Below, one piece after another: positions 1-64,000 of a stretch of 64,000 bases of DNA (its first letter is position 1; each line of letters begins with the position of its first letter). The DNA is taken from positions 51,953,169-52,017,168 of the forward strand of contig OX485806.1 of the NCBI GenBank assembly GCA_950295325.1, given 5' to 3'. Position numbers and translations under genes: made by a program. The stretch is from Polytrichum commune. Lineage: Eukaryota; Streptophyta; Polytrichopsida; Polytrichales; Polytrichaceae. The notes beneath the pieces were generated by a model. The model saw only the letters and a program-made list of their open reading frames with translations, had not been told where the DNA came from and ran no database searches.

Positions 1-780
1 GAAAAACACTTGAGCATCCTTGTCCTCGGATTGGAAGTCGTTGCAAGCGATGGTCATGACGGGCTGGTAGGTTCCGTCGTACACGTGGCAGGCCATAGTG
101 GTTCATTTGGCAACGCGTTTGACATGGTCGGACATGATCCAAGCATGCTCAAGATCCCCGCCAGGTTGCATGCGCTTAAGCAAGATGACCCCACTACCAG
201 GGCCGACCTTAGACATCTTGAAAACAAAAACTTTGTCCGTCTTGTCACCCTAGCTTGGGAATTGATTCCGTTGGACATAGGCCCAGGTGCTGACACCTCT
301 AAGCTTGGCGATGCCATCCATAACCCCTAACCTATATAAGTATTTGAAAGTGGTAACCTTATTTCGGAGGTGGGGGGAATTCAACTCCTTGTAATGGTAA
401 AAAACGGGCTCAAGTTCTTCCAACGAAAGAAGTTGATGAGGATCACTATCATTGCGGAGGAGGCACTCACCCACAAGGTCCTTGCTAGCTTCAAGAACAA
501 TTTTGCTATGAGTGGCTTGGGGCGTTCACTCGACGTGCTCCTTGATTAAGCATTAATGCGCTTGCGGCTATCTCTGCAGTTGCCGACCTTGACGGGGTGC
601 CGATGGTTGCCCAGATGAATGCACGTACGCTGAGTGATGTCATTTCTGTGGACGTAGAAGATTTTGGCGTGGCATGGTGCAATGCTCGTGGGAGGCTCCT
701 TACAAATCCTGCACATTAGAGTGGAGCCCAAAGGCAAGGGACCACTTGTAAATGCATGGAAGTCCGGATTAACAGCCAAA
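1..780 (-). pseudogene. Fragment of MULE-type transposase gene (third copy)
   Basis: On the minus strand this stretch encodes pieces homologous to the two transposase genes at 12145-19486 and 30007-33670. Bases 779-546 carry the Cys/His cluster (CRICKEPP, then CHAKIFYV, then TCIHLGNHRHPV), and bases 474-250 carry the segment ending STWAYVQ that leads to the catalytic core. Further left, around 100-60, the first-strand motif with the candidate first catalytic Asp (ACHVYDG) can be read in another frame. An in-frame TGA replaces the Arg found after the second zinc-ligand block in the other copies, and several frame breaks follow. The fragment runs off the left edge of the window and is cut near 780, where LTR-like sequence begins. 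It is a decayed relic. Confidence 0.75.
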
Positions 781-814
781 CTGGACTTTAGAGGGGAAAT
801 AATTTGTTTTTTAA

Positions 815-1230
815 TTAGGTTAGGGAAATTTAGGGTAGCTTAACCGTATTAGGAAATAAATCTTTGTACATCCGTCCAACGCAATAATATGGTTAAAACG
901 GTCCTTTTAGCTGAGCCGACACCGTACCAAAAATACCATTTAATAACTGCCAGTTCTGGAACGGCTGGGATGATGACAGTTGTATGAGACTAAAACGGTT
1001 ACCACAAACGATTACCGCGAATGGTTATGGAGCCGAAATCGGGGAGAACGAAGGCACTTAAGGAAATCAGCCGTCCCCTTGAGCCATTTGCGCCATGCGG
1101 CATTGCCGAGAGAAAGAATGGTGAGGAATTTTTGTTGAATCATTAGCAGTTGGATTGATGAGATTTTTTTAGAGGCCAGATAGGGGTTGTTGCAATGCCA
1201 GAAGTTAGGGAGGACGATGATCTTGTCCCG
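815..1230 (+). repeat. LTR-like fragment related to the 14393 element
   Basis: No gene is visible. Short blocks resemble the left end of the element at 14393-18431 in the same order: an AGGAAATA/ACTTGTAC-like block, runs of AAAACGGT and AACGGTT, then GAATGGTGAG followed by AGCAGTTGGATTG. It is probably an old LTR of that family which cut the transposase fragment to its left. The similarity was judged by eye only. Confidence 0.45.
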
Positions 1231-2403
1231 AGTGAGCCCAAAATTGTGCCCACATGTCTTGTTCACCATTAAAATTTATTAAAACTTAGGATTTGTGTTG
1301 AGTGAGTAGTTAAAAATTGCAAGAGTTAGGTTTAGTTGAGTGTGTTAGGTGTTAGGTGGATTTAGTTAAGTCAAGTGCTAAACTCAAGTTATGAGAAGTG
1401 AAAAACTAAAAAGGATAGCGAAGTGGTTTAAATTAGGAGGGGTGAGATTAAGCTCAATTAATTTTAGGCTTGGAGTATTAGTTGTTTTAGGCTTAGGGTG
1501 TTGTTCGTTTAAGAAGGGGGGAGGTTAAATCCCTCCCGAAAGGGATTAGGCTCGGTTCAGAGCTCCAAGAGACGGTTGCTAGATTTTGGTGGTGGCGGAA
1601 GAACGAGGGAGTCTGCGGCAGAAGAGAGGGAAGGGACGTCCCTTGGCGTGGCAGCAGAATCGCTCTGGGAGGGCTCCTATGTTGCTAACCGGAAGAGAGA
1701 AGGCGAGGCAGGGGACGCTATAGATTAACCTGGCAGATGGAGGAACAGACTAGCAAGGAGGATGTTTGACGGTGAGAAACATGGGATTCAAAGGTGGCTT
1801 GAGGGCTGCATTCCAAAGAGGGATTCAGCTGGGCAGTTGGAAAAGCGCTCTCGCTTCCTAAGTAGGTAGCTCAAAACGAAGACAGGGCTGGAGGGCGGCA
1901 AGCTGAGAGAACAAAAATTAGGTGAGAGGCCGGCTATTTTTCTGGATCACCACTACATTGATCTGTTGTGCGGAAAAAGTTGCGAGTCTCCTTTGCCGTG
2001 GAAGAAGACGGCAAGGTTGCAGTAAGGGGCATGGTTCTGGTTCGTGAATTCGGAGTGGGAGAAGGGGCGTTGAAATGCTGGTGGGCTGCACCTACACTGA
2101 GGCTCATGAATCTGGGAATTCGGAGTAGTGATCAGAGTGGGATTCGGAAGCCCGAGGTCAATCAAGGAATTTGGGGAAGGAGGCTACTATTCGATTAGCC
2201 TGGTTGAAGTCCCGAGACTTGTTTTGCGATTCAGAGTTAAAGGCGGATATGTGAAATCCATTTTTTTAGTTAAGCGCAGGAGTAGAATGCGACCAGGGAG
2301 GATCATTTATCCCAGGTGCCGTTGGTGGGTTTAAGGCTTAACCTGGAGCGGTGGCCATTCCGCTTTTGAGCCAAGGGACCAACATAATAAGCTGCTAGTG
2401 AGA
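1231..2403 (+). repeat. 5' LTR of gypsy-1, first part
   Basis: It begins AGTGAGCCCAAAATTGTGCC, matching the start of the LTRs at 48746 and (reverse) 44095. It stops at the 9-bp target duplication of MULE copy 1 (2395-2403, CTAGTGAGA). The continuation is at 19940-20452. ORFs at 1953-2334 within it are not conserved. Confidence 0.75.
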
Positions 2404-2450
2404 GGGGAAAAACTATTTTGCGAGCGGTGAAAGGTGAGCGGTGAGCGGTA
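2404..2450 (+). repeat. Left terminal inverted repeat of MULE copy 1
   Basis: The sequence starts GGGGAAAAACTATTTTGCG and continues with repeated GAGCGGTGA units. Sixteen bases (CTATTTTGCGAGCGGT) are identical to the reverse complement of 19907-19922. The 9-bp target duplication lies immediately outside. Confidence 0.85.
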
Positions 2451-2749
2451 AGTTTTATAGAATATTGAACTTTTGTTAGGGTTTACATACCCTATGACCG
2501 CTAACTTTTGAAATATTTATATATTTTATTGACAAAAAGAACCTATATCCGTGGTGGAGGGAATTTTTTTGAATGGCAGTGCATGATAATAATGAAGCAC
2601 ATTACCGCTTACTATGGGATACTCAATGAATTCACAAACATTGGTCTATTTGAGCATATAATATTGTAGAAAATTTGGCGAAATACTATTCATCAAATGG
2701 GAACATATGCGGCATTGAGAAATGAATGGTAGTCAGTACAATGATTAAC

Positions 2750-4145
2750 TCAGCTCCCATCCGAGGAGTCTTCACGATCAGACTCTAGAGCTTCAATATC
2801 ACAGAACTCAATACATCTACATGGATAAGATTTAGGAATAATAGTACGATAAAATCCACTACCTCGTTCAATTGCAGTGTCATTTGCATAGGAAGGGAGA
2901 TCCCAAGTCTTTGGAGGATTTGGATAAAACGTAAGGTTACAAAAGAAAGGGCGGTGACTAGGATAGCTCATTGGTCCATATCTGCAAATTCCAAAAGCAC
3001 CATGGTTAGGGTTCCATATTAAATACAACGACGCTCAAAAGTAAAACAAATGTATGAGAAAATGTTCAACAAACTCACTTACTGAATCGAGACTTCTTCA
3101 CAATTCTCGGGACCACAACTACATCGCCCTCCAGGTCCTCACTACTTGGCGTTGCTCCAGAATTCACCTCAGGAGCAACACTCGAGCGAATCAAGGGTTT
3201 AAGTACGGCATGGAAAATGGCCTCATCAGCCTCTAATGCCACAATGTGACGCTCGACGTTGCGGGACGCATGGATGGAAGATCCTGCAATAACAAGAATG
3301 ACAATAAAATTAGTGTGATTTCTCTGGAAATAACAATAAATAGTTAAAGATGTGAGTTGGCAGATTGAATTAACATACCCGTAGCAGCAGTGCAGTCTAA
3401 AACAACATCTCCAGGGGAGGTAGAACTCTGAATTAACATTTGCATTAAAAGAGTAGACTTCTCTCTTAGACCTCGCCACGGCGTGGGTCCATTCATGAGC
3501 TGATCCTCACGAGAGACGAGGTTCTGTAGAATATCGTCTCTTGATACATCTACCCCGTGTCGGTCAAGAGCAGAAACAGGTTGAAATGAGAATTTGGAAG
3601 CAGGCTTGCCAGGCATGGTCCTCACCACCAATGTAATCCCGAAACGCATAGTCTACCATGGTCCAAAATTAATGAACTTGTCAACTGAGAACAATGAACC
3701 AAAAATATGAGAAAATCAATATGTAGCATTCGTGTCAAACAATGTTTTAAAATTGCACAAAAAACAAAGAGTAAATTAAATTAGAGAATTAACTTACAGT
3801 GACACCTTGATTAATCGGGGACGTCAGATGAAGGCAGTTCATACCCCACCACTCCTTCCGAACTTGAAAACCGAAACACTCACAATATCCAAGAATCATG
3901 GCTTTTGTAGTCATTCGAAAAGGGTGAAATAAAATGATGGCCCCGTCATCATGCAAATGGTTATCTGCAAAATCAAAGATTGGCTGAAGCCACTCGTCAG
4001 TTTCTTGATTCCAGGCAGGAATCGACGTTGGTGGGTTGGAGATCCCTGGAACGGGCAAGCCCTCTGGGATATCAGCAAATATCAAGTCCAAACAAGGTTG
4101 GACACCGGTAGTCCCCTTGTAGAATCGAATTTTGCTTTTGGAATG
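2750..4145 (-). pseudogene. Permuted (beta-class) DNA amino-methyltransferase, C-terminal four exons, MULE copy 1
   Basis: Four exons can be placed from splice signals and alignment to the copy at 39230-40710: 4145-3798, 3652-3379, 3283-3079 and 2981-2750. The order of motifs is that of beta-class N6-adenine/N4-cytosine methyltransferases. First comes the catalytic strand (DLIFADIPEGLPVPG, where DIPE stands at the DPPY position), then DDGAIILFHPF and GFQVRKEWWG. Next is a WRGLREKS block in the place of the usual HPTxKP, and then the SAM-binding motif GDVVLDCTAATG followed by RNVERHIVALEAD. An acidic tail ends DREDSSDGS. The reading is open across all four exons. N-terminal exons equivalent to 37072-38040 are not found upstream, where the tandem array begins, so the gene is probably 5'-truncated. 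Substrate and activity are inferred from the fold; the altered catalytic motif leaves them open. Confidence 0.72.
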
Positions 4146-6414
4146 CTGTTCAATAAACAAGCACACCTGGAAATTAGTACATCTCCACCAAAATATGGGC
4201 TTTCAAATGGACAAACATATCTAACCATATAACAAATTATCCTTATAACACATATATCTAACCTTATATGAGATTAAACTTACAACACACCTACCTAACC
4301 TTATATCATATTAATCTTATAAGACACCTATCTAACCTTATATCAGATTACCCTTATAACACACAAATCTAACCTTATATCAGATTAGCCATATATCAAG
4401 CCTATCTAACCTTACAGTTCAAACTAAATTTATATGAGATTAACCATAAAAGAAACCTATCTAACCTTATATCAGATTAACCTATTACCTCACAGTTCAG
4501 ATTAGCCTTATAGCAAGCATATCTAACCTTATATCAGATTACCCTTATATGAAGCCTATCTAACCTCATACCAGATTACCTTGATAATGTTCACTCAAAT
4601 CTAACCTAAGCTTATATCAGATTTCACTAACCTAAGCTTATATCAGATTTCACTAACTAAGCTTATATCATATTTAACTAACTAAGCTTATATCAGATTA
4701 TAACACAGAGTTATAACCTCATTTCAAATTACACCTATAACACACAGTTCTAACCTCAATTCAGATTACACTTATAACACACATTTCTAACCTCAAATCA
4801 GATTGACCTTATAACACACAAATCTAAAAGCATATCAGATTACCCTTATAAACCAAATATGTAAAATCACATCAGATTACACTTATAACACACATATCTA
4901 ACCTCATATTAGATTGACCTTATAACACACATATGTAACCTCACATCAGATTACACTTATAACAAACATATCCAACCTCACAACAGATTACACATAAAAC
5001 ACACATTTCTAACCTTATTTCAGAATGACCTTATAACACACATCTATAGAAATGTAGGTGGCAGAGTTTGAATACCAGAGAATCTGTCTCGGTACCGAGA
5101 CACTCAAACTCGGCCCTAACTAAGCTTATATCAGATTACCCTAACTAAGCTTATATCAGATAATCCTAATAACCAACATTGCAAATTAACCGTATATCAG
5201 ATTTACACATAAACACACACATTTCTAACCTTATATCAGATGACTTTATAACACACATATCTAGAAATGTAGGTTCCAGAAAATACCAGAAAATCTAATA
5301 CCAGAAAATTTGTCTCGGGACCGAGACACCTAAACTCGGCACTAACTAAGCTTATATCAAATTTAAGTAAGTAGGCTTATATCAAATTTAACTAATTAAG
5401 CTTATATCAGATTTCACTAACGAAGCTTATACCAGACTACCCTAACTAAGCTAATATCAGATGTCACTAAGTAAGCTTATATCAGATTACCCTAATACCC
5501 AACATTGCAAACTAACATGATATCAGATTACACTTATAACACACATATCTAACCTCACATCAGATTGACCTTATAACACACATATGTAACCTCACATCAT
5601 ATTACACTTATAACAAGCATATCCAACCTCACATTTGATTACACATAAAACACACATTTCTAACCTTATATCAGATGACTTTATAACACACATATCTAGA
5701 AAGGAAGGTCCCAGAAAATACCAAAAAATTTGTCTCGGGACCGAGACACCCAAACTCGGCACTAACTAAGCTTATATCAGATTTAAGTAACTAGGCTTAT
5801 ATCAAATTTAACTAATAGCCTTATATCATAGTAATAGTATATGAAGCCTATCTAAGCTTATATCATATTAGCCTATTACCTTACAGTTCAAACTAACTTT
5901 ATATGAGATTAACCATAAAATAAACCTATCTAACCTTATATCAGATTACCCTTATAACGCACAACCAACTAAGCTTATATCATATTATAACACGCAGATC
6001 TAACCTCATTTCAAATTACCCTTATAACGCACAACCAACTAAGCTTATATCAGATTATAACACGTAGATCTAACCTCATTTCATATTACACTTATAACAC
6101 AAATTTCTAACCTCATATCAGATTGACCCTACAACACATATATAACCTCACATCACATTACTAATGAAACATACATTTCTAACCTCATATCAGATTGCCC
6201 TTATAACCCAAATATCTAGAAATGCAGGTGGCAGAGTTTGAATACGAGAAAATCTGTCTCGGGGCCGAGACATTCAAACTCGGCACTACTAAGCTTATAA
6301 CAAATTGACCTTATAACACACATATCTAACCTTATATTAGATTACACTTATAACAAGCAAATGTAACCTCACATCAGATTGACCTTGTATCAAGCATATC
6401 TAAACCTCACATCA

Positions 6415-7712
6415 TATTACACTTATAACACACAAATCTAACCTCACAACAGCTTGACCTTGTATCAAGCATATCTAAACCTCACATCATATTACACTTA
6501 AAACATACAAATATAACCTCATATCAGATTGACCTTAATACAAGCATATCTAGACCTCAAATTTCACTAACTAAGCTTATCTCAGATTTCATTACCTAAG
6601 CTTATCTCAGATTTCACTAACCAAGCTTATACCAGACTACCCTAACTAAGCTTATATCAGATGTCACTAACTAAGCTTATCGCAGATTTCATTACCTAAG
6701 TTTATCTCAGATTTCACTAACCAAGCTTATACCGGACTACCCTAACTAAGCTTATATCAGATTTCACTAACTAAGCTTATATCAGATGTCACTAACTAAG
6801 CTTATATCAGATAACACTAACTAAGCTTATATCAGATTACCCTCACATCATATTACACTTATAACACACAAATCTAACCTCACAACAGCTTGACCTTGTA
6901 TCAAGCATATCTAAACCTCACATCATATTACACTTAAAACATACAAATATAACCTCATATCAGATTGACCTTAATACAAGCATATCTAGACCTCAAATTT
7001 CACTAACTAAGCTTATCTCAGATTTCATTACCTAAGCTTATCTCAGATTTCACTAACCAAGCTTATACCAGACTACCCTAACTAAGCTTATATCAGATGT
7101 CACTAACTAAGCTTATCGCAGATTTCATTACCTAAGTTTATCTCAGATTTCACTAACCAAGCTTATACCGGACTACCCTAACTAAGCTTATATCAGATTT
7201 CACTAACTAAGCTTATATCAGATGTCACTAATTAAGCTTATATCAGATAACACTAACTCAGCTTATATCAGATTACCCTCACATCATATTACACTTATAA
7301 CACACAAATCTAACCTCACAACAGCTTGACCTTGTATCAAGCATATCTAAACCTCACATCATATTACACTTAAAACATACAAATATAACCTCATATCAGA
7401 TTGACCTTAATACAAGCATATCTAGACCTCAAATTTCACTAACTAAGCTTATCTTAGATTTCATTACCTAAGCTTATCTCAGATTTCACTAACCAAGCTT
7501 ATACCAGACTACCTTAACTAAGCTTATATCAGATGTCAGTAACTAAGCTTATCGCAGATTTCATTACCTAAGCTTATCTCAGATTTCACTAACCAAGCTT
7601 ATACCGGACTACCCTAACTAAGCTTATATCAGATTTCACTAACTAAGCTTATATCAGATGTCACTAATTAAGCTTATATCAGATAACACTAACTAAACTT
7701 ATATCAGATTAC
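6415..7712. repeat. Three-copy higher-order repeat of 426-436 bp
   Basis: The units start at 6415, 6841 and 7277, each with CCTCACATCATATTACACTT; the next start at 7713 opens a different block. The units are nearly identical over their whole length, including a run of AAGCTTATCTCAGATTTCA modules, which points to recent segmental duplication inside the array. Confidence 0.85.
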
Positions 7713-8559
7713 CCTCACATCATATTACACTTATAACACACAAATTTAACCTCATATTGGATTGACCTTAATACAAGCATATCTAGAAATCACATCAGAA
7801 TGCACTTATAACACACATATCTAGCCTCATATCATAGTACACTTATAACAAGTATAGGTAGATATCAATAGCAACTATGATTGTAGGTAGTAGAGTTTGA
7901 ATACCAGAAAATGTGTCTCGGGACCGAGACACTCAAACTAGGCCCTGGAATTTCAGAAATTTCTAGGCTTATATGAAACTAGGCCGTAACTAAGCTTATA
8001 TGAAGTTACCTTATCTAAGCTTATATCAGACTCCCCTAACTAAGATTATATCAAATTGCATTAACTAAGCTTATCTCAAATTTCACTAACTAAGCTTATC
8101 CCAAATTTCACTAACTAAGCTTATCTTAGATTTCACTAACCAAGCTTATACCAGACTACCCTAACTAAGCTTATATTAGATGTCACTAACTAAGCTTATA
8201 TTAGATATCACTAACTAAGCTTATATCAGATTACCCTCACATCATATTACACTTATAACACACAAACCTAACCTCATATCGGATTGACCTTAATACAAGC
8301 ATATCTAGAAATCACATCAGAATGCACTTATAACACACATATCTAGCCTCATATCATAGTACACTTATAACAAGTATAGGTAGATATCAATAGCAACTAT
8401 GATTGTAGGTAGTAGAGTTTGAATACCAGAAAATGTGTCTCGGGACCGAGACACTCAAACTAGGCCCTGGAATTTCAGAACTACCTATCCTTACATTTAT
8501 ATCAGAGTACACTTACATCAGATTACACTTATAGCCCCAGAAGTCATAGTGAGGTGGTA

Positions 8560-9640
8560 GAGTTTGATAGTGTCAAATAGTGTCTCGGGACCGAGACACT
8601 AGAAATCAACTCTAAAATTCAATTTCAGACCTACCTATCCTTACAGTTACATCAGAGTACACACATATCATATTACACTTATAACCCATAAACTCAAAGT
8701 GAGGTGGAAAAGTTTGATAGTCTCAAATAGTGTCTCGGGACCGAGACACTAGAAATCAACTCTAAAATTCAATTTCAGAACTACCTATCCTTACACTTAT
8801 ATCAGAGTACACTTACATCAGATTACACTTAGAGCCCCAGAAGTCATAGTGAGGTGGTAGAGTTTGATAGTGTCAAATAGTGTCTCGGGACCGAGACACT
8901 AGAAATCAACTCTAAAATTCAATTTCAAACCTACCTATCCTTACAGTTACATCAGAGTGCACACATATCAAATTACACTTATAACCCATAAACTCAAAGT
9001 GAGGTGGAAGAATTTGATAGTCTCAAATAGTGTCTTGGGACCGAGACACAAGAAATCAACTCTAAAATTCAATTTCAGAACTACCTATCCTTACACTTAT
9101 ATCAGAGTACACTTAAATCAGATTACACTTATAGCCCCTAAAGCCATAGTGATGTGGTAGAGTTTGGTAGTCTCAAATAGTGTCTCGGGACCGAGACACT
9201 AGAAATCAACTCTAAAATTCAATTTCAAAACTACCTACCCTTACACTTATATCAGAGTACACTTACATTAGATTACACTTATAGCCCCTAAAGCCATAGT
9301 GATGTGGTAGAGTTTGGTAGTCTCAAATAGTGTCTCGGGACCGAGACACTAGAAATCAACTCTAAAATTCAATTTTAAACCTACCTATCCTTACACTTAC
9401 ATCTGATTACACTTATAGCCCCTAAAGCCATAGTGATGTGGTAGAGTGTGATAGTGTTAAATAGTGTCTCGGGACCGAGACACTACAAATCAACTCTAAA
9501 ATTCAATTTCAAACCTACCTATCCTTACAGTTATATCACAGTACACACATATCAGATTACAGTTATAACCCATAAACTCAAAGTGAGGTGGTAGAGTTTG
9601 ATAGTCTCAAATAGTGTCTCGGGACCGAGACTATAAAAAT
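8560..9640. repeat. ~150-bp tandem repeat, one palindrome per unit
   Basis: About eight units, each with ACCTATCCTTACA, a TCAGAGTACAC block, a GTGGTAGAGTTTGATAGT block, the TGTCTCGGGACCGAGACA palindrome and AAATCAACTCTAAAATTC. Spacing of the palindromes is 135-151 bp. Two alternating sub-types suggest a 300-bp dimer. This is the most regular part of the array. Confidence 0.85.
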
Positions 9641-11729
9641 CGGCAGTAATATTCAACTTCATAACTACCTTTCGTTACACTTTTATTGATTACACATATC
9701 ATAGTACACTTATAGCACACATATCTAATAGAAACAAACCCGAGAAAGTCATATTCATACCTAGTAACCACTGTCAACTCACAGTAGAGGTGGTTAGAGT
9801 TTGATATCAGATTGACCATACAAACACACAAATCTAACCTCATATCATATTACCCTTATATCGATCCTATCTAGTGTTATATCAGATTACCGTTATAACT
9901 CACAAATCTAGCCTCATTTCGGTTTACCCTTATATCAAACATATCTATACTCATTTCTAACCTTATATAATACACAAATCTAACCTCTTATCAGGTTACA
10001 CTTGTTACCCACATATCTAACCATAGATCAAAGTACCTTTATGACACCCATATTCAACCTCATATCATATTGACCTTATAACAAGCGAATATAACCTCAC
10101 ATCAGATAACAGATATAGCCCATATATCTAATCTCACATCAGATTACAGTGATATCACCCATATTCAACCCTAGTTCAGATAGACCTTACAACACAGATA
10201 TCTAACCTTAGATCAGATTACACTTCTAACAAACATTTCTAACATCATATCAAAGTACACTTATAACAAACATATCTAGATATCAATATCTACTATGATT
10301 GTAGGTAGTAGAGTTTGAATACCAAAAAATGTATCTCGGGACCGAGACACTCAAACTCGGCCCTGGAAAATCAGAAATTTCTAAACTTGCCTCATATTAC
10401 CCTAATACCCAAAATTGCAAACTAACCTCATATCAAATTGCACTTGTAACCCACATATCTAACCTCACATCAGTTTGACCTTAATACTAGCATATCTAGA
10501 CCTCACATCAGATTTCACCTATAACACAAATTTCTAACCTCATGTCTGATTACACTTGTATCAAACATATCTAGACCTCACATCAGATTTCACTTCAAAC
10601 ACACATGTGTAGTCTCATATCAAAGTACCCTTATACCAAGTAAATCTAGATTTCAATATCAAATATCATTGTAGGGTTTAGAGTTTGAATACCAAAAAAT
10701 GTGTCTCAGGACCGAGACACTCAAACTCGGCCCTGGAAAATCAGAAATTTCTAAACTTGCCTCATATTACCCTAATACCCAAAATTGCAAACTAACCTCA
10801 TATCAAATTGCACTTGTAACCCACATATCTAACCTCACATCAGTTTGACCTTAATACTAGCATATCTAGACCTCACATCAGATTTCACCTATAACACAAA
10901 TTTCTAACCTCATATCAGATTACACTTGTATCAAGCATATCTAGACCTCACATCAGATTTCACTTTGAACACACATATGTAGTCTCATATTAGGATACCT
11001 TTATACCCAGTATGTCTAGATTTCAATATCAAATATCATTGTAGGGTTTACAGTTTGAATACCAAAAAATGTGTCTCAGGACCGAGACACTCAAACTCGG
11101 CCCTGGAATTTCAGAATTTTCTAAGCTTAAATCAGATTACCCTTATACCCACAATTGCAAACTAACCTCATATCAGATTGCACTTGTAACCCACATATCT
11201 AACCTCACATCAGTTTGACCTTAATACTTGCATATCTAGACCTCACATCAGATTTCACCTATAACACAAATTTCTAACCTCGTATCAGATTACACTTGTA
11301 TCAAGCATATCTAGACCTCACATCAGATTTCACTTTGAACACACATATGAAGTCTCATATCAGAGTACCCTTATACCCAGTATATCTAGATTTCAATATC
11401 AAATATCATTGTAGGGTTTACAGTTTGAATACCAGAAAATGTGTCTCGGGACCGAGACACTCAAACTCGGCCCTGGAAAATCAGAAATTTCTAAGCTTAT
11501 TTGAATCTCGGCCCTAACAGAGCTTATATCAGGTTACCCAAACTAATCTTATATCAAACTACCCTAACTAACCTTATATCAGATTTAAATTACTTAGCTT
11601 ACATCAGATTACCCAAATACCCAACATAGCTAACTAACCCTGTGCTCATTATCTATGAAGTTGGCCTTATACAGTGTTAGCATTGGAAAGACCCCCTACC
11701 CTAAACCCAAAACCCCTTATCCTAAACCC

Positions 11730-11830
11730 TACTATCATGCTCTCCACATTATTCGTGGCGGCCGTCATTCTTATGGCCTTATTTGCTAATATATATTATA
11801 ACCAACAATGTTTAGAATGTATGTCTGTTC
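11730..11830 (+). promoter_or_regulatory. Conserved block upstream of the transposase gene
   Basis: About 85 bp (from CATGCTCTCCACATTATTCG to ATATATATTATAA) match the reverse complement of 34027-34110 in copy 2 at roughly nine bases in ten, although the flanking sequence has diverged. The block lies about 310-400 bp upstream of the transposase start in each copy, so it may be its promoter or 5' leader. It also encodes a short hydrophobic peptide (MLS-LFVAAVILM-LF) in both copies, but most differences change the amino acid, which favours a non-coding role. Confidence 0.5.
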
Positions 11831-14800
11831 TTGGTTTCTACTATTTGAAAACATGTAAACATAACAACTTGTGAGTGTATATGATACGCCCACCTCTTTT
11901 TCTCTATTTATATTGGAATATTATGTTTGAAATAGATATCGGTTTCTTACCTATCTCGGACTTGCATCCAAGAATGGTTTTTCAGCCGTCTTTCAGCTTA
12001 CTCTCCATGACTCTCTATTATCTTCTGAAATTCCGCTTGCTGGTACATAAATTACCAGTTTGCACTGTAATTTGTTCCCTCTTATATATTCATGCCATTT
12101 CAATGTTCACAGTATTTGTTTTGTTCAGAGTTCTGTGGTATACTATGGCCCTGCTTCGTGCTGAACCTCATTATGTTCCGGTCCTCTTTCCATTAGGTGA
12201 AGACGGTCATGCTATAGTCACTTATGCAACATTGAGTTTGAGTTTTCAATATCGTGAGGTCACTATCTTTGTCGAAGAAGAAGTTTTTGACGATCATACC
12301 GGTTTAGTTTCACATGCAGTTCATCAGACTAGAGTAGATAATGACGTCGGTATGTTCTGGTTGCTGAAGCCTGGAAAACATCGTGTATATGGAGTCTCCG
12401 AGTTTATGTTTGAGTGTTCGACTGAACTTCTAACACCTAAGGAGTCTTCCACTGTTAGCATTGAGAGACCGGTGCTGTCTAAGGTCAAAATTGAGCCCGG
12501 TCTAAATACAATTTATGAGTTGAGTGATGATTCCGACGGCGATGTTGAATTCTTAAAATCAGCGAGCAGAGTCCAAGCTTCGTTGTCTCCACAAGTAGTT
12601 CGCAAGGAAACAACTCCTCCTGTTAGTCCGTCTCCTAATCCTGGTTAGGCCAAGGTTGTGGCAAGTCCTCTTCTCAGTATCATTCATTCATTGATGCGCC
12701 TTGGAGCTCGTAAGCGGTCCAAAAGTGTGTTATCTCGAATTAGCTTTGATGCAATCAGACTCCAGCAGGTTGATTACCTTCCCCCTCGTTACGATGGGGA
12801 CGTTATCTTCGAATTTCCACCTTTAGGTGACCATGGCCAGAATACAAAGGCCAAGCTGCTTCGTGGAATGGATAGAAGGTACGATGGCCATGCTTGGACT
12901 TGCACAATTACATCCAATATTCAGAATGATCTGAAGCTTTTGTTTCGTGCATCTTCTTGTTTGGGACACCTCCGTTGCGACAATCCTGCCTGTGAGTATC
13001 TTCAGCGAGACCATACGACTTCCAAAATGAATGAAACAAAGTGGGAAGGATTATATGAGAAATTGTTTGAAGTGGGGTCCAAGCCTCCAACTAGTTTGAC
13101 CGTTGTTTGCAAATCATGTAACGTCCCTCCCACCTGTGTTGTTGTCTGCACTGCCAAGATCTACTATGTTACCGCGACACCTCACATGACGAGGGCTTGT
13201 GTGCACTTGGGATCTCACGACCATCCCGTCAAGTCAGGTGATCATCGGGACTTCATCGATTTGACAAACACCTTGATTGGGGATCAAGTCGAACGCACCC
13301 CATCAGCCACTCGCTCCGCTATTGTGCTTGAAACTGCAAAGGAAGTACTGGGCCCACTCCTCCTTGCTAAAGAAGGTGACCCACAAAAGATCTTGGAGCT
13401 GGACGAGCTGCAAGTTATTTTCGATCGGTGTAAGCACCTCACCTCGCCCAACATTCGTATGGAAGAACCTGAACGCTCTCATGGCTCAACATGGAGTGGA
13501 CAAAGTCAATTTTAAAGGTTTCATGGCCGACAGTGCCCAAGCCAACTGGAATGCTGTTCGAATCATATACGGAAGTGGAGATGCGTCTGAGAAGATGGTG
13601 GATAGAGAGAGGACTTGTCTTTTCCATTGGACACAATCCTTGGAAAAACATACCAAGGCCGATATCCATCAAGACCTGCAACATCAGCATCGAAAACTAT
13701 GCCAGCAATACAAGAATGCGAAATCGATGGCGGAGGCCGAGACAAAGTATTTGGCAATTCGGGCATGGTGGATGTCATCCGGGGCAGCAACTGAACAAGG
13801 TCTACCTCGACTGGAGCTCTGGCTGGCCTTCTGGCACTTCCGTTACCGCCAATGGGGTGGATTTATGGAGTTGGTAAGTCTATACTTCCCTCTATATTTC
13901 ATGTATAGTTCCCACTTTATGGTTCAACTACATTGATTCTGCCATTATTCTAATTCAGACTGTATGGGCATTGTAGGATCTAAGTGAAGCTGAACTAGCG
14001 GAAATGCCATCCTGTAACCTTGCTGAATCTATCCACAACAAGTGGAAGCAGCAATCTGGCGATCGGGACAGCGACCTTTATGTGGCAACAATCGATGACT
14101 TCGTGCGTGCTTTCATGCAGTGCTCAGCATATTCCCATTCCTGAAGGGAGAGAACCCTGGAACTGGACCGTCGAAGGAGGAATTGAAGCTGAGGCGTGCT
14201 CAGAGGTCTGCCGTAAAAACAAAAATCTCGAAACCGCTGCATGAGGCCATCTTGAAGATGCCTGGCGGTGACGAGTGGTGCACCAGGACTCCCCACCTCG
14301 AAGGGGAAGAGGTATTTGTTTCTCTGAAGCATAAACTGGATACTGCTTTCGGTGACGAACGTGAATCTCACAGGCCAGACAAGATCAGTATATGTGGGAG
14401 TCCAAATTCGACGGAAATACGGAAATACGGATTCAATTTCCGTATTTTTCCTTGCTCGTATGAGGATAATAGGGCCTCTTAGGATAAATTACTTGTACTA
14501 GGAAATAGGGCATTCTAAATCCGCCTTGTGCGATAAAACGAATAAAAATGAGTATTATGACCGGTCCGTCAAATTGGATTAGCGGACCGTTTAATCATGG
14601 TCCGAACCGCTGGTCCGGACCAGGTAATGGCCGCGTCAAGATTAACCAACGGACCGAAAGTGGCAGTTACAACGGGTTTATAACGGTTGGGGGAAACCGT
14701 CGGAAAACGGGTGGTAACCGTTTTCCGTTAAACCCTAACGGTAATCGTGAGTGGAAGAGGGGGAGGATATTTAAGGGTCTCTTCCTTCTCCTCCCCACTT

Positions 14801-14932
14801 TTTGCAAGGAGAAGAATTGTTGAATGAAAGAGTGGTGAGACTTTGTTTTTCTTTCGAGCCGCCAGCAGTTGGATTGCTGGGACTTTGTACTTTCTAGTCA
14901 CCGGCAATTGGCTTGCCGGGACTCCATAGCGG

Positions 14933-16516
14933 TTGAGCGGAAAAGAGGGTACCCGGAGAGGAGAGAGTTTCCGTAAATTGAGATGGAAGTTGAGAGAAGA
15001 GAGGAAGATGCCGGAAACACGGGAAGAGGATCAGAGGGAACCCATCCCAATCTCGCTCAAAACCCTAGTCCCTACAATTCCAAGAGATGATAGGGAGTTG
15101 CAAGAGCTAGTGGAGGATCTCCAGGTTATGGGCTGTGCTGGGTTGCTCGCCAAACCCTGGAACCTCCGAGCGGAAAATACCCTCCGAGAATTCAAGTTCG
15201 GAAGAGGTAATCAGTGGTTAGGGACCAAGAGGAGGGATCCGGATCATTGGACTCCGGATGTATGGAATAGGGTCTACGGATTCCCGAGGGGAATTGCAGA
15301 GGGGTGGGCCGGCCGGTGCGACGGCTTGTTCGCCGGAAAGTTTAGAGGGGACGCGGATCTGAAGGACGGCTTCCACCCCGGGAACTGCCGGAACCTTAGG
15401 GAGCGGAGGGTGTTAGAATTCCTCTTGCCCATCCTCAATCCGGACAAGCCGAAACGGATTAGCCTCACCATGGCTAACACCCTGTTTGGTGCCATGTCCG
15501 GAGTCCGGCCGGTGAATTGGGGTCTGATAATCCAGGAGATAGTAGGGCGGGCCCTCCCCAACATAGGCCGGAAACCCTCCTTCCTCTCCCCCTTCATTCT
15601 GCACCTCTATCAACACTTCGACTGTTTCACGGCCGAGACGAAGGACCTGCTGACGATAGCGGCGGACGACGTCACCTACAAGCTCCATCCGGAAGTTGGA
15701 GACTTCGAGACGGAGACTTCCAGTGACCCCATCATTCCGGAAGCACCTCCCTCATCACCCGGAAGCCCGCCGCCAACCATCTCTAGGCCACTCTCTCTTC
15801 CTCTTCCTCATCATCATCCGGAACCCGGGCCCAGCCGGGAAACCACTTGGCGGAATGTGGACCTTGCCGCTTGGGACTTTCCGGAAAATCCCTTCAAGCG
15901 GGTCCAGGAGGGGATGGAGGATCTCCAAAACCAGTACTACCAGTTGGAGCACATCGTCCGAGGAGCGAACCAGGCCCTGGACGACTGCGGACCCGGAAAT
16001 ATCCTCCGGGAGTTAGCCAAGAGGGCGGACAAGAAGGAGCTCGAGCAGGCCAAGACGGAGAATGCTCACCTCACCGCGCAGGTAGCGGCCATGACTCAGG
16101 AGCTGAGTCAGAAGAGCGAAGAGATCCAGAAGTACCACGCGAAGCAGGTAGTGCTCTTCAACCGGATCCAGGAGCTGGTGGGGCATCCGGCAGAGATCGT
16201 CAACAAGGCGCATTTCTACGACCGGATGATGGAGTCCGGAGAACCTGCTTCCGCTAGACAGAGCCTTCCCATCCTCGTGAAATACTCACGGACGATGAAG
16301 GATCTCCTGGCGGAAATCCAGAAGGTGGTTCCGCCAAGCGGAACACCCCGGCGGGTACTCTATCCGGGTCTGCCTGGGTCCCCAACCGGAACCCTCTACG
16401 AAGTAGTTGGCGAGGTCGCTCTGGTTCAGAACCCGCCAACGTCTGCAAGACCCAGCCAGCAGGGAGGCGGCTCTCGGCCGGCTAGTTCCGGAAGAGCTCC
16501 GAAAAAGGTTTGTTAG
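14933..16516 (+). CDS. Retroelement ORF of unknown function with coiled coil (gag-like or accessory)
   Basis: The reading of 527 codons may truly start at the Met at 15008. The N-terminal part (LQVMGCAGLL...KPWN, then VYGFPRG) and a central block (ISLTMANTLFGAMSG, WGLIIQEIVG) resemble, in my reading, the plant-transposon ORF1 proteins found beside Ogre/Athila-like elements. A Pro/Ser-rich hinge follows (about residues 265-300). Next is a long heptad-rich coiled coil (roughly residues 320-410, with many Glu, Gln and Lys) and a basic, Gly/Ser/Arg-rich tail. No zinc knuckle, protease or polymerase motif is visible. It lies in the only coding part of the 14393 element. A structural or RNA-binding role is a guess. 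Confidence 0.55.
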   Translation: MSGKEGTRRGESFRKLRWKLREERKMPETREEDQREPIPISLKTLVPTIPRDDRELQELVEDLQVMGCAGLLAKPWNLRAENTLREFKFGRGNQWLGTKRRDPDHWTPDVWNRVYGFPRGIAEGWAGRCDGLFAGKFRGDADLKDGFHPGNCRNLRERRVLEFLLPILNPDKPKRISLTMANTLFGAMSGVRPVNWGLIIQEIVGRALPNIGRKPSFLSPFILHLYQHFDCFTAETKDLLTIAADDVTYKLHPEVGDFETETSSDPIIPEAPPSSPGSPPPTISRPLSLPLPHHHPEPGPSRETTWRNVDLAAWDFPENPFKRVQEGMEDLQNQYYQLEHIVRGANQALDDCGPGNILRELAKRADKKELEQAKTENAHLTAQVAAMTQELSQKSEEIQKYHAKQVVLFNRIQELVGHPAEIVNKAHFYDRMMESGEPASARQSLPILVKYSRTMKDLLAEIQKVVPPSGTPRRVLYPGLPGSPTGTLYEVVGEVALVQNPPTSARPSQQGGGSRPASSGRAPKKVC

Positions 16517-17054
16517 ATCCGGACGAGGCCAGTCCCCGGTTCCGCGGACCTCGGATCGGTCCCGGACTCCGGACAGGGCTAGGACACCGATCCGGCATCA
16601 GACTTCGGATCGAGAGGCAACTCCGAGTAGGGGCAAGGCCCCTATGACCCACGCCTCGCCGTCGTCTCCTCCGGACTGCCAAATGGTTAGTCCTTTTCCT
16701 CCGCCACCCTCCAGGGCGGCCTCCAACAGGGATCCGCGGACTGCCTCGATCTCAGGCGGGCAGAATTCGGAACAGCGTACCGGAAGCGATCCTTCTCCGG
16801 TCCGGAGCATCCGGAACCCCGGGGACCGTCTCCGGAACCCCAGGAACAGTTTCCGGAACCCCAGGGACCGGAACACCGCGGACCGAGGGGGCAGCAGATT
16901 CGGAGGACGAGATTGCCCCGTCTCCGAACATGAGGAGGATGCTCACGTGGCTGCAGAAGGCATCGCTGGGAGGGGGCTCATCCGCCGTCAGCGGACTCGG
17001 CAGTCACTCAAAGGAGGGATCGGCTCTGAAGAAGCACCGCTCTTCTTAGCTTAG
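16407..17054 (+). pseudogene. Arg/Ser/Pro-rich reading overlapping and extending the 14933 ORF
   Basis: This reading lies in another frame and overlaps the end of the 14933-16516 ORF. It is made of low-complexity repeats (DRSRTPDRARTP, RNPGDRLRNP) that arise from tandem TCCGGAACCCC units in the DNA. It could be the original C-terminus reached by a frameshift near 16500, since the composition continues smoothly from the basic tail of the upstream ORF, or it could be chance. There is no recognisable domain. Confidence 0.3.
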
Positions 17055-17479
17055 AAGGGCAACTAGATTAGTTAGGGAGAATAGAGGTAGGCAGGGAGGA
17101 CTTAGGAGTTTTTGAAGATGAGGAATAAAATTCTGCCTTGGATGTGTCAGCGGAAAATCCGGATCTTGATCCCGGAAATCCGGGAGAACGGGTGTAGTTA
17201 GGGTTTTCTTTCGGGGCCGCCGCCTGGGCCGCTGCCCTCAGATTAGGGATTTTGAGCCTCTACTTAAGGCTGAATAAGGAGTTGGGGAAGGGTTCCTTCT
17301 CCATTGTTGTATTTCGATTGCTCCTACTCTAATAAATTACTTGGTTTCTCACTCCTTGACTTTCCTTGATCGATGTTTGTATGGATGATCCGGAGATCGT
17401 TAGCGGAGGAGAGAGAGTATGAGGGATAGGAGTTCCGGATAGGAGATGGGAGAGGAGACCCGGATCTGATCCGGTTATT

Positions 17480-18000
17480 GCCTTGTAGATCCTCTCTGTG
17501 TGTAGTGGGAGGGAAACCTCACTAAACCGGATGGTTGAGTAACGTCTAGGTGGGATAACCGCTAGGAGGATTGGGTGAGATCCGGAAGGGACCCGGACTC
17601 ACGCCAATCTGATCTTCTGAAGAGGTCCCACTGCCCTTAGACGGACCAATCCGGAAGGTGGTACGGATCGCCCAGTTAGCTCAGATTGAATAGAATCCAA
17701 GGTACAGGTAGTCGGATAGATCTGTCGGAAGGAGAAGGGAAGGACCGGATCAGTAAGGGTTCCGGGTTGGAGGCCACCTCCGGAGTGTAGTGGAAGAGAT
17801 CCTCATTGTTCGGGGTGTCTGGGTAACGTCCAGGTGAGATAGCCGTGGAGAAGATTGAGCAAAGGTCCGGAAGGGATCCGGAATTGTGCCAATCTGATCT
17901 TCCGAAGAGGTCTCATCGTCGGAGAGCGGGACAATCCGGAAAGTGGTACGGGTCACCCACTTAACCCGTCGAGTCAGATCTCCGGTTGGAATCCGGACTC
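17480..18000. repeat. Two-copy direct repeat in the non-coding tail of the 14393 element
   Basis: Bases 17495-17690 and 17780-17975 share the order GTGTAGTGG, GTAACGTC-AGGTG, GATCCGGAAGGGA, GCCAATCTGATCTTC, GAAGAGGTC, then AATCCGGAA-GTGGTACGG and CACCCA-TTA. The copies are about 285 bp apart and clearly diverged. No coding sequence is supported in 17055-18431. Confidence 0.6.
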
Positions 18001-19906
18001 CTCTAGTAACTGTGGTCCTAAGAAATAATCCGGATCTCTCTGCGTGACCTGCCAGGACGGATTTGATCAATCCGGATTGATTGTGAGGGAGTTTCCGGAT
18101 TCTAATCTTATAAAGGATGTCTTCGTCGGAAGGAACCACCTATTCTAAAGGGTAGACGTAGAGGGGCAAGTTAGCGTTATAATTAGGACCTAGACGCACA
18201 ATCCGGAAAGGCACCCTCAGGAAGAAGACGAAGAGTGTCCCAAAGACCAAAAGTCCGGAAATTAGGGTTTCCGGAAATTTGGCTAAGGAAGAAGAGATAA
18301 GCAGGAGCGAAGGGTTCTAGACCTCCTACACTTCACAGAATCCCTGGACGATACTAGGGTCATCCGGACAAAACCGGATTAGGCACTTAAAAACGCCAAT
18401 TCGGATATGTTGGTGTTCGCGTGTCCCCACAGTATATCCCGACCACGCGTCCAAACCAGATCTGCCCGACTGAACGATTCTCCACCTCCTGTGACAACTC
18501 CAAATTCTCCGACAACTCCACATTCTCCCACAACTGCAGATGAAGACCAACCGCAATTTCCAACACACGACGCTCCGCAGCGGGTGGATCGACACCACGT
18601 CACCGCGATTGAGGAGACATTATGCAACCCTGCCCAGTGGCACATTGCACGGCTGCCTAAGACATCTGCGAAGGCTTGCTTTGCTCTACAAGCAATCACC
18701 AAGAAGAAGTGCGTCGCTCGGATTGTACAAGACGGGAAGAGCACCGCTGCACCTACCTACTCAGGCCTCATGGATAACTATCGGAAGAAGAGATTGGACC
18801 CTCAAGACTTTTTTTTTTGCAATGACGACATTGAGAGATGCGTTAAGGGTACAAAAAGGAGGTGGGTGGTCTCAGTCCCGAACGTTCCGGAGGTATGGCC
18901 GATTAAGTTGGGGACCAACTTAACTTGCAAAGAGATCCTCTCTTTAGAAAACGCAAGATTTAGACTGCCCCAGCGGAAGGAGATGACACCTTCCAGAATT
19001 TTTCAGGACCACCCATTACCTTTGGACTTAGCAAGCTACACGACTCCTGCATATCCGGATGAGTTTCCCACCCGGCGTTCAGGGAAGTTGATTAGGCGCA
19101 ACAAGAAGGCCCCGTCAACAAAACACGCCAATAATTGTGCCTCAACCCTATCACTGAAAGCCAAAGTGCACAAACTTTGCATGCTTCCAGCCCCTGCCTT
19201 AGGATGCATCGTCTCCTTGGATTCCGGCACGCCCCCAAAGGTTCAGCAATACTACTTGACGATTTCGCAGCTGCCAGCATGCATTTGTCCTAACTTCAAG
19301 GACATGGCGACTAAAGAAATTGGAAAAAGGGGTCAATGGGCCAACTGTAAGCATTTGTACCATTTGTTTACTATAGTCTGTGGTTTGGACTCAGAATTAT
19401 ACACGTTCATTCATGCAGCTAGTTTTAGCTTCAACGAAGTGAAGCGAGTTTTGGAGGGTGGTTTGCTGAAGTACCTTGACTCTTAGAGTTTTCTGTTTCT
19501 TTAAAGTAACATATGTATGCAAGATTTGTTATGATCATGATGTAGTGAGACTAAAAGGGCCACTACAAGACATTTGACACAACACATGTATTTCGTTGTT
19601 CCAAAGTTGCGTGACCTTTTTAGAGTACCACTAATTCTCATTATACTGAAACAGTACGTGTTTGATTTGAGACAAACCCATATTTATTACTGATATTAGT
19701 TCCAAATGTTCAATTTAACACCCTAAACCATATTTTTCATTGATACAATAACATTTTTTCCTGTATCAGAGCCCTTAATTGTCCACGGTCATAGGTCACA
19801 CTGTTTACTAAGTTTAGAAGAAAAAAATTACTAAAAAAAATTTAGTCCAAAAATACCATAAATTTACTGCTTAAAATAACATTTTAATCAAAACATCTCA
19901 GAAGTT

Positions 19907-19930
19907 ACCGCTCGCAAAATAGCTTCGTCC
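19907..19930 (-). repeat. Right terminal inverted repeat of MULE copy 1
   Basis: The reverse complement reads GGACGAAG and then CTATTTTGCGAGCGGT, matching the left end. CTAGTGAGA follows at 19931-19939 as the right target duplication. Confidence 0.85.
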
Positions 19931-19939
19931 CTAGTGAGA

Positions 19940-20452
19940 ACAGGGAAGGCCGAGAAAAGCCAGGGGTGGAGACCACTTCGGCGTATGTTCGAGGTTAGCT
20001 CCAGGAGATTCCACAGTGCTACTACTACTACAGGAGCTGTGGTGCTCAACTACGACCCAAACTAATGCTGGATGAGACCGAGAGGAAGGTCTGGAATGGC
20101 TGCACCGTGCTAGGACATTAGGAAGGGTAGTTATTAGGTAGCGAGCAAAACAATTGTGATATTGAAGCGACCAGTGACACAAGGCTGGGATGACACATTT
20201 GTGATAGGGTTTAGGGTTTAAGGTTGGCGCATTGACAAATTAAGGCATTTTGTGTGTGTGGTTAGTGCGCTAGGAGAATGGCGTTTTTAAATGCTTGTAA
20301 CCTGGTTTTTATTGGAGTAAAATTGTGTGGATGACATTGATATTGTGCGAGCATCTGAATAAATACAAGGGCAAGCGAAGTAATCAACTACATGTGAGCC
20401 ATAGACTCTCACCCGGACTATGACGCACAAACGTGGGGGTTTAGGGCTTACA
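19940..20452 (+). repeat. 5' LTR of gypsy-1, second part
   Basis: The LTR continues after MULE copy 1. It contains ATAAATACAAGG downstream of GCTTGTAACC and ends with CTCACCCGGACTATGACGCA and GGGTTTAGGGCTTACA. The other family members end with a similar CTCACCCGGACTACGACAC...GGTTTGGCCTCACA block. Confidence 0.75.
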
Positions 20453-20456
20453 TAAA

Positions 20457-20474
20457 TGGTGCGTCCGCCGGGAG
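20457..20474 (+). promoter_or_regulatory. Candidate primer-binding site of gypsy-1
   Basis: Four bases after the LTR end lies TGGTGCGTCCGCCGGGAG. A TGG start within a few bases of the LTR is the usual place and shape for the tRNA primer-binding site of plant LTR retrotransposons. I cannot say which tRNA would pair with it. The stretch 20475-21348 is an untranslated leader with no gene; its motif TTAAGGTAAG...TTGGGGAT is shared with gypsy-2. Confidence 0.5.
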
Positions 20475-22058
20475 AGAAGCAGGTGTAAGTGGATTGGAGT
20501 TTGGAGCAAAAAACTTGAGGGTGAGGAAGGAGCACGTGATGCGAGGTGAGTTGCTCACCTTGGTTTTGATTTTTGTTGTTGGATAGGTTAGTTGAATTTT
20601 CTCTCCTTTGGTTGGATGGCAATTTCATTTATATAATTTTGTCTTTTAGGAGAGAGCGCGGCTTAAGGTAAGTGCCACAACCTTCTTGGGGATGGCATAA
20701 GAACCTCACATTAATAGGAAGATCATTAGTTAACTAAATATCAAAGGGATAATTAAAATTTAGAAAAAATGAATTTGTCATTCACCTTGGGGTGAGTTTC
20801 CGAGTTATTGTCTGGGAGAGTGAATGTGGTTAGAATTAGAAACTGCTTTAGTTAGACATTAGCCAAGTTGGTTGAAGAAAATCGAATCACGGTCGAAGGC
20901 GAGCGCTAACCTGCAGATGGAGGAGTGAATTGCTTGAGGTACGCTTTACTACAAAGTGAATGATTAATTAATGAACGAATGTCTTTAGTAATTGTTTTTG
21001 ACGTTATCCATTATAGAGGGTAATTCCCTAATCATAGTGTCACGTGGGAGACAAGAGGGTGATGCCTCAGTCTTCGACGTGGTGCATGACGAAGGTCAAC
21101 CCCTCACTTTCAGTATTGTGGTGAATGTCAGCTTGAAGAAGAGTACGGAGGTGATTCTCCGGCTCAACTAAGAGTTGGCATGAGCATGCCCATCCCCTGT
21201 TTGGGATTTTTCACTTAAGTTGGCTTGCAGGTTCTCTCTCCTCACCTCCTTAATTTTTAATCCACACCTATATAAATGAAAATGCTCAAGAAGTGAAGGT
21301 GGCAAGGGGTATATGTGGTCAAGTGAAGATTGATCGACTTTTCAGGAAATGCAAGGTAAGATCTGATCTCATAAGCCGGATTTGGAGTTAGGACTAGGGA
21401 AAAATTACAAGGAGAAAGAAGTAAACAAGGATTAGTGAAGCTGTAGAAGAGGTGGAAGTTAGAATAGAGAGTTATTTGAATGTGGATACCACTGTTAGTC
21501 CTTTGTTAGGAAATTTAGAAATAGAAGCTCAACTTGAGGAGGAGACAACTCCCTCCAAGTTGATTGGCGAGACATTGTTAGAGACTGAAATTCATGTGGA
21601 AATAGATAGTGGAATAGGAGTAGACACACCAGTCGCTATGGCTAAGGAAGGAGAGAGAAGAGGTCCTCCTCCCATTCCACCCATTGATCCATTCCTTAGG
21701 TCAAGAGGTCTACCAATTCTAGTTCCACAGAACTTGGCGGCGGCGGATATGCCATCCAACCTACCTAAGGTTTATGGAACCAAAGATGAGGACCCCTCTA
21801 GGTACATGGAGAGACATATTGAGAGGTTAGCTAGTTTTCTTATTATAGATCCGGGATATTGCTTGGTGTGGTTTCCTACCACACTAGAGGGCGAAGCCTA
21901 TGAGTGGTATAGAGACCATGCAGAGGGTCATCTTAGATGATGGGATCAAATGCAGAGGGAGTTCTTAAATGAATTTAGGCCAGAAGTTGGTCAGAGCACT
22001 GCTTTGAGAACACTAGCGTCGTTGAAACAGGGAAGGAAAGAGGAAATCTCGGCGTATA

Positions 22059-24215
22059 TGTGAGGCCAAACCACCCACCCTTAAGCGTCCTAGTCCGGGT
22101 GAGGGCATGGGTATCACATTTGTGTTCACATAACTCCATCTTACCAATTTCGTAAAAATCCATTATATTTCCCATCAACTCTTGCACACCAATTTATTCC
22201 ATAATGAGAATACAAACATTAAAAAATGCTCTTCCCTATCTATCCCCTTCTCCCTACACTAATTTACACACCAACCCTCACTCACTACAAAAAACTCATC
22301 CCTAGACCACCCTCTAATGATGGAGCAATATCCCCCTTAGGCCCTTGGCCCTACACGGTCCATACCCGGCTCGTGCCTGGTCTTCTACCCGGTGCAATAA
22401 CCTTCTCATACCCGGTCTTCCCTCCGGGTCTCAGCCTTAGCTCCAGCAGCAACAACTAACTTGAATTCAGTCCGAGCTCCTTAGCCCAGCAGTAGCAACT
22501 AACTTTGCATTCAGTCCGAGCTCCTTGCTCCAGCAGCAGCAACTAACTTGAATTGAGTCCGAGCTCCTTAGCCCAACAGTAATACTAACCTCGAATTTAG
22601 TCCGAGCTCTTTGGCCCAGCAATAGCAACTAACTTGAATTCAGTCCGACCTCCTTACTCCATCTTAATTTGGCCGTCCCCTACCTAATTCTACTAAGTCC
22701 TCTACTTACTTCCCCTCCTAATTCTACTAATTCCACTAAGTCCCCTACTTACTTCCCCTCCTAATTCTACTAATTCCACTAAGTCCCCTACTTAATTCCC
22801 GCATTTTTTCCCAAGCTCTAAGAGCTCAACCTCCTAGAGAAGAGAGAAAGAGAGGAGAGGAAAGAAAGAAGAGAGAAAAAAGGAAAAAAAGGGGAGGGAA
22901 CCCAAGACCACAAACCCCCTTAACCTTCTCCTACTTAGTAGGACCTTTGTCGCAACCCTTGCTAGCCCCCTTAGCAATCTTGCCAATTTTCCTTTCTAGC
23001 AAAGGTTACGAGCCCTAACCCTTCGCATACCGCCATGCTAATGGTTAGCTCCTCCTACCCCGGACTACATAGTCCATAGGAGGGGAACCAACCCTCCTAC
23101 TTTACTTTTGGGACTCACCCCTTAATCGGTAACCAAATCCCAAATGTGGACTTCCATCCATGGAAGTCCAATCTTAAGTTGATCATCGCATTGCCGGAGC
23201 AACACTACAACAACCCGAAGCATACTAGGCAACTATGGCCTCACAATGGGCCAAAGCCCATGGAGGCCGTGCCGTTCGGCCTCGGGTGGGTGAGGCCACA
23301 CCACCTCACCCATAAAAGCCTCTAGGTTTCTATGCGGGACCCCTACCCCACCGTCAACCAACCTCTTGTCTCTCCACCAAGAGTTGGGGCCAAGTAGACA
23401 TTTTCCCTTAGCCGCTGGGCCTAGAAGCCCCTAGCAGATTCAGACCATCATAACTTCCTTTTATGATGTCTGATGCTAACAACCAACCACTTCATCCTCA
23501 TCTACGCTTCACGTGGATGCCGATGGACTCCTCACTTGCCCCATTCGGGCAAGTCGTGGGGAAGTTATGCCTGTTTGAACCTTGGCAGTCCCGGGAATCA
23601 CTCCCAGGCACTGCTGTACCAGGGCGCTGTCCCGGGACAGCGCCCCACTCAAATGGCCATACTCCTAGCTCACACCTCGGATTGAGGTGTTCTTGAGCAT
23701 TCTAGAATCACCATGCCATGAGGTACGCATAGCTCGTGGCCTTACCCTTGTGCCTCCTAGTCTCCGTGGGTGGGAGGCGTTCCCAACGCCCGGGGCCCTC
23801 ACCCACACTAGGATCACTTGGGCCCTCTCACCAACGGCGCCACAAGTCCCGGGTGTCACTCCGGGGTCCCCCTTGTGCCCGTGGTGTTTCGGGCACTCCT
23901 CATGGAGAGGTGCGCGACAACCTTATCCTATCCACACAACCCTCACCCCCGAAACCAACACAAACATGTTCTAAATCAAACATTTAAATCCAAGGCACTT
24001 CTCCTTGCTTCACCAAACACTACTCACTCAACCAAAACACTATCTAATGCCACTAAGTTTCTAATTAACCACAGAAAATAGGCTTAAGGCCTAAAACCTA
24101 AACCACACCAAGCCTCACTCTTTTTATACTTTTGATTGTTTCAATAACATTTCAAATGCAATTCTAAATAAATTCTAAACATAAAACAAATATGAGCAAC
24201 CATTTTGGGCTCATA
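22059..24215 (-). mobile_element. Solo LTR (2,157 bp) in gypsy-1 gag
   Basis: It runs from TGTGAGGCC (22059) to GGGCTCATA (24215) and is flanked by GTATA on both sides (22054-22058, 24216-24220). Read on the minus strand it starts TATGAGCCCAAAATGG and ends GGTTTGGCCTCACA, the termini of the gypsy-1/gypsy-2 LTR family. There is no internal region, so it is a solo LTR left by recombination. A second solo LTR sits inside it. A minisatellite of GAGCTCCTTAGCCCAGCAG-type units spans about 22440-22660. Confidence 0.9.
22948..23919 (-). mobile_element. Solo LTR (972 bp, TGTCGC family) nested in the 22059 solo LTR
   Basis: The ends are TGTCGCAACC and GTGCGCGACA, flanked by ACCTT on both sides (22943-22947, 23920-23924). 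It is closely related, in inverted orientation, to the 947-bp element at 45959-46905. The short ORFs at 23463-24081 have no counterpart in meaning and I do not treat them as genes. Confidence 0.9.
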
Positions 24216-25460
24216 GTATATTAGGAGGTTTGATTTGGTCTATACACGCTTTGTGGGCACAATGCTCAATGATGACACACTGAAACAATTCTTCATTCAA
24301 GGATTCTTCAAGGCATGTACTATCAGAGGTGTATTAGAGAGGAATCCTCAGACCTTAGCGGATGCTAAGGTGGCGGCTAGGGAGATGGAGCACATAGACA
24401 AAGACAATGACATGTTATGGCGGAAGGAGGATGAATCAAACCCTCAATTCATCCCCATTTGGCCTATGATAGTAGAGGGAGAGTCAGGTAGGCACGGGAG
24501 TCAAGCTCCATATGCTCTCATTGATTCAGGTCCACGGCCTTTAGCAGTGAGAAAACCGGCTCCATTGTTAGCATTGCCAGCTCCTCGAATGGATCCTCAC
24601 CTCGAAGATGTCGAGAGAAGGTTAGGTGCTAGCCAGTTGGGATTTCAGGAAGCCATGATGAAACAAATGCAAAGTTTGACCGATCAGATGTCAGTGATGA
24701 TTCGGAGTCAACAACCAGGTCCTCCTCCACCAGTTGAGTCGGGTAGACATGCTTCAGGATTGTGGTGTGTCCAGTGTGGCCAACTGGGACACACTAAGCA
24801 GTTTCGAAGAGCGGGACAGAACCGCGATCAAAGGATGATCGGCGGCCCACTTCCACAAAACCAAAGAGGTCAGGGATAGAATCAGTATGGTCAGGGTAAT
24901 TATAGGGGACCTCCTCCTAGAGGACAGGTTGGTCAGAATGCTGAGAGAAAGGAATTCCATCCATTTTGTGGAAGATGGCACGTACAAGGTCAATGTTGAT
25001 ATGAAGGTTAGAATTATGGGTGTAGTTATTGTGGAGGAGATCATCCTTCAGACGAGTGTCGCCAACCTGACAAGGTCATTAGGATGCCTCAACCTATGGC
25101 CAACCCATACCAATAGGCAAGAGACAATGTGAAAGGTGTTAGGCCACATGGTGGACCTCCTAATGAGCTTAGGCCGCCGAATCTTTATTATGACCATGCA
25201 AATGCTAGGTAGACGTTCCATCCGCCGGCGGGTTTGCAAACCGCGAACGGCTACATTTCCATTTGGAATAGACCAGCGGGTCCGCAACCTCACAACAATA
25301 GGAGGCAAGTTCCACCTAATGAACCGGGTCCATCGAACTCTCAAGATGTCAGATTTATGGATGGTACCGCGGACGGCCATCCGGATGAGTCTTTTTTTCT
25401 CTAAATATCACCTGGAGAAGAACAGAACCAATGGCCTCCAAATGCTAATGTGATTACCTA

Positions 25461-26512
25461 TGAGTTCAGAGGTTTGGATGAAGGAGCTACATGCGAGGCT
25501 CCTGCATTAGCAGTCACCACTAGAGCAATGCGAGGTAATCTTCAAGTTGAAAAATGAATGGAGGGGCAAAAAGAATATTCTTTGGATGAGGCTCCCAATA
25601 TTTCTGATTTGGGGAGAGTAGCTAGGACAACTAGGAGGACCGCCAAGGCTTTAGAACGAGAGAACGAGATTCTCCAGGATAGGGAAAGATCACCAATCCA
25701 CGATTTGGAAGCTAGTGAGATGGAAAAGTGGGAAGGACCTGGAATTCTGAGGGAAGAATTTGATGGAGTGACGAAGGCAGGGGCGGAGAAGCCAAATGGA
25801 TATAACTTATGGGTCGACCTTAGTTCGCTCAAGGCCAATATCACCCATGGTTCGTAAGACTCTTAAGGAGGGAATGCCCATGACTAAGAAAACGAGGAAG
25901 GTGAAGATTAGGGTGGCCGCTAGAGTTCAGTTGTAAGGAGGAGGTCGTGATGTCAAGGCGGTGGAGATAGAGGTCGTGGTGATAGACAAGGTAGTGCCCA
26001 ATGTACTGGTTGATGGAGGAAGTGGATTAAACATATTACCAGAGCACACCATGAAGAAGTTGGGTCTTAGCCTAACATGTCCGTCACCTTTTATCATCAA
26101 CATGGTAAATCAAAGTCCAGCGGTGCCCTTGGGAATGATTAAGGATTGTAGAATTAGTACAGGAGGAGAAGAATATGTTGTCACCTTCCATGTCATCAAG
26201 ATGCATTCCAATAAGGATACCTTTCCCATCTTGTTGGGTAGGCTTTGGTTGAGGATGTCGGATGCCATAGTAGATTGGAGAGGAATTAAGCCTTCCATCA
26301 CTTATGGTCCTAAAAATAATAGAGTCAAGGTATCCATAGGGTCACTAGGTGGTTGGGTGAGGAAAGAAATTACTACATCTTCGGATGAGGAAGAGAAAGA
26401 CAAAGAGGAGGATAAGAAGAATGAGACATTAGTGGGAGTAGTCCAGTCAAGCAGTCAAGGAGCTATGATAGACACAAAATTAGATCATCTAGGTCCTAGT
26501 TTTTATCATTGA
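25461..26512 (+). pseudogene. Gypsy-1 aspartic protease region
   Basis: A charged linker (25558-25857) leads, across a frame break, to a retropepsin-like domain at 25961-26512. Its active site reads VLVDGGSGLNILPEHTMKK and its flap and end region include GRLWLRMSDAIVDW. The DGGSG form, in place of the common D-T/S-G-A, is shared with gypsy-2 and (as DGESG) gypsy-3, so it is the family norm here. The enzyme would cleave the Gag-Pol polyprotein. The acidic tail (SSDEEEKDKEED) ends at a TGA. Confidence 0.75.
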
Positions 26513-26560
26513 AGTGACAATGCTGAGTATGCTCAGTAGTTAAAAGAATATCCGGACTCG

Positions 26561-26860
26561 GTGTGTGATGTGATGGTGACTTCTCACCATGGATACTTGA
26601 GGGGTGATATGGATAGTTCAAAGACAGAAGAGTATGCATTGTTGGAGCCATGTGAGGTGCTCACGGAGGATGAGTGGTTACAAGGTGGATTGACCTCATG
26701 GGTAGATGGGATAGAGGAACGTAGTGTGAGTTTAGTGCACATAGATGAGACTCAGGATGAAGAGGCACTGCTTGAGGCTGCAAAGTTGGAGGAACCATTG
26801 CACTTCAAGACCACATTGACATATATTTTAGTGGGTCAAGATGTCGAAGGATTATCCTAA
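26561..26860 (+). pseudogene. Gypsy-1 pol linker between protease and reverse transcriptase
   Basis: An acidic reading with no recognised motif (LLEPCEVLTEDEWLQGG, DETQDEEALLEAA) lies between protease and polymerase. By position it is part of the pol polyprotein. The next reading begins about 150 bp later in another frame. Confidence 0.4.
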
Positions 26861-27014
26861 GGTTCTTCCAGATTGGTATAGAAACACGACCGACCAAACC
26901 TATGTGTCTGAGGCGGATTGGAAGTATGTGGATGTGAAAACTAAGGATGAGAAAGTTAGGCAGATGAAGATGGGTTCTAAGTCGGAAGAGTGTGAAATCA
27001 AATAGAATAGTAAT

Positions 27015-28640
27015 TTGGTGGATGAGTTCAGTGACACGTTTGCATGGTCATATGACGAGCTTAGAGGCATACCGCGTAAGATGGTAGAGCACCGCATTCC
27101 TTTGATTCCAGGTGCTAGACCAATTAAACAGAAGGAGAGAAGGATGAACCCACAGTTGCAATTGTTGGTGAGGGCAGAGTTAGAGAGGTTGTTGAAGGTT
27201 GGGTTTATAAAGCCTGTAGAAATTACGGATTGGGTGTTTCCGATGGTGTTAGTCAAGAAGAAGAACGAGAAGTTGAGGGTGTGTGTGGATTATAGGAAGT
27301 TGAATGCTTGCACACAGAAAGACCATTTTCCCTTACCCTTCATCACATTACTTTTAGGGGAGGTAAGTGGGCACGCTCGTTATACTTTCATAGATGGTTA
27401 TGCGGGTTATAACCAGATTTCCATAGCATTACAAGATATTCATAAGACGACTTTCGCCACGCCTTGGGGCACGTTCGTATGGGTGGTCATGCCATTTGGA
27501 TTGTGTAATGCTCTCGCCACGTTCTAGAGATTGGTTATGTACATCTTCACCGACTTATTATTCAAATCCATGATAATTTTCGTTGATGGTTTTAGTACTC
27601 AGTCCAGCGCTAGTCAACATTTAGAGTGTGTGTGAGAGGCTTTCATTAGATGTAGGAGAATGCAGTTAGCTTTGAGCCCGGACAAGACCTATTTAGGAGT
27701 GCAGAGAGGCGTTTTGTTAGGATATGTGATGGATGAGAAAGGAAGAGAACCGGATCCAGAAAAGATAGCAGTGATAGACGAGTTGGCTACTCCAACCAAT
27801 GCTAGGAGGATAACGAAGTTGTTGGGACACATAGGGTGGTATAGAGAATTGATCCCGGATTATGCAAAGATTACGATGCCTATCACACAACTACTTAGAA
27901 AGGATTGTAAGTTTGAGTGGACAGAGGCATGCCAACAGGCATTCGAGGAGTTGAGGTTGAAGCTTAGCACTTACTTGGTGTTGAGGCCACCAGATTGGGA
28001 AAAACCATTTCATATGTTTTGTGATGCTAGTGTGGTGGCTGTAGGTAGTACGTTGTGTCAGTCAACGGGGGACAAGGGAAAAGACCAACCCATGGCTTAT
28101 GCGAGCCGACAGTTAACCCCTGCGGAGAGAAATTATTTAACCACCGAAAAAGAATGCTTAGCCATGATATTCTTTGTCAAGAAGTTCCGCCACTACCTCA
28201 TGTGCAACCCAGTGGTTTTCTTCGTGGACCACATGGCGATTAAATTCCTGGTCAACAAGGCAAAGTTCAGCGGAAGATTGGCCAGATGGATTTTACTAAT
28301 GGAAGAATTCGATTACACCGTGGAATACAAGCCAAGGAGGATGCACTTGCAAGGGGACCACTTATCCAGGTTGTCGGATGAGGTTGGATCCAATCCAGCT
28401 GATGATAGCTTGAGGGATGACAATCTCTTTTTGGTGATTGCTAAAGCGGATTGGTAGACAAGCATTGTTGAATTTCTGACAACTCAATGGCTAACAGGAG
28501 ACTGGACGAAAGAGGCTAGGAGGAAACTCAGGGTCAATAGTAGGCATTACATAGTAATAGGACACATCTTATTCAAGAGAAGGGTTGACGGGTTATTGAG
28601 GCATTGTGTGTCTGAGATAGAAGTGCCTTCCATTTTGGTG
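27015..28640 (+). pseudogene. Gypsy-1 reverse transcriptase, RNase H and start of integrase
   Basis: Reverse transcriptase blocks are clear: ELERLLKVGFIKP, KKNEKLRVCVDYRKLNAC, YTFIDGYAGYNQIS, TTFATPWGTF, VMPFGLCNALATF. A TAG follows ATF (normally Gln or Glu), and the active-site box reads FVDG where FVDD is expected, a loss of one metal-binding Asp. A TGA occurs after HLECV. The thumb (LLGHIGWYRELIPDYAK) and RNase H (FHMFCDASVVAVGSTL, ASRQLTPAERNY, TTEKECLAMIF) are open from 27660 to 28457, ending HLSRLSDEVG. About 180 bp of integrase zinc-binding sequence (YIVIGHILFKRRVDG) follow, and coding stops where another LTR starts at 28638. Confidence 0.85.
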
Positions 28641-29433
28641 TGAGCCCTAAAAGTTGTGCTCACATGGTTGTTAACTTCATCTTAAATATAAGAGATGGTT
28701 TTTTTTAATAATGTTAACTTTACCTTCGGGAAGTGGTAAGGTAAATTTTTTTTTTTTTTAAAAAAAAAATTCATTAAAGAATGTGGCAAGTGGGGTCTTA
28801 GAAGGAAAGGGCAAGGAAGGAATCCAAACCCATTTTTCCTTCCAGGGGGCCCGAAAGATGTCGGGCAACGCGGGAAAAAAAGAAAAACTTGCAGGGGTCT
28901 CGGGAGGTAGGAGGTTGAGGCATCATTATGCATGCAGAAGGTGTAAAAGAAGAGAGAGAAAGAAGAGGGGGCGAATCCCTGCCTCATCAGGGATTCATGC
29001 ATTAGGTAGGAAGAGAAGAATAGAGAGGCGGGGGAAGGCGGAAGCCCTCCTGCTATCAACAACAAAGAAAATCAAAGGGGTCGGAGGAGAGATAGGACAT
29101 GGAAGCCTGGAGGTTGTGGAGAATCCTCCTGTGCGGGGGTGCCTAAGCACACTGAGAGTGAACTTGGGATGAGGATCTAACGACGCGCGGTAGTTAGCGA
29201 GGCGGAAGGTTTCAGATGTGAGGATTTAGAGAAGAGGTTGCAGACGGGAGGAAAAAAATGTGAGTTCAACAACTCTCCGAGGTACATTGAGAGAAGGAGG
29301 CGGGAGGATTGCTTCCGCACTTCAGGGCTTAGTCGGAGCGGCACCATCCCGCAAGTGCGCAACAAGGATCAACCCAACCGGATCCAACCGATGCCTAATC
29401 CACTCACCTGCTCGCCTGCCGCAGCTTCGGCCA
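28638..29433 (+). repeat. LTR-like fragment of another gypsy lineage
   Basis: It starts TGTGAGCCCTAAAAGTTGTG and shares GATGTC-GGCAACGCGG-AAAA with the LTR-like region at 61263 (near 61494). It is cut on the right by the left terminus of MULE copy 2. Whether it is the remains of a separate insertion into gypsy-1 integrase or a rearrangement product cannot be told here. No gene is supported in it. Confidence 0.5.
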
Positions 29434-30006
29434 TGCAACGACGCTACCGTGTGAGCGGCGAGCAGAAAAAAATCAACACTTAGAAAAAAAATCTAAATTT
29501 AGAAAATCTAAATAGAAAAAATTGTGGGACCTCTTTTTTTAGTAAAAACGTTGGACCTATTACCGTGTAAATTTTGAGGGCTTTAAGGACAAAGACTTGG
29601 TTTTAGGGTTTCTTTCAGAAAGACTAGTTGACATGATCTAATTAAACCAGGGAACTTTTGACTGTCCATATTATGGTGAGAGCTTCTTAATCATAGGCTA
29701 AGGTCACAATGTAAGAAAAAAATCTAAGTCATAAAATTCAAGCATTCAAGCAAAGTAGCAAAAATCGTACCGTTCAATAACATCTAAAACTACCGTTGGA
29801 AGAAGAGACCCATAAATATTTAGAAACCTTTATAAATATTTAGAAGCGAATACAATTCACATCATGTAGATAATGATAGGTTTGATATATCAGCGATATT
29901 TTCGGAAAATGTGCATTCATACTATAGTATACTCAACGCAATAGGAAATACTTAGTGTGAACTTATAAATAAGGGGGGGGCAGCCTAGCTCCTATGGGTA
30001 TCCATG

Positions 30007-33000
30007 CTAAGGTCCCACATGCTTCATGATGCCACTTTCGAGGAGGTGCTTCACTTCATTGAAACTAAGACTCGAAGCATGGATGAAAGTTTCTTGGTAT
30101 TGATCCAAGTTGCAGGTCACACGGAAGATGAAGTACAAGTGCTTGCAGTTCACCCAAGTGCGCCGCTTCCCAAGTGCTCTTGCTGACATCTCCACGAAAT
30201 CCGGGCATGTGCACGACGGGAAGGTGCTGATAGTGATACGGTACTCCTCAACCTTAGCCTTCTTTCGGGACTGGAAGAGAATGATGCACCCGATCCCTGG
30301 GTGAGGTATCATTGTGACGGAGGTGATTTGTCCGTCGATGTTGAGGGTTGACTCCCACTTGTTGCGTTGTTGGAGACATGGTCCGTTGTTACTGCGCCGG
30401 ATCTTCTTTCCAAACCTCAGCGTAGGGTATTGATCGGCTTGGGCCGGGGTAGGGAGTTCGGCCATGGATGAGGCAACATTGGAGGAGTCGCCAAAGAGTC
30501 TTCTGGGTGAAACATCTTGACGCTGTTGAAGTTGGAATCCCCCTTCTTCAAGGGCCAGAACCTCTTGGAGAGTGAGGTTTGTCCCAGTGAGGACAGGCCA
30601 GATGTCCGAGACATCCGGACGGTGCTGCACCCACTTCCTCCTAGTGCCTTTGACACATCTCTCAATGTCGTCGTTGCAGAAGAAGAACCATGTCAAGAAT
30701 TCTTTGTTCTTCTTGTAGTCGCGCATGTAGTCGGTGTACGTAGGAGTTGGAGTACTTTTACCATGCCGAACGATCTTCTGGGTGCACTTGGTCTTTGTGC
30801 GGGCTTGCATGGCGAAGCAGGCCTTGGCGGAAGTCTTGGGCAGTCTAGAAATGTGCCACTTGGAGACATCGCAATGGGTCTCCTGAATGTTATTGACGTG
30901 GGTGACCCGTTGTGGAATCGCTTTCTCGGGTGATTGTGTTAGGGGCAGGTCCGATGGTGTGGCGGAATCAGTACGGGCCGTGGTTGACCTAGTGCTCACT
31001 CGTGGATGAGAGAAGCTGACCTTGTAAGGTCTATGTGAATCCTGATCAGAACCAGGGGGCATATCAAGTGTGCGCTTGGTGGTGCCAAAGACCTCCTCTC
31101 CTTCGAGTTGGGGTTTGCGGGTGCACCAATGCTCTGCTCCAGGCCTGTGCTCGAGGGCTGCAACAATTCTCTTGGCGTCACCGGATCGTTGTGCAGCACG
31201 GAGGCGGAGTTCTTCTTTTCCAGGGCTAGTAACAGAGCGATCACCCTTCAAGTAGGCGTAGTAGTTAGTACATTGCATGAACGCCCTCACGAAATCATCC
31301 ACGGTGGCAACATATAGATTAGAGCCACGGTTTCCAGACTGCTAAAGCCATTTGTTGTGGACTGTCTCAGAGAGGTTGCAAGAAAAAAACAAGAGATCTC
31401 CGCCAACTCGAAATCTGTGAAATTCTGAGAGAAATAAATAAAATGCAGTGAGTACGCTTTGCACAAAATCTGGCTAAAAGCCTAAACTGATAGTGGTATT
31501 CTGGAGATTTACAACATATGACAAAAGAGGTTTAATAGGAGAAAAAAAATTGACACCAAAAAACGAAATAGAAAGTGGATGGTACACTCACTAGTTGCAT
31601 GAAACCACCCCATTGACGGTAACGAAAGTGCCAAAATGCAAGCCATGTATCAAGGTCCTTGATTCCTTCCTCGGATGCAGCTCCAAAAGAAAGCCACCAA
31701 GCCCGAATGGCAAGATAACGGGACTCGGACTGCTTGGGAGTCTTGGCATCCTTGTACTGCTTGCATAACAACTTGTGTTGTTGTTGGAGGTCGGGCTTGA
31801 TGTGGGTGGCGGTGTGGTGCTCCATAGACACTGTCCAATGCAATAGACATGTCCTCTCGTGAGACTCCATAGGAACCTTGGGATCACCACTGCCATAGAT
31901 AATCCTAACTGCATTCCAATTTTCTTGTGCACAGTCCACCATGAACCCTTTGAAGTTAACTTTAGCAATGCCATGTCTGTGCATAACTTCATTGAGCCCA
32001 TGCCAAAGAAGGCTCTGCGCCGTGACATCCTCAAACTGCATATCACATACTGCAATAGTCATAACCCGGCAGTAGGCCGAGTCATAGACATGGCAAGCCA
32101 TGGTTGTCCACCCCTTGACACGCTTGACATGGTCAAACATGACCCAAGCATCCTACAAATCACCGTGTGGTTGCATTCTCCTGACAAGGTCAACTCCAGA
32201 TCCAGGGCCCACCTCGGACATCTTGAATACATAGACTTTCTCCAACAACTTTCTTTGGCCAAGGAATTTATTTTCTTGCACATAGGGCCAACTGCTATGA
32301 CCTCTGAGTCCGGTGATGCTGTCAATGATCCCCCCTCGCCCAATGCGCTTGAAGGAAGTGACTGTGTTTCGAATACTAGGGGTGCTGAGGTGTTGGTACG
32401 TGTCCATGACAAACTTCATGGACTCAAGGTCCATAATTTTATTGGGATCATCACCCGTGCGTAGAAGATACTTGGCAAGGAACTCTTTACTTGCAGCCAA
32501 TGCAATCGCAGAGTTGGTGGCGGTGGGAGTCCTCTCAACCTCTCTACCAATGAGATCATGAATTTCGACCTTAGACTCTCTACATACACCTAGCGAAACG
32601 GGGTGATGGTGATGACCCATATGGATGCATGCACGGGTCATGTCACCTTTGCCAAGAACATAGTACATCCTAGCTTGGCAAGTATCAAGACAATAGGGTG
32701 GTGTCTTACAGACCTTACAAACGAGAGATGATCCAGATGGGGGATCAACACCTGCGGAGAAGGGTGAGGCGGTACAGCCTTCCCATTCGGTCTCGTTGAC
32801 GTTAGTGGCTCGATGAGGGCGGTTGAGATAATCACGAAGATGGCCAACACAACATGAAAACCGGAAGGTCAAGCCGAGATCATTGGTAATATTAGACGTT
32901 TTTGTCCTACACCAAGCATGACCGTCGAAACGCTTGTCCATTCCGAACATGAGTCTAGCATGGGAATGGGGAGCATCAGCTCCGAGGGGAGAGAATTCAA

Positions 33001-33670
33001 AGATGACGTCGCCGTCAAAAACAGATGGGAGGAAGTCAACCTTCTCATGCCTAACAGATTCATAATCAATGTTCTTGAGGATGTTCTTGGACCCTGGTCG
33101 GGTTGCAAGCAACTTCAAGTGGTGGACAACACTCGGACGATCTTTAGAAACACCTGGGTGAACTGGGGGTCTGGAGTTAGATGGTTGACTTACAGTAGGC
33201 GACTGTGGAATCCTTAGAGGATTGATGAAGGGCTGATCTTGCGTTGGAGGTGGGGTAATGTCAGAGGCAGGTGGCAAATCATCATCAGAGTCACTGAGCA
33301 AGGTAACCTCTTCGATGCCGGACTCCTTCTTGACCGTCGCCAGAAGAGGAACCTGCGTGGTGGACGTGAGGGACACACCTGGTGTTAGCAACATAGTTGT
33401 GGTGGCCATATCCGACTCGGTGACGCCTATGGCCTTGTACGTTCCAGGGATCAAGAACCAAACTCTACCATCGTCATTGCGAAACGATATCTGAAGGACA
33501 GTGTGACTCAAGTCACAGTTAGCATCAAAGACCTCTTCTTTGACATGAATTGAGGCTAGGTGGAATCTAAACCTCAAACTAAGGAACGACTCTGTGACTT
33601 TGGCTAGACCATCATCTCCTAGAGGGATCATAAGCGGGATGGAATGGTGCAGTGCTCGGATGGTGGCCAT
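30007..33670 (-). pseudogene. MULE-type DDE transposase with SWIM zinc finger, copy 2 (nearly full length)
   Basis: Exon 1 is 33670-31592, the intron 31591-31425 (GTGAGT...CAG), and exon 2 31424-30007. Domains in order: an N-terminal strand-rich region, an acidic patch at residues 125-132 (LSDSDDDL), a WRKY-GCM1/FLYWCH-like cluster at residues 318-356 (C318, C321, C331, then H-rich GHHHHPV), and an RNase H-fold DDE core. The core has candidate Asp at about 530 (CHVYDSAYCRV) and about 579 (FMVDCAQENW), RTCLLHW, and Glu in NLSETVHNKW after the intron. The SWIM finger (SCTCPDF and NCKHLY) lies about 45 residues before the C-terminal end. Breaks: TAG at 32155-32153 where the 1-780 fragment has Glu, a T-rich frame break near 31385, and TAG near 31341. 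The order of WRKY-GCM1-like finger, DDE and SWIM is that of MuDR-type transposases. Confidence 0.87.
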
Positions 33671-34026
33671 TGTAGAAGCAACGTGAATGCGAGTTCACAG
33701 AAGGTAGTGGCCAAATGGGCAATGGACTTAAGGTGACCACAAAGTGGGGCGGTGTATATAGTGTTGTGATTAGAAGGCCATGGCAAGATGGAATCTATGA
33801 ATGACGGCGGAGACTTGGATTAGTAGTGGAATAATAAGCCGATTCATTATAGCAATGTGAATAAAAATTGAAAATGCACTGCAGCATTTACTTAAGTTAG
33901 TCATGATCATATGCCAATCCAAATTAGATATATCAATACCAAACAATGAGGCTGGATGCCGACTGACAAACTTATAAATACACCAGACCACGTGAACCAT
34001 TTAGTGGATGTAAGGGACATTATAAT

Positions 34027-34110
34027 ATATATTGGTAAATAAGGTCATAAGAATGACAGCCGCCACGAATAATATGGAGAGCATGATAGTAGCTATGCAA
34101 TAATAAATTC
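34027..34110 (-). promoter_or_regulatory. Conserved block upstream of the copy 2 transposase gene
   Basis: This is the reverse-strand counterpart of 11730-11830 (CATGCTCTCCATATTATTCG on the minus strand). Its conservation between otherwise diverged upstream regions suggests promoter or leader function. Confidence 0.5.
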
Positions 34111-34135
34111 TAAACAATAGAGTGCTATATTGTGA

Positions 34136-34564
34136 TTAACGACGAAGATGCTTATGGGGCCCTTTGCCATTTTTGTCACCGTCATGTTTATGACAACGGT
34201 CAATCCCTAAACTATGAACTGCAGTGCATCCTGCGCAACCGAGTTCTTGACCTTTGGGACGTGGGGCACTCCTTAATAGAGATCTAGAGTAAGTGCCCGG
34301 TTTAATAACCCCTACTCTAGAATAGGCATGAGTCTGTAAAGTATACTTGTCCTCTATCAGTGTTGCATCATCCGCCTGCAAAGAGGGAGTCCGTGGATGT
34401 GGAGTGTGATCTGCGACCGCCGGAATAACTGAGCAATCAGGTGGGTTGGCAATCTTCATGTTGTTGACGTCTGCAGAACCATCAATGGACAACGTGGTGT
34501 GAATTTGAGATGAACTAGGAGCACCTAAAGGAGCAAGGCTTGGGAGACTTGAGTCAGTACCCAT
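34136..34564 (-). CDS. Small hypothetical protein (142 aa) of MULE copy 2
   Basis: The start was chosen at MGTDSSLPSL; the reading is open further upstream to 34627. The protein is Ser/Pro/Thr-rich and ends in a Cys/His/Lys-rich tail (GCAGCTAVHSLGIDRC, then HKHDGDKNGKGPHKH). It lies upstream of the transposase in the same direction. No counterpart was found in copy 1 and I do not recognise a family. It could be an accessory protein of the element, a captured exon, or a chance reading. The spacing of Cys residues is not a known zinc-finger pattern. Confidence 0.3.
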   Translation of the reverse strand: MGTDSSLPSLAPLGAPSSSQIHTTLSIDGSADVNNMKIANPPDCSVIPAVADHTPHPRTPSLQADDATLIEDKYTLQTHAYSRVGVIKPGTYSRSLLRSAPRPKGQELGCAGCTAVHSLGIDRCHKHDGDKNGKGPHKHLRR

Positions 34565-34627
34565 TGGAGAAGAATATGATGAGATGACATGAAGGAATGG
34601 GAACAAGCAATCGGGTATTATATACAC

Positions 34628-35095
34628 CTAGGGTAGACACCAATGCCCGAATATTTGATTACCTGTTAGATCAATACATAGTCAATATTTATTTATGTAA
34701 ATGTTGGACAACTTGTTTCATGTAGGAATAGAATGTAAGACAACAATAGTCAATCCTTTATCACCACCAAATATCTAACATGGCAAGATTCGAATATGTA
34801 AAAGAGGTTTTAACACCGCCTTTTGTAGTGTATTAATGCAGTGTGGATTAACCGAGGGATAATTTAAGAAGCCTCAGATTAATTATCTAAAACCAATGTG
34901 AACATAATTATCTAAAATGTGAACATAATGATGGCGCAAAGATGTTAATTATGACAGACTTGACAATGATATATAAGATATGTTTGCTTCGGTATTGTTA
35001 GAGATGAACACTAGGTCGAGAGCGAGAGCAGATCGAGAAGTTAGAAGGAATATTGAAAAATAGAGGCGTATTAAGAGAAGGCAAAGGTTCGAATA
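34628..35095. other. No gene seen
   Basis: AT-rich sequence between the small ORF and the presumed first methyltransferase exon. A run of CGAGAGCGAGAGCAGATCGA lies near 35013. Nothing else is recognisable. Confidence 0.5.
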
Positions 35096-35859
35096 AAGAG
35101 AGAGCTTAGGGACGCCGTACAACTTGCGGACAACAATGGGTAGACGAGGGGTTAATTCTGCTAGGGGCACAGGTAGAGGTTCCAAAGGGGGAAAAATGTT
35201 TGATGTCTCAGCGGTAGCTCCGATCATTTTATTTCCTGTATCGGAGGAAGACAACCCAGTTGACAAAGGGGGCAGTGAGGTGTTGATTATCTGCAAGCCT
35301 AATGACATTTTTTTTATGTGTATTCACGGATAGTTAGAATAATTGACAAACATTAACTTCCATCGGCTCCTTTATATTGTATTTTATCTTTGGTGTGGGA
35401 TTGTGAATTGGGTTTGGGTTGGGCATCTGGAAGAGGGACTGACGCAGACACAGCTTCAACCTGGGGCAGCCTCAAGTGCCTCCACATCAGATGAGAGTGA
35501 GGAGCAGGTTTGTAAATATTGAACTCAATTGGTGACTTTTAGGGCTATTGGTTTAGGGTAAGGTTTCTTTCCAAAGCTAACGCTGTCTGAGGCCAACTTC
35601 ATAGCTAATGAGCATAGGACATATACACTTAACAAAGCCTAGGAGAATTTGATCGCGGCGCTGATGTGGGTGATCTTCGAGAAGCCAACATTGACAATGA
35701 AGAGCAACACTTCGGGGAAGAGGTAGGTTGTCCCACCCATAAATAATTGAATGTAAATTTTTGCTTAGTGTTCGAAGAGACAAGGCTGTGAAATGAAATA
35801 TTATGGATTCTAGGTCTCGGCCCCGAGAGAGACTCGGCGAAACCTATCGGTGCCAAACC

Positions 35860-35965
35860 CCACATTTCAGGTGAGGGTGAGGGTTGAGGGTGAGGAGGAG
35901 GGTGAAGAGGAGGGTTGAGGGTTGAGGGTTAAGGTTGAGGGTGAGGGTTGAGGTTGAGGGTGCGA
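35860..35965. repeat. Short GAGGGTGAGGGTT-type tandem repeat
   Basis: About 100 bp of imperfect GGGTGAGGGTTGAG units, just after a GGTCTCGGCCCCGAGAG palindrome at about 35813. Telomere-like in look only; the unit is not TTTAGGG. Confidence 0.7.
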
Positions 35966-36119
35966 GTCAACGGCTTTAGGGATGGCGCACCAAGGAACGG
36001 CATTTCACAATCTGGGGGCCGAGAATAAGGACCGAGTACTGTTACTTCCAATGTATGTTTGTTTGGTTTCAATTGAAATATCAGGGATATCCTTGTTCTT
36101 ATGTTAGTAGTTTGATATT

Positions 36120-36712
36120 TGAGTGAATTTGATTTCAGTCTGAGGGTATGTGGGGGTTGAGGGGAATCTGGTAGGGGGTTAGGAGTTTGAAATTTGAGTG
36201 AATTTGATATCGGTCTGAAGGTATGTGGGGGTTGAGGGGAATCTGGTAAGGGGTTAGTAGTTTGATTTGTGAATGAATTTGATTTGAGTCTGAGGGTATG
36301 TGGGGGTTGAAGGGAATCTAGTAGGGGGTTAGGAGTTGATATTTGAGTGAACTCGATTTGAGTCTGAGGGTATGTGGGGGTTGAGGGGAATCTGGTAGGG
36401 GGTTAGTAGTTTGATTTTTGAATGAATTTGATTTCAGTCTGAGGGTATGTGGGGGTTGAGGGGAATCTGGTAGGGGGTTAGGAGTTTGAAATTTGAGTGA
36501 ATTTGATTTCGGTCTGAGGGTATGTGGGGGTTGAGGGGAATCTGGTAAGGGGTTAGTAGTTTGATTTGTGAATGAATTTGATCTGAGTCTGAGGGTATGT
36601 GGGGGTTGAAGGGAATCTGGTAGGGGGTTAGGAGTTGATATTTGAGTGAACTCGATTTGAGTCTGAGGGTATGTGGGGGTTGAGGGGAATCTGGTAGGGG
36701 GTAGGGGTGTCA
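36120..36712. repeat. Eight-copy 75-bp tandem repeat in MULE copy 2
   Basis: Units contain GGTATGTGGGGGTTGAGGGG, AATCTGGTAGGGGGTTAG and TGAATTTGATTT. GGTATGTG recurs at about 36145, 36220, 36295, 36368, 36444, 36519, 36594 and 36668. The array lies upstream of the first well-supported methyltransferase exon, in a likely intron or 5' region. Related units recur at 36820-36950 and 38310-38640. Confidence 0.9.
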
Positions 36713-36739
36713 TTTTAAAATTTTGCTATAAATCTGAAA

Positions 36740-38470
36740 TTGAAATGTAGGTCTCAGAAAGAATGTCTCGGCCCCGAGACACTCTTTTTGGGCTCTAATA
36801 TTTGAATGAGTTTGATATGACTGTGACGGTATGTGTGGGTTGAGGGGATCTGGTAGGGGGTTAGGAGTTTGAAATTTGAGTGAATTTGATTTCAGTGTGA
36901 CGGTATGTGGGGGTTGAGGGGAATCTGGTAGGGGGTAGGGGGTAGGGGTGTCATTTTTTAATTTTACTATAAATCTGAAATTGAAATGTAGGTCTCAGAA
37001 AGAGTGTCTCGGCCCCAAGACACTCTTTTTGGGCTCTAATATTTGAGTGAGTTTGATATGACTGTGAGGGTATGCCGATGTTGTTGCCCGCGTATATCGA
37101 AGACTGTCGCATGAAGTTATGGGAGCAGGAGTTCAACACATATTTCAGAGGACACGATTCCTTCAAAAAAGGTGACGACTTTGTTGGATTTAACGGATCT
37201 GACCTACTTGTCCGCAGAGTTTTTTTTAGGTACGTCTCAAATCTTGAAGTACTTCTCATTAATTTCAGTAATTCTTTCAGTTGATATTATGTGAGTTGCT
37301 ATTTCTAGAATTCTAGAATGTAATGTTATGTGTTATTTTGTAACACAGGTACTTTAAGTACGAGTTTTTGGCGAAAGGCGCTATTTCCAAAGAAGACCTT
37401 CCTGTATTCTTGACCACATGGCTTGATAGATCAAATTCAGCGTTCATGTTCTCAGCTCTTCAACAACGCACGTGGACAACTTCTCACCTTACCGGCGGTG
37501 CCTAGTATCTTGATTGCGCTCCAAGTTTTACTCCTTCTTTTGAGACTGAGCTCAGAAAGTCAAGGGAGGATGTAGGTGATTCTGGAATTGAAATGTTGGA
37601 TTTACAGGGCATTGAAGATGAGAATGAGAGGGCAAAGGCAATGAAACGACGCATCGAAGAAGACCGAAAGAAAACGCTGAGGGTCAAGGAGGCTGAGGAG
37701 AGAGCTGATCAAGAAGAGCGGGAGAAGCACCAGAAGTCACTGGAGAAGTCCACCAAGAAGGGAAAAAAGAAGATGAACCCCCCCAAAGCCAAAAGGTAAG
37801 AGTCCCGTTGCTCCAAGTCCCACATATGAATCTGGTTCTCATGCTCCAACATTTTCTAGAGGAACCAAACGCGATTCCTCCTACGAGCAGTTGAGTCAAA
37901 TTCCTATTTTGACATCGGGGGAGGATCTCGAGATCCAACTTCAAGAGCTCATTCTCAACTCCTCAATGGAAGACGTTCTTGGCGGTGACACGGGTGAATT
38001 CACCCCTTCCTACAACGAGTTGAAAAGATTCATGCTTAAGGTACTGCCCTTCCATAATGTTGTCATAACAGGTTTGCCTTCAAATTTATGCATTTCAATA
38101 TGGTCCAAAGTTTTCATTAAGTAGGTACTGCCTTTCATATTTCAGCAATCGGAGGATTTTGTTTCGGAACCGAAACATGGATAGAGTAACTGTGATTGAT
38201 ATGTAGAGTAGCAAAACTACAGGAGGGTACAAAAATGTATAATGAATTTTGAGTCCAAGTACAAGGTTTCGGTCCCCGAACCTGGTATTTAAGTTTGAGT
38301 CCAAGTTATCTGATTTGAATTTAAGGGTAAGTGTGGGTTTAGTAGAATCTGGTAGGGGGTAAGGGTGTCATTTTTGAATTCAGTTAGTAATCTAAAATTG
38401 AAATCTAGGTCTCAGAAAGAATGTCTCGGCCCCGAGACACTTTTTTTAGGCTCTAATATTTGAGTGAGTT
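36740..38470. repeat. Palindromic CTCGG/CCGAG cassettes, copy 2 series
   Basis: Cassettes lie near 36763, 37004 and 38421, with a variant near 35813. The core is TGTCTCGGCCCCGAGACA (one copy has a CCCCAAGACA change). Each is preceded by GAAATGTAGGTCTCAGAAAG or a close variant and followed by a T-rich stretch and GGGCTCTAATATTTGA. This flanking pattern parallels the cassette in copy 1. Confidence 0.8.
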
Positions 38471-38639
38471 TGACATGACTGTGAGGGTATGTGTGGGTTG
38501 AGGGGATCTGGTAGGGGGTTAGGAGTTTGAAATTTGAGTGAGTTTGATATGTCTGTGAGGGTATGTGGGGGTTGAGGGGAATCTGGTAGGGGGTTAGTAG
38601 TTTGATATTTGAGTGAATTTGATTTCAGTCTCGTAGGGG

Positions 38640-39090
38640 GTTAAGGGTTTTGCTTTTAAACCTGGTTTTTAAGTTAGACTTCAAGTATAAGGTTTCGGTC
38701 TAAAACTTGGTTTTTATGTTTGAGTCCAAGTTAGGAATCAATCTCAGTCTAGTATTTCATTATGAATGTTTTTTTTGGTCCCGAACCTGGTTTTTAAGTT
38801 ATAGTCCAAGTATAAGGTTTCGGTCTAAAACCTGGTTTTTAAGTTTGAGTCCAAGTATAAGGGTCTGAAACCTGGTTTTTAAGTTTCAGTCCAAGTTAAA
38901 GGTTTCATGCTCATTCCAGGATCTCAGTGTGAATGTTTTGTTTCGGTCTGAACCTGGTTTTTAAGTTTCAGTCCAAGTTTAAGGTTTCAGTCTCAGGGTA
39001 GGATTTCAGTGTCAAAGTTTTGTTTTAATCTCAACTTGGTTTTTAAGTTTCAGTCCAAGTTTAAGGTTTCTGGTCAAGTCACACATCATC
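38640..39090. repeat. Tandem AAGTTT-AGTCCAAGT repeat in a methyltransferase intron
   Basis: Imperfect units of about 50-70 bp with CCTGGTTTTTAAGTTTCAGTC (19-21 bases, variable) and CAAGTTTAAGGTTTC recur in the intron between 38040 and 39230. No coding potential is seen. Confidence 0.75.
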
Positions 39091-40710
39091 AGGGAGATTT
39101 ATGTATTGTGGATGTTGTAGAGTTAGGCTGAATGGAACTAGTTGAATGCTTGTTCTATTCACCCTAAACTTGGTTTTATTGAAGTCATTTGTCATGTATT
39201 AATTGTGACAATCTCTTTTGATTGTGCAGCACTCAAAAGACAAAACCCGGCATTACAAGGGTTCTCCGGAGGACCATCCCTGTTTGGACTTGATTCTTGC
39301 AGATATACCGGAAGGTCTTCCTGTTCCTGGCATATCAAACCCACCGTCGTCTATTCCCATTTGGAATCAAGAATCGAAAGAGTGGTTACAACCACTCTTT
39401 GACTTTGCCGACGAACATCTGCACGACGACGGGGCAATTATTTTGTTTCACCCTTTTCGCATGAGTACAAAGTCCAATATTCTTGGATATTGCAAATCGT
39501 GTGGTTTTGCAATTCGGAAAGAGTGGTGGGGAATGAACCGCCTTCATCTCACATCCCCAATAAATCCAACATCAACTGTAAGATAAAGCTTAAATCTTCT
39601 TTCTGATCACCGCATTCAGTTTCAATTTCATCCTTGAGGTAGTTCTGAGTGTAGACCCACCTAACTATTATACTCACGCAGTTGTGTTGTTTACTTTGTA
39701 AAGTAATATTGATCTTTATGTTTGGTACATTGTAGACCATGAGGTTCGGTATTTCATTGGCGGTCAGGAGCCTGCCGGGGTCACCTGCATCAAAGTTTTC
39801 ATTTCGCCATGTCCTTGAATTGGATCCTTATGGGGTGGATGTTGCACATGATGATATTCTCCAGAACTTGGTCTCTCGTGAGGACCAGCTAACTAATGGA
39901 TCCACACCATGGCGAGGGCCTCGTGAAAAGTCCATGCTTCTAATGCAAATGCTAATTGAAGCATGTAGCTCCCCATGGGATATTATTCTAGACTGCACGG
40001 CAGTGACCGGTATGTCTTTGTAATCTTCCATTTCAGCTGGTTAATGGTTAATATTGTTTTGCTCTACAAAATTCATAGTGGTTTTTGTACTAAATTTTTC
40101 CAACTTCTTTATTTGCAGGATCTTCCATTCATGCATGCCGCAATGTGCACCGTCACATTGCGGCATTAGAGGCTGATGTTGATATTTTTGAGGCCTTACT
40201 TGCTCCATTGATTATCTCTAGAGCAGCCTCTGAAGTCACTCTTGAAGACCGTGTCACCAATTTAGAGGATCATGAGGGTGAAGATATCCCCGTTGAGAGG
40301 ATTGTGAAGAGATCTCGGTTTACTAAGTGAGTATGGTCCACAAATTCTCTTACCAGTGTTATGTTTTTTGCTGTCATTTCTTCTAAAGTTGAGTTATGAA
40401 CATGGTACCATTGGCATTTGCAGATGCGATAAATTGAGCTATCCTATTCACCGGCATTTTTTTGTGACCCTAAATTCTATCCCAGCCCTCCAAAGTCTTG
40501 GCAACTTCCTACATATGCAAATGATATTGCTACTCAACTAGCTGGAGGTTTTTATCAGATTTTTACATCTAAATATCATCCGGGAAGAGTTTTAGAGTTT
40601 TGGATATAGAAGCTTTAGAATCTGATGGTCAGGCCTCCTCTGATGCAGATATTAATGATTCTAGAATGTCTTCATCATCAGGTGATCACAGTGATTCGGA
40701 TCTAATGTAA

Positions 40711-41890
40711 TAGCTTCATGTGAATGTCTGTGTACTATCTAATATATCGTTTTTTCTTCCGTTGGTTTTTCAGTTTGTGCACTCATTCCGCATGAAATTC
40801 ATTGTATTTGTATTACTTTCGGAGTTTATGGGATTGCATATATAATTTAAGTTAACTTTTGACTTCGTATTTTCTTATATTGTTTAAAATAATTTTGAAC
40901 ACCACTTGGTTACTTATTAACGTTTGAGTTTACGATTAATTTGATTGTTCATCACTTAATTCCATAATCGGCCTATTAGTTCATACCCCTCTCTTTTAAA
41001 TTTAAGGGTTTCCACTATTATTCTATTATCGTTTTCATATATTTTTTCAATGATTGCTTACGATTTTAGGCGAATGCTGGGTTGAATAAATGACCCTAAA
41101 CCATCAGTGTCACCTCATGAAACTTGGCATTCAAGTGTCTTTACTAATATCTCGGCATGAGTATGTTGAACAATGATATGAGGTGCACACCTATATTACA
41201 CAATGGTCTACAAGTTGACTAAAGTGTACACCAACGACACTTGACATTGGTATGCTCAAGAATATCTTCCCCTTGCATACTTCAACGTGGTCTAACAAAC
41301 TTTTAGTACATGTAGATCCATTTCTAGTTAATTCTACTAGAATAATTCAAGGTCTTTGATCTTGATTAAGGTGTTAATTGGGTTTAGAACAGTCATTCAC
41401 ATGTTCTACATGATAATTAGTTTCTTTGCTCTCCCCTTTAGTAGGTGTCATGAAACTTTAATCCCAATGAAGGATCAAACATTATGGCAATACTATAAGT
41501 TGAAGGTGACAAAAAGTGAATTGTTTAATATAGCTTAGGTTTTCACTTATTAAGACCTACTTTACTTTAGAATCATGATCATAGATATACTCCAAATGAG
41601 GTTAGAATATGCAATTTCAATGCCAAAAACTTCCAGGTTCTTATAATACTTACATATCAAATTTACTTCTAAAATTTGAAATAAACAAATTTTGTGAATG
41701 GTAATATCTCACGGTCATATCTCACGGTCATAGGGCCTCATTGGTAATTTTAAAAACCTTTTTGGTTCTAGAAATTGGGCACTCCACAAATATGGGCCTT
41801 GTAATTACAAAATTAAACTTGAAATATGTGCAAAATCCACGGTCATAAGGGTCCTAACTTTCGAACAATAGAGTTTTAAATTAAATTTTT
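40711..41890. other. 3' region of MULE copy 2, no gene
   Basis: AT-rich sequence between the methyltransferase stop and the right terminus. It includes two CACGGTCATA boxes near 41712-41740 and one at 41837-41847. The short readings at 41356-41538 have no conserved features. Confidence 0.6.
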
Positions 41891-41940
41891 CTGCTCGCGA
41901 GATCTGCTCACCGCTCACCGCTCACATCGTAGCATTCCTG
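41891..41940 (-). repeat. Right terminal inverted repeat of MULE copy 2
   Basis: On the minus strand it reads CAGGAATGCTACGATGTGAG followed by CGGTGAGCGGTGAGCAG. GTGAGCGG and CGAGCAGAAAAA are shared with the left end at 29434-29470. Confidence 0.8.
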
Positions 41941-44095
41941 ACAACTTCACTAATCTTTGCTAATTTCTTCCTAGTCCTAACTCCAAATCTAGCTTGTGAG
42001 CTCAAGTCTTACCTTGCATTCCCTGAAAAATTTATCAACCCTCACTTGACCAAACATACCCCTTGCTACCTTCACTCCTTTGGTATTCTCATTTGTCTGG
42101 GTGGATTAAAAATTAAGGAAGTGAGGAGAGAGAGCTTGCAGGCCAACTTAAGTGAAAAATCCCAAACATGGGATGGGCATGCTTATGTCAACTCTCAGTC
42201 AAGCCGGAGAATCACCTCCGAACTCTTCCTCAAGCTGACACTCACCACGATACCGAAAGTAAGGGGCTGACCTTCGTTGTGCACCGTGTTGAAAACTGAG
42301 ACTTTACCCTCTTGTCTTCGACACAACATTGCAACTAGGGAATTACCCTCTACAATGGATAACGACAAAGACAATTACAAAAAAACATTCTTTAATTAAT
42401 GAATTCACTTTGTAGAATTGCATACCTGAAGCAATTCGCTCTCCCCTTGCAAGTTAGCACTCATCATCGACCGTGATTCAACTTGATTCAAAAAACTTAG
42501 CAATTGTCTAACTAAACAAATTCTAACTCTAACAACATTGACTTCCAAAAACCATAACTTGGAAACTCACCCCAAGGTGAATGTCAAAGTTGATTCTTCC
42601 TAAAATGAATTATCCCTCTAAGATTTAATGAACTAATGGTGAACTAACTAATCCACTGATTAATGCTCCAACTTCTGCCCTAACTAAGCCCTACACTATT
42701 TACTAATCCAACATCCAAGCTCCTACTAGCCTTTTTTACCCATTGCCCAAGTTGCCAACCTCCTTGGTCTTCGGGAACTGCCCCAGTCCTACTCCCTTCA
42801 GCCTCTGTAATCTCCACCCAAATACCACCCAACTGTCGAGTTTAGAGAAGTGCAGCTGCTGGCCTAGATTCCCCCTGGCTTGCAGCCAACAAACTCCTTC
42901 CTTAATTAAGGTTCAGGTACCTTAGCCCTGCCGTCCAGCAGTGAATCTGCTGCTTCAACATCCAGGCTCAATCGCCTAGCCTCGTTAGTTCATCGGTAGT
43001 CTCTACCTTCGACATCCCCAATGCTTATCAGCATTCACCTAATGTGTTTGCGCATTATCCACCCCAAAGTTTGAGCGAGAACCTTCTGCCCTTTCGCCCA
43101 TGCACAACAACTAAAAATGGAAACCAGGCGGTTTGGCTCAGATGTTCCAGTGTCGACCAGAATAGGGTATATTACTCCGCTCAAAATTTTGTAACACGAG
43201 GCCGAGGCCTTCCATCCAGTGCCTTCTGAGCATGCCCACAACCCTCGAGTTGCTCTTGAGATCTCGACAACTCACTCCCTCTTGTACCCGGTTGTCGAAT
43301 CCCCGGCAGGCCCTACCCGCACAAGCCAACTCAAACATAAAGATTCGACATTCAGTGAGCTACCTTCTGGCCTCCTCATACGTTCCAACTCAAAGCATCC
43401 GAGGATGGCAAGTTCGAGAGGCTCTTCCAGCGCTCAACCTCAGTTCTTCCTCCCTTGTGAATCCAGCCACATTTTCCAACATCTTGAGTTCGCACACCCA
43501 AATCCCCCCCATCTGTGACTCCTTCCTTCCCTTGAACAGAGCCCCTCCTGATAGTCCATTTTCCTTCCTTCACCCTCGGTTTCAATGAAGCAGCTCAGGA
43601 TTAATTCCCTCCTTAGTCAGCATTCCGCCGCTACCTCACTACCAGGCTGCCGCGGCCAAATCCGCCACACCCACTCTCCTTTGCATCCCTCATAGCTTTT
43701 GTAATCATCATCTCTCCTCCGTCGCTCCACATTCGAAGAGTCCCACACCTGCCGTCGTTCCCCCCAACTGCAGCTCTGTCCTCAGGCCCGGAATTCACTA
43801 GGGTGTAGTGGCCCCTCCCCTAATTCGGACAGTCTTGACCCCCTTTGAAATCAATTAAACTCGGCTTGCTTGGCCTTACCACAAAATCCCAATAAACTAA
43901 CTAACTAATCCCTAAACTAATCCTACCACCTTATAAGCATTAAAGAACTAACAACCCAACATTCAACTCAATTTTGATCCAAATTTAAAACGAACCTCTT
44001 TTAATATTTTTTTGAATAATTGATGCAATCACAAAGTCTAAGTTTTAATGAATTTTAAGGTTAAGAACGCATGTGGGCACCATATTGGGCTCACA
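41941..44095 (-). mobile_element. Gypsy-4 fragment: LTR and gag leader, reverse orientation
   Basis: Read on the minus strand it starts TGTGAGCCCAATATGGTGCC at 44095, runs through an LTR to roughly 42700, then through leader sequence shared with gypsy-1 and gypsy-2 (TTAGAGGGATAATT near 42620, TCACCTTGGGGTGAGTTTCC, AATCACGGTCG). It ends in the first gag codons region at ATTAGTGAAGTTGT, where MULE copy 2 begins. No coding reading is supported; the ORFs at 43035-43588 lie in the LTR. Confidence 0.7.
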
Positions 44096-44101
44096 GATGG
44101 G

Positions 44102-45006
44102 GTTCCAGATCCGTCAGACCGGGCCGGCCACCCTTCGGGAGGCGATGGAAGCAGCGCAAAATTACGAAAATTTAGCGCAGTTCCTCCGAAAAGAGGTTCA
44201 AACGGTCAGAGGAAAAGGGGTAAAAAATCGCTAGAGGAGAAGGCGGAAATACAGCTCCACCACTGACTCGGGTTCCAGCAGTAAATCGGAGGTTACGACC
44301 TTTAATTCCTCTAGTTCCGCCAAAGAGGCTAGTAGTTCTAGAAATAAGGACCGCCCCTTCGGACACGGCAAAGAGAGGAAAATAAAGGAGCTAATAAAAG
44401 TCAAAGTTGAGGAGGACGACTCCCGAAAGATGATGAAGAACATCCAAGAGACCCTGGCCGCCATCCAGGTCAATCAAGTGGAAAACCAGAAACCCAGGAA
44501 GATCGTTCCAACCAATCGAACGAATGTGTGGTGCGCCCGGTGTGGTGAAGCTGGACATTTTCCTCCCGAATGCAATCGGCCTTCCCAAAAACGGATCCAT
44601 TATGTGCAGGCAGAGGAGGAAGTCTACTATACCTTTCCGGAAGAAGAGGAAGAGGATGAGCTGGCCCCGATTTACCAGGTTCAGTCTACCTACATAAGGG
44701 GAAAAACACCACCACCATTCTGGAGGACCCCAATGGGACCACATGCCACGCAAACCGGATCGAGTCAAGGCATGGGGATGTAGTCAAGTTATCCTAGCTG
44801 ACTTCTTGGATATTGCTTCAATTGTGGAAGTCCGGACCACTACCTCAGAAGCTACCCATTTCGGAGACAAGGACAGGGAGCCCCACAGGTTCTTCTGTGC
44901 CAAAATTTCCAGGAGTATGGGCATTCCACTCCTCAATGTCTTAAACCGCCGCAGGCGAGAACGATCTTCAAACAGGTGGACATTCCACTCCGGGAGCAGA
45001 CGGGAC
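44102..45006 (+). pseudogene. Gypsy-3 gag with three zinc-knuckle sites
   Basis: From 44102 the reading QTGPATLREAMEAAQNYENL gives the end of a capsid-like region, with a TAG after VKNR. The main open reading (about 44388-44783) has the CCHC knuckle CARCGEAGHFPPEC, followed by an acidic stretch (FPEEEEEDELAPIYQVQ). Beyond a stop near 44781, in another frame, come CFNCGSPDHYLRSYP and CQNFQEYGHSTPQC, two further knuckles that have each lost one ligand. Coding continues until the MITE at 45011. Confidence 0.65.
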
Positions 45007-45010
45007 TCAA

Positions 45011-45267
45011 ATCACTATATTCGTTAATTTGGGATTTTTTCAGCATTTTGAGACAGTTACAAATATAAGAACATGGATAAAATCACACAAATATTGGAGG
45101 ATGTTGTAAGATGCAAATACTTTGAAGCGGGTGTTCATATCAAGAACCCAATTAAGAACTCATATCAAGATGGTTTAGGTAGGACGACCCAAACATTAGA
45201 CCATGTTGTTGTGGTCAATATATTAATTTGAGACAAGAGAAAATCTCAAATTAACGAATATAGTGAT
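45011..45267. mobile_element. 257-bp MITE with long terminal inverted repeats
   Basis: The left end ATCACTATATTCGTTAATTT and the right end (reverse complement) match over about 28 bp with one or two mismatches. TCAA flanks both sides (45007-45010, 45268-45271). There is no coding sequence. The CACTA start recalls CACTA elements, but those give 3-bp duplications, so I leave the superfamily open. Confidence 0.75.
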
Positions 45268-45460
45268 TCAACTATGGTCACACTATCGGAACTGAAAATC
45301 CGGAAAAATAACGGGGCGAGGTGGAACTGCCAAGAGAAGTAGAAGAACCAGTGTTCCGTGTGACCTTGCATAGTTCCACCAAAAACCACCATGTTGTAGT
45401 TGATAACAGTAGGAATAGAAAAATTTGGCATACGAGTAGAAAAAGAAGAAGGTAGTTTCA

Positions 45461-46985
45461 AATTCGGATTCCAGTGATGCTACCACCATTAAGGGGGTTC
45501 CCAACCCTACACCCAGGGTGGAAGCCGAAAATGGGGTAGATCAGCACCAGATACCGAAAGACATTAGTGAGGAAATAAGGAGGGAGATGGCAGCAACCGG
45601 ATCTCCACCGATCCGGCCAAGGGTTAGGTTTGACGACGTCCCAATTATCATCCACCCAACCGCCATGGTAGACGAGTATGACATCATAGAAGATATCAAG
45701 TCGCACAAGGTTGACGCCACCATTGGGCAATTACTCCATGATAACCCGAATTACCAGAAGGTGATCCAAAAAGCATGGAGCAAACGGCGGAAGAAACAGA
45801 TGAAGTTACCATCTGTCGCCACTAACTTTCTCCAAGGGGCGCCAAAATTAATTGTGGTAGTCGAAGGATGCACCATTCTCCGAGTTCCTGTGGATGGCGA
45901 ATCTGGAGTCAACCTGATGTTGGAAGACACAGTCTTCGATCTTGGCTACACCACCTTCTGTCGCGCACCTCTCCATGAGGAGTGCCCGAAACACCATGGG
46001 CACAAGGGGGACCCCGGAGTGACACCCGGGACTTGTGGCGCCATTGGTGAGAGGGCCCAAGTGATCCTAGTGTGGGTGAGGGCCCCGGGCGTTGGGAACG
46101 CCTCCCACCCACAAAGACTAGGAGGCATGAGGGTGAGGCCATGAGCTATGCGTAGCTCATGGCGCGATGATTCTAGAATGCTCAAGATCACCTCAATCGG
46201 AGGTGTGAGCTAGGAGTTATGGCCATTTGAGTGGGGTGCTGTCCCGGGACAGCGCCCTGGTACAGCAGTGCCTGGGAGTGATTCCCGGGACTGCCAAGGT
46301 TCAAACAGGCATAACTTCCTCAAGACTTGCCCGAATGGGGCAAGTGAGGAGTCCATCGGCATCTACGCGAAGCGTAGATGCGGATGGAGTGGTTGGTTGT
46401 TATGATGGTCTGAAGCTGCTGGGGGGGTTCTAGGCCCAGCAGCTAAGGGAAAATGTCCACTTGGCCCCAACTCTTGGTAGAGAGACAAGAGGTTGGTTGA
46501 CGGTGGGATAGGGGCCCCGCGTGAAGTCCTAGAGGCTTATATGGGTGAGGTGGTGTGGCCTCACCCACCCGAGGCCGAACGGCAAGGCCTCCATGGGCTT
46601 TGGCCTATTGTGAGGCCATAGTTGCCTAGTATGGTTCGGGTTGTTGTAGTGTTGCTCCGGCAATGCGATGATCAACATGGGATTGGACTTCCATGGATGG
46701 AAGTCCACATCTAGGAATGGGTTACCGATTAAGGGGTGAGTCCCGAAAGCAAAGTAGGAGGGTTGGTTCCCTCCTATGAACTATAAGGTCCGGGGTAGGA
46801 GGAGCTAACCATTAGCATGGCGGTATGCGAAGGGTTAGCGCTCGTAACCTTTGCTTGAAACAAAAATTGGCAAGATTGCTAAGGGGGCTAGCAAGGGTTG
46901 CGACACCTTCGAAGCTACGGATCAGGTGCTCCGGATGGCGGGTCAATCGCGCGTACTTCCATACTTTCAAGGTTGTGAAACTTGT
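45461..46985 (+). pseudogene. Gypsy-3 protease domain, split by a solo LTR
   Basis: The reading at 45518-45958 ends in a retropepsin-like motif (LRVPVDGESGVNLMLEDTVF, then DLGYTTF). It is interrupted by the solo LTR at 45959. After 46911 the same frame resumes with EATDQVLRMAGQSRVLPYFQ, as expected for the sequence following the protease active site, and reaches a stop near 46995. DGESG parallels DGGSG in gypsy-1 and gypsy-2. The upstream part (IKSHKVDATIGQLL) aligns in position with the linker in gypsy-2 (FKADITFGQLLE). Confidence 0.75.
45959..46905 (+). mobile_element. Solo LTR (947 bp, TGTCGC family) in gypsy-3 protease
   Basis: The ends are TGTCGCGCACC and GGGTTGCGACA, with CCTTC on both sides (45954-45958, 46906-46910). 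Removing it joins DLGYTTF to EATDQV in frame. It matches the inverted solo LTR at 22948-23919 along its length. It contains inverted repeats such as GCTGTCCCGGGACAGC (46237-46252) and CATGAGCTATGCGTAGCTCATG (46140-46161, shown as its two arms). Confidence 0.92.
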
Positions 46986-47099
46986 ATGGGTAGATAGGTT
47001 CAACTTGTGTGGACTAGTTTGGCTTGGCTCCTAACTTGCTTGCTTGCATTTTTATCTTCTCGGATCAAAGTTTTTAGCATGTGCTTATGTTTTTTGTTT

Positions 47100-47770
47100 T
47101 TTTGTCCTATATGTTTAGAGTTCAAATTGAGAGTCCGATTTGTGTCCTGAATGTGGACATGTTTGCAACTCCTTCGAGAACGTTCGAGCTCCCTTCGTAT
47201 GTTGCTAAGTTTGCCCATCTTTTGGCGGAAGCACCGTCCCCACCTCCTAGTCGCACCCACTCTTTCAACAAACTAGTATTGGATTTCCTAGACATAGAGG
47301 CCGAAAAGGGCGAGGATAGTGATAGACATGGTAGTCCAAGTTGTTGACTACGCCACGTGCGTTTAGAACCTCCATCTCATATGTATTGTTTTTGTTTAAG
47401 TTTTTTATATGTTCATTTGTTGGATTTCCATGTACATTTTGCAGACTCCATTCAATTCCTTCTTCATCTTATGGTGATGTTTTATTTCAATTAATGACGT
47501 CAACCATAATTTAACCCTTAACCTTTTGAGAACTACACTACAAGATCCTTGATAACAAATACATGCTTCCACGCCTTCATGTGTTATTTCTATGTGGAAT
47601 TACATTGCGTTATAATATCCACGGGAATGGGGTACCTTTTCAACAAATTGAATTGAAATTATCTCCAAATTCCACGGTCATAGGCACTCCTTCTATAAAA
47701 ATCGCCCACCCTAATGCAAATCTTTCGCTCTCCAAACTCCGTTCTTCACTCTACGCTCACACTACTAAGT
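47100..47770 (+). pseudogene. Fragment of a third methyltransferase-type MULE: C-terminal exon and right end
   Basis: Bases 47150-47345 encode SRTFELPSYVAKFAHLLAE and KLVLDFLDIEAEKGEDSDR, which follow the pattern of the last methyltransferase exon in copy 1 (KTWDLPSYANDTAIE, then EFCDIEALESDREDSSD). A CCACGGTCATA box at 47672-47682 and a terminus-like CTCTACGCTCACACTAC at about 47750-47766 follow in the same order as in copies 1 and 2. The left part is lost where it meets gypsy-3. Rejoining was not attempted; the identity rests on short motifs in the right order. Confidence 0.6.
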
Positions 47771-48740
47771 TTCCCGGTGGTCAGGCATCTTTTGGATAAC
47801 TACATTTGCTTATCGTCTAGGAGAAACCTCTATGATGCGGATTTTGGGGATTCATATGGTTATTAAACCGTTTTTTGTTGGCAACTGCAAACCAATGTGC
47901 GACACAAAAGAGCCCATTCTGGTCTCTAATATACTTTTACAACCTTTTTTGAAATGTGCCCTTGAAGGTGATGAAATGACCTTCCTTGATTTATGGTCTA
48001 CAAGTTAGGACACACCACCACTTGTTGATGGACATGGATTTAGGTAAATACATGGATACAGTAAATACATGGATACAGTAAATACCGCATTTGTTTTGTT
48101 CTTTCTATGTTGTAATTTTTTTGTCTATATCCTGTCGTATATATTCTTTGGCATGCCATTTTCCTTTGAGAAATGAGTATTTTCTATATGTTGATTGTGG
48201 AAATTTTCACTGATGTTGCTTGCCACATTTGTGGTTGCAATGTATCTACCATTTCATGTCTTCGTTTCTTCCCCTCAAAAGAAACTCATATATATAAACA
48301 TCTAGGGGCATCAATATACAACTTGTTTTGAATGTGTAGGATGTTTTTTGCTAAGTTTGGATGTGTCAAAATTGTTGGCATTCATTATTCAATACATTTT
48401 TTATAAGGGGTTCCATGTTTCTAGGATGTCCTTGCAAACATGGACTGCAACTCAATTGTACATCTATTTTGGGGTATTTGTTTTCACCCATTATACACGC
48501 ACATTACTTTCTTCCCAATTTAAGCTCACATATACATATTCTATTACACTCAAATGCCAATTTCTATATGTATTAATGTAGGGAGCATACAAAACATATG
48601 ATGTGCCTAAACTCCCAAAATTGGGCACACAAACCCTATTTGTTTCCTCTTTGACCACTGCTTGTGCCCCATGGAGTACATGATCTGTTCATTGGGGGTT
48701 CAACATAATTTGCAAGTTGATGTGTGCATTCAGTGTTGTG
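47771..48740. other. No gene seen
   Basis: AT-rich sequence between the MULE fragment and the next solo LTR. It has a short duplication of GTAAATACATGGATACA near 48043-48078. The readings at 48348-48581 lack any conserved feature. Confidence 0.5.
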
Positions 48741-48745
48741 CATGT

Positions 48746-50425
48746 TGTGAGCCCAAAATGGTGCCCACATGTGGTGATTAACTCTTTGAAACCAATTTTA
48801 GTTTGACTTTGAGGTATTATGATTATTCACAAAACATAAAAAGAGTGAAGTGTGGTGTGGATTTAACTTTAGGCATTAGGTGGTGTTGTGTGATTATTCC
48901 AAGGTTTGATTTCAATAGGAAAATGCCTTGATTATGTGAGTAAGGGGTAAGGTGAGGCAAGGCGAGCTCCGCGGGTTAAATGCCCACTTTTGGATCCACC
49001 TTGTTAGTTTAGGAAGAAGAAAGTTTGGTGGAAGGGGATTAGTCCCTACTTTAGAGGTGATGGTTAAGGGATTGTGATTGGAGGTGCTAATCCTCTCCCT
49101 CTCTCCCTCTCTCCCTCTTTGCTACTTAAGGTGTTTTCTCTCTCATTTTCCTCTCTTTCCATCAAGCGCTCTCAAGAGACCAAGCTCTTAAGAGCTCGAG
49201 CCACGTAGGTGGGTTATTAGTTGTAGTGAAGGTAGTTAGTTAAGCTTTCTCTCTCTAATCTCTCTTACGTGGAGGGACCCCTTAGAATTACTAGATAGAC
49301 ACGTGTGATTAGGGGTTAACTTGAGGAAATTAGTATGATAGATTAAGTATTAGTTAATAGATTAGAGGAATGTTAGATTAACTACTAGGAGTTGAGAACG
49401 GTTGTAGGATTGATTAAATTTCTGTTCAACCATAGCTGGGCCGAACTGAATTAGGCTACTAAACAGTTGGGACGAACTGAACTAGGCTACTGGAGCAACC
49501 GAGACAACGGGATTAGTGCTACTAAGTAGCTGGGCCGAAATGAGTTAGGCTACTAAGCAGCTGGGACGAACTGAACTAGGCTACTGGAGCAGCCGAGACA
49601 ACGGGGTTAGTGCTACTAAGCAGCTGGGCCGAACTGAGTTAGGCTACTAAGCAGCTGGGACGAACTGAACTAGGCTACTGGAGCAGCCGAGACAACGGGG
49701 TTAGTGCTACTAAGCAGCTGGGCCGAACTGAGTTAGGCTACTAAGCAGTTGGGACGAACTGAACTAGGCTACTGGAGCAGCCGAGACAACGGGGTTAGTG
49801 CTACTAAGCAGTTGGACCGAACTGGGTTAGGCTACTAAGCAGCCGAGACAACTGAAGGAGGGCTACTGGAGCAGCCCGGACGGGCTGAATTAGTGCTACT
49901 AAGCAGCTGGGACGAACCGAATTAGGCTACTGGGGCAACTTAAGGGCTTAAAACTAAGCATAGGTTAAATTATGCATTTTAGATTATTCTAGTACGTATG
50001 TAAGTGTTAGGTTTATTAGTCTAGTTAGCATGAGGCGTGGCTTGCTAGTGAATGTGATTGGGGTGGATCATCAAGGACAGTGTTTTTAAACACTTACATC
50101 TTATTGGTCAAAATAAGTTACTTGTTCAATAATGGGGAATGTGGTTGATCCTAGCAATGGCAAGGCAAAGGAAGTAAAGATTAATGGTGCTAGGGGGATG
50201 TCTTTACGGGGATGCGTGGCCAAAGCCGCGGGATGGACTTTGGAGAAGGCTAAGGCCTCATTTGTTCAAGAAACAAGTATTAATAAAACATCATAAACTT
50301 TAGAACTAGAAGGTTCACTGAGATGAAGGATACTTATTATATCATTGAGATTTGATACTACACATGTGATTCACAAACCCATCATCCGGACTAGGACGCT
50401 TAAGGGTGGTGGGTTTGGCCTCACA
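48746..50425 (+). mobile_element. Solo LTR (1,680 bp) of the TGTGAGCCC family
   Basis: It starts TGTGAGCCCAAAATGGTGCC and ends GGTGGGTTTGGCCTCACA, with CATGT on both sides (48741-48745, 50426-50430). It includes a CT-rich stretch near 49095-49150, a minisatellite at 49430-49930 and AACAAGTATTAATAAAACATC near its end. No internal region is present. Confidence 0.92.
49430..49930. repeat. ~94-bp minisatellite in the 48746 solo LTR
   Basis: About five units with AGCTGGGACGAACTGAACTA, GGCTACTGGAGCAGCCGAGA and GGTTAGTGCTACTAAGCAG. GACGAACTGA recurs at about 49470, 49565, 49660 and 49753. Central units are nearly identical and outer units diverged, as in an array growing by unequal exchange. Confidence 0.9.
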
Positions 50426-50430
50426 CATGT

Positions 50431-50780
50431 GCACAAACCTTTCACCTGAGATGACCTACTTTTTTTTGGTTGTACTAGTGGACAAAGGACCAATTTTCAG
50501 GGAGTTGAGAGTTAAGAACCAATGCAGATATTGTACATCAATGATCTGTGGCCCTTACCTATTTCCTCCGATGTCCCAACCCTTGCCCCTGAACTTATCT
50601 TGCCCGCTTTCTAACTCTAGTATGTGTCACAAGTGCTAACTTGCACATCTCACACATGTGCATGGTAAGTTCCCCATACCGCGGACATCCAGGGTTATAG
50701 CTTGATCACCAAACCCTGCTACACATGCAGTCATGACTCCTCTCTTAGTAAATAATCAATGGATAGATGTGGACTTCTAT
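50431..50780 (-). repeat. Left part of a diverged TGTCGC-family LTR, split by gypsy-2
   Basis: The end of this stretch (GATGTGGACTTCTATCCATG) aligns with AATGTGGACTTCCATCCATG at 23144-23163 of the solo LTR at 22948, with weak similarity further left. The right part lies at 60257-60440. No gene is seen. Confidence 0.5.
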
Positions 50781-50785
50781 CCATG

Positions 50786-51335
50786 TATGAGCCCAGAATG
50801 GTTGCTCATATTTGTTTTATGTTTAGAATTTACTTAGAATTGCATTTGAAGTCATTATTGGAACCTAAAAAAATATTAAAAAGAGTGAGGCTTGGTGTGG
50901 ATTTATGTTTTAGGCCTTAGGCTTATTTAGTATGGATAATTAAAGGATTAGTGTGAGTAAGGGTTGAAATTTAGAACATAGTGGTTGTGGGTTACGTAAG
51001 GGAAGGGCCTCGGGGTTTAAGTGTTTGAATTGGGACCTATCGTGTTGGTTTAGGGGGTGAGGGTTTAGTGGATAGGATGAGGTCCTATTATGTAGGAGAG
51101 GGCTAAGGGATTAAGCCCTCTTGGGTGTTTGTGTGTGGTCCTTCTTTTTTGAGTTAAGCGGGGGAGGAGCTCAAGTAGCAGGGATGAGCTGCGGTTTGAG
51201 GCTTGGGTTCGGCATTCAGAGCTACTGATGTGAAGAGAGCTCGGGGGCTGCCGGTTATGGAACCGGATATGTGACCGGTTATGGGACCGGTTATGAGCCC
51301 GGGCCGGTTATGGGAAGGGCCAGGGTTATTAATGT
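50786..51335 (+). repeat. 5' LTR of gypsy-2 (shortened)
   Basis: It matches the start of the 3' LTR (TTGGAACCTAAAAAAA, then GGCTTGGTGTGGATTTATG) and the CCGGTTATG repeats near 51255-51315. It holds only one copy of the GAGCTACTGAT unit that is massively repeated in the 3' LTR. It joins leader sequence (GAGCGCGGTTAAGGTATG) after AATGTCAC. Confidence 0.8.
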
Positions 51336-52016
51336 CACGGTTTGAAGAGGGAGCGCGGTTAAGGTATGTCCTCAACCTTTTTGGGGATTTGCTAAAAATA
51401 TAAAAAGAATCTATGATCGTTAGTTCACTAAGACCTTAGAGGGATAATTAACTTTAGGAAGATTAGACTTAGACACTTACCTCGGGGTGAGTCTCCAAGT
51501 CTTGGGGGTTTTACATTTAATGCTCTAGATTAGAATTGTTAGTTTAGAAATTTTGTTGTTATTATCACATTGAGTCACGGTCGACAGGAGTGCTAACTTG
51601 TAGAGGAGGATGAATTGCTTAAGGTATGGCATTTTTCCAAGTGAATTCATTAAATTAATTAAGGAATGATTTTTGTAACTATTATTGTCGTTATCCATTG
51701 GAGAGGGTAATTCTCTAGGACAAGAGGGTGATGCCTCGGTCCTCCGCATAGTGCATGGCGAAGGTCAGCCCCTCTCAATTTGTATTGTGGTGAGTGTCAG
51801 TTGGAGGAAAGGTTTTAGAGGTGATGCTCTAGCCCGACCAAAAATTGACATGAACATGCCTATGCCCTGTTTGGGATTGTTTATTTAAGTGGGCTTGCAA
51901 GTTTTTTTCCTCACCTCCTCAATTCTTAAGGCACACCAAGAGAAGTGATAATATTAATGAGTAAAGATAGTGAGGAGTATGTTTGGTCAAGTGAGGGTTG
52001 ATCGATTCTTTGGGAA

Positions 52017-53640
52017 ATGCAAGGTAAGACTCGATCTCAAAAACCAAGCTTGACATTAGGATTAGACAAATCTACACGTAGGAGGAGATTATCTAGGATT
52101 AGTGAAGTTGTAGAAAAAATTGATGTTAGATTAGAAAGTTATTTGAATGTTGAGTATAGTTTTAGTCCATTGCTAGAGACATTAGAAGTAGAGGCTCGAC
52201 TTGAGAAAGAGGCAACTCCTTCTAAGTTGACTGGTGAGATATTATCGGAGACTTATACATTTAGGGAAGAGATTCCGGTACACATTGATAGGGAAATAGA
52301 AGGGGACACACCGGTCACCATGGAGCCGGACCATGGGGTGGATCCGCCACCCATACCTCCTATGCCACCCATTGATCCATTTGTTAGGCCGAGAGGTCTA
52401 CCAATTGTGGTTCCACAAAACTTACAAACGGTGGATATGCCATCCCACCTCCTTCAGTTTTAATGAACTAAGGATGAGGATCCTTCTAGGCATATGGAGA
52501 GGTACATCGAGAGGTTCGCTAGTTCTCTGGTGACCAATCCGGGATATTGGTTGGTGTGGTTTCCTACCACTCTAGAGGGTGAGGCTTATGAGTGGTATAG
52601 AGATCAAGCCGAAGGACATTTTAGAGGATGGGAGCAATTGCAAAGGGAGTTTTTGAATGAGTTTCGGCCGGAAGTTGGTCAAAGCACGGCTTTGAGGGCA
52701 TTGGCTTCGTTGAAGCAAGGTAGGGAAAAGGAGATTTCGGCTTACATTAGGAAGTTTGATTTAGTGTGTACATGATTTGTAGGACCATGCTCAATAATGA
52801 CACTCTAAAGCAATTCTTCATTCAAGGATTCTTTAAGTCGGGGACAATTAGGGTGTTCTTGAGAGGAAACCTCAAACATTGGCGGATGCCAAGCGGGCGG
52901 CTAGAGAGATGAAGAGCTTGGATAGAAATCATGAGAGATTGTGGAGAAGGAAAGATGAATTGATACCACATTTCATTCCCATTCGACCTAAGGTGATGGC
53001 GGGAGAGCCGGCCAAGTATGAAAGTCAAGTTCCATATGCCATTGTTGACACGGGTCCACGTCCTTTGGCGGTTAAGGAACTGACACCACTTTTGGCATTA
53101 CCGGCTCCTAAAAGGGATCCTCACCTAGAGGAAGTGGAAAAGAGATTGGGAGCTAGTCAATTGGGATTTCAAGAGGCTATAATTAAGCAAATGCAAAGCC
53201 TTACGGATCTAATATCTTTGATGATCAAGAACCAACAACCGGGTCCTCCTCTTCCGGTTGAGTCAGGTAGAAATTCATTGGGGTTATGGTGTGTTCAATG
53301 TGGCCAATCGGGCCACACTCGTCAGTTTTGTAGAAGTGGATAAAACCGTGATCAAAGAGGAAACAGTGGTCCACCTTCACAAAACCAACGAGGTCAATGA
53401 CAACCTCAATATGGATAAGGTAACAATAGGGGATCTCCTCTTAGAGGTCAAGGTGGTCAAAACGTGGAGAAGAGGGAGTTCCATCCATTTTGTGGAAGAT
53501 GATATGCACAAGGTCAAAGTTGGTCTGAGGGACAAACTCATGGTTGTAGCAATTGTGGAGGTAACCATCCTTCAGACGAATGTCGTCAACCGGATAAGAT
53601 TATTAGTGTGAATTACCCGGTGGCCAATCCTCAACAATAA
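52017..53640 (+). pseudogene. Gypsy-2 gag
   Basis: The start is MQGKTRSQKPSLTLGLD. The capsid-like region (WFPTTLEGEAYEWYRDQAEG, FLNEFRPEVGQSTALRA) lies after a frame break near 52465. A stop follows KFDLVCT at 52775, and the reading from 52879 leads to an intact CCHC knuckle CVQCGQSGHTRQFC near 53270-53330. A second knuckle CSNCGGNHPSDEC lies near 53547-53590 in another frame. It is colinear with gypsy-1 gag and shows where that gag was interrupted. Confidence 0.78.
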
Positions 53641-53880
53641 GCGAGGGACAACATGAGGGGAGCTAGACCTCAAGGTGGACCACCAAATGAGCTTAGGTCA
53701 CCGAATTTGTATTACGACCATGGTAATGCGAGATAAATTTTTCATCCACCGGCGGGATTGCAAACGGCGAATGGTTACATTCCGATTCAAGGTAGGCAAG
53801 GAGGTCCAAAAAACTTGGACAATAAACGGCAAGCTCCTCCTACGGATCCGGGTCCGTCTAATTATTAGAATGTCAGGTTT

Positions 53881-54909
53881 ATGGATGGTGTCATGGAGCC
53901 ACATCATGATAGCGCTCTTCCTCTCCAAATGGAGATTGGAGAAGAACATTGTCAATGGCCTCCACACACCAATGCCATCACCTATGAGTTGAAGAGTCTA
54001 GAAGATGAGGTCACTCATGAGGCACCGGCATTAGCGGTAACCACTAGAGCTAGGAGAGGGAAGACCCCATTAGAGGTAGGAGTAGAGGGTCAAGAGGAGT
54101 ATTATTTGGATGAGGGTTCTAACCATTCTGAATTGGATAGGGTAGCTAGAGTAGCTAGGAGGGCCACTAGGGAGTTAGAGAAGGAGAATGTGATTCTGCA
54201 TGATAGAGAGAGACCTAATGTCATTCATGATTTGGAGGGTAGTGAGGTGGGAGAATGGAAAGGACCGGGGATTCCTTTGGATGAGTTCGATGGTGTTGGC
54301 AATGCCAAAGTGGAGAAGTCGAGTGGCTACGATTTATGGGCTGATCTTAGCTCATTTAAGGCCGATATCACCTTTGGACAATTGTTGGAGATTTCACCCG
54401 TGGCTAGAAAAACTCTCAAGGAAGGAATGCCGGTGACTAGGAGGACTAGGAAGGTTAAGACTAGGATGGCGGCTAGAGTTCAAATGCAAGGACGAAGACG
54501 GGATGTTAAACCAATTGATATTGAAGTTATGGTGGTGGACAAGGTGGTTCCTAATGTGTTAGTGGATGGAGGTAGCGGACTAAACATCTTACCGGAGCAT
54601 ATCATGAAGAGGTTGGGCCTTAGTCTTACAGGTCAGTCACCTTTCATCATCAATATGGCGAATCAAAGCCCAGCCGTGTCTTTGGAAATGATTAAGGATT
54701 GTAGGATTAGCACCGGAAGGAAAGAGTATGTGGTCACCTTTCATGTCATCAAAATGCATTCTAACAAGGATACATTTCCCATCTTGTTGGGTAGACCTTG
54801 GTTGAGAATGTCGGATGCCATAGTGGATTGGGGAGGAGTCAAGCCATCTATTACTTATGGTCATGAGGATAATAGGGTCAAAGTTCTCATAGGGTCGTTA
54901 GGTGGTTGA
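53881..54909 (+). pseudogene. Gypsy-2 protease region
   Basis: A single open reading of 342 codons. The N-terminal linker is charged (RARRGKTPLEVGVEGQEEYY). FKADITFGQLLEISP precedes the retropepsin-like domain VPNVLVDGGSGLNILPEHIM, with FHVIKMHSNKDTFPILLGR and PWLRMSDAIVDWGG. It is the longest undamaged reading among the gypsy elements here. It ends at a TGA, after which an acidic tail continues. Confidence 0.75.
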
Positions 54910-55039
54910 ATTAGACAAGTGATTGCTTCATTTTCGGAAGATGAAGGTGATGCCAAGGAGGATGGCAAGAATGATGAAGCATTGGTAGGTGTAGTTCATT
55001 CGGGTGGTCATGGAAGGATCATAGACACAAGATCGCGTG

Positions 55040-57420
55040 GTCTAGGTCCTAGTTTCTATGAAGAATGTCAAGGCAATCCAAAAGGAGAATTGGCCCTTGA
55101 TTTAAAAAGGCTTAGGTCATTTGTTAGCCTAGCCAACTACTACCACCACTTCATTCGAGAGATTTTGAAGGTTGCTAGGACCTTATTCAACTTATTGAGG
55201 AAAATGGCTATCCCAAGAGTGGGATGAGCCTTGTCACCAAACCTTTGGGAAGCTTAAGAGCAAGCTCTCTTCACAATATGTGGTTAAGTTTCCGGGCTTT
55301 CATGAGCATTTTGAAGTGCACATGGAGACGAAGGACTTTACCATTGGCGGATGTTGATCCAAGATGGATGACCATTGCTTATGACAGCATTAAGCTCCAT
55401 GGTTGTCGAAGCTTGTCCGGCTTGTGCAAGAAATGGCTATCCCAAGAGTGGGATGAGCCGTGCCACCAAGCCATTGGGGAGCTTAAGAGCAAGTTGTCTT
55501 TGCCGCCCGTGCTCAAGCTTGCGGAGTTTGCCAAACCTTTTGAGGTGCATACGGGGGCGAGTCACTTTGCCATTGGCGGATGTTGATCCAAGATGGAGGA
55601 CTATTGCATATGAGAGCAATAAGCTCAATGGTTGTTAAACCTTGTCTGGCTTGTGTAAGATATGGTTATCCCAAGAGTGGGATGAACCGTGCCTCCAAGT
55701 CCTTGAGGAGCTTAAGACGAAGTTCTCTTCGCCGCCCGTGCTCAAATTCGTGGAGTTTGACATACCTTTTGAGGTGCATACGGGGGTGAGTGACTTTACC
55801 ATTGGCAGATGTTGATGTAAAAAAATATGGCCATTGCATATGGGAGCTTGAAGCTCGATGGTTGTCCGACCTTGTCCGACTTGTGAAAGAAATGGCTATC
55901 CCATGAGTGGGACTAGCCTTGTCACCAAGTCTTTGGGGAGCTTAAGAGCAAGTTCTCTTCGCCGCCCGTGCTCAAGTTCGTGGAGTTTGACAAACCTTTT
56001 GAGGTGCATACGGGGGCGAATAACTTTGCAAATGGTGGATTGTTAATGTAAGATGAATGGCCATTGCATATGGGGGCATGAGGCTCGATGGTTGTCAAAG
56101 AAGACAACCAACTGATGACAAAGAATTTCTTTGCCGTAGTGCATTGCTTGAAGATGTGGCGACACTATTTGGGGTCGCATAAAGCAAAGGTCTATATGGA
56201 CAATGTGTCCTAAAAGTATTTTGACATACAAGCGCAAGTGAGCGCCAAGTCATTGCGGTCGCATGATAGTTTGGCGCTTATGAAGGTGGATTTGGTCCAC
56301 AAACCGGACCGTGGAAATGTAGTGCCGGATGCGCTGAGTAGACGGGAAGAGTTCCAAGCAATGAGAACCATCCAAACCTTGTGGCTAATGTGTGCCGGCG
56401 AAGAAAACTTGTGATGCAAGATACGGGAGGGGTAAATTAACTACCCCGAGGCACAAAAGCTTTTAGGTGAGCTTCGCAAGAACAAGGTGCTCAAAGAGGT
56501 TAAGTTGGTGGACAGATTGTTCAAGTGTAAACAAAGTTGGGTGTATGTGCCTGAAGGCAAGTTGAGGCTATCGGTTTTGAAGGAAGAATGTTATAGTCCT
56601 ATTGCCGGCCATAGAGGAGAAAGAAAAAACCGCCCTAGAATGGTGTCATGGAGGTACCATTGGCGGTGCATAAAGGAGGATATAACCCACTTTGTGAAGG
56701 CGTGAATAAAGTGCCAAGTGAACCGAGCCTCTTACCAAAAGCAAGGCGGTTTCTTGCAACCGTTGCCTATCCCGTCGGCGCCATGGCATAGTATGTGCAT
56801 GGACTTGATCACAAGTTTGCCGGAGTCACATGGGTATGATGCCATCTTGTTGATGGTATAGCGGTTTGCCAAGTTGGCACACATGGTGCCGATTGTGGGA
56901 ACCGCCACCGCGTTGGAGACCGCATAGCCTTTTTTCTAAGGATCGTTGAGGCACCACGAGTTGCCAAGAGTGATTGTGTGGGATCAAGATCCAAAGTTCA
57001 CAAGTGCATTTCCAATGCATTCCTCTAAGGAGGTTGTATTGAAACTAAGGCTTAGCACGGCCTTACATTCCCAAATGGATGGGAAAACAAAGCGTGTGAA
57101 TGGAGTCTTGAAAACAATACTTGAGGAACTTGGTGGGGGCGGACCAAGAAGATTGGGCGGACTATGTGGGTCGAGCGGAGTTTAGTTGTAATTGTAGCCA
57201 CACACTTGGCGACCAAGGGGTTGTCTTTCATGGTGGCTTATGGAGTGGATGCGCTCCAACCTACTAACCTAGCTCTCGAGGGGGCACATTCAACACTAGA
57301 GTTCAACCAAGATGGTGAGGACTTGGCCAAGAAGCATGAACAAGTCTTGGAGATGACCAAGTTGTTGGTGGAAGAAAGCCCGAAGGTGCTACGAAGTGCA
57401 AGTCAATGCCGGAAGATGCG
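55040..57420 (+). pseudogene. Chromovirus-like polymerase thumb, RNase H pieces and integrase inside gypsy-2
   Basis: LRSFVSLANYYHHFIREI is the reverse-transcriptase thumb. It is followed by four tandem copies of the RNase H entry (LAEFAKPFEVHTGASHFAIG in the best copy). From 56487 there is an integrase of another lineage: EECYSPIAGHRGE, CQVNRASYQKQGGFLQPLPI, then MDLITSLPESHGYDAILL and VIVWDQDPKFTSAF, with candidate catalytic Asp in the last two. Stops interrupt it at 56704, 56860 and later. This lineage differs from gypsy-1, whose RNase H reads FHMFCDASVVAVG. Confidence 0.7.
55196..56050 (+). repeat. Fourfold ~229-bp tandem duplication in gypsy-2
   Basis: AATGGCTATCCCAAGAGTGG or a close variant begins units at about 55203, 55432, 55662 and 55889. 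Each contains CTTAAGAGCAAGTT, CGCCCGTGCTCAAG, GAGGTGCATACGGG and TTGATCCAAGATGG. The copies differ from each other at many sites, so the duplication is not recent. Confidence 0.85.
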
Positions 57421-57429
57421 AAGTGGAGT

Positions 57430-58041
57430 ATGAGGTCGGCCAATAAGGTGTTGTTGAATGTGGACAAGTTTCAAATTGACCATAGGAAGACTACACCTTA
57501 CCACCCGCAAACAAATGGTCAAACGGATAGGGTCAATGGCATTTTGGTAAATATCCTACGCAAGACGGTGATGGACTCTAAGAGGGATTGGGATACGAAG
57601 TTGACGGCGGCATTGTGGGCTTATCGGACAACTTACAAAGTAACTACCCAAGCCACTCCTTTCTTCTTAATGTATGGTTTGGAAGCCACACTTCCAATTG
57701 AGTGTGAGGTGGAGTCTCTTCGGGTGGCCATTGGTTCACGCCTTACCAATAGTCAAATGTTTAAAAATAGGTTGACCGACTTGGAGGAGCTTGATGAGAG
57801 AAGGAGAATGTCGGCTCAACACATCGAGGCAATCCAACGCCGAAGAAGGATCATCTTCGACAAGAGACACAAAAAGAAGGCATTACGACCGGGAATGATG
57901 GTGATGATTCAAGATGCTAGGAAACTTGACTTCACGGGTAAGTTCAATGCGGTTTGGTTGGGCCCTTATCTTGTCCGCGAAGTATTTCCCAACAATTCCA
58001 TGCAATTGGAAACATTGAACGGGGAGAGCTTCCCAACTTGA
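57430..58041 (+). pseudogene. Integrase C-terminal half of gypsy-2
   Basis: The reading has HRKTTPYHPQTNGQTDRVNG, the typical block before the third acidic residue of retroviral-type integrases. RKTVMDSKRDWDTKLTAALW, YRTTYKVTTQATPFFLMYGL and a basic region ending in a chromodomain-free tail (GPYLVREVFPNNSMQL) follow. It stands directly after a second, different integrase (56487-57400), so two integrase C-terminal regions lie in tandem. It is the only long open integrase reading in the window. Confidence 0.75.
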
Positions 58042-58136
58042 ACCTCGGGAAGTAGGTGCAAGGAGTATCGAGTTTGAACAACAACTTGCCTTCGAAGCAA
58101 GAGATTCGGGATCCATCCCCCGATGGTCGCCAATTA

Positions 58137-60256
58137 TATGAGTCCAAAATGGTTGCTCATATTTTTTTATGTTTAGAAATTACTGCATTTGAAGTCATTA
58201 TTGGAACCTAAAAAAAGATTAAAAAAAATGAGGCTTGGTGTGGATTTATGTTTTAGGCCTTAGGCTTATTTAGTATGGTTAATTAAAAGATTAGTGTGAA
58301 TAAGGGTTGAAATTTAGAACATAGTGGTTGTGGTTTACGTAAGGGAAGGACCTCGGGGTTTAAGTGTTTGAATTGGGACCTATCGTGTTGGTTTAGGGGG
58401 TGAGGGTTTAGTGGATAGGATGAGGTCCTATTATGTAAGAGAGGCATAATGGGTTAAGCCCTCTTGGGTGTTTGTGTGTGGTCCTTCTTTTTTGAGTTAA
58501 GTGGGGGAGGAGCTCGAGTAGCTGGGATGAGCTGCGGTTTGAGGCTTGGGTTCGGCATTCAGAGCTACTGATTTGAGTTTTGAACTCGGTATTAAGAGCT
58601 ACTGATTTGAGGCTTTGGGCTCGGCATGAAGAGCTGTTGGTTTGAGGCTTGGGTTCGGCATTCATAGCTACTGATTTGAGTTTTGAACTCGGCATTAGGA
58701 GCTACTGATTTGAGGCTTTGGGCTCGGCATGAAGAGCTACTGGTTTGAGGCTTGGGTTTGGTATTCAGAGCTACTAATTTGAGTTTTGAGCTCGGTATGA
58801 TGAGCTGCGGTTTGAGGCTTGGGTCTGGCATTCAGAGCTACTGATTTGAGTTTTGAACTCGGCATTAGGAGCTACTGATTTGAGGCTTTGGGCTCGGCAT
58901 GAAGAGCTACTGGTTTGAGGCTTGGGTTCGGCATTCAGAGCTATTGATTTGAGTTTTGAGCTCGGTATGATGAGCTGCGGTTTGAGACTTGGGTCCGGCA
59001 TTCAGAGCTACTGATTTGAGTTTTGAACTCGGCATTAGGAGCTACTGATTTGAGTTTTGGGCTTGGCATGAAGAGCTGCTGGTTTGAGTTTTGAGCTCGG
59101 CATTAGGAGCTACTGATTTGAGGCTTTGGGTTTGGCATTTAGAGCTACTGATTTGAGTTTTGAGCTCGGCATGAAGAGCTGCTGGTTTGAGGCTTGGATT
59201 TGGCATGAATTGAGCTGCGGTTGAAGTTTTGAGCTCGGCATTAGGAGCTACTGATTTGAGGCTTTGGGCTCAGCATGAAGAGCTGCTGGTTTGAGGCTTG
59301 GGTTCGGCATTCATAGCTACTGATTTGAGTTTTGAACTCGGCATTAGGAGCTACTGATTTGAGGCTTTGGGCTCAGCATGAAGAGCTACTGGTTTGAGGC
59401 TTGGGTTCGGCATTCAGAGCTAATGATTTGAGTTTTGAGCTCGGTATGATGAGCTGCGGTTTGAGGCTTGGGTCCGGCATTCAGAGCTACTGATTTGAGT
59501 TTTGAACTCGGCATTAGGAGCTACTGATTTGAGTTTTGGGCTCGGCATGAAGAGCTGCTGGTTTGAGTTTTGAGCTCGGCATTAAGAGCTACTGATTTGA
59601 GGCTTTGGGTTCGGCATTTAGAGCTACTGATTTGAGTTTTGAGCTCGGCATGAAGAGCTGCTGGTTTGAGGCTTGGATTTGGCATGAATTGAGCTGCGGT
59701 TGAAGTTTTGAGCTCGGCATTAGGAGCTACTGATTTGAGGCTTTGGGCTCAGCATGAAGAGCTGCTGGTTTGAGGCTTGGGTTCGGCATGAAGAGCTACT
59801 GATGTGAAGAGAGGTCGGGGGCTGCCGGTTATGGGATCAGATATGTGACCGGTTATGAGCCCGGGCCGGTTATGGGAAGGGCCAGGGTTACTAATGTCAC
59901 CTCATATTGTGGGCTAGCTAATTAGGAAAGGGGGGGAAAGATTAAACTAGGAATTCAACTCATTAGTGAATTAGGGCGGTTCGGCCTCATATAAATTAGA
60001 GGGTGGCCTAAGGGGATGAGCTTTTTGTAGGGATTTGAGGGTTGGTTGTAAATTAGTGTAGGAAGAAGGGAATAAATAGAGAAGAGCATTTTTCAATGCT
60101 TGTACTCGTATTATGGAATAAATTGGTGTGCAAGAGTTGATGGGAAATGTAATGGATTTTATTGGCGTTGGGAAGAGGGAGTTATGTGAACATGAATGTG
60201 ATCCCCATGCCCTCACCCGGACTACGACACATAAGGGTGGGTGGTTTGGCCTCAGA
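58137..60256 (+). repeat. 3' LTR of gypsy-2 (2,120 bp, expanded)
   Basis: It starts TATGAGTCCAAAATGGTTGC and ends GGGTGGTTTGGCCTCAGA. It contains the 58500-59800 minisatellite, CCGGTTATG units near 59825-59880, and GAATAAATTGGTGTGCAAG near its end. Confidence 0.85.
58500..59800. repeat. Minisatellite of GAGCTACTGATTTGAG units in the gypsy-2 3' LTR
   Basis: About 1.3 kb of alternating ~25-30-bp modules such as GAGCTACTGATTTGAGTTTT, GAACTCGGCATTAG, GAGGCTTTGGGCTCGGCATG and AAGAGCTGCTGGTTTGAGG. Higher-order copies of about 370 bp are visible (58960-59330 compared with 59440-59800). The 5' LTR holds a single unit, so the change in copy number came after insertion. Confidence 0.9.
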
Positions 60257-60440
60257 CCATGGAAGTCAATTCTTGAGTTGATCATCATAGTGCCAAAGCA
60301 ACACTACAACAACCCGAATCATACTAAGCAACTATACCATCATGTTGGGCCAACGCCCGTGACGGCCATGCCGTTTGGCCTTAGGTGGGTTTGGGCAAGA
60401 CCCCTATCCCATCGTCAGTTAATTTTTTGTCTCTCTCCTA
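60257..60440 (-). repeat. Right part of a TGTCGC-family LTR, split by gypsy-2
   Basis: CCATGGAAGTC, then TTGAGTTGATCATC and AGCAACACTACAACAACCCG match the solo LTR at 22948 (23159-23290) in order, followed by GGCCATGCCGTTTGGCCTTAG. With 50431-50785 it forms the target site of gypsy-2. Confidence 0.7.
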
Positions 60441-61262
60441 AGGACTTTGTTAAGTTCTTTTTGCATCAGATGATTTCCATTGTACTATTGCCCTGTGTTT
60501 TTTGCTCCCTTTGCAATGTTTTCAAAGGCAAACCATGTATTTAATGTGGTGTTGTGCACACATGGTCTTCAGTTGACGTTATAACTTCTCATCCCACATT
60601 GTGACATATATAGGATCCATTAGGTCACGTTGAGGCGTTGGAGCTTCCATGTTGGTGGCTTGGCATTTTTGTTTGGTTTTTATATGCACCTAATAATTCT
60701 ACAACAATTCTATTTCAATATACTAGATAACAAGCCAAACTAAAATTGAAATAGGGACGTAACATACATAGATATGCATGCTGGACAATTCCATGGTTTT
60801 CTCAAGTTATGCATGGTTCTTGACATCGTTTCATATACTTAGGACTCCCCGAGGCATTGGTAGTCTTGAATAACCACAGTTCCCCGTGTATTCATGTTGC
60901 TTCCATGTCTCGTTTGGATGCAATGGTATCCTCATCCCCAAGTATTGTCTTCACCACATTCTCGTAAATGTTTTTTTTACGTGCATAACATCTGTGCAAT
61001 GGTGCACAAGGACATGCTAAACATATATCTTATCACACGTCAATATCAGTTATATGAAGTATATTCACAATCTCCCTGCACGTGCACACCCATATACTTA
61101 ACTATGGAGAACGATGTATGTATAGTGTATATGTTGCAGACCAACCTTGAAACATGGCAAATCAAAGAATGATGAATTTCTTTTGATATTGTGCCATCTC
61201 AATGGGTCTAGCTCTCCCCATCCCACATTGTCCGTTTCTAGCCAAATATTTGTCGTTGTTTG
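60441..61262. other. No gene seen
   Basis: AT-rich sequence with short readings only (60894-61172), none with a recognisable feature. Confidence 0.5.
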
Positions 61263-63405
61263 TATGAGCCTAAGATTGTGCACACATGTGTGATTAATTT
61301 AAAAGTAATGTAATTGTGGTATGGAAAACAAGATAAGAATTTAAAGAATATCTAAAAGATGAAAAAATCCTAAGTTTAATTGAAGTTGAGGCAAACTTGT
61401 TGGAAAGTTAAAGCAAGGGCAAGGCAAAAGGAGAAGAGAAGTGAGAAAAGAAATATTCAAAGGATAGTTTGGTTTTTTTCGAGCGGCATAAAAAGATGTC
61501 AGGCAACGCGGAAAAATAGGAGAAAGTTGGAGGGGTATCAAGGGGCTTGGAAGGAGAGGCTCATTAGGTAAGGGACAAGATTAAAGATCAAGCAAGTGGA
61601 AACCTTGTTGCGGTGGGTAGCTATGGTGTGTAAGTCAGAAGGGAGTGCTTTATGCACATCATGCTATGGATTGAAACTAGGAAACTGTGAGGATTCGGGG
61701 GTAGTTAGGTGGCGAAGAGAGAGCAGTGGCTTTTGGGCGAAGGAGGCCAGGTAGAAGGAATCAATCGGGTGGATGAAGATCAAGCCATCCAAAGAGCGTT
61801 GAGGGACCACCATTTTTTTCGGGTTGTTGTTATATGGTTTGGTGTTTTCCCCCCTTGTATGTGAGTGTATGTGTGCATGCACCATGGAGGTTGATGATGT
61901 TGTGTTTTTGCTAAAAGAAGGTGGGATTCAAGTAGATCATTTTGCGGGTTTGGTGGGAAGCGTGACATCAGATGTAGGGGTGATGTAGGCAAGTGACTTA
62001 AGTTTGGTTCAGGGGAAGAGCCCGGCTATTAGATAGCTAGCAGATAGGCTGCTATGCCCTTCTAGGTTTCAGATCATCGCAACATCAATATCATGAATTT
62101 TGGACTGTTTCCTCGGTAATCGAGATTATTGAGACTGCCAAACAGATAGAGCCATTAGCAGTCTCAACTCTAGCAAGTTGACTAAATTGGTCATAGGTAG
62201 AAGCATATAGGGAAGGTCAACACTAAACAAATGAAAGTTGCAACTGGAAATGTTGGCAGTGTGACGCATTTCAATCATATTGTAGTAGCATCAACAGAGG
62301 CTAACATTTGTTAAATCTTGATTGGCGCTAAACTTTGCGCGTGTTCCTGAATTTATGAGATTTCCCCCGTCATTGTCATTGTGCGCTAGAATGCAACCCT
62401 CGAGTGGGACGAGTGGTAGTATTGTTGTGCAGGGTTGAATGAAACAATCCCGCACCAATGCATGACATGGTGGCATAATGAATGCAATCTCCAAATCCTG
62501 CAAAACTAATCACTTTCCGAAGTTGGCTGTTGGGTGAGGAACTATTAAGAGGGGAATGTGGATTCACGTGTCACAGTCCCAATGCCATCATTTGTCAAGA
62601 CTAGCTATGCATAGTAGATTGGACTTATGCATTCTTGCTTGGCTGGTGTATTAACTTGCTTGGTTGCAACCTAACCATAATCTGGCATTGATAACACTCG
62701 AGACCAACCTTACCTTGCATATTCCCAATCTTGAATTTTTCTCTCATCCATAATCTATGGTGGATTTTGAAGAAGGCAATTGTAGGACGAGGTTGTGTGC
62801 AACTTCAATATACTTGCAACGGTGAATTTAGTAAGGAGAAATTTGAGGGAAGAGTTCGAATCTGATGCGAAACCTGTGATGATGGTGAATTGAATAGGAG
62901 GTGACTGTGGTGAGGCACACATCCGATTACGAAAGGGGTTGAGCTGGCGAGGGGGCAAACTGGCTGGATTTGCTAAGCCTATAGGAAGGCAAAATTGTGC
63001 GACTTACCAATTGTTGGGAGACATGTTACGTGCTATTGTGATCCCTATCACTCCATATTGGGCAGTTGGAGTGTGCCTCCTAAATAACATTGTGGTGGAG
63101 TAGCTCCGAGCCGCAAGAGGGGGAGCTGCAAAGTGAGGGTCACTACAAGAAAGGCTAGGCCACAAAGTGCAAGTGTGGGAAAGGAAACTGCTGCCAGACA
63201 GTGAGACGTCGTTTGGCAAATAAAGGCGCACTAATGAACACACATGGTAACTAGTAAGTAACTGATTGGTTAGGTAGCTGGGTAGTAAAAACATTGATGG
63301 GGAGAGTGGAATTGCCACTCCTTTGAATTATAATGAAACTCAAGTATTTATGAATACTTGTATGGTCGTTGAACACATGCGTAATCATCACACCACCAAG
63401 TTCTC
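61263..63405 (+). repeat. LTR-like region of a gypsy lineage
   Basis: It starts TATGAGCCTAAGATTGTGCA and shares GATGTCAGGCAACGCGGAAA with the fragment at 28638 (near 28857). A possible right end is AAGTTCTCACA at about 63405, after AATGAAACTCAAGTATTTATG. I found no convincing 5-bp duplication, so the limits are uncertain. The many small readings inside it show no conserved motif. Confidence 0.45.
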
Positions 63406-64000
63406 ACATGGAGTTGATTGGAGTGCATTAGTTGGTTTAGACTGATTAGCAATGGTGAGAGTGGAACCCCCTCCCGGATTAAGACGCCACAAAAGGTGGG
63501 GGGAAAGCTTGTTCACAATTGGCCTTGGGGGTTGCGCTTGTGATTCTCTTTCATTTCTAAATGCAGCATTATAGGCCGGTCTTCTGTAAGGGTGATATTT
63601 TGATCGCAACCAATGCAATGACCTAGTATACAAACATTTATGAAGTTTCCTTGATTATTTGGATGTCACTGGAAGCCTAAATGGAGGGCAATTAGCATAG
63701 CCGGCGTGTACAATTCCAGATAAGAGGCCATATTCTAGCCATCATTGATTATCCACATCAAGCATCCTCTGAGTTTGAACATCTTTGTAAGCTTTGGCGG
63801 TATGCTATGGTCATTTGTCCACACACCATGCCACCAAATTTGTTTAGTCGGTTTATGATTGGTTTCATGTACACATCAATGTTCCCCCTGTTTGGTGAAT
63901 GTTTTCTTGGAATGAGTAGGACGGGGATGACAAAGAATGTTTTGTAGTCATCCAAGGAGGCAAGTTATATAAATACAAATATTGGCTAAGTTGACCATTG
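63406..64000. other. No gene seen
   Basis: The last 600 bp hold no recognisable gene or repeat. The readings at 63388-63633 and 63758-63955 on the minus strand lack supporting features. Confidence 0.4.

Follow-up and report, generated by a model that had tools for sequence, protein, structure and literature searches.

Does the methyltransferase-like (MT) gene, found in divergent orientation to a transposase gene at a locus of the moss Polytrichum commune, belong to a transposon, and what could it do there? To our knowledge, few transposons with DNA-methylation genes are known, and it is seldom understood how an element discriminates between its own DNA and that of the host. The window, i.e. 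the whole analysed stretch of 64,000 nucleotides, was originally predicted to contain two elements of the same plan with matching termini. In the present work the MT gene is shown to be an integral part of a DNA transposon family, presumably of Mutator type, in this moss and not a pairing at a single locus.

The two elements and their family

The following features were found in the window (TIR, terminal inverted repeat).

2395..2403, plus strand: left target-site duplication CTAGTGAGA
2404..19930, no strand assigned: copy 1, complete element with the TIRs GGGGAAAAACTATTTTGCGAGCGGT / GGACGAAGCTATTTTGCGAGCGGT and a 9-bp duplication
2752..4145, minus strand: MT-like gene of copy 1 (GT/AG borders, matching phases, open frames)
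About 4145-3798, 3654-3379, 3284-3077 and 2977-2752, minus strand: exons A, B, C and D of this gene
4185..11654, no strand assigned: non-coding spacer of copy 1 with tandem repeats of 25, 37, 75, 100, 150, 370 and 436 bp
5089-11455: 15 TCGGNNCCGA palindromes in this spacer
12145..19486, plus strand: transposase gene of copy 1, decayed, with C-terminal CxCx(n)CxH pattern, split by a nested insertion
14394..18429, no strand assigned: this nested 4.0-kb insertion, foreign to the element, with the 8-bp duplication CAGTATAT
19931..19939, plus strand: right target-site duplication CTAGTGAGA
29436..41940, no strand assigned: copy 2, both TIRs, no target-site duplication detected
30007..33670, minus strand: transposase gene of copy 2, C-terminal part open, stop at 32153-32155, frame break near 31400
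35817..38435, plus strand: four TCGGNNCCGA palindromes in copy 2 (35817, 36768, 38164, 38426)
37093..38052, plus strand: exons of the MT N-terminal domain in copy 2 (37093-37233; 37347-38052, with one stop and one frame break), from tblastn with P0004/P0010 and E6 queries
39230..40709, plus strand: MT domain exons of copy 2, A 39230-39577, B 39736-40009, C 40119-40326
From about 40424 to 40709, plus strand: MT exon D of copy 2, frame broken

In both copies the two genes are divergent, each directed toward its nearer end. The predicted 9-bp duplication of copy 1 was confirmed, with CTAGTGAGA on both sides. Comparison of the two flanks of copy 2 gave no target-site duplication; the ends of this copy agree with the ends found in complete relatives. 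The common plan of the two elements thus holds for the gene arrangement, with the qualification that both copies are decayed and that only copy 1 has a detected duplication. An N-terminal MT exon was not found in copy 1 by tblastn. The termini, GGGGAAAAACTATTTTGCGAGCGGT in copy 1 and CAGGAATGCTACGATGTGAGCGGTGAGCGG in copy 2, are alike in part only, and the copies represent two transposase lineages with an identity of about 50%.

The pairing of the two genes had been regarded as a property of the element, to be given up if copies of the termini never enclosed both. Both genes were detected between shared ends at several loci, with the MT beside the termini, opposite the transposase and flanked by duplications. 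Among further elements (E1 to E11, chosen by hand and not a random sample; the middle 2 kb of E11 unread), divergent genes, TIRs and perfect 10-bp duplications were present in all six other copies for which both ends were found. A chance pairing was rejected, since ends and duplications are shared across copies. The MT search of the genome gave at least 213 matches (115 of 2456 candidates scored). Among the matches listed, 11 of 40 terminus places (the 40 include those of the window) showed no MT within 7 kb, yet MT exons are present at one of these (L006). No transposase accompanied 57 of the 82 MT places among the matches listed; 22 exon-B-only places in the tally were selected by hand from these matches. 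No MT was found within 20 kb for E4 and E7, E3 and E5 contain the N-terminal domain only, and E2 has MT exons inside, its MT-side end not being found by motif search.

The MT was under purifying selection, with dN/dS of 0.10-0.13 in its two core exons. Constraint is weaker for young copies (0.34-0.66), and for L002 against copy 1 a dN/dS of 1.6 was obtained at a dS of 0.017. Furthermore, the MT is an exchangeable module, found with different transposase lineages about 53% identical.

The transposase had been called a SWIM-type MULE transposase. The zinc-finger-like CxCx(n)CxH pattern (CTCPDF...NCKH in the translation of copy 2, read by eye from the DNA in copy 1), the TIRs and the duplications of 9 bp in copy 1 and 10 bp in the six other copies, within the 8-11 bp typical of MULEs, are in agreement with this. 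In contrast, no match to the Pfam MULE and SWIM models was obtained (cut-off 1e-3). PF00872 (Transposase_mut) matched weakly in two of 36 relatives (best E 0.034), and a Pfam scan of the transposase pieces at E 10 gave unrelated weak matches only. The MULE label is plausible.

Fold and motif IV of the MT protein

A Pfam scan of single ORFs in the window gave nothing, as the MT coding sequence is distributed over several exons and no model exists for the transposase. With joined exons A-C of copy 1, PF01555 reached 39.1 bits (gathering cut-off 26.7) and was the sole Pfam family above cut-off for the MT. Copy 2 scored 23.6 bits, under the cut-off; of the relatives, P0005 scored 35 and six others were below cut-off or unmatched. 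For the N-terminal domain no Pfam match was found. Alignment with CcrM-like proteins revealed the motif order IV-X-I, the permuted plan of beta-class DNA amino-methyltransferases, and the predicted fold is close to solved beta-class enzymes and to CcrM, MboIIA and rotifer N4CMT. An early structure prediction from 7 aligned rows was of poor quality (pLDDT 50), but already with this model Foldseek gave beta-class enzymes as the best matches. A 94-row alignment with badly aligned exon fragments was left out. In a viral structure library mostly phage and pandoravirus DNA methylases were matched at low identity, besides some rows unnamed or otherwise named.

The aromatic residue of the catalytic DPPY motif stacks on the flipped base. 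A canonical motif IV, (D/N/S)PP(Y/F/W), was found in none of 86 relatives, 55 of which cover this motif. The aromatic position is occupied by E in 53 of these 55, and by M and K in one each (P0043, P0045). Both window copies have DIPE, and the family form is DxPE instead of DPPY. The D and the second P of DPPY, the lysine of motif X and the acidic residue of motif II are conserved, as is a motif I with glycine. DxPE is common to divergent MT types; therefore this place seems to be under selection. Enzymatic activity is doubtful on the basis of these sequences, because the aromatic residue is replaced. The designation as DNA amino-methyltransferase is thus appropriate for fold and motif order, but unsupported for an active enzyme.

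Palindromes and their possible function

Each of eight complete elements contains 4-29 TCGGNNCCGA sites, where about 0.1 is expected. The 117 sites in these elements correspond to 33 distinct 20-mers and are not 117 independent events, because array sites copy one another and the eight elements represent few lineages. Further elements contain 11 (E2), 26 (E3), 15 (E5) and 22 (E7) sites; none was found in E4. The sites lie in non-coding parts, the internal spacer and the MT introns, many of them within tandem arrays, and do not cluster at the cleaved ends; matched coding sequence contained none. Within the sequence examined the palindrome was hardly seen outside elements: one such site was detected (L006, position 3004), and 22.5 kb of element flank had none. 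The E10 flanks within these 22.5 kb are part of another MT element. A prediction for three unseen MT loci held, with 6, 8 and 6 sites, and 0 in three controls. Lineages whose repeat units are unrelated have the same core TCGG..CCGA; the outer arms vary by lineage, with complementarity mostly retained. The arms do not simply follow MT type, as the MTs of E11 and E6 are 94% alike and the arms different.

From these data we tentatively propose, at slightly less than even confidence, a MULE-type transposon with an accessory protein of MT fold which recognizes, and perhaps marks, the element's own DNA in a VANC-like manner. Two integral divergent genes encode the transposase and the MT, the latter consisting of its own N-terminal domain and the beta-class amino-methyltransferase fold. 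The palindromes would be bound by a dimer of a protein that the element encodes, most likely of the MT, and the element's own DNA would thereby be identified. Bound or marked DNA could keep the element promoters open against host silencing or, alternatively, control the timing of transposase production. Less surely, the MT might work mostly as a binding protein for DNA and S-adenosylmethionine and not as a methylating enzyme, because of DxPE in place of DPPY. That the MT writes 4mC or 6mA sequence-specifically at TCGGNNCCGA, as self-marking against host silencing, is unlikely. With a non-canonical motif IV, a DNA mark may never be written. If such marks were written, a eukaryotic transposon would possess its own modification system, resembling the modification half of restriction-modification. 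The idea of anti-silencing or self-recognition gains unexpected support from the TCGGNNCCGA arrays, which are a parallel to VANC target motifs; the active methyltransferase is not supported.

The palindromes could also be transposase binding sites, acting as transposition enhancers or copy-number regulators, with another task for the MT. This is possible, but rather unlikely. The transposase and the palindromes co-occur in the eight complete elements, and with a common transposase and different MTs the core motif is unchanged. However, the sites are internal, and sites close to the MT-side end, at about 258-681, occur in only five of the eight elements (E1, E9, E10, E6, E8). In their location within introns and tandem arrays the motifs are similar to the targets of VANC. 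It is unlikely, judged from the sequences, that the MT actively methylates DNA (4mC or 6mA) or RNA and so marks element DNA or transcripts, with DxPE as a functional variant of motif IV. The retained residues, the apparent selection on the motif IV place and a known eukaryotic 4mC enzyme of the same fold (PMC8885841) would fit this. On the other hand, the aromatic residue is missing in 55 of 55 covering relatives, and exchange of Ser and Tyr of SPPY for Ala abolished N4CMT activity, as far as described in this source (PMC8885841). It is improbable that the palindromes act through their structure, by hairpins or cruciforms in DNA or RNA, or are by-products of minisatellite growth, without any recognizing protein: changing arms that mostly stay complementary and the frequent tandem arrays are consistent with it, but a pure hairpin would allow drift of the constant core, and none of 1792 tested palindromes comes near TCGGNNCCGA, its own overlap aside. 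Passive capture of a host gene as in Pack-MULEs, paired by chance in the window, is highly improbable and was rejected, for although MULEs tend to take up host gene fragments (parts of PMC6446971), the MT is a multi-exon gene in many copies, as the genome search revealed, under purifying selection and with shared ends and duplications.

Comparison with known systems

New here are the TCGGNNCCGA palindrome arrays in the elements, which suggest a way for a transposon to recognize its own DNA. A bacterial-type methyltransferase fold is now a selected and exchangeable component of a moss DNA transposon family, and the candidate target, rare in the other sequence examined, is carried by the element itself. 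With palindrome and MT, a single protein and a single oligonucleotide would suffice for a direct test of element self-recognition and of the role of a methyltransferase without the usual catalytic motif.

Accessory ORFs of MULEs include MURB of MuDR. In MULEs whose accessory ORFs encode a plant mobile domain, SET or an ovarian-tumour gene, a second gene, frequently in antisense orientation, likewise accompanies the transposase, which is of SWIM type there, and the duplications are also of 9-10 bp (PMC6446971); the word "methyltransferase" has no occurrence in the main text of this survey. In partial listings of the open-access literature, bioRxiv excluded, no MULE with an amino-methyltransferase was among the matches listed.

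Methyltransferase genes in eukaryotic transposons are described for retrotransposons: DIRS elements carry Dam-like adenine methyltransferases, and cytosine DNMTs occur in retrotransposons of dinoflagellates and charophytes (PMC5890265). These DNMTs were shown to methylate CG, and DNA transposons with DNMT in marine viruses are mentioned there (PMC5890265). In contrast, the element described here is a DNA transposon, and its MT is of another methyltransferase family, with the fold of the beta class and a changed catalytic motif. With CcrM, DpnA/M1.HpyAVI, MboIIA and bdelloid rotifer N4CMT the MT shares the IV-X-I order, PF01555 and the fold, but it differs in DxPE for DPPY/SPPY, the extra N-terminal domain and the multi-exon gene within a transposon. 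Marchantia DN4MT1, a 4mC methyltransferase, is likewise a bryophyte amino-methyltransferase of bacterial origin; compared by a partial description only, it is reportedly sperm-specific and without extra N- or C-terminal domains.

Unlike VANC, the MT matches PF01555 and has a bacterial-type methyltransferase fold, kinship being judged by Pfam matches. In contrast to the palindromic TCGGNNCCGA, the VANC motifs (YAGTATTAY, AGTTGTCC/AGTTGTAC; PMC5735166) are non-palindromic. The likeness to the VANDAL/VANC system of Arabidopsis MULEs, as outlined in part of the same report, comprises a MULE-type element with an accessory gene and a short motif in dense tandem arrays, located in non-coding regions and introns, with lineage-specific variants (PMC5735166).

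Structure of the two elements in the window

The genome of Polytrichum commune (407.8 Mb in 64 contigs) was searched for relatives of two Mutator-like elements, copy 1 and copy 2, in the window at C4:51953169-52017168. As predicted, both follow the same plan, with a transposase gene and a methyltransferase-like gene (MT) in divergent orientation, each directed to the nearer end. The predicted target duplication of copy 1 could be identified as well.

2404-19930: copy 1, target-site duplication CTAGTGAGA
29436-41940: copy 2, ends CAACGACGCTACCGTGTGAGCGG and CAGGAATGCTACGATGTGAGCGG; no target-site duplication found in either flank

MT exons were assembled with GT/AG borders and matching phases; the domain exons are termed A to D. 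Decay was observed in both copies. Named protein relatives are hypothetical proteins of Ceratodon purpureus. At least 137 clusters in public data are related to the N-terminal region of the transposase. Since none of the 120 related clusters listed has a precomputed Pfam domain, the whole transposase family seems to be without a model.

The transposase gene of copy 1 is broken by a 4.0-kb insertion (14394-18429), flanked by CAGTATAT, starting with GTGGGAGTCC, ending with CGTGTCCCCA and containing a 528-aa open frame without Pfam match. Furthermore, the window holds inverted and direct repeat pairs of 83-96% identity (20984-21407/41961-42382; 23083-23919/45959-46905; 50841-51140/58184-58483), perhaps other transposable elements, and outside both copies a tandem array of 34-35-bp units (58536-59823).

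Association of MT with the transposase

The pairing was predicted to be a property of the element and not of one locus, and the genome-wide searches support this. With the copy-1 terminus the best 40 of 132 candidates were scored, the window's own place among them. Of seven other terminus loci fetched, six enclose MT exons within 3.2-3.3 kb; for the seventh an MT exon lies 2.8 kb away among the matches listed. The MT search gave at least 213 matches from the best 115 of 2456 candidates scored, and in the transposase search the best 95 of 2533 were scored. Among the matches listed, 25 of 82 MT exon-A places had a correctly oriented transposase no more than 35 kb away and two had one in the wrong orientation; random placement (500 trials) gave 0.36 pairs on average and three at most.

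Ten elements (E1-E10) were chosen by hand from the transposase matches and read over 20 kb each. MT was present in six (E1, E2, E6, E8, E9, E10) and its N-terminal domain only in E3 and E5; neither was detected in E4 and E7. An eleventh element, E11, was picked from the copy-1 lineage. The MT-side end of E2 was not found. All six other copies with both ends found have perfect 10-bp duplications. Thus, MT is almost certainly part of the element.

Duplications and numbers of TCGGNNCCGA palindromes (core TCGG..CCGA) in these six copies
E1: ATCATAACTT; 11
E9: ATTAAGAAAA; 13
E10: GTTGGAGAGG; 14
E6: CAAGCGGGAC; 29
E8: CATGATAGAC; 24
E11: GCGAGAGGCC; 7 (2 kb unread)

E10 (loci L027, L028) seems to sit in the N-terminal MT exon of another, more distant MT element with the motif DQPEGLAVPG, so that MT elements apparently nest in each other.

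Between copy 1 and copy 2, dN/dS was 0.10 for exon A (116 codons) and 0.125 for exon B (91 codons), both at dS of about 1.6, 0.33 for exon C (67 codons) and 0.34 for exon D (48 codons). Constraint on MT is weaker in younger copies (0.34-0.66 across several exons), and the copy at locus L002 compared with copy 1 gave 1.6 at dS 0.017. The E11 transposase is 89% identical to that of copy 1 and 53% to that of copy 2, whereas its MT shows 72 and 95%; E1 and E6 share 97% in the transposase, but 47% in MT. Because of these disagreeing identities we infer that MT passes as a unit between element lineages.

A palindrome common to the elements

Minisatellite arrays are present in the spacer and flank the MT exons in all eight complete elements. 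Their units are unrelated between lineages; TCGGNNCCGA is common to all eight elements. Copy 1 contains 15 sites and copy 2 four, and expectation per complete element is 0.05-0.12. All 19 sites of the window are inside the two copies (0.26 expected in all), with none in the other 31.3 kb counted. Incomplete elements contain 11 (E2), 26 (E3), 15 (E5) and 22 (E7) sites; none was counted in E4. As the palindrome was first spotted by eye, every palindrome with arms of 4 bp and a gap of 0-6 (1792 in total) was tested. TCGGNNCCGA reached at least 44 times expectation in 8/8 complete elements, and the runner-up, at least 6 times in 8/8, overlaps it. Out of 133.5 kb, the 42.0 kb matched as coding contain none of 117 sites. 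None occurred in 22.5 kb of element flanks, those of E10 belonging to another element. In a prospective test of 4.4 kb 5' of MT, three new loci had 6, 8 and 6 sites compared to 0, 0 and 0 at three arbitrary places.

The eight 3.2-3.3-kb terminus loci contain one site, CCTCTCGGATCCGAGAGG at position 3004 of L006, about 1.3 kb beyond the end of an element, and this site may be part of a further element nearby that was not seen.

Dyad symmetry reaches past the core. Outer positions 1-5 are complementary in 28, 30, 24, 25 and 12 of 33 distinct 20-mers, and positions 1-4 in 13, 13, 10 and 12 of the 14 new sites of the prospective test. Arm variants are GTCTCGG..CCGAGAC, GTTTCGG..CCGAAAC, GGTTCGG..CCGAACC, CTGTCGG..CCGACAG and GCCTCGG..CCGAGGC. 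The fixed core and conserved dyad suggest a dimeric binder.

Possible function and comparison with known elements

Palindromes are frequent targets of methyltransferases with the fold of MT. MT is the favoured candidate binder of the TCGGNNCCGA palindromes, by which the element would recognise its own DNA and counter silencing or control transcription. This whole chain is proposed tentatively, as somewhat short of probable. That the transposase binds the palindromes instead is rather unlikely, and a truly catalytic MT, whose motif is DxPE instead of DPPY, is unlikelier still. A palindrome acting as a structure without a protein is improbable.

Accessory genes in MULEs are already known (PMC6446971, in whose main text the word methyltransferase is absent). 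The original prediction knew of no MULE with an amino-methyltransferase, and none was found in the literature searched, as judged from listings. Methyltransferase-bearing transposons are described in PMC5890265: DIRS elements that encode Dam-like enzymes, retrotransposons carrying DNMTs and, in marine viruses, DNA transposons carrying a DNMT. To our knowledge, the combination of MT, altered catalytic motif, module exchange and palindromic self-motif is new. For MT as a binder, the closest comparison is VANC21 of Arabidopsis VANDAL21, which according to PMC5735166 binds short motifs that have built up as tandem repeats in introns and non-coding regions, after which methylation is lost in those elements. 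The motif-array anatomy of the present elements is alike in kind.
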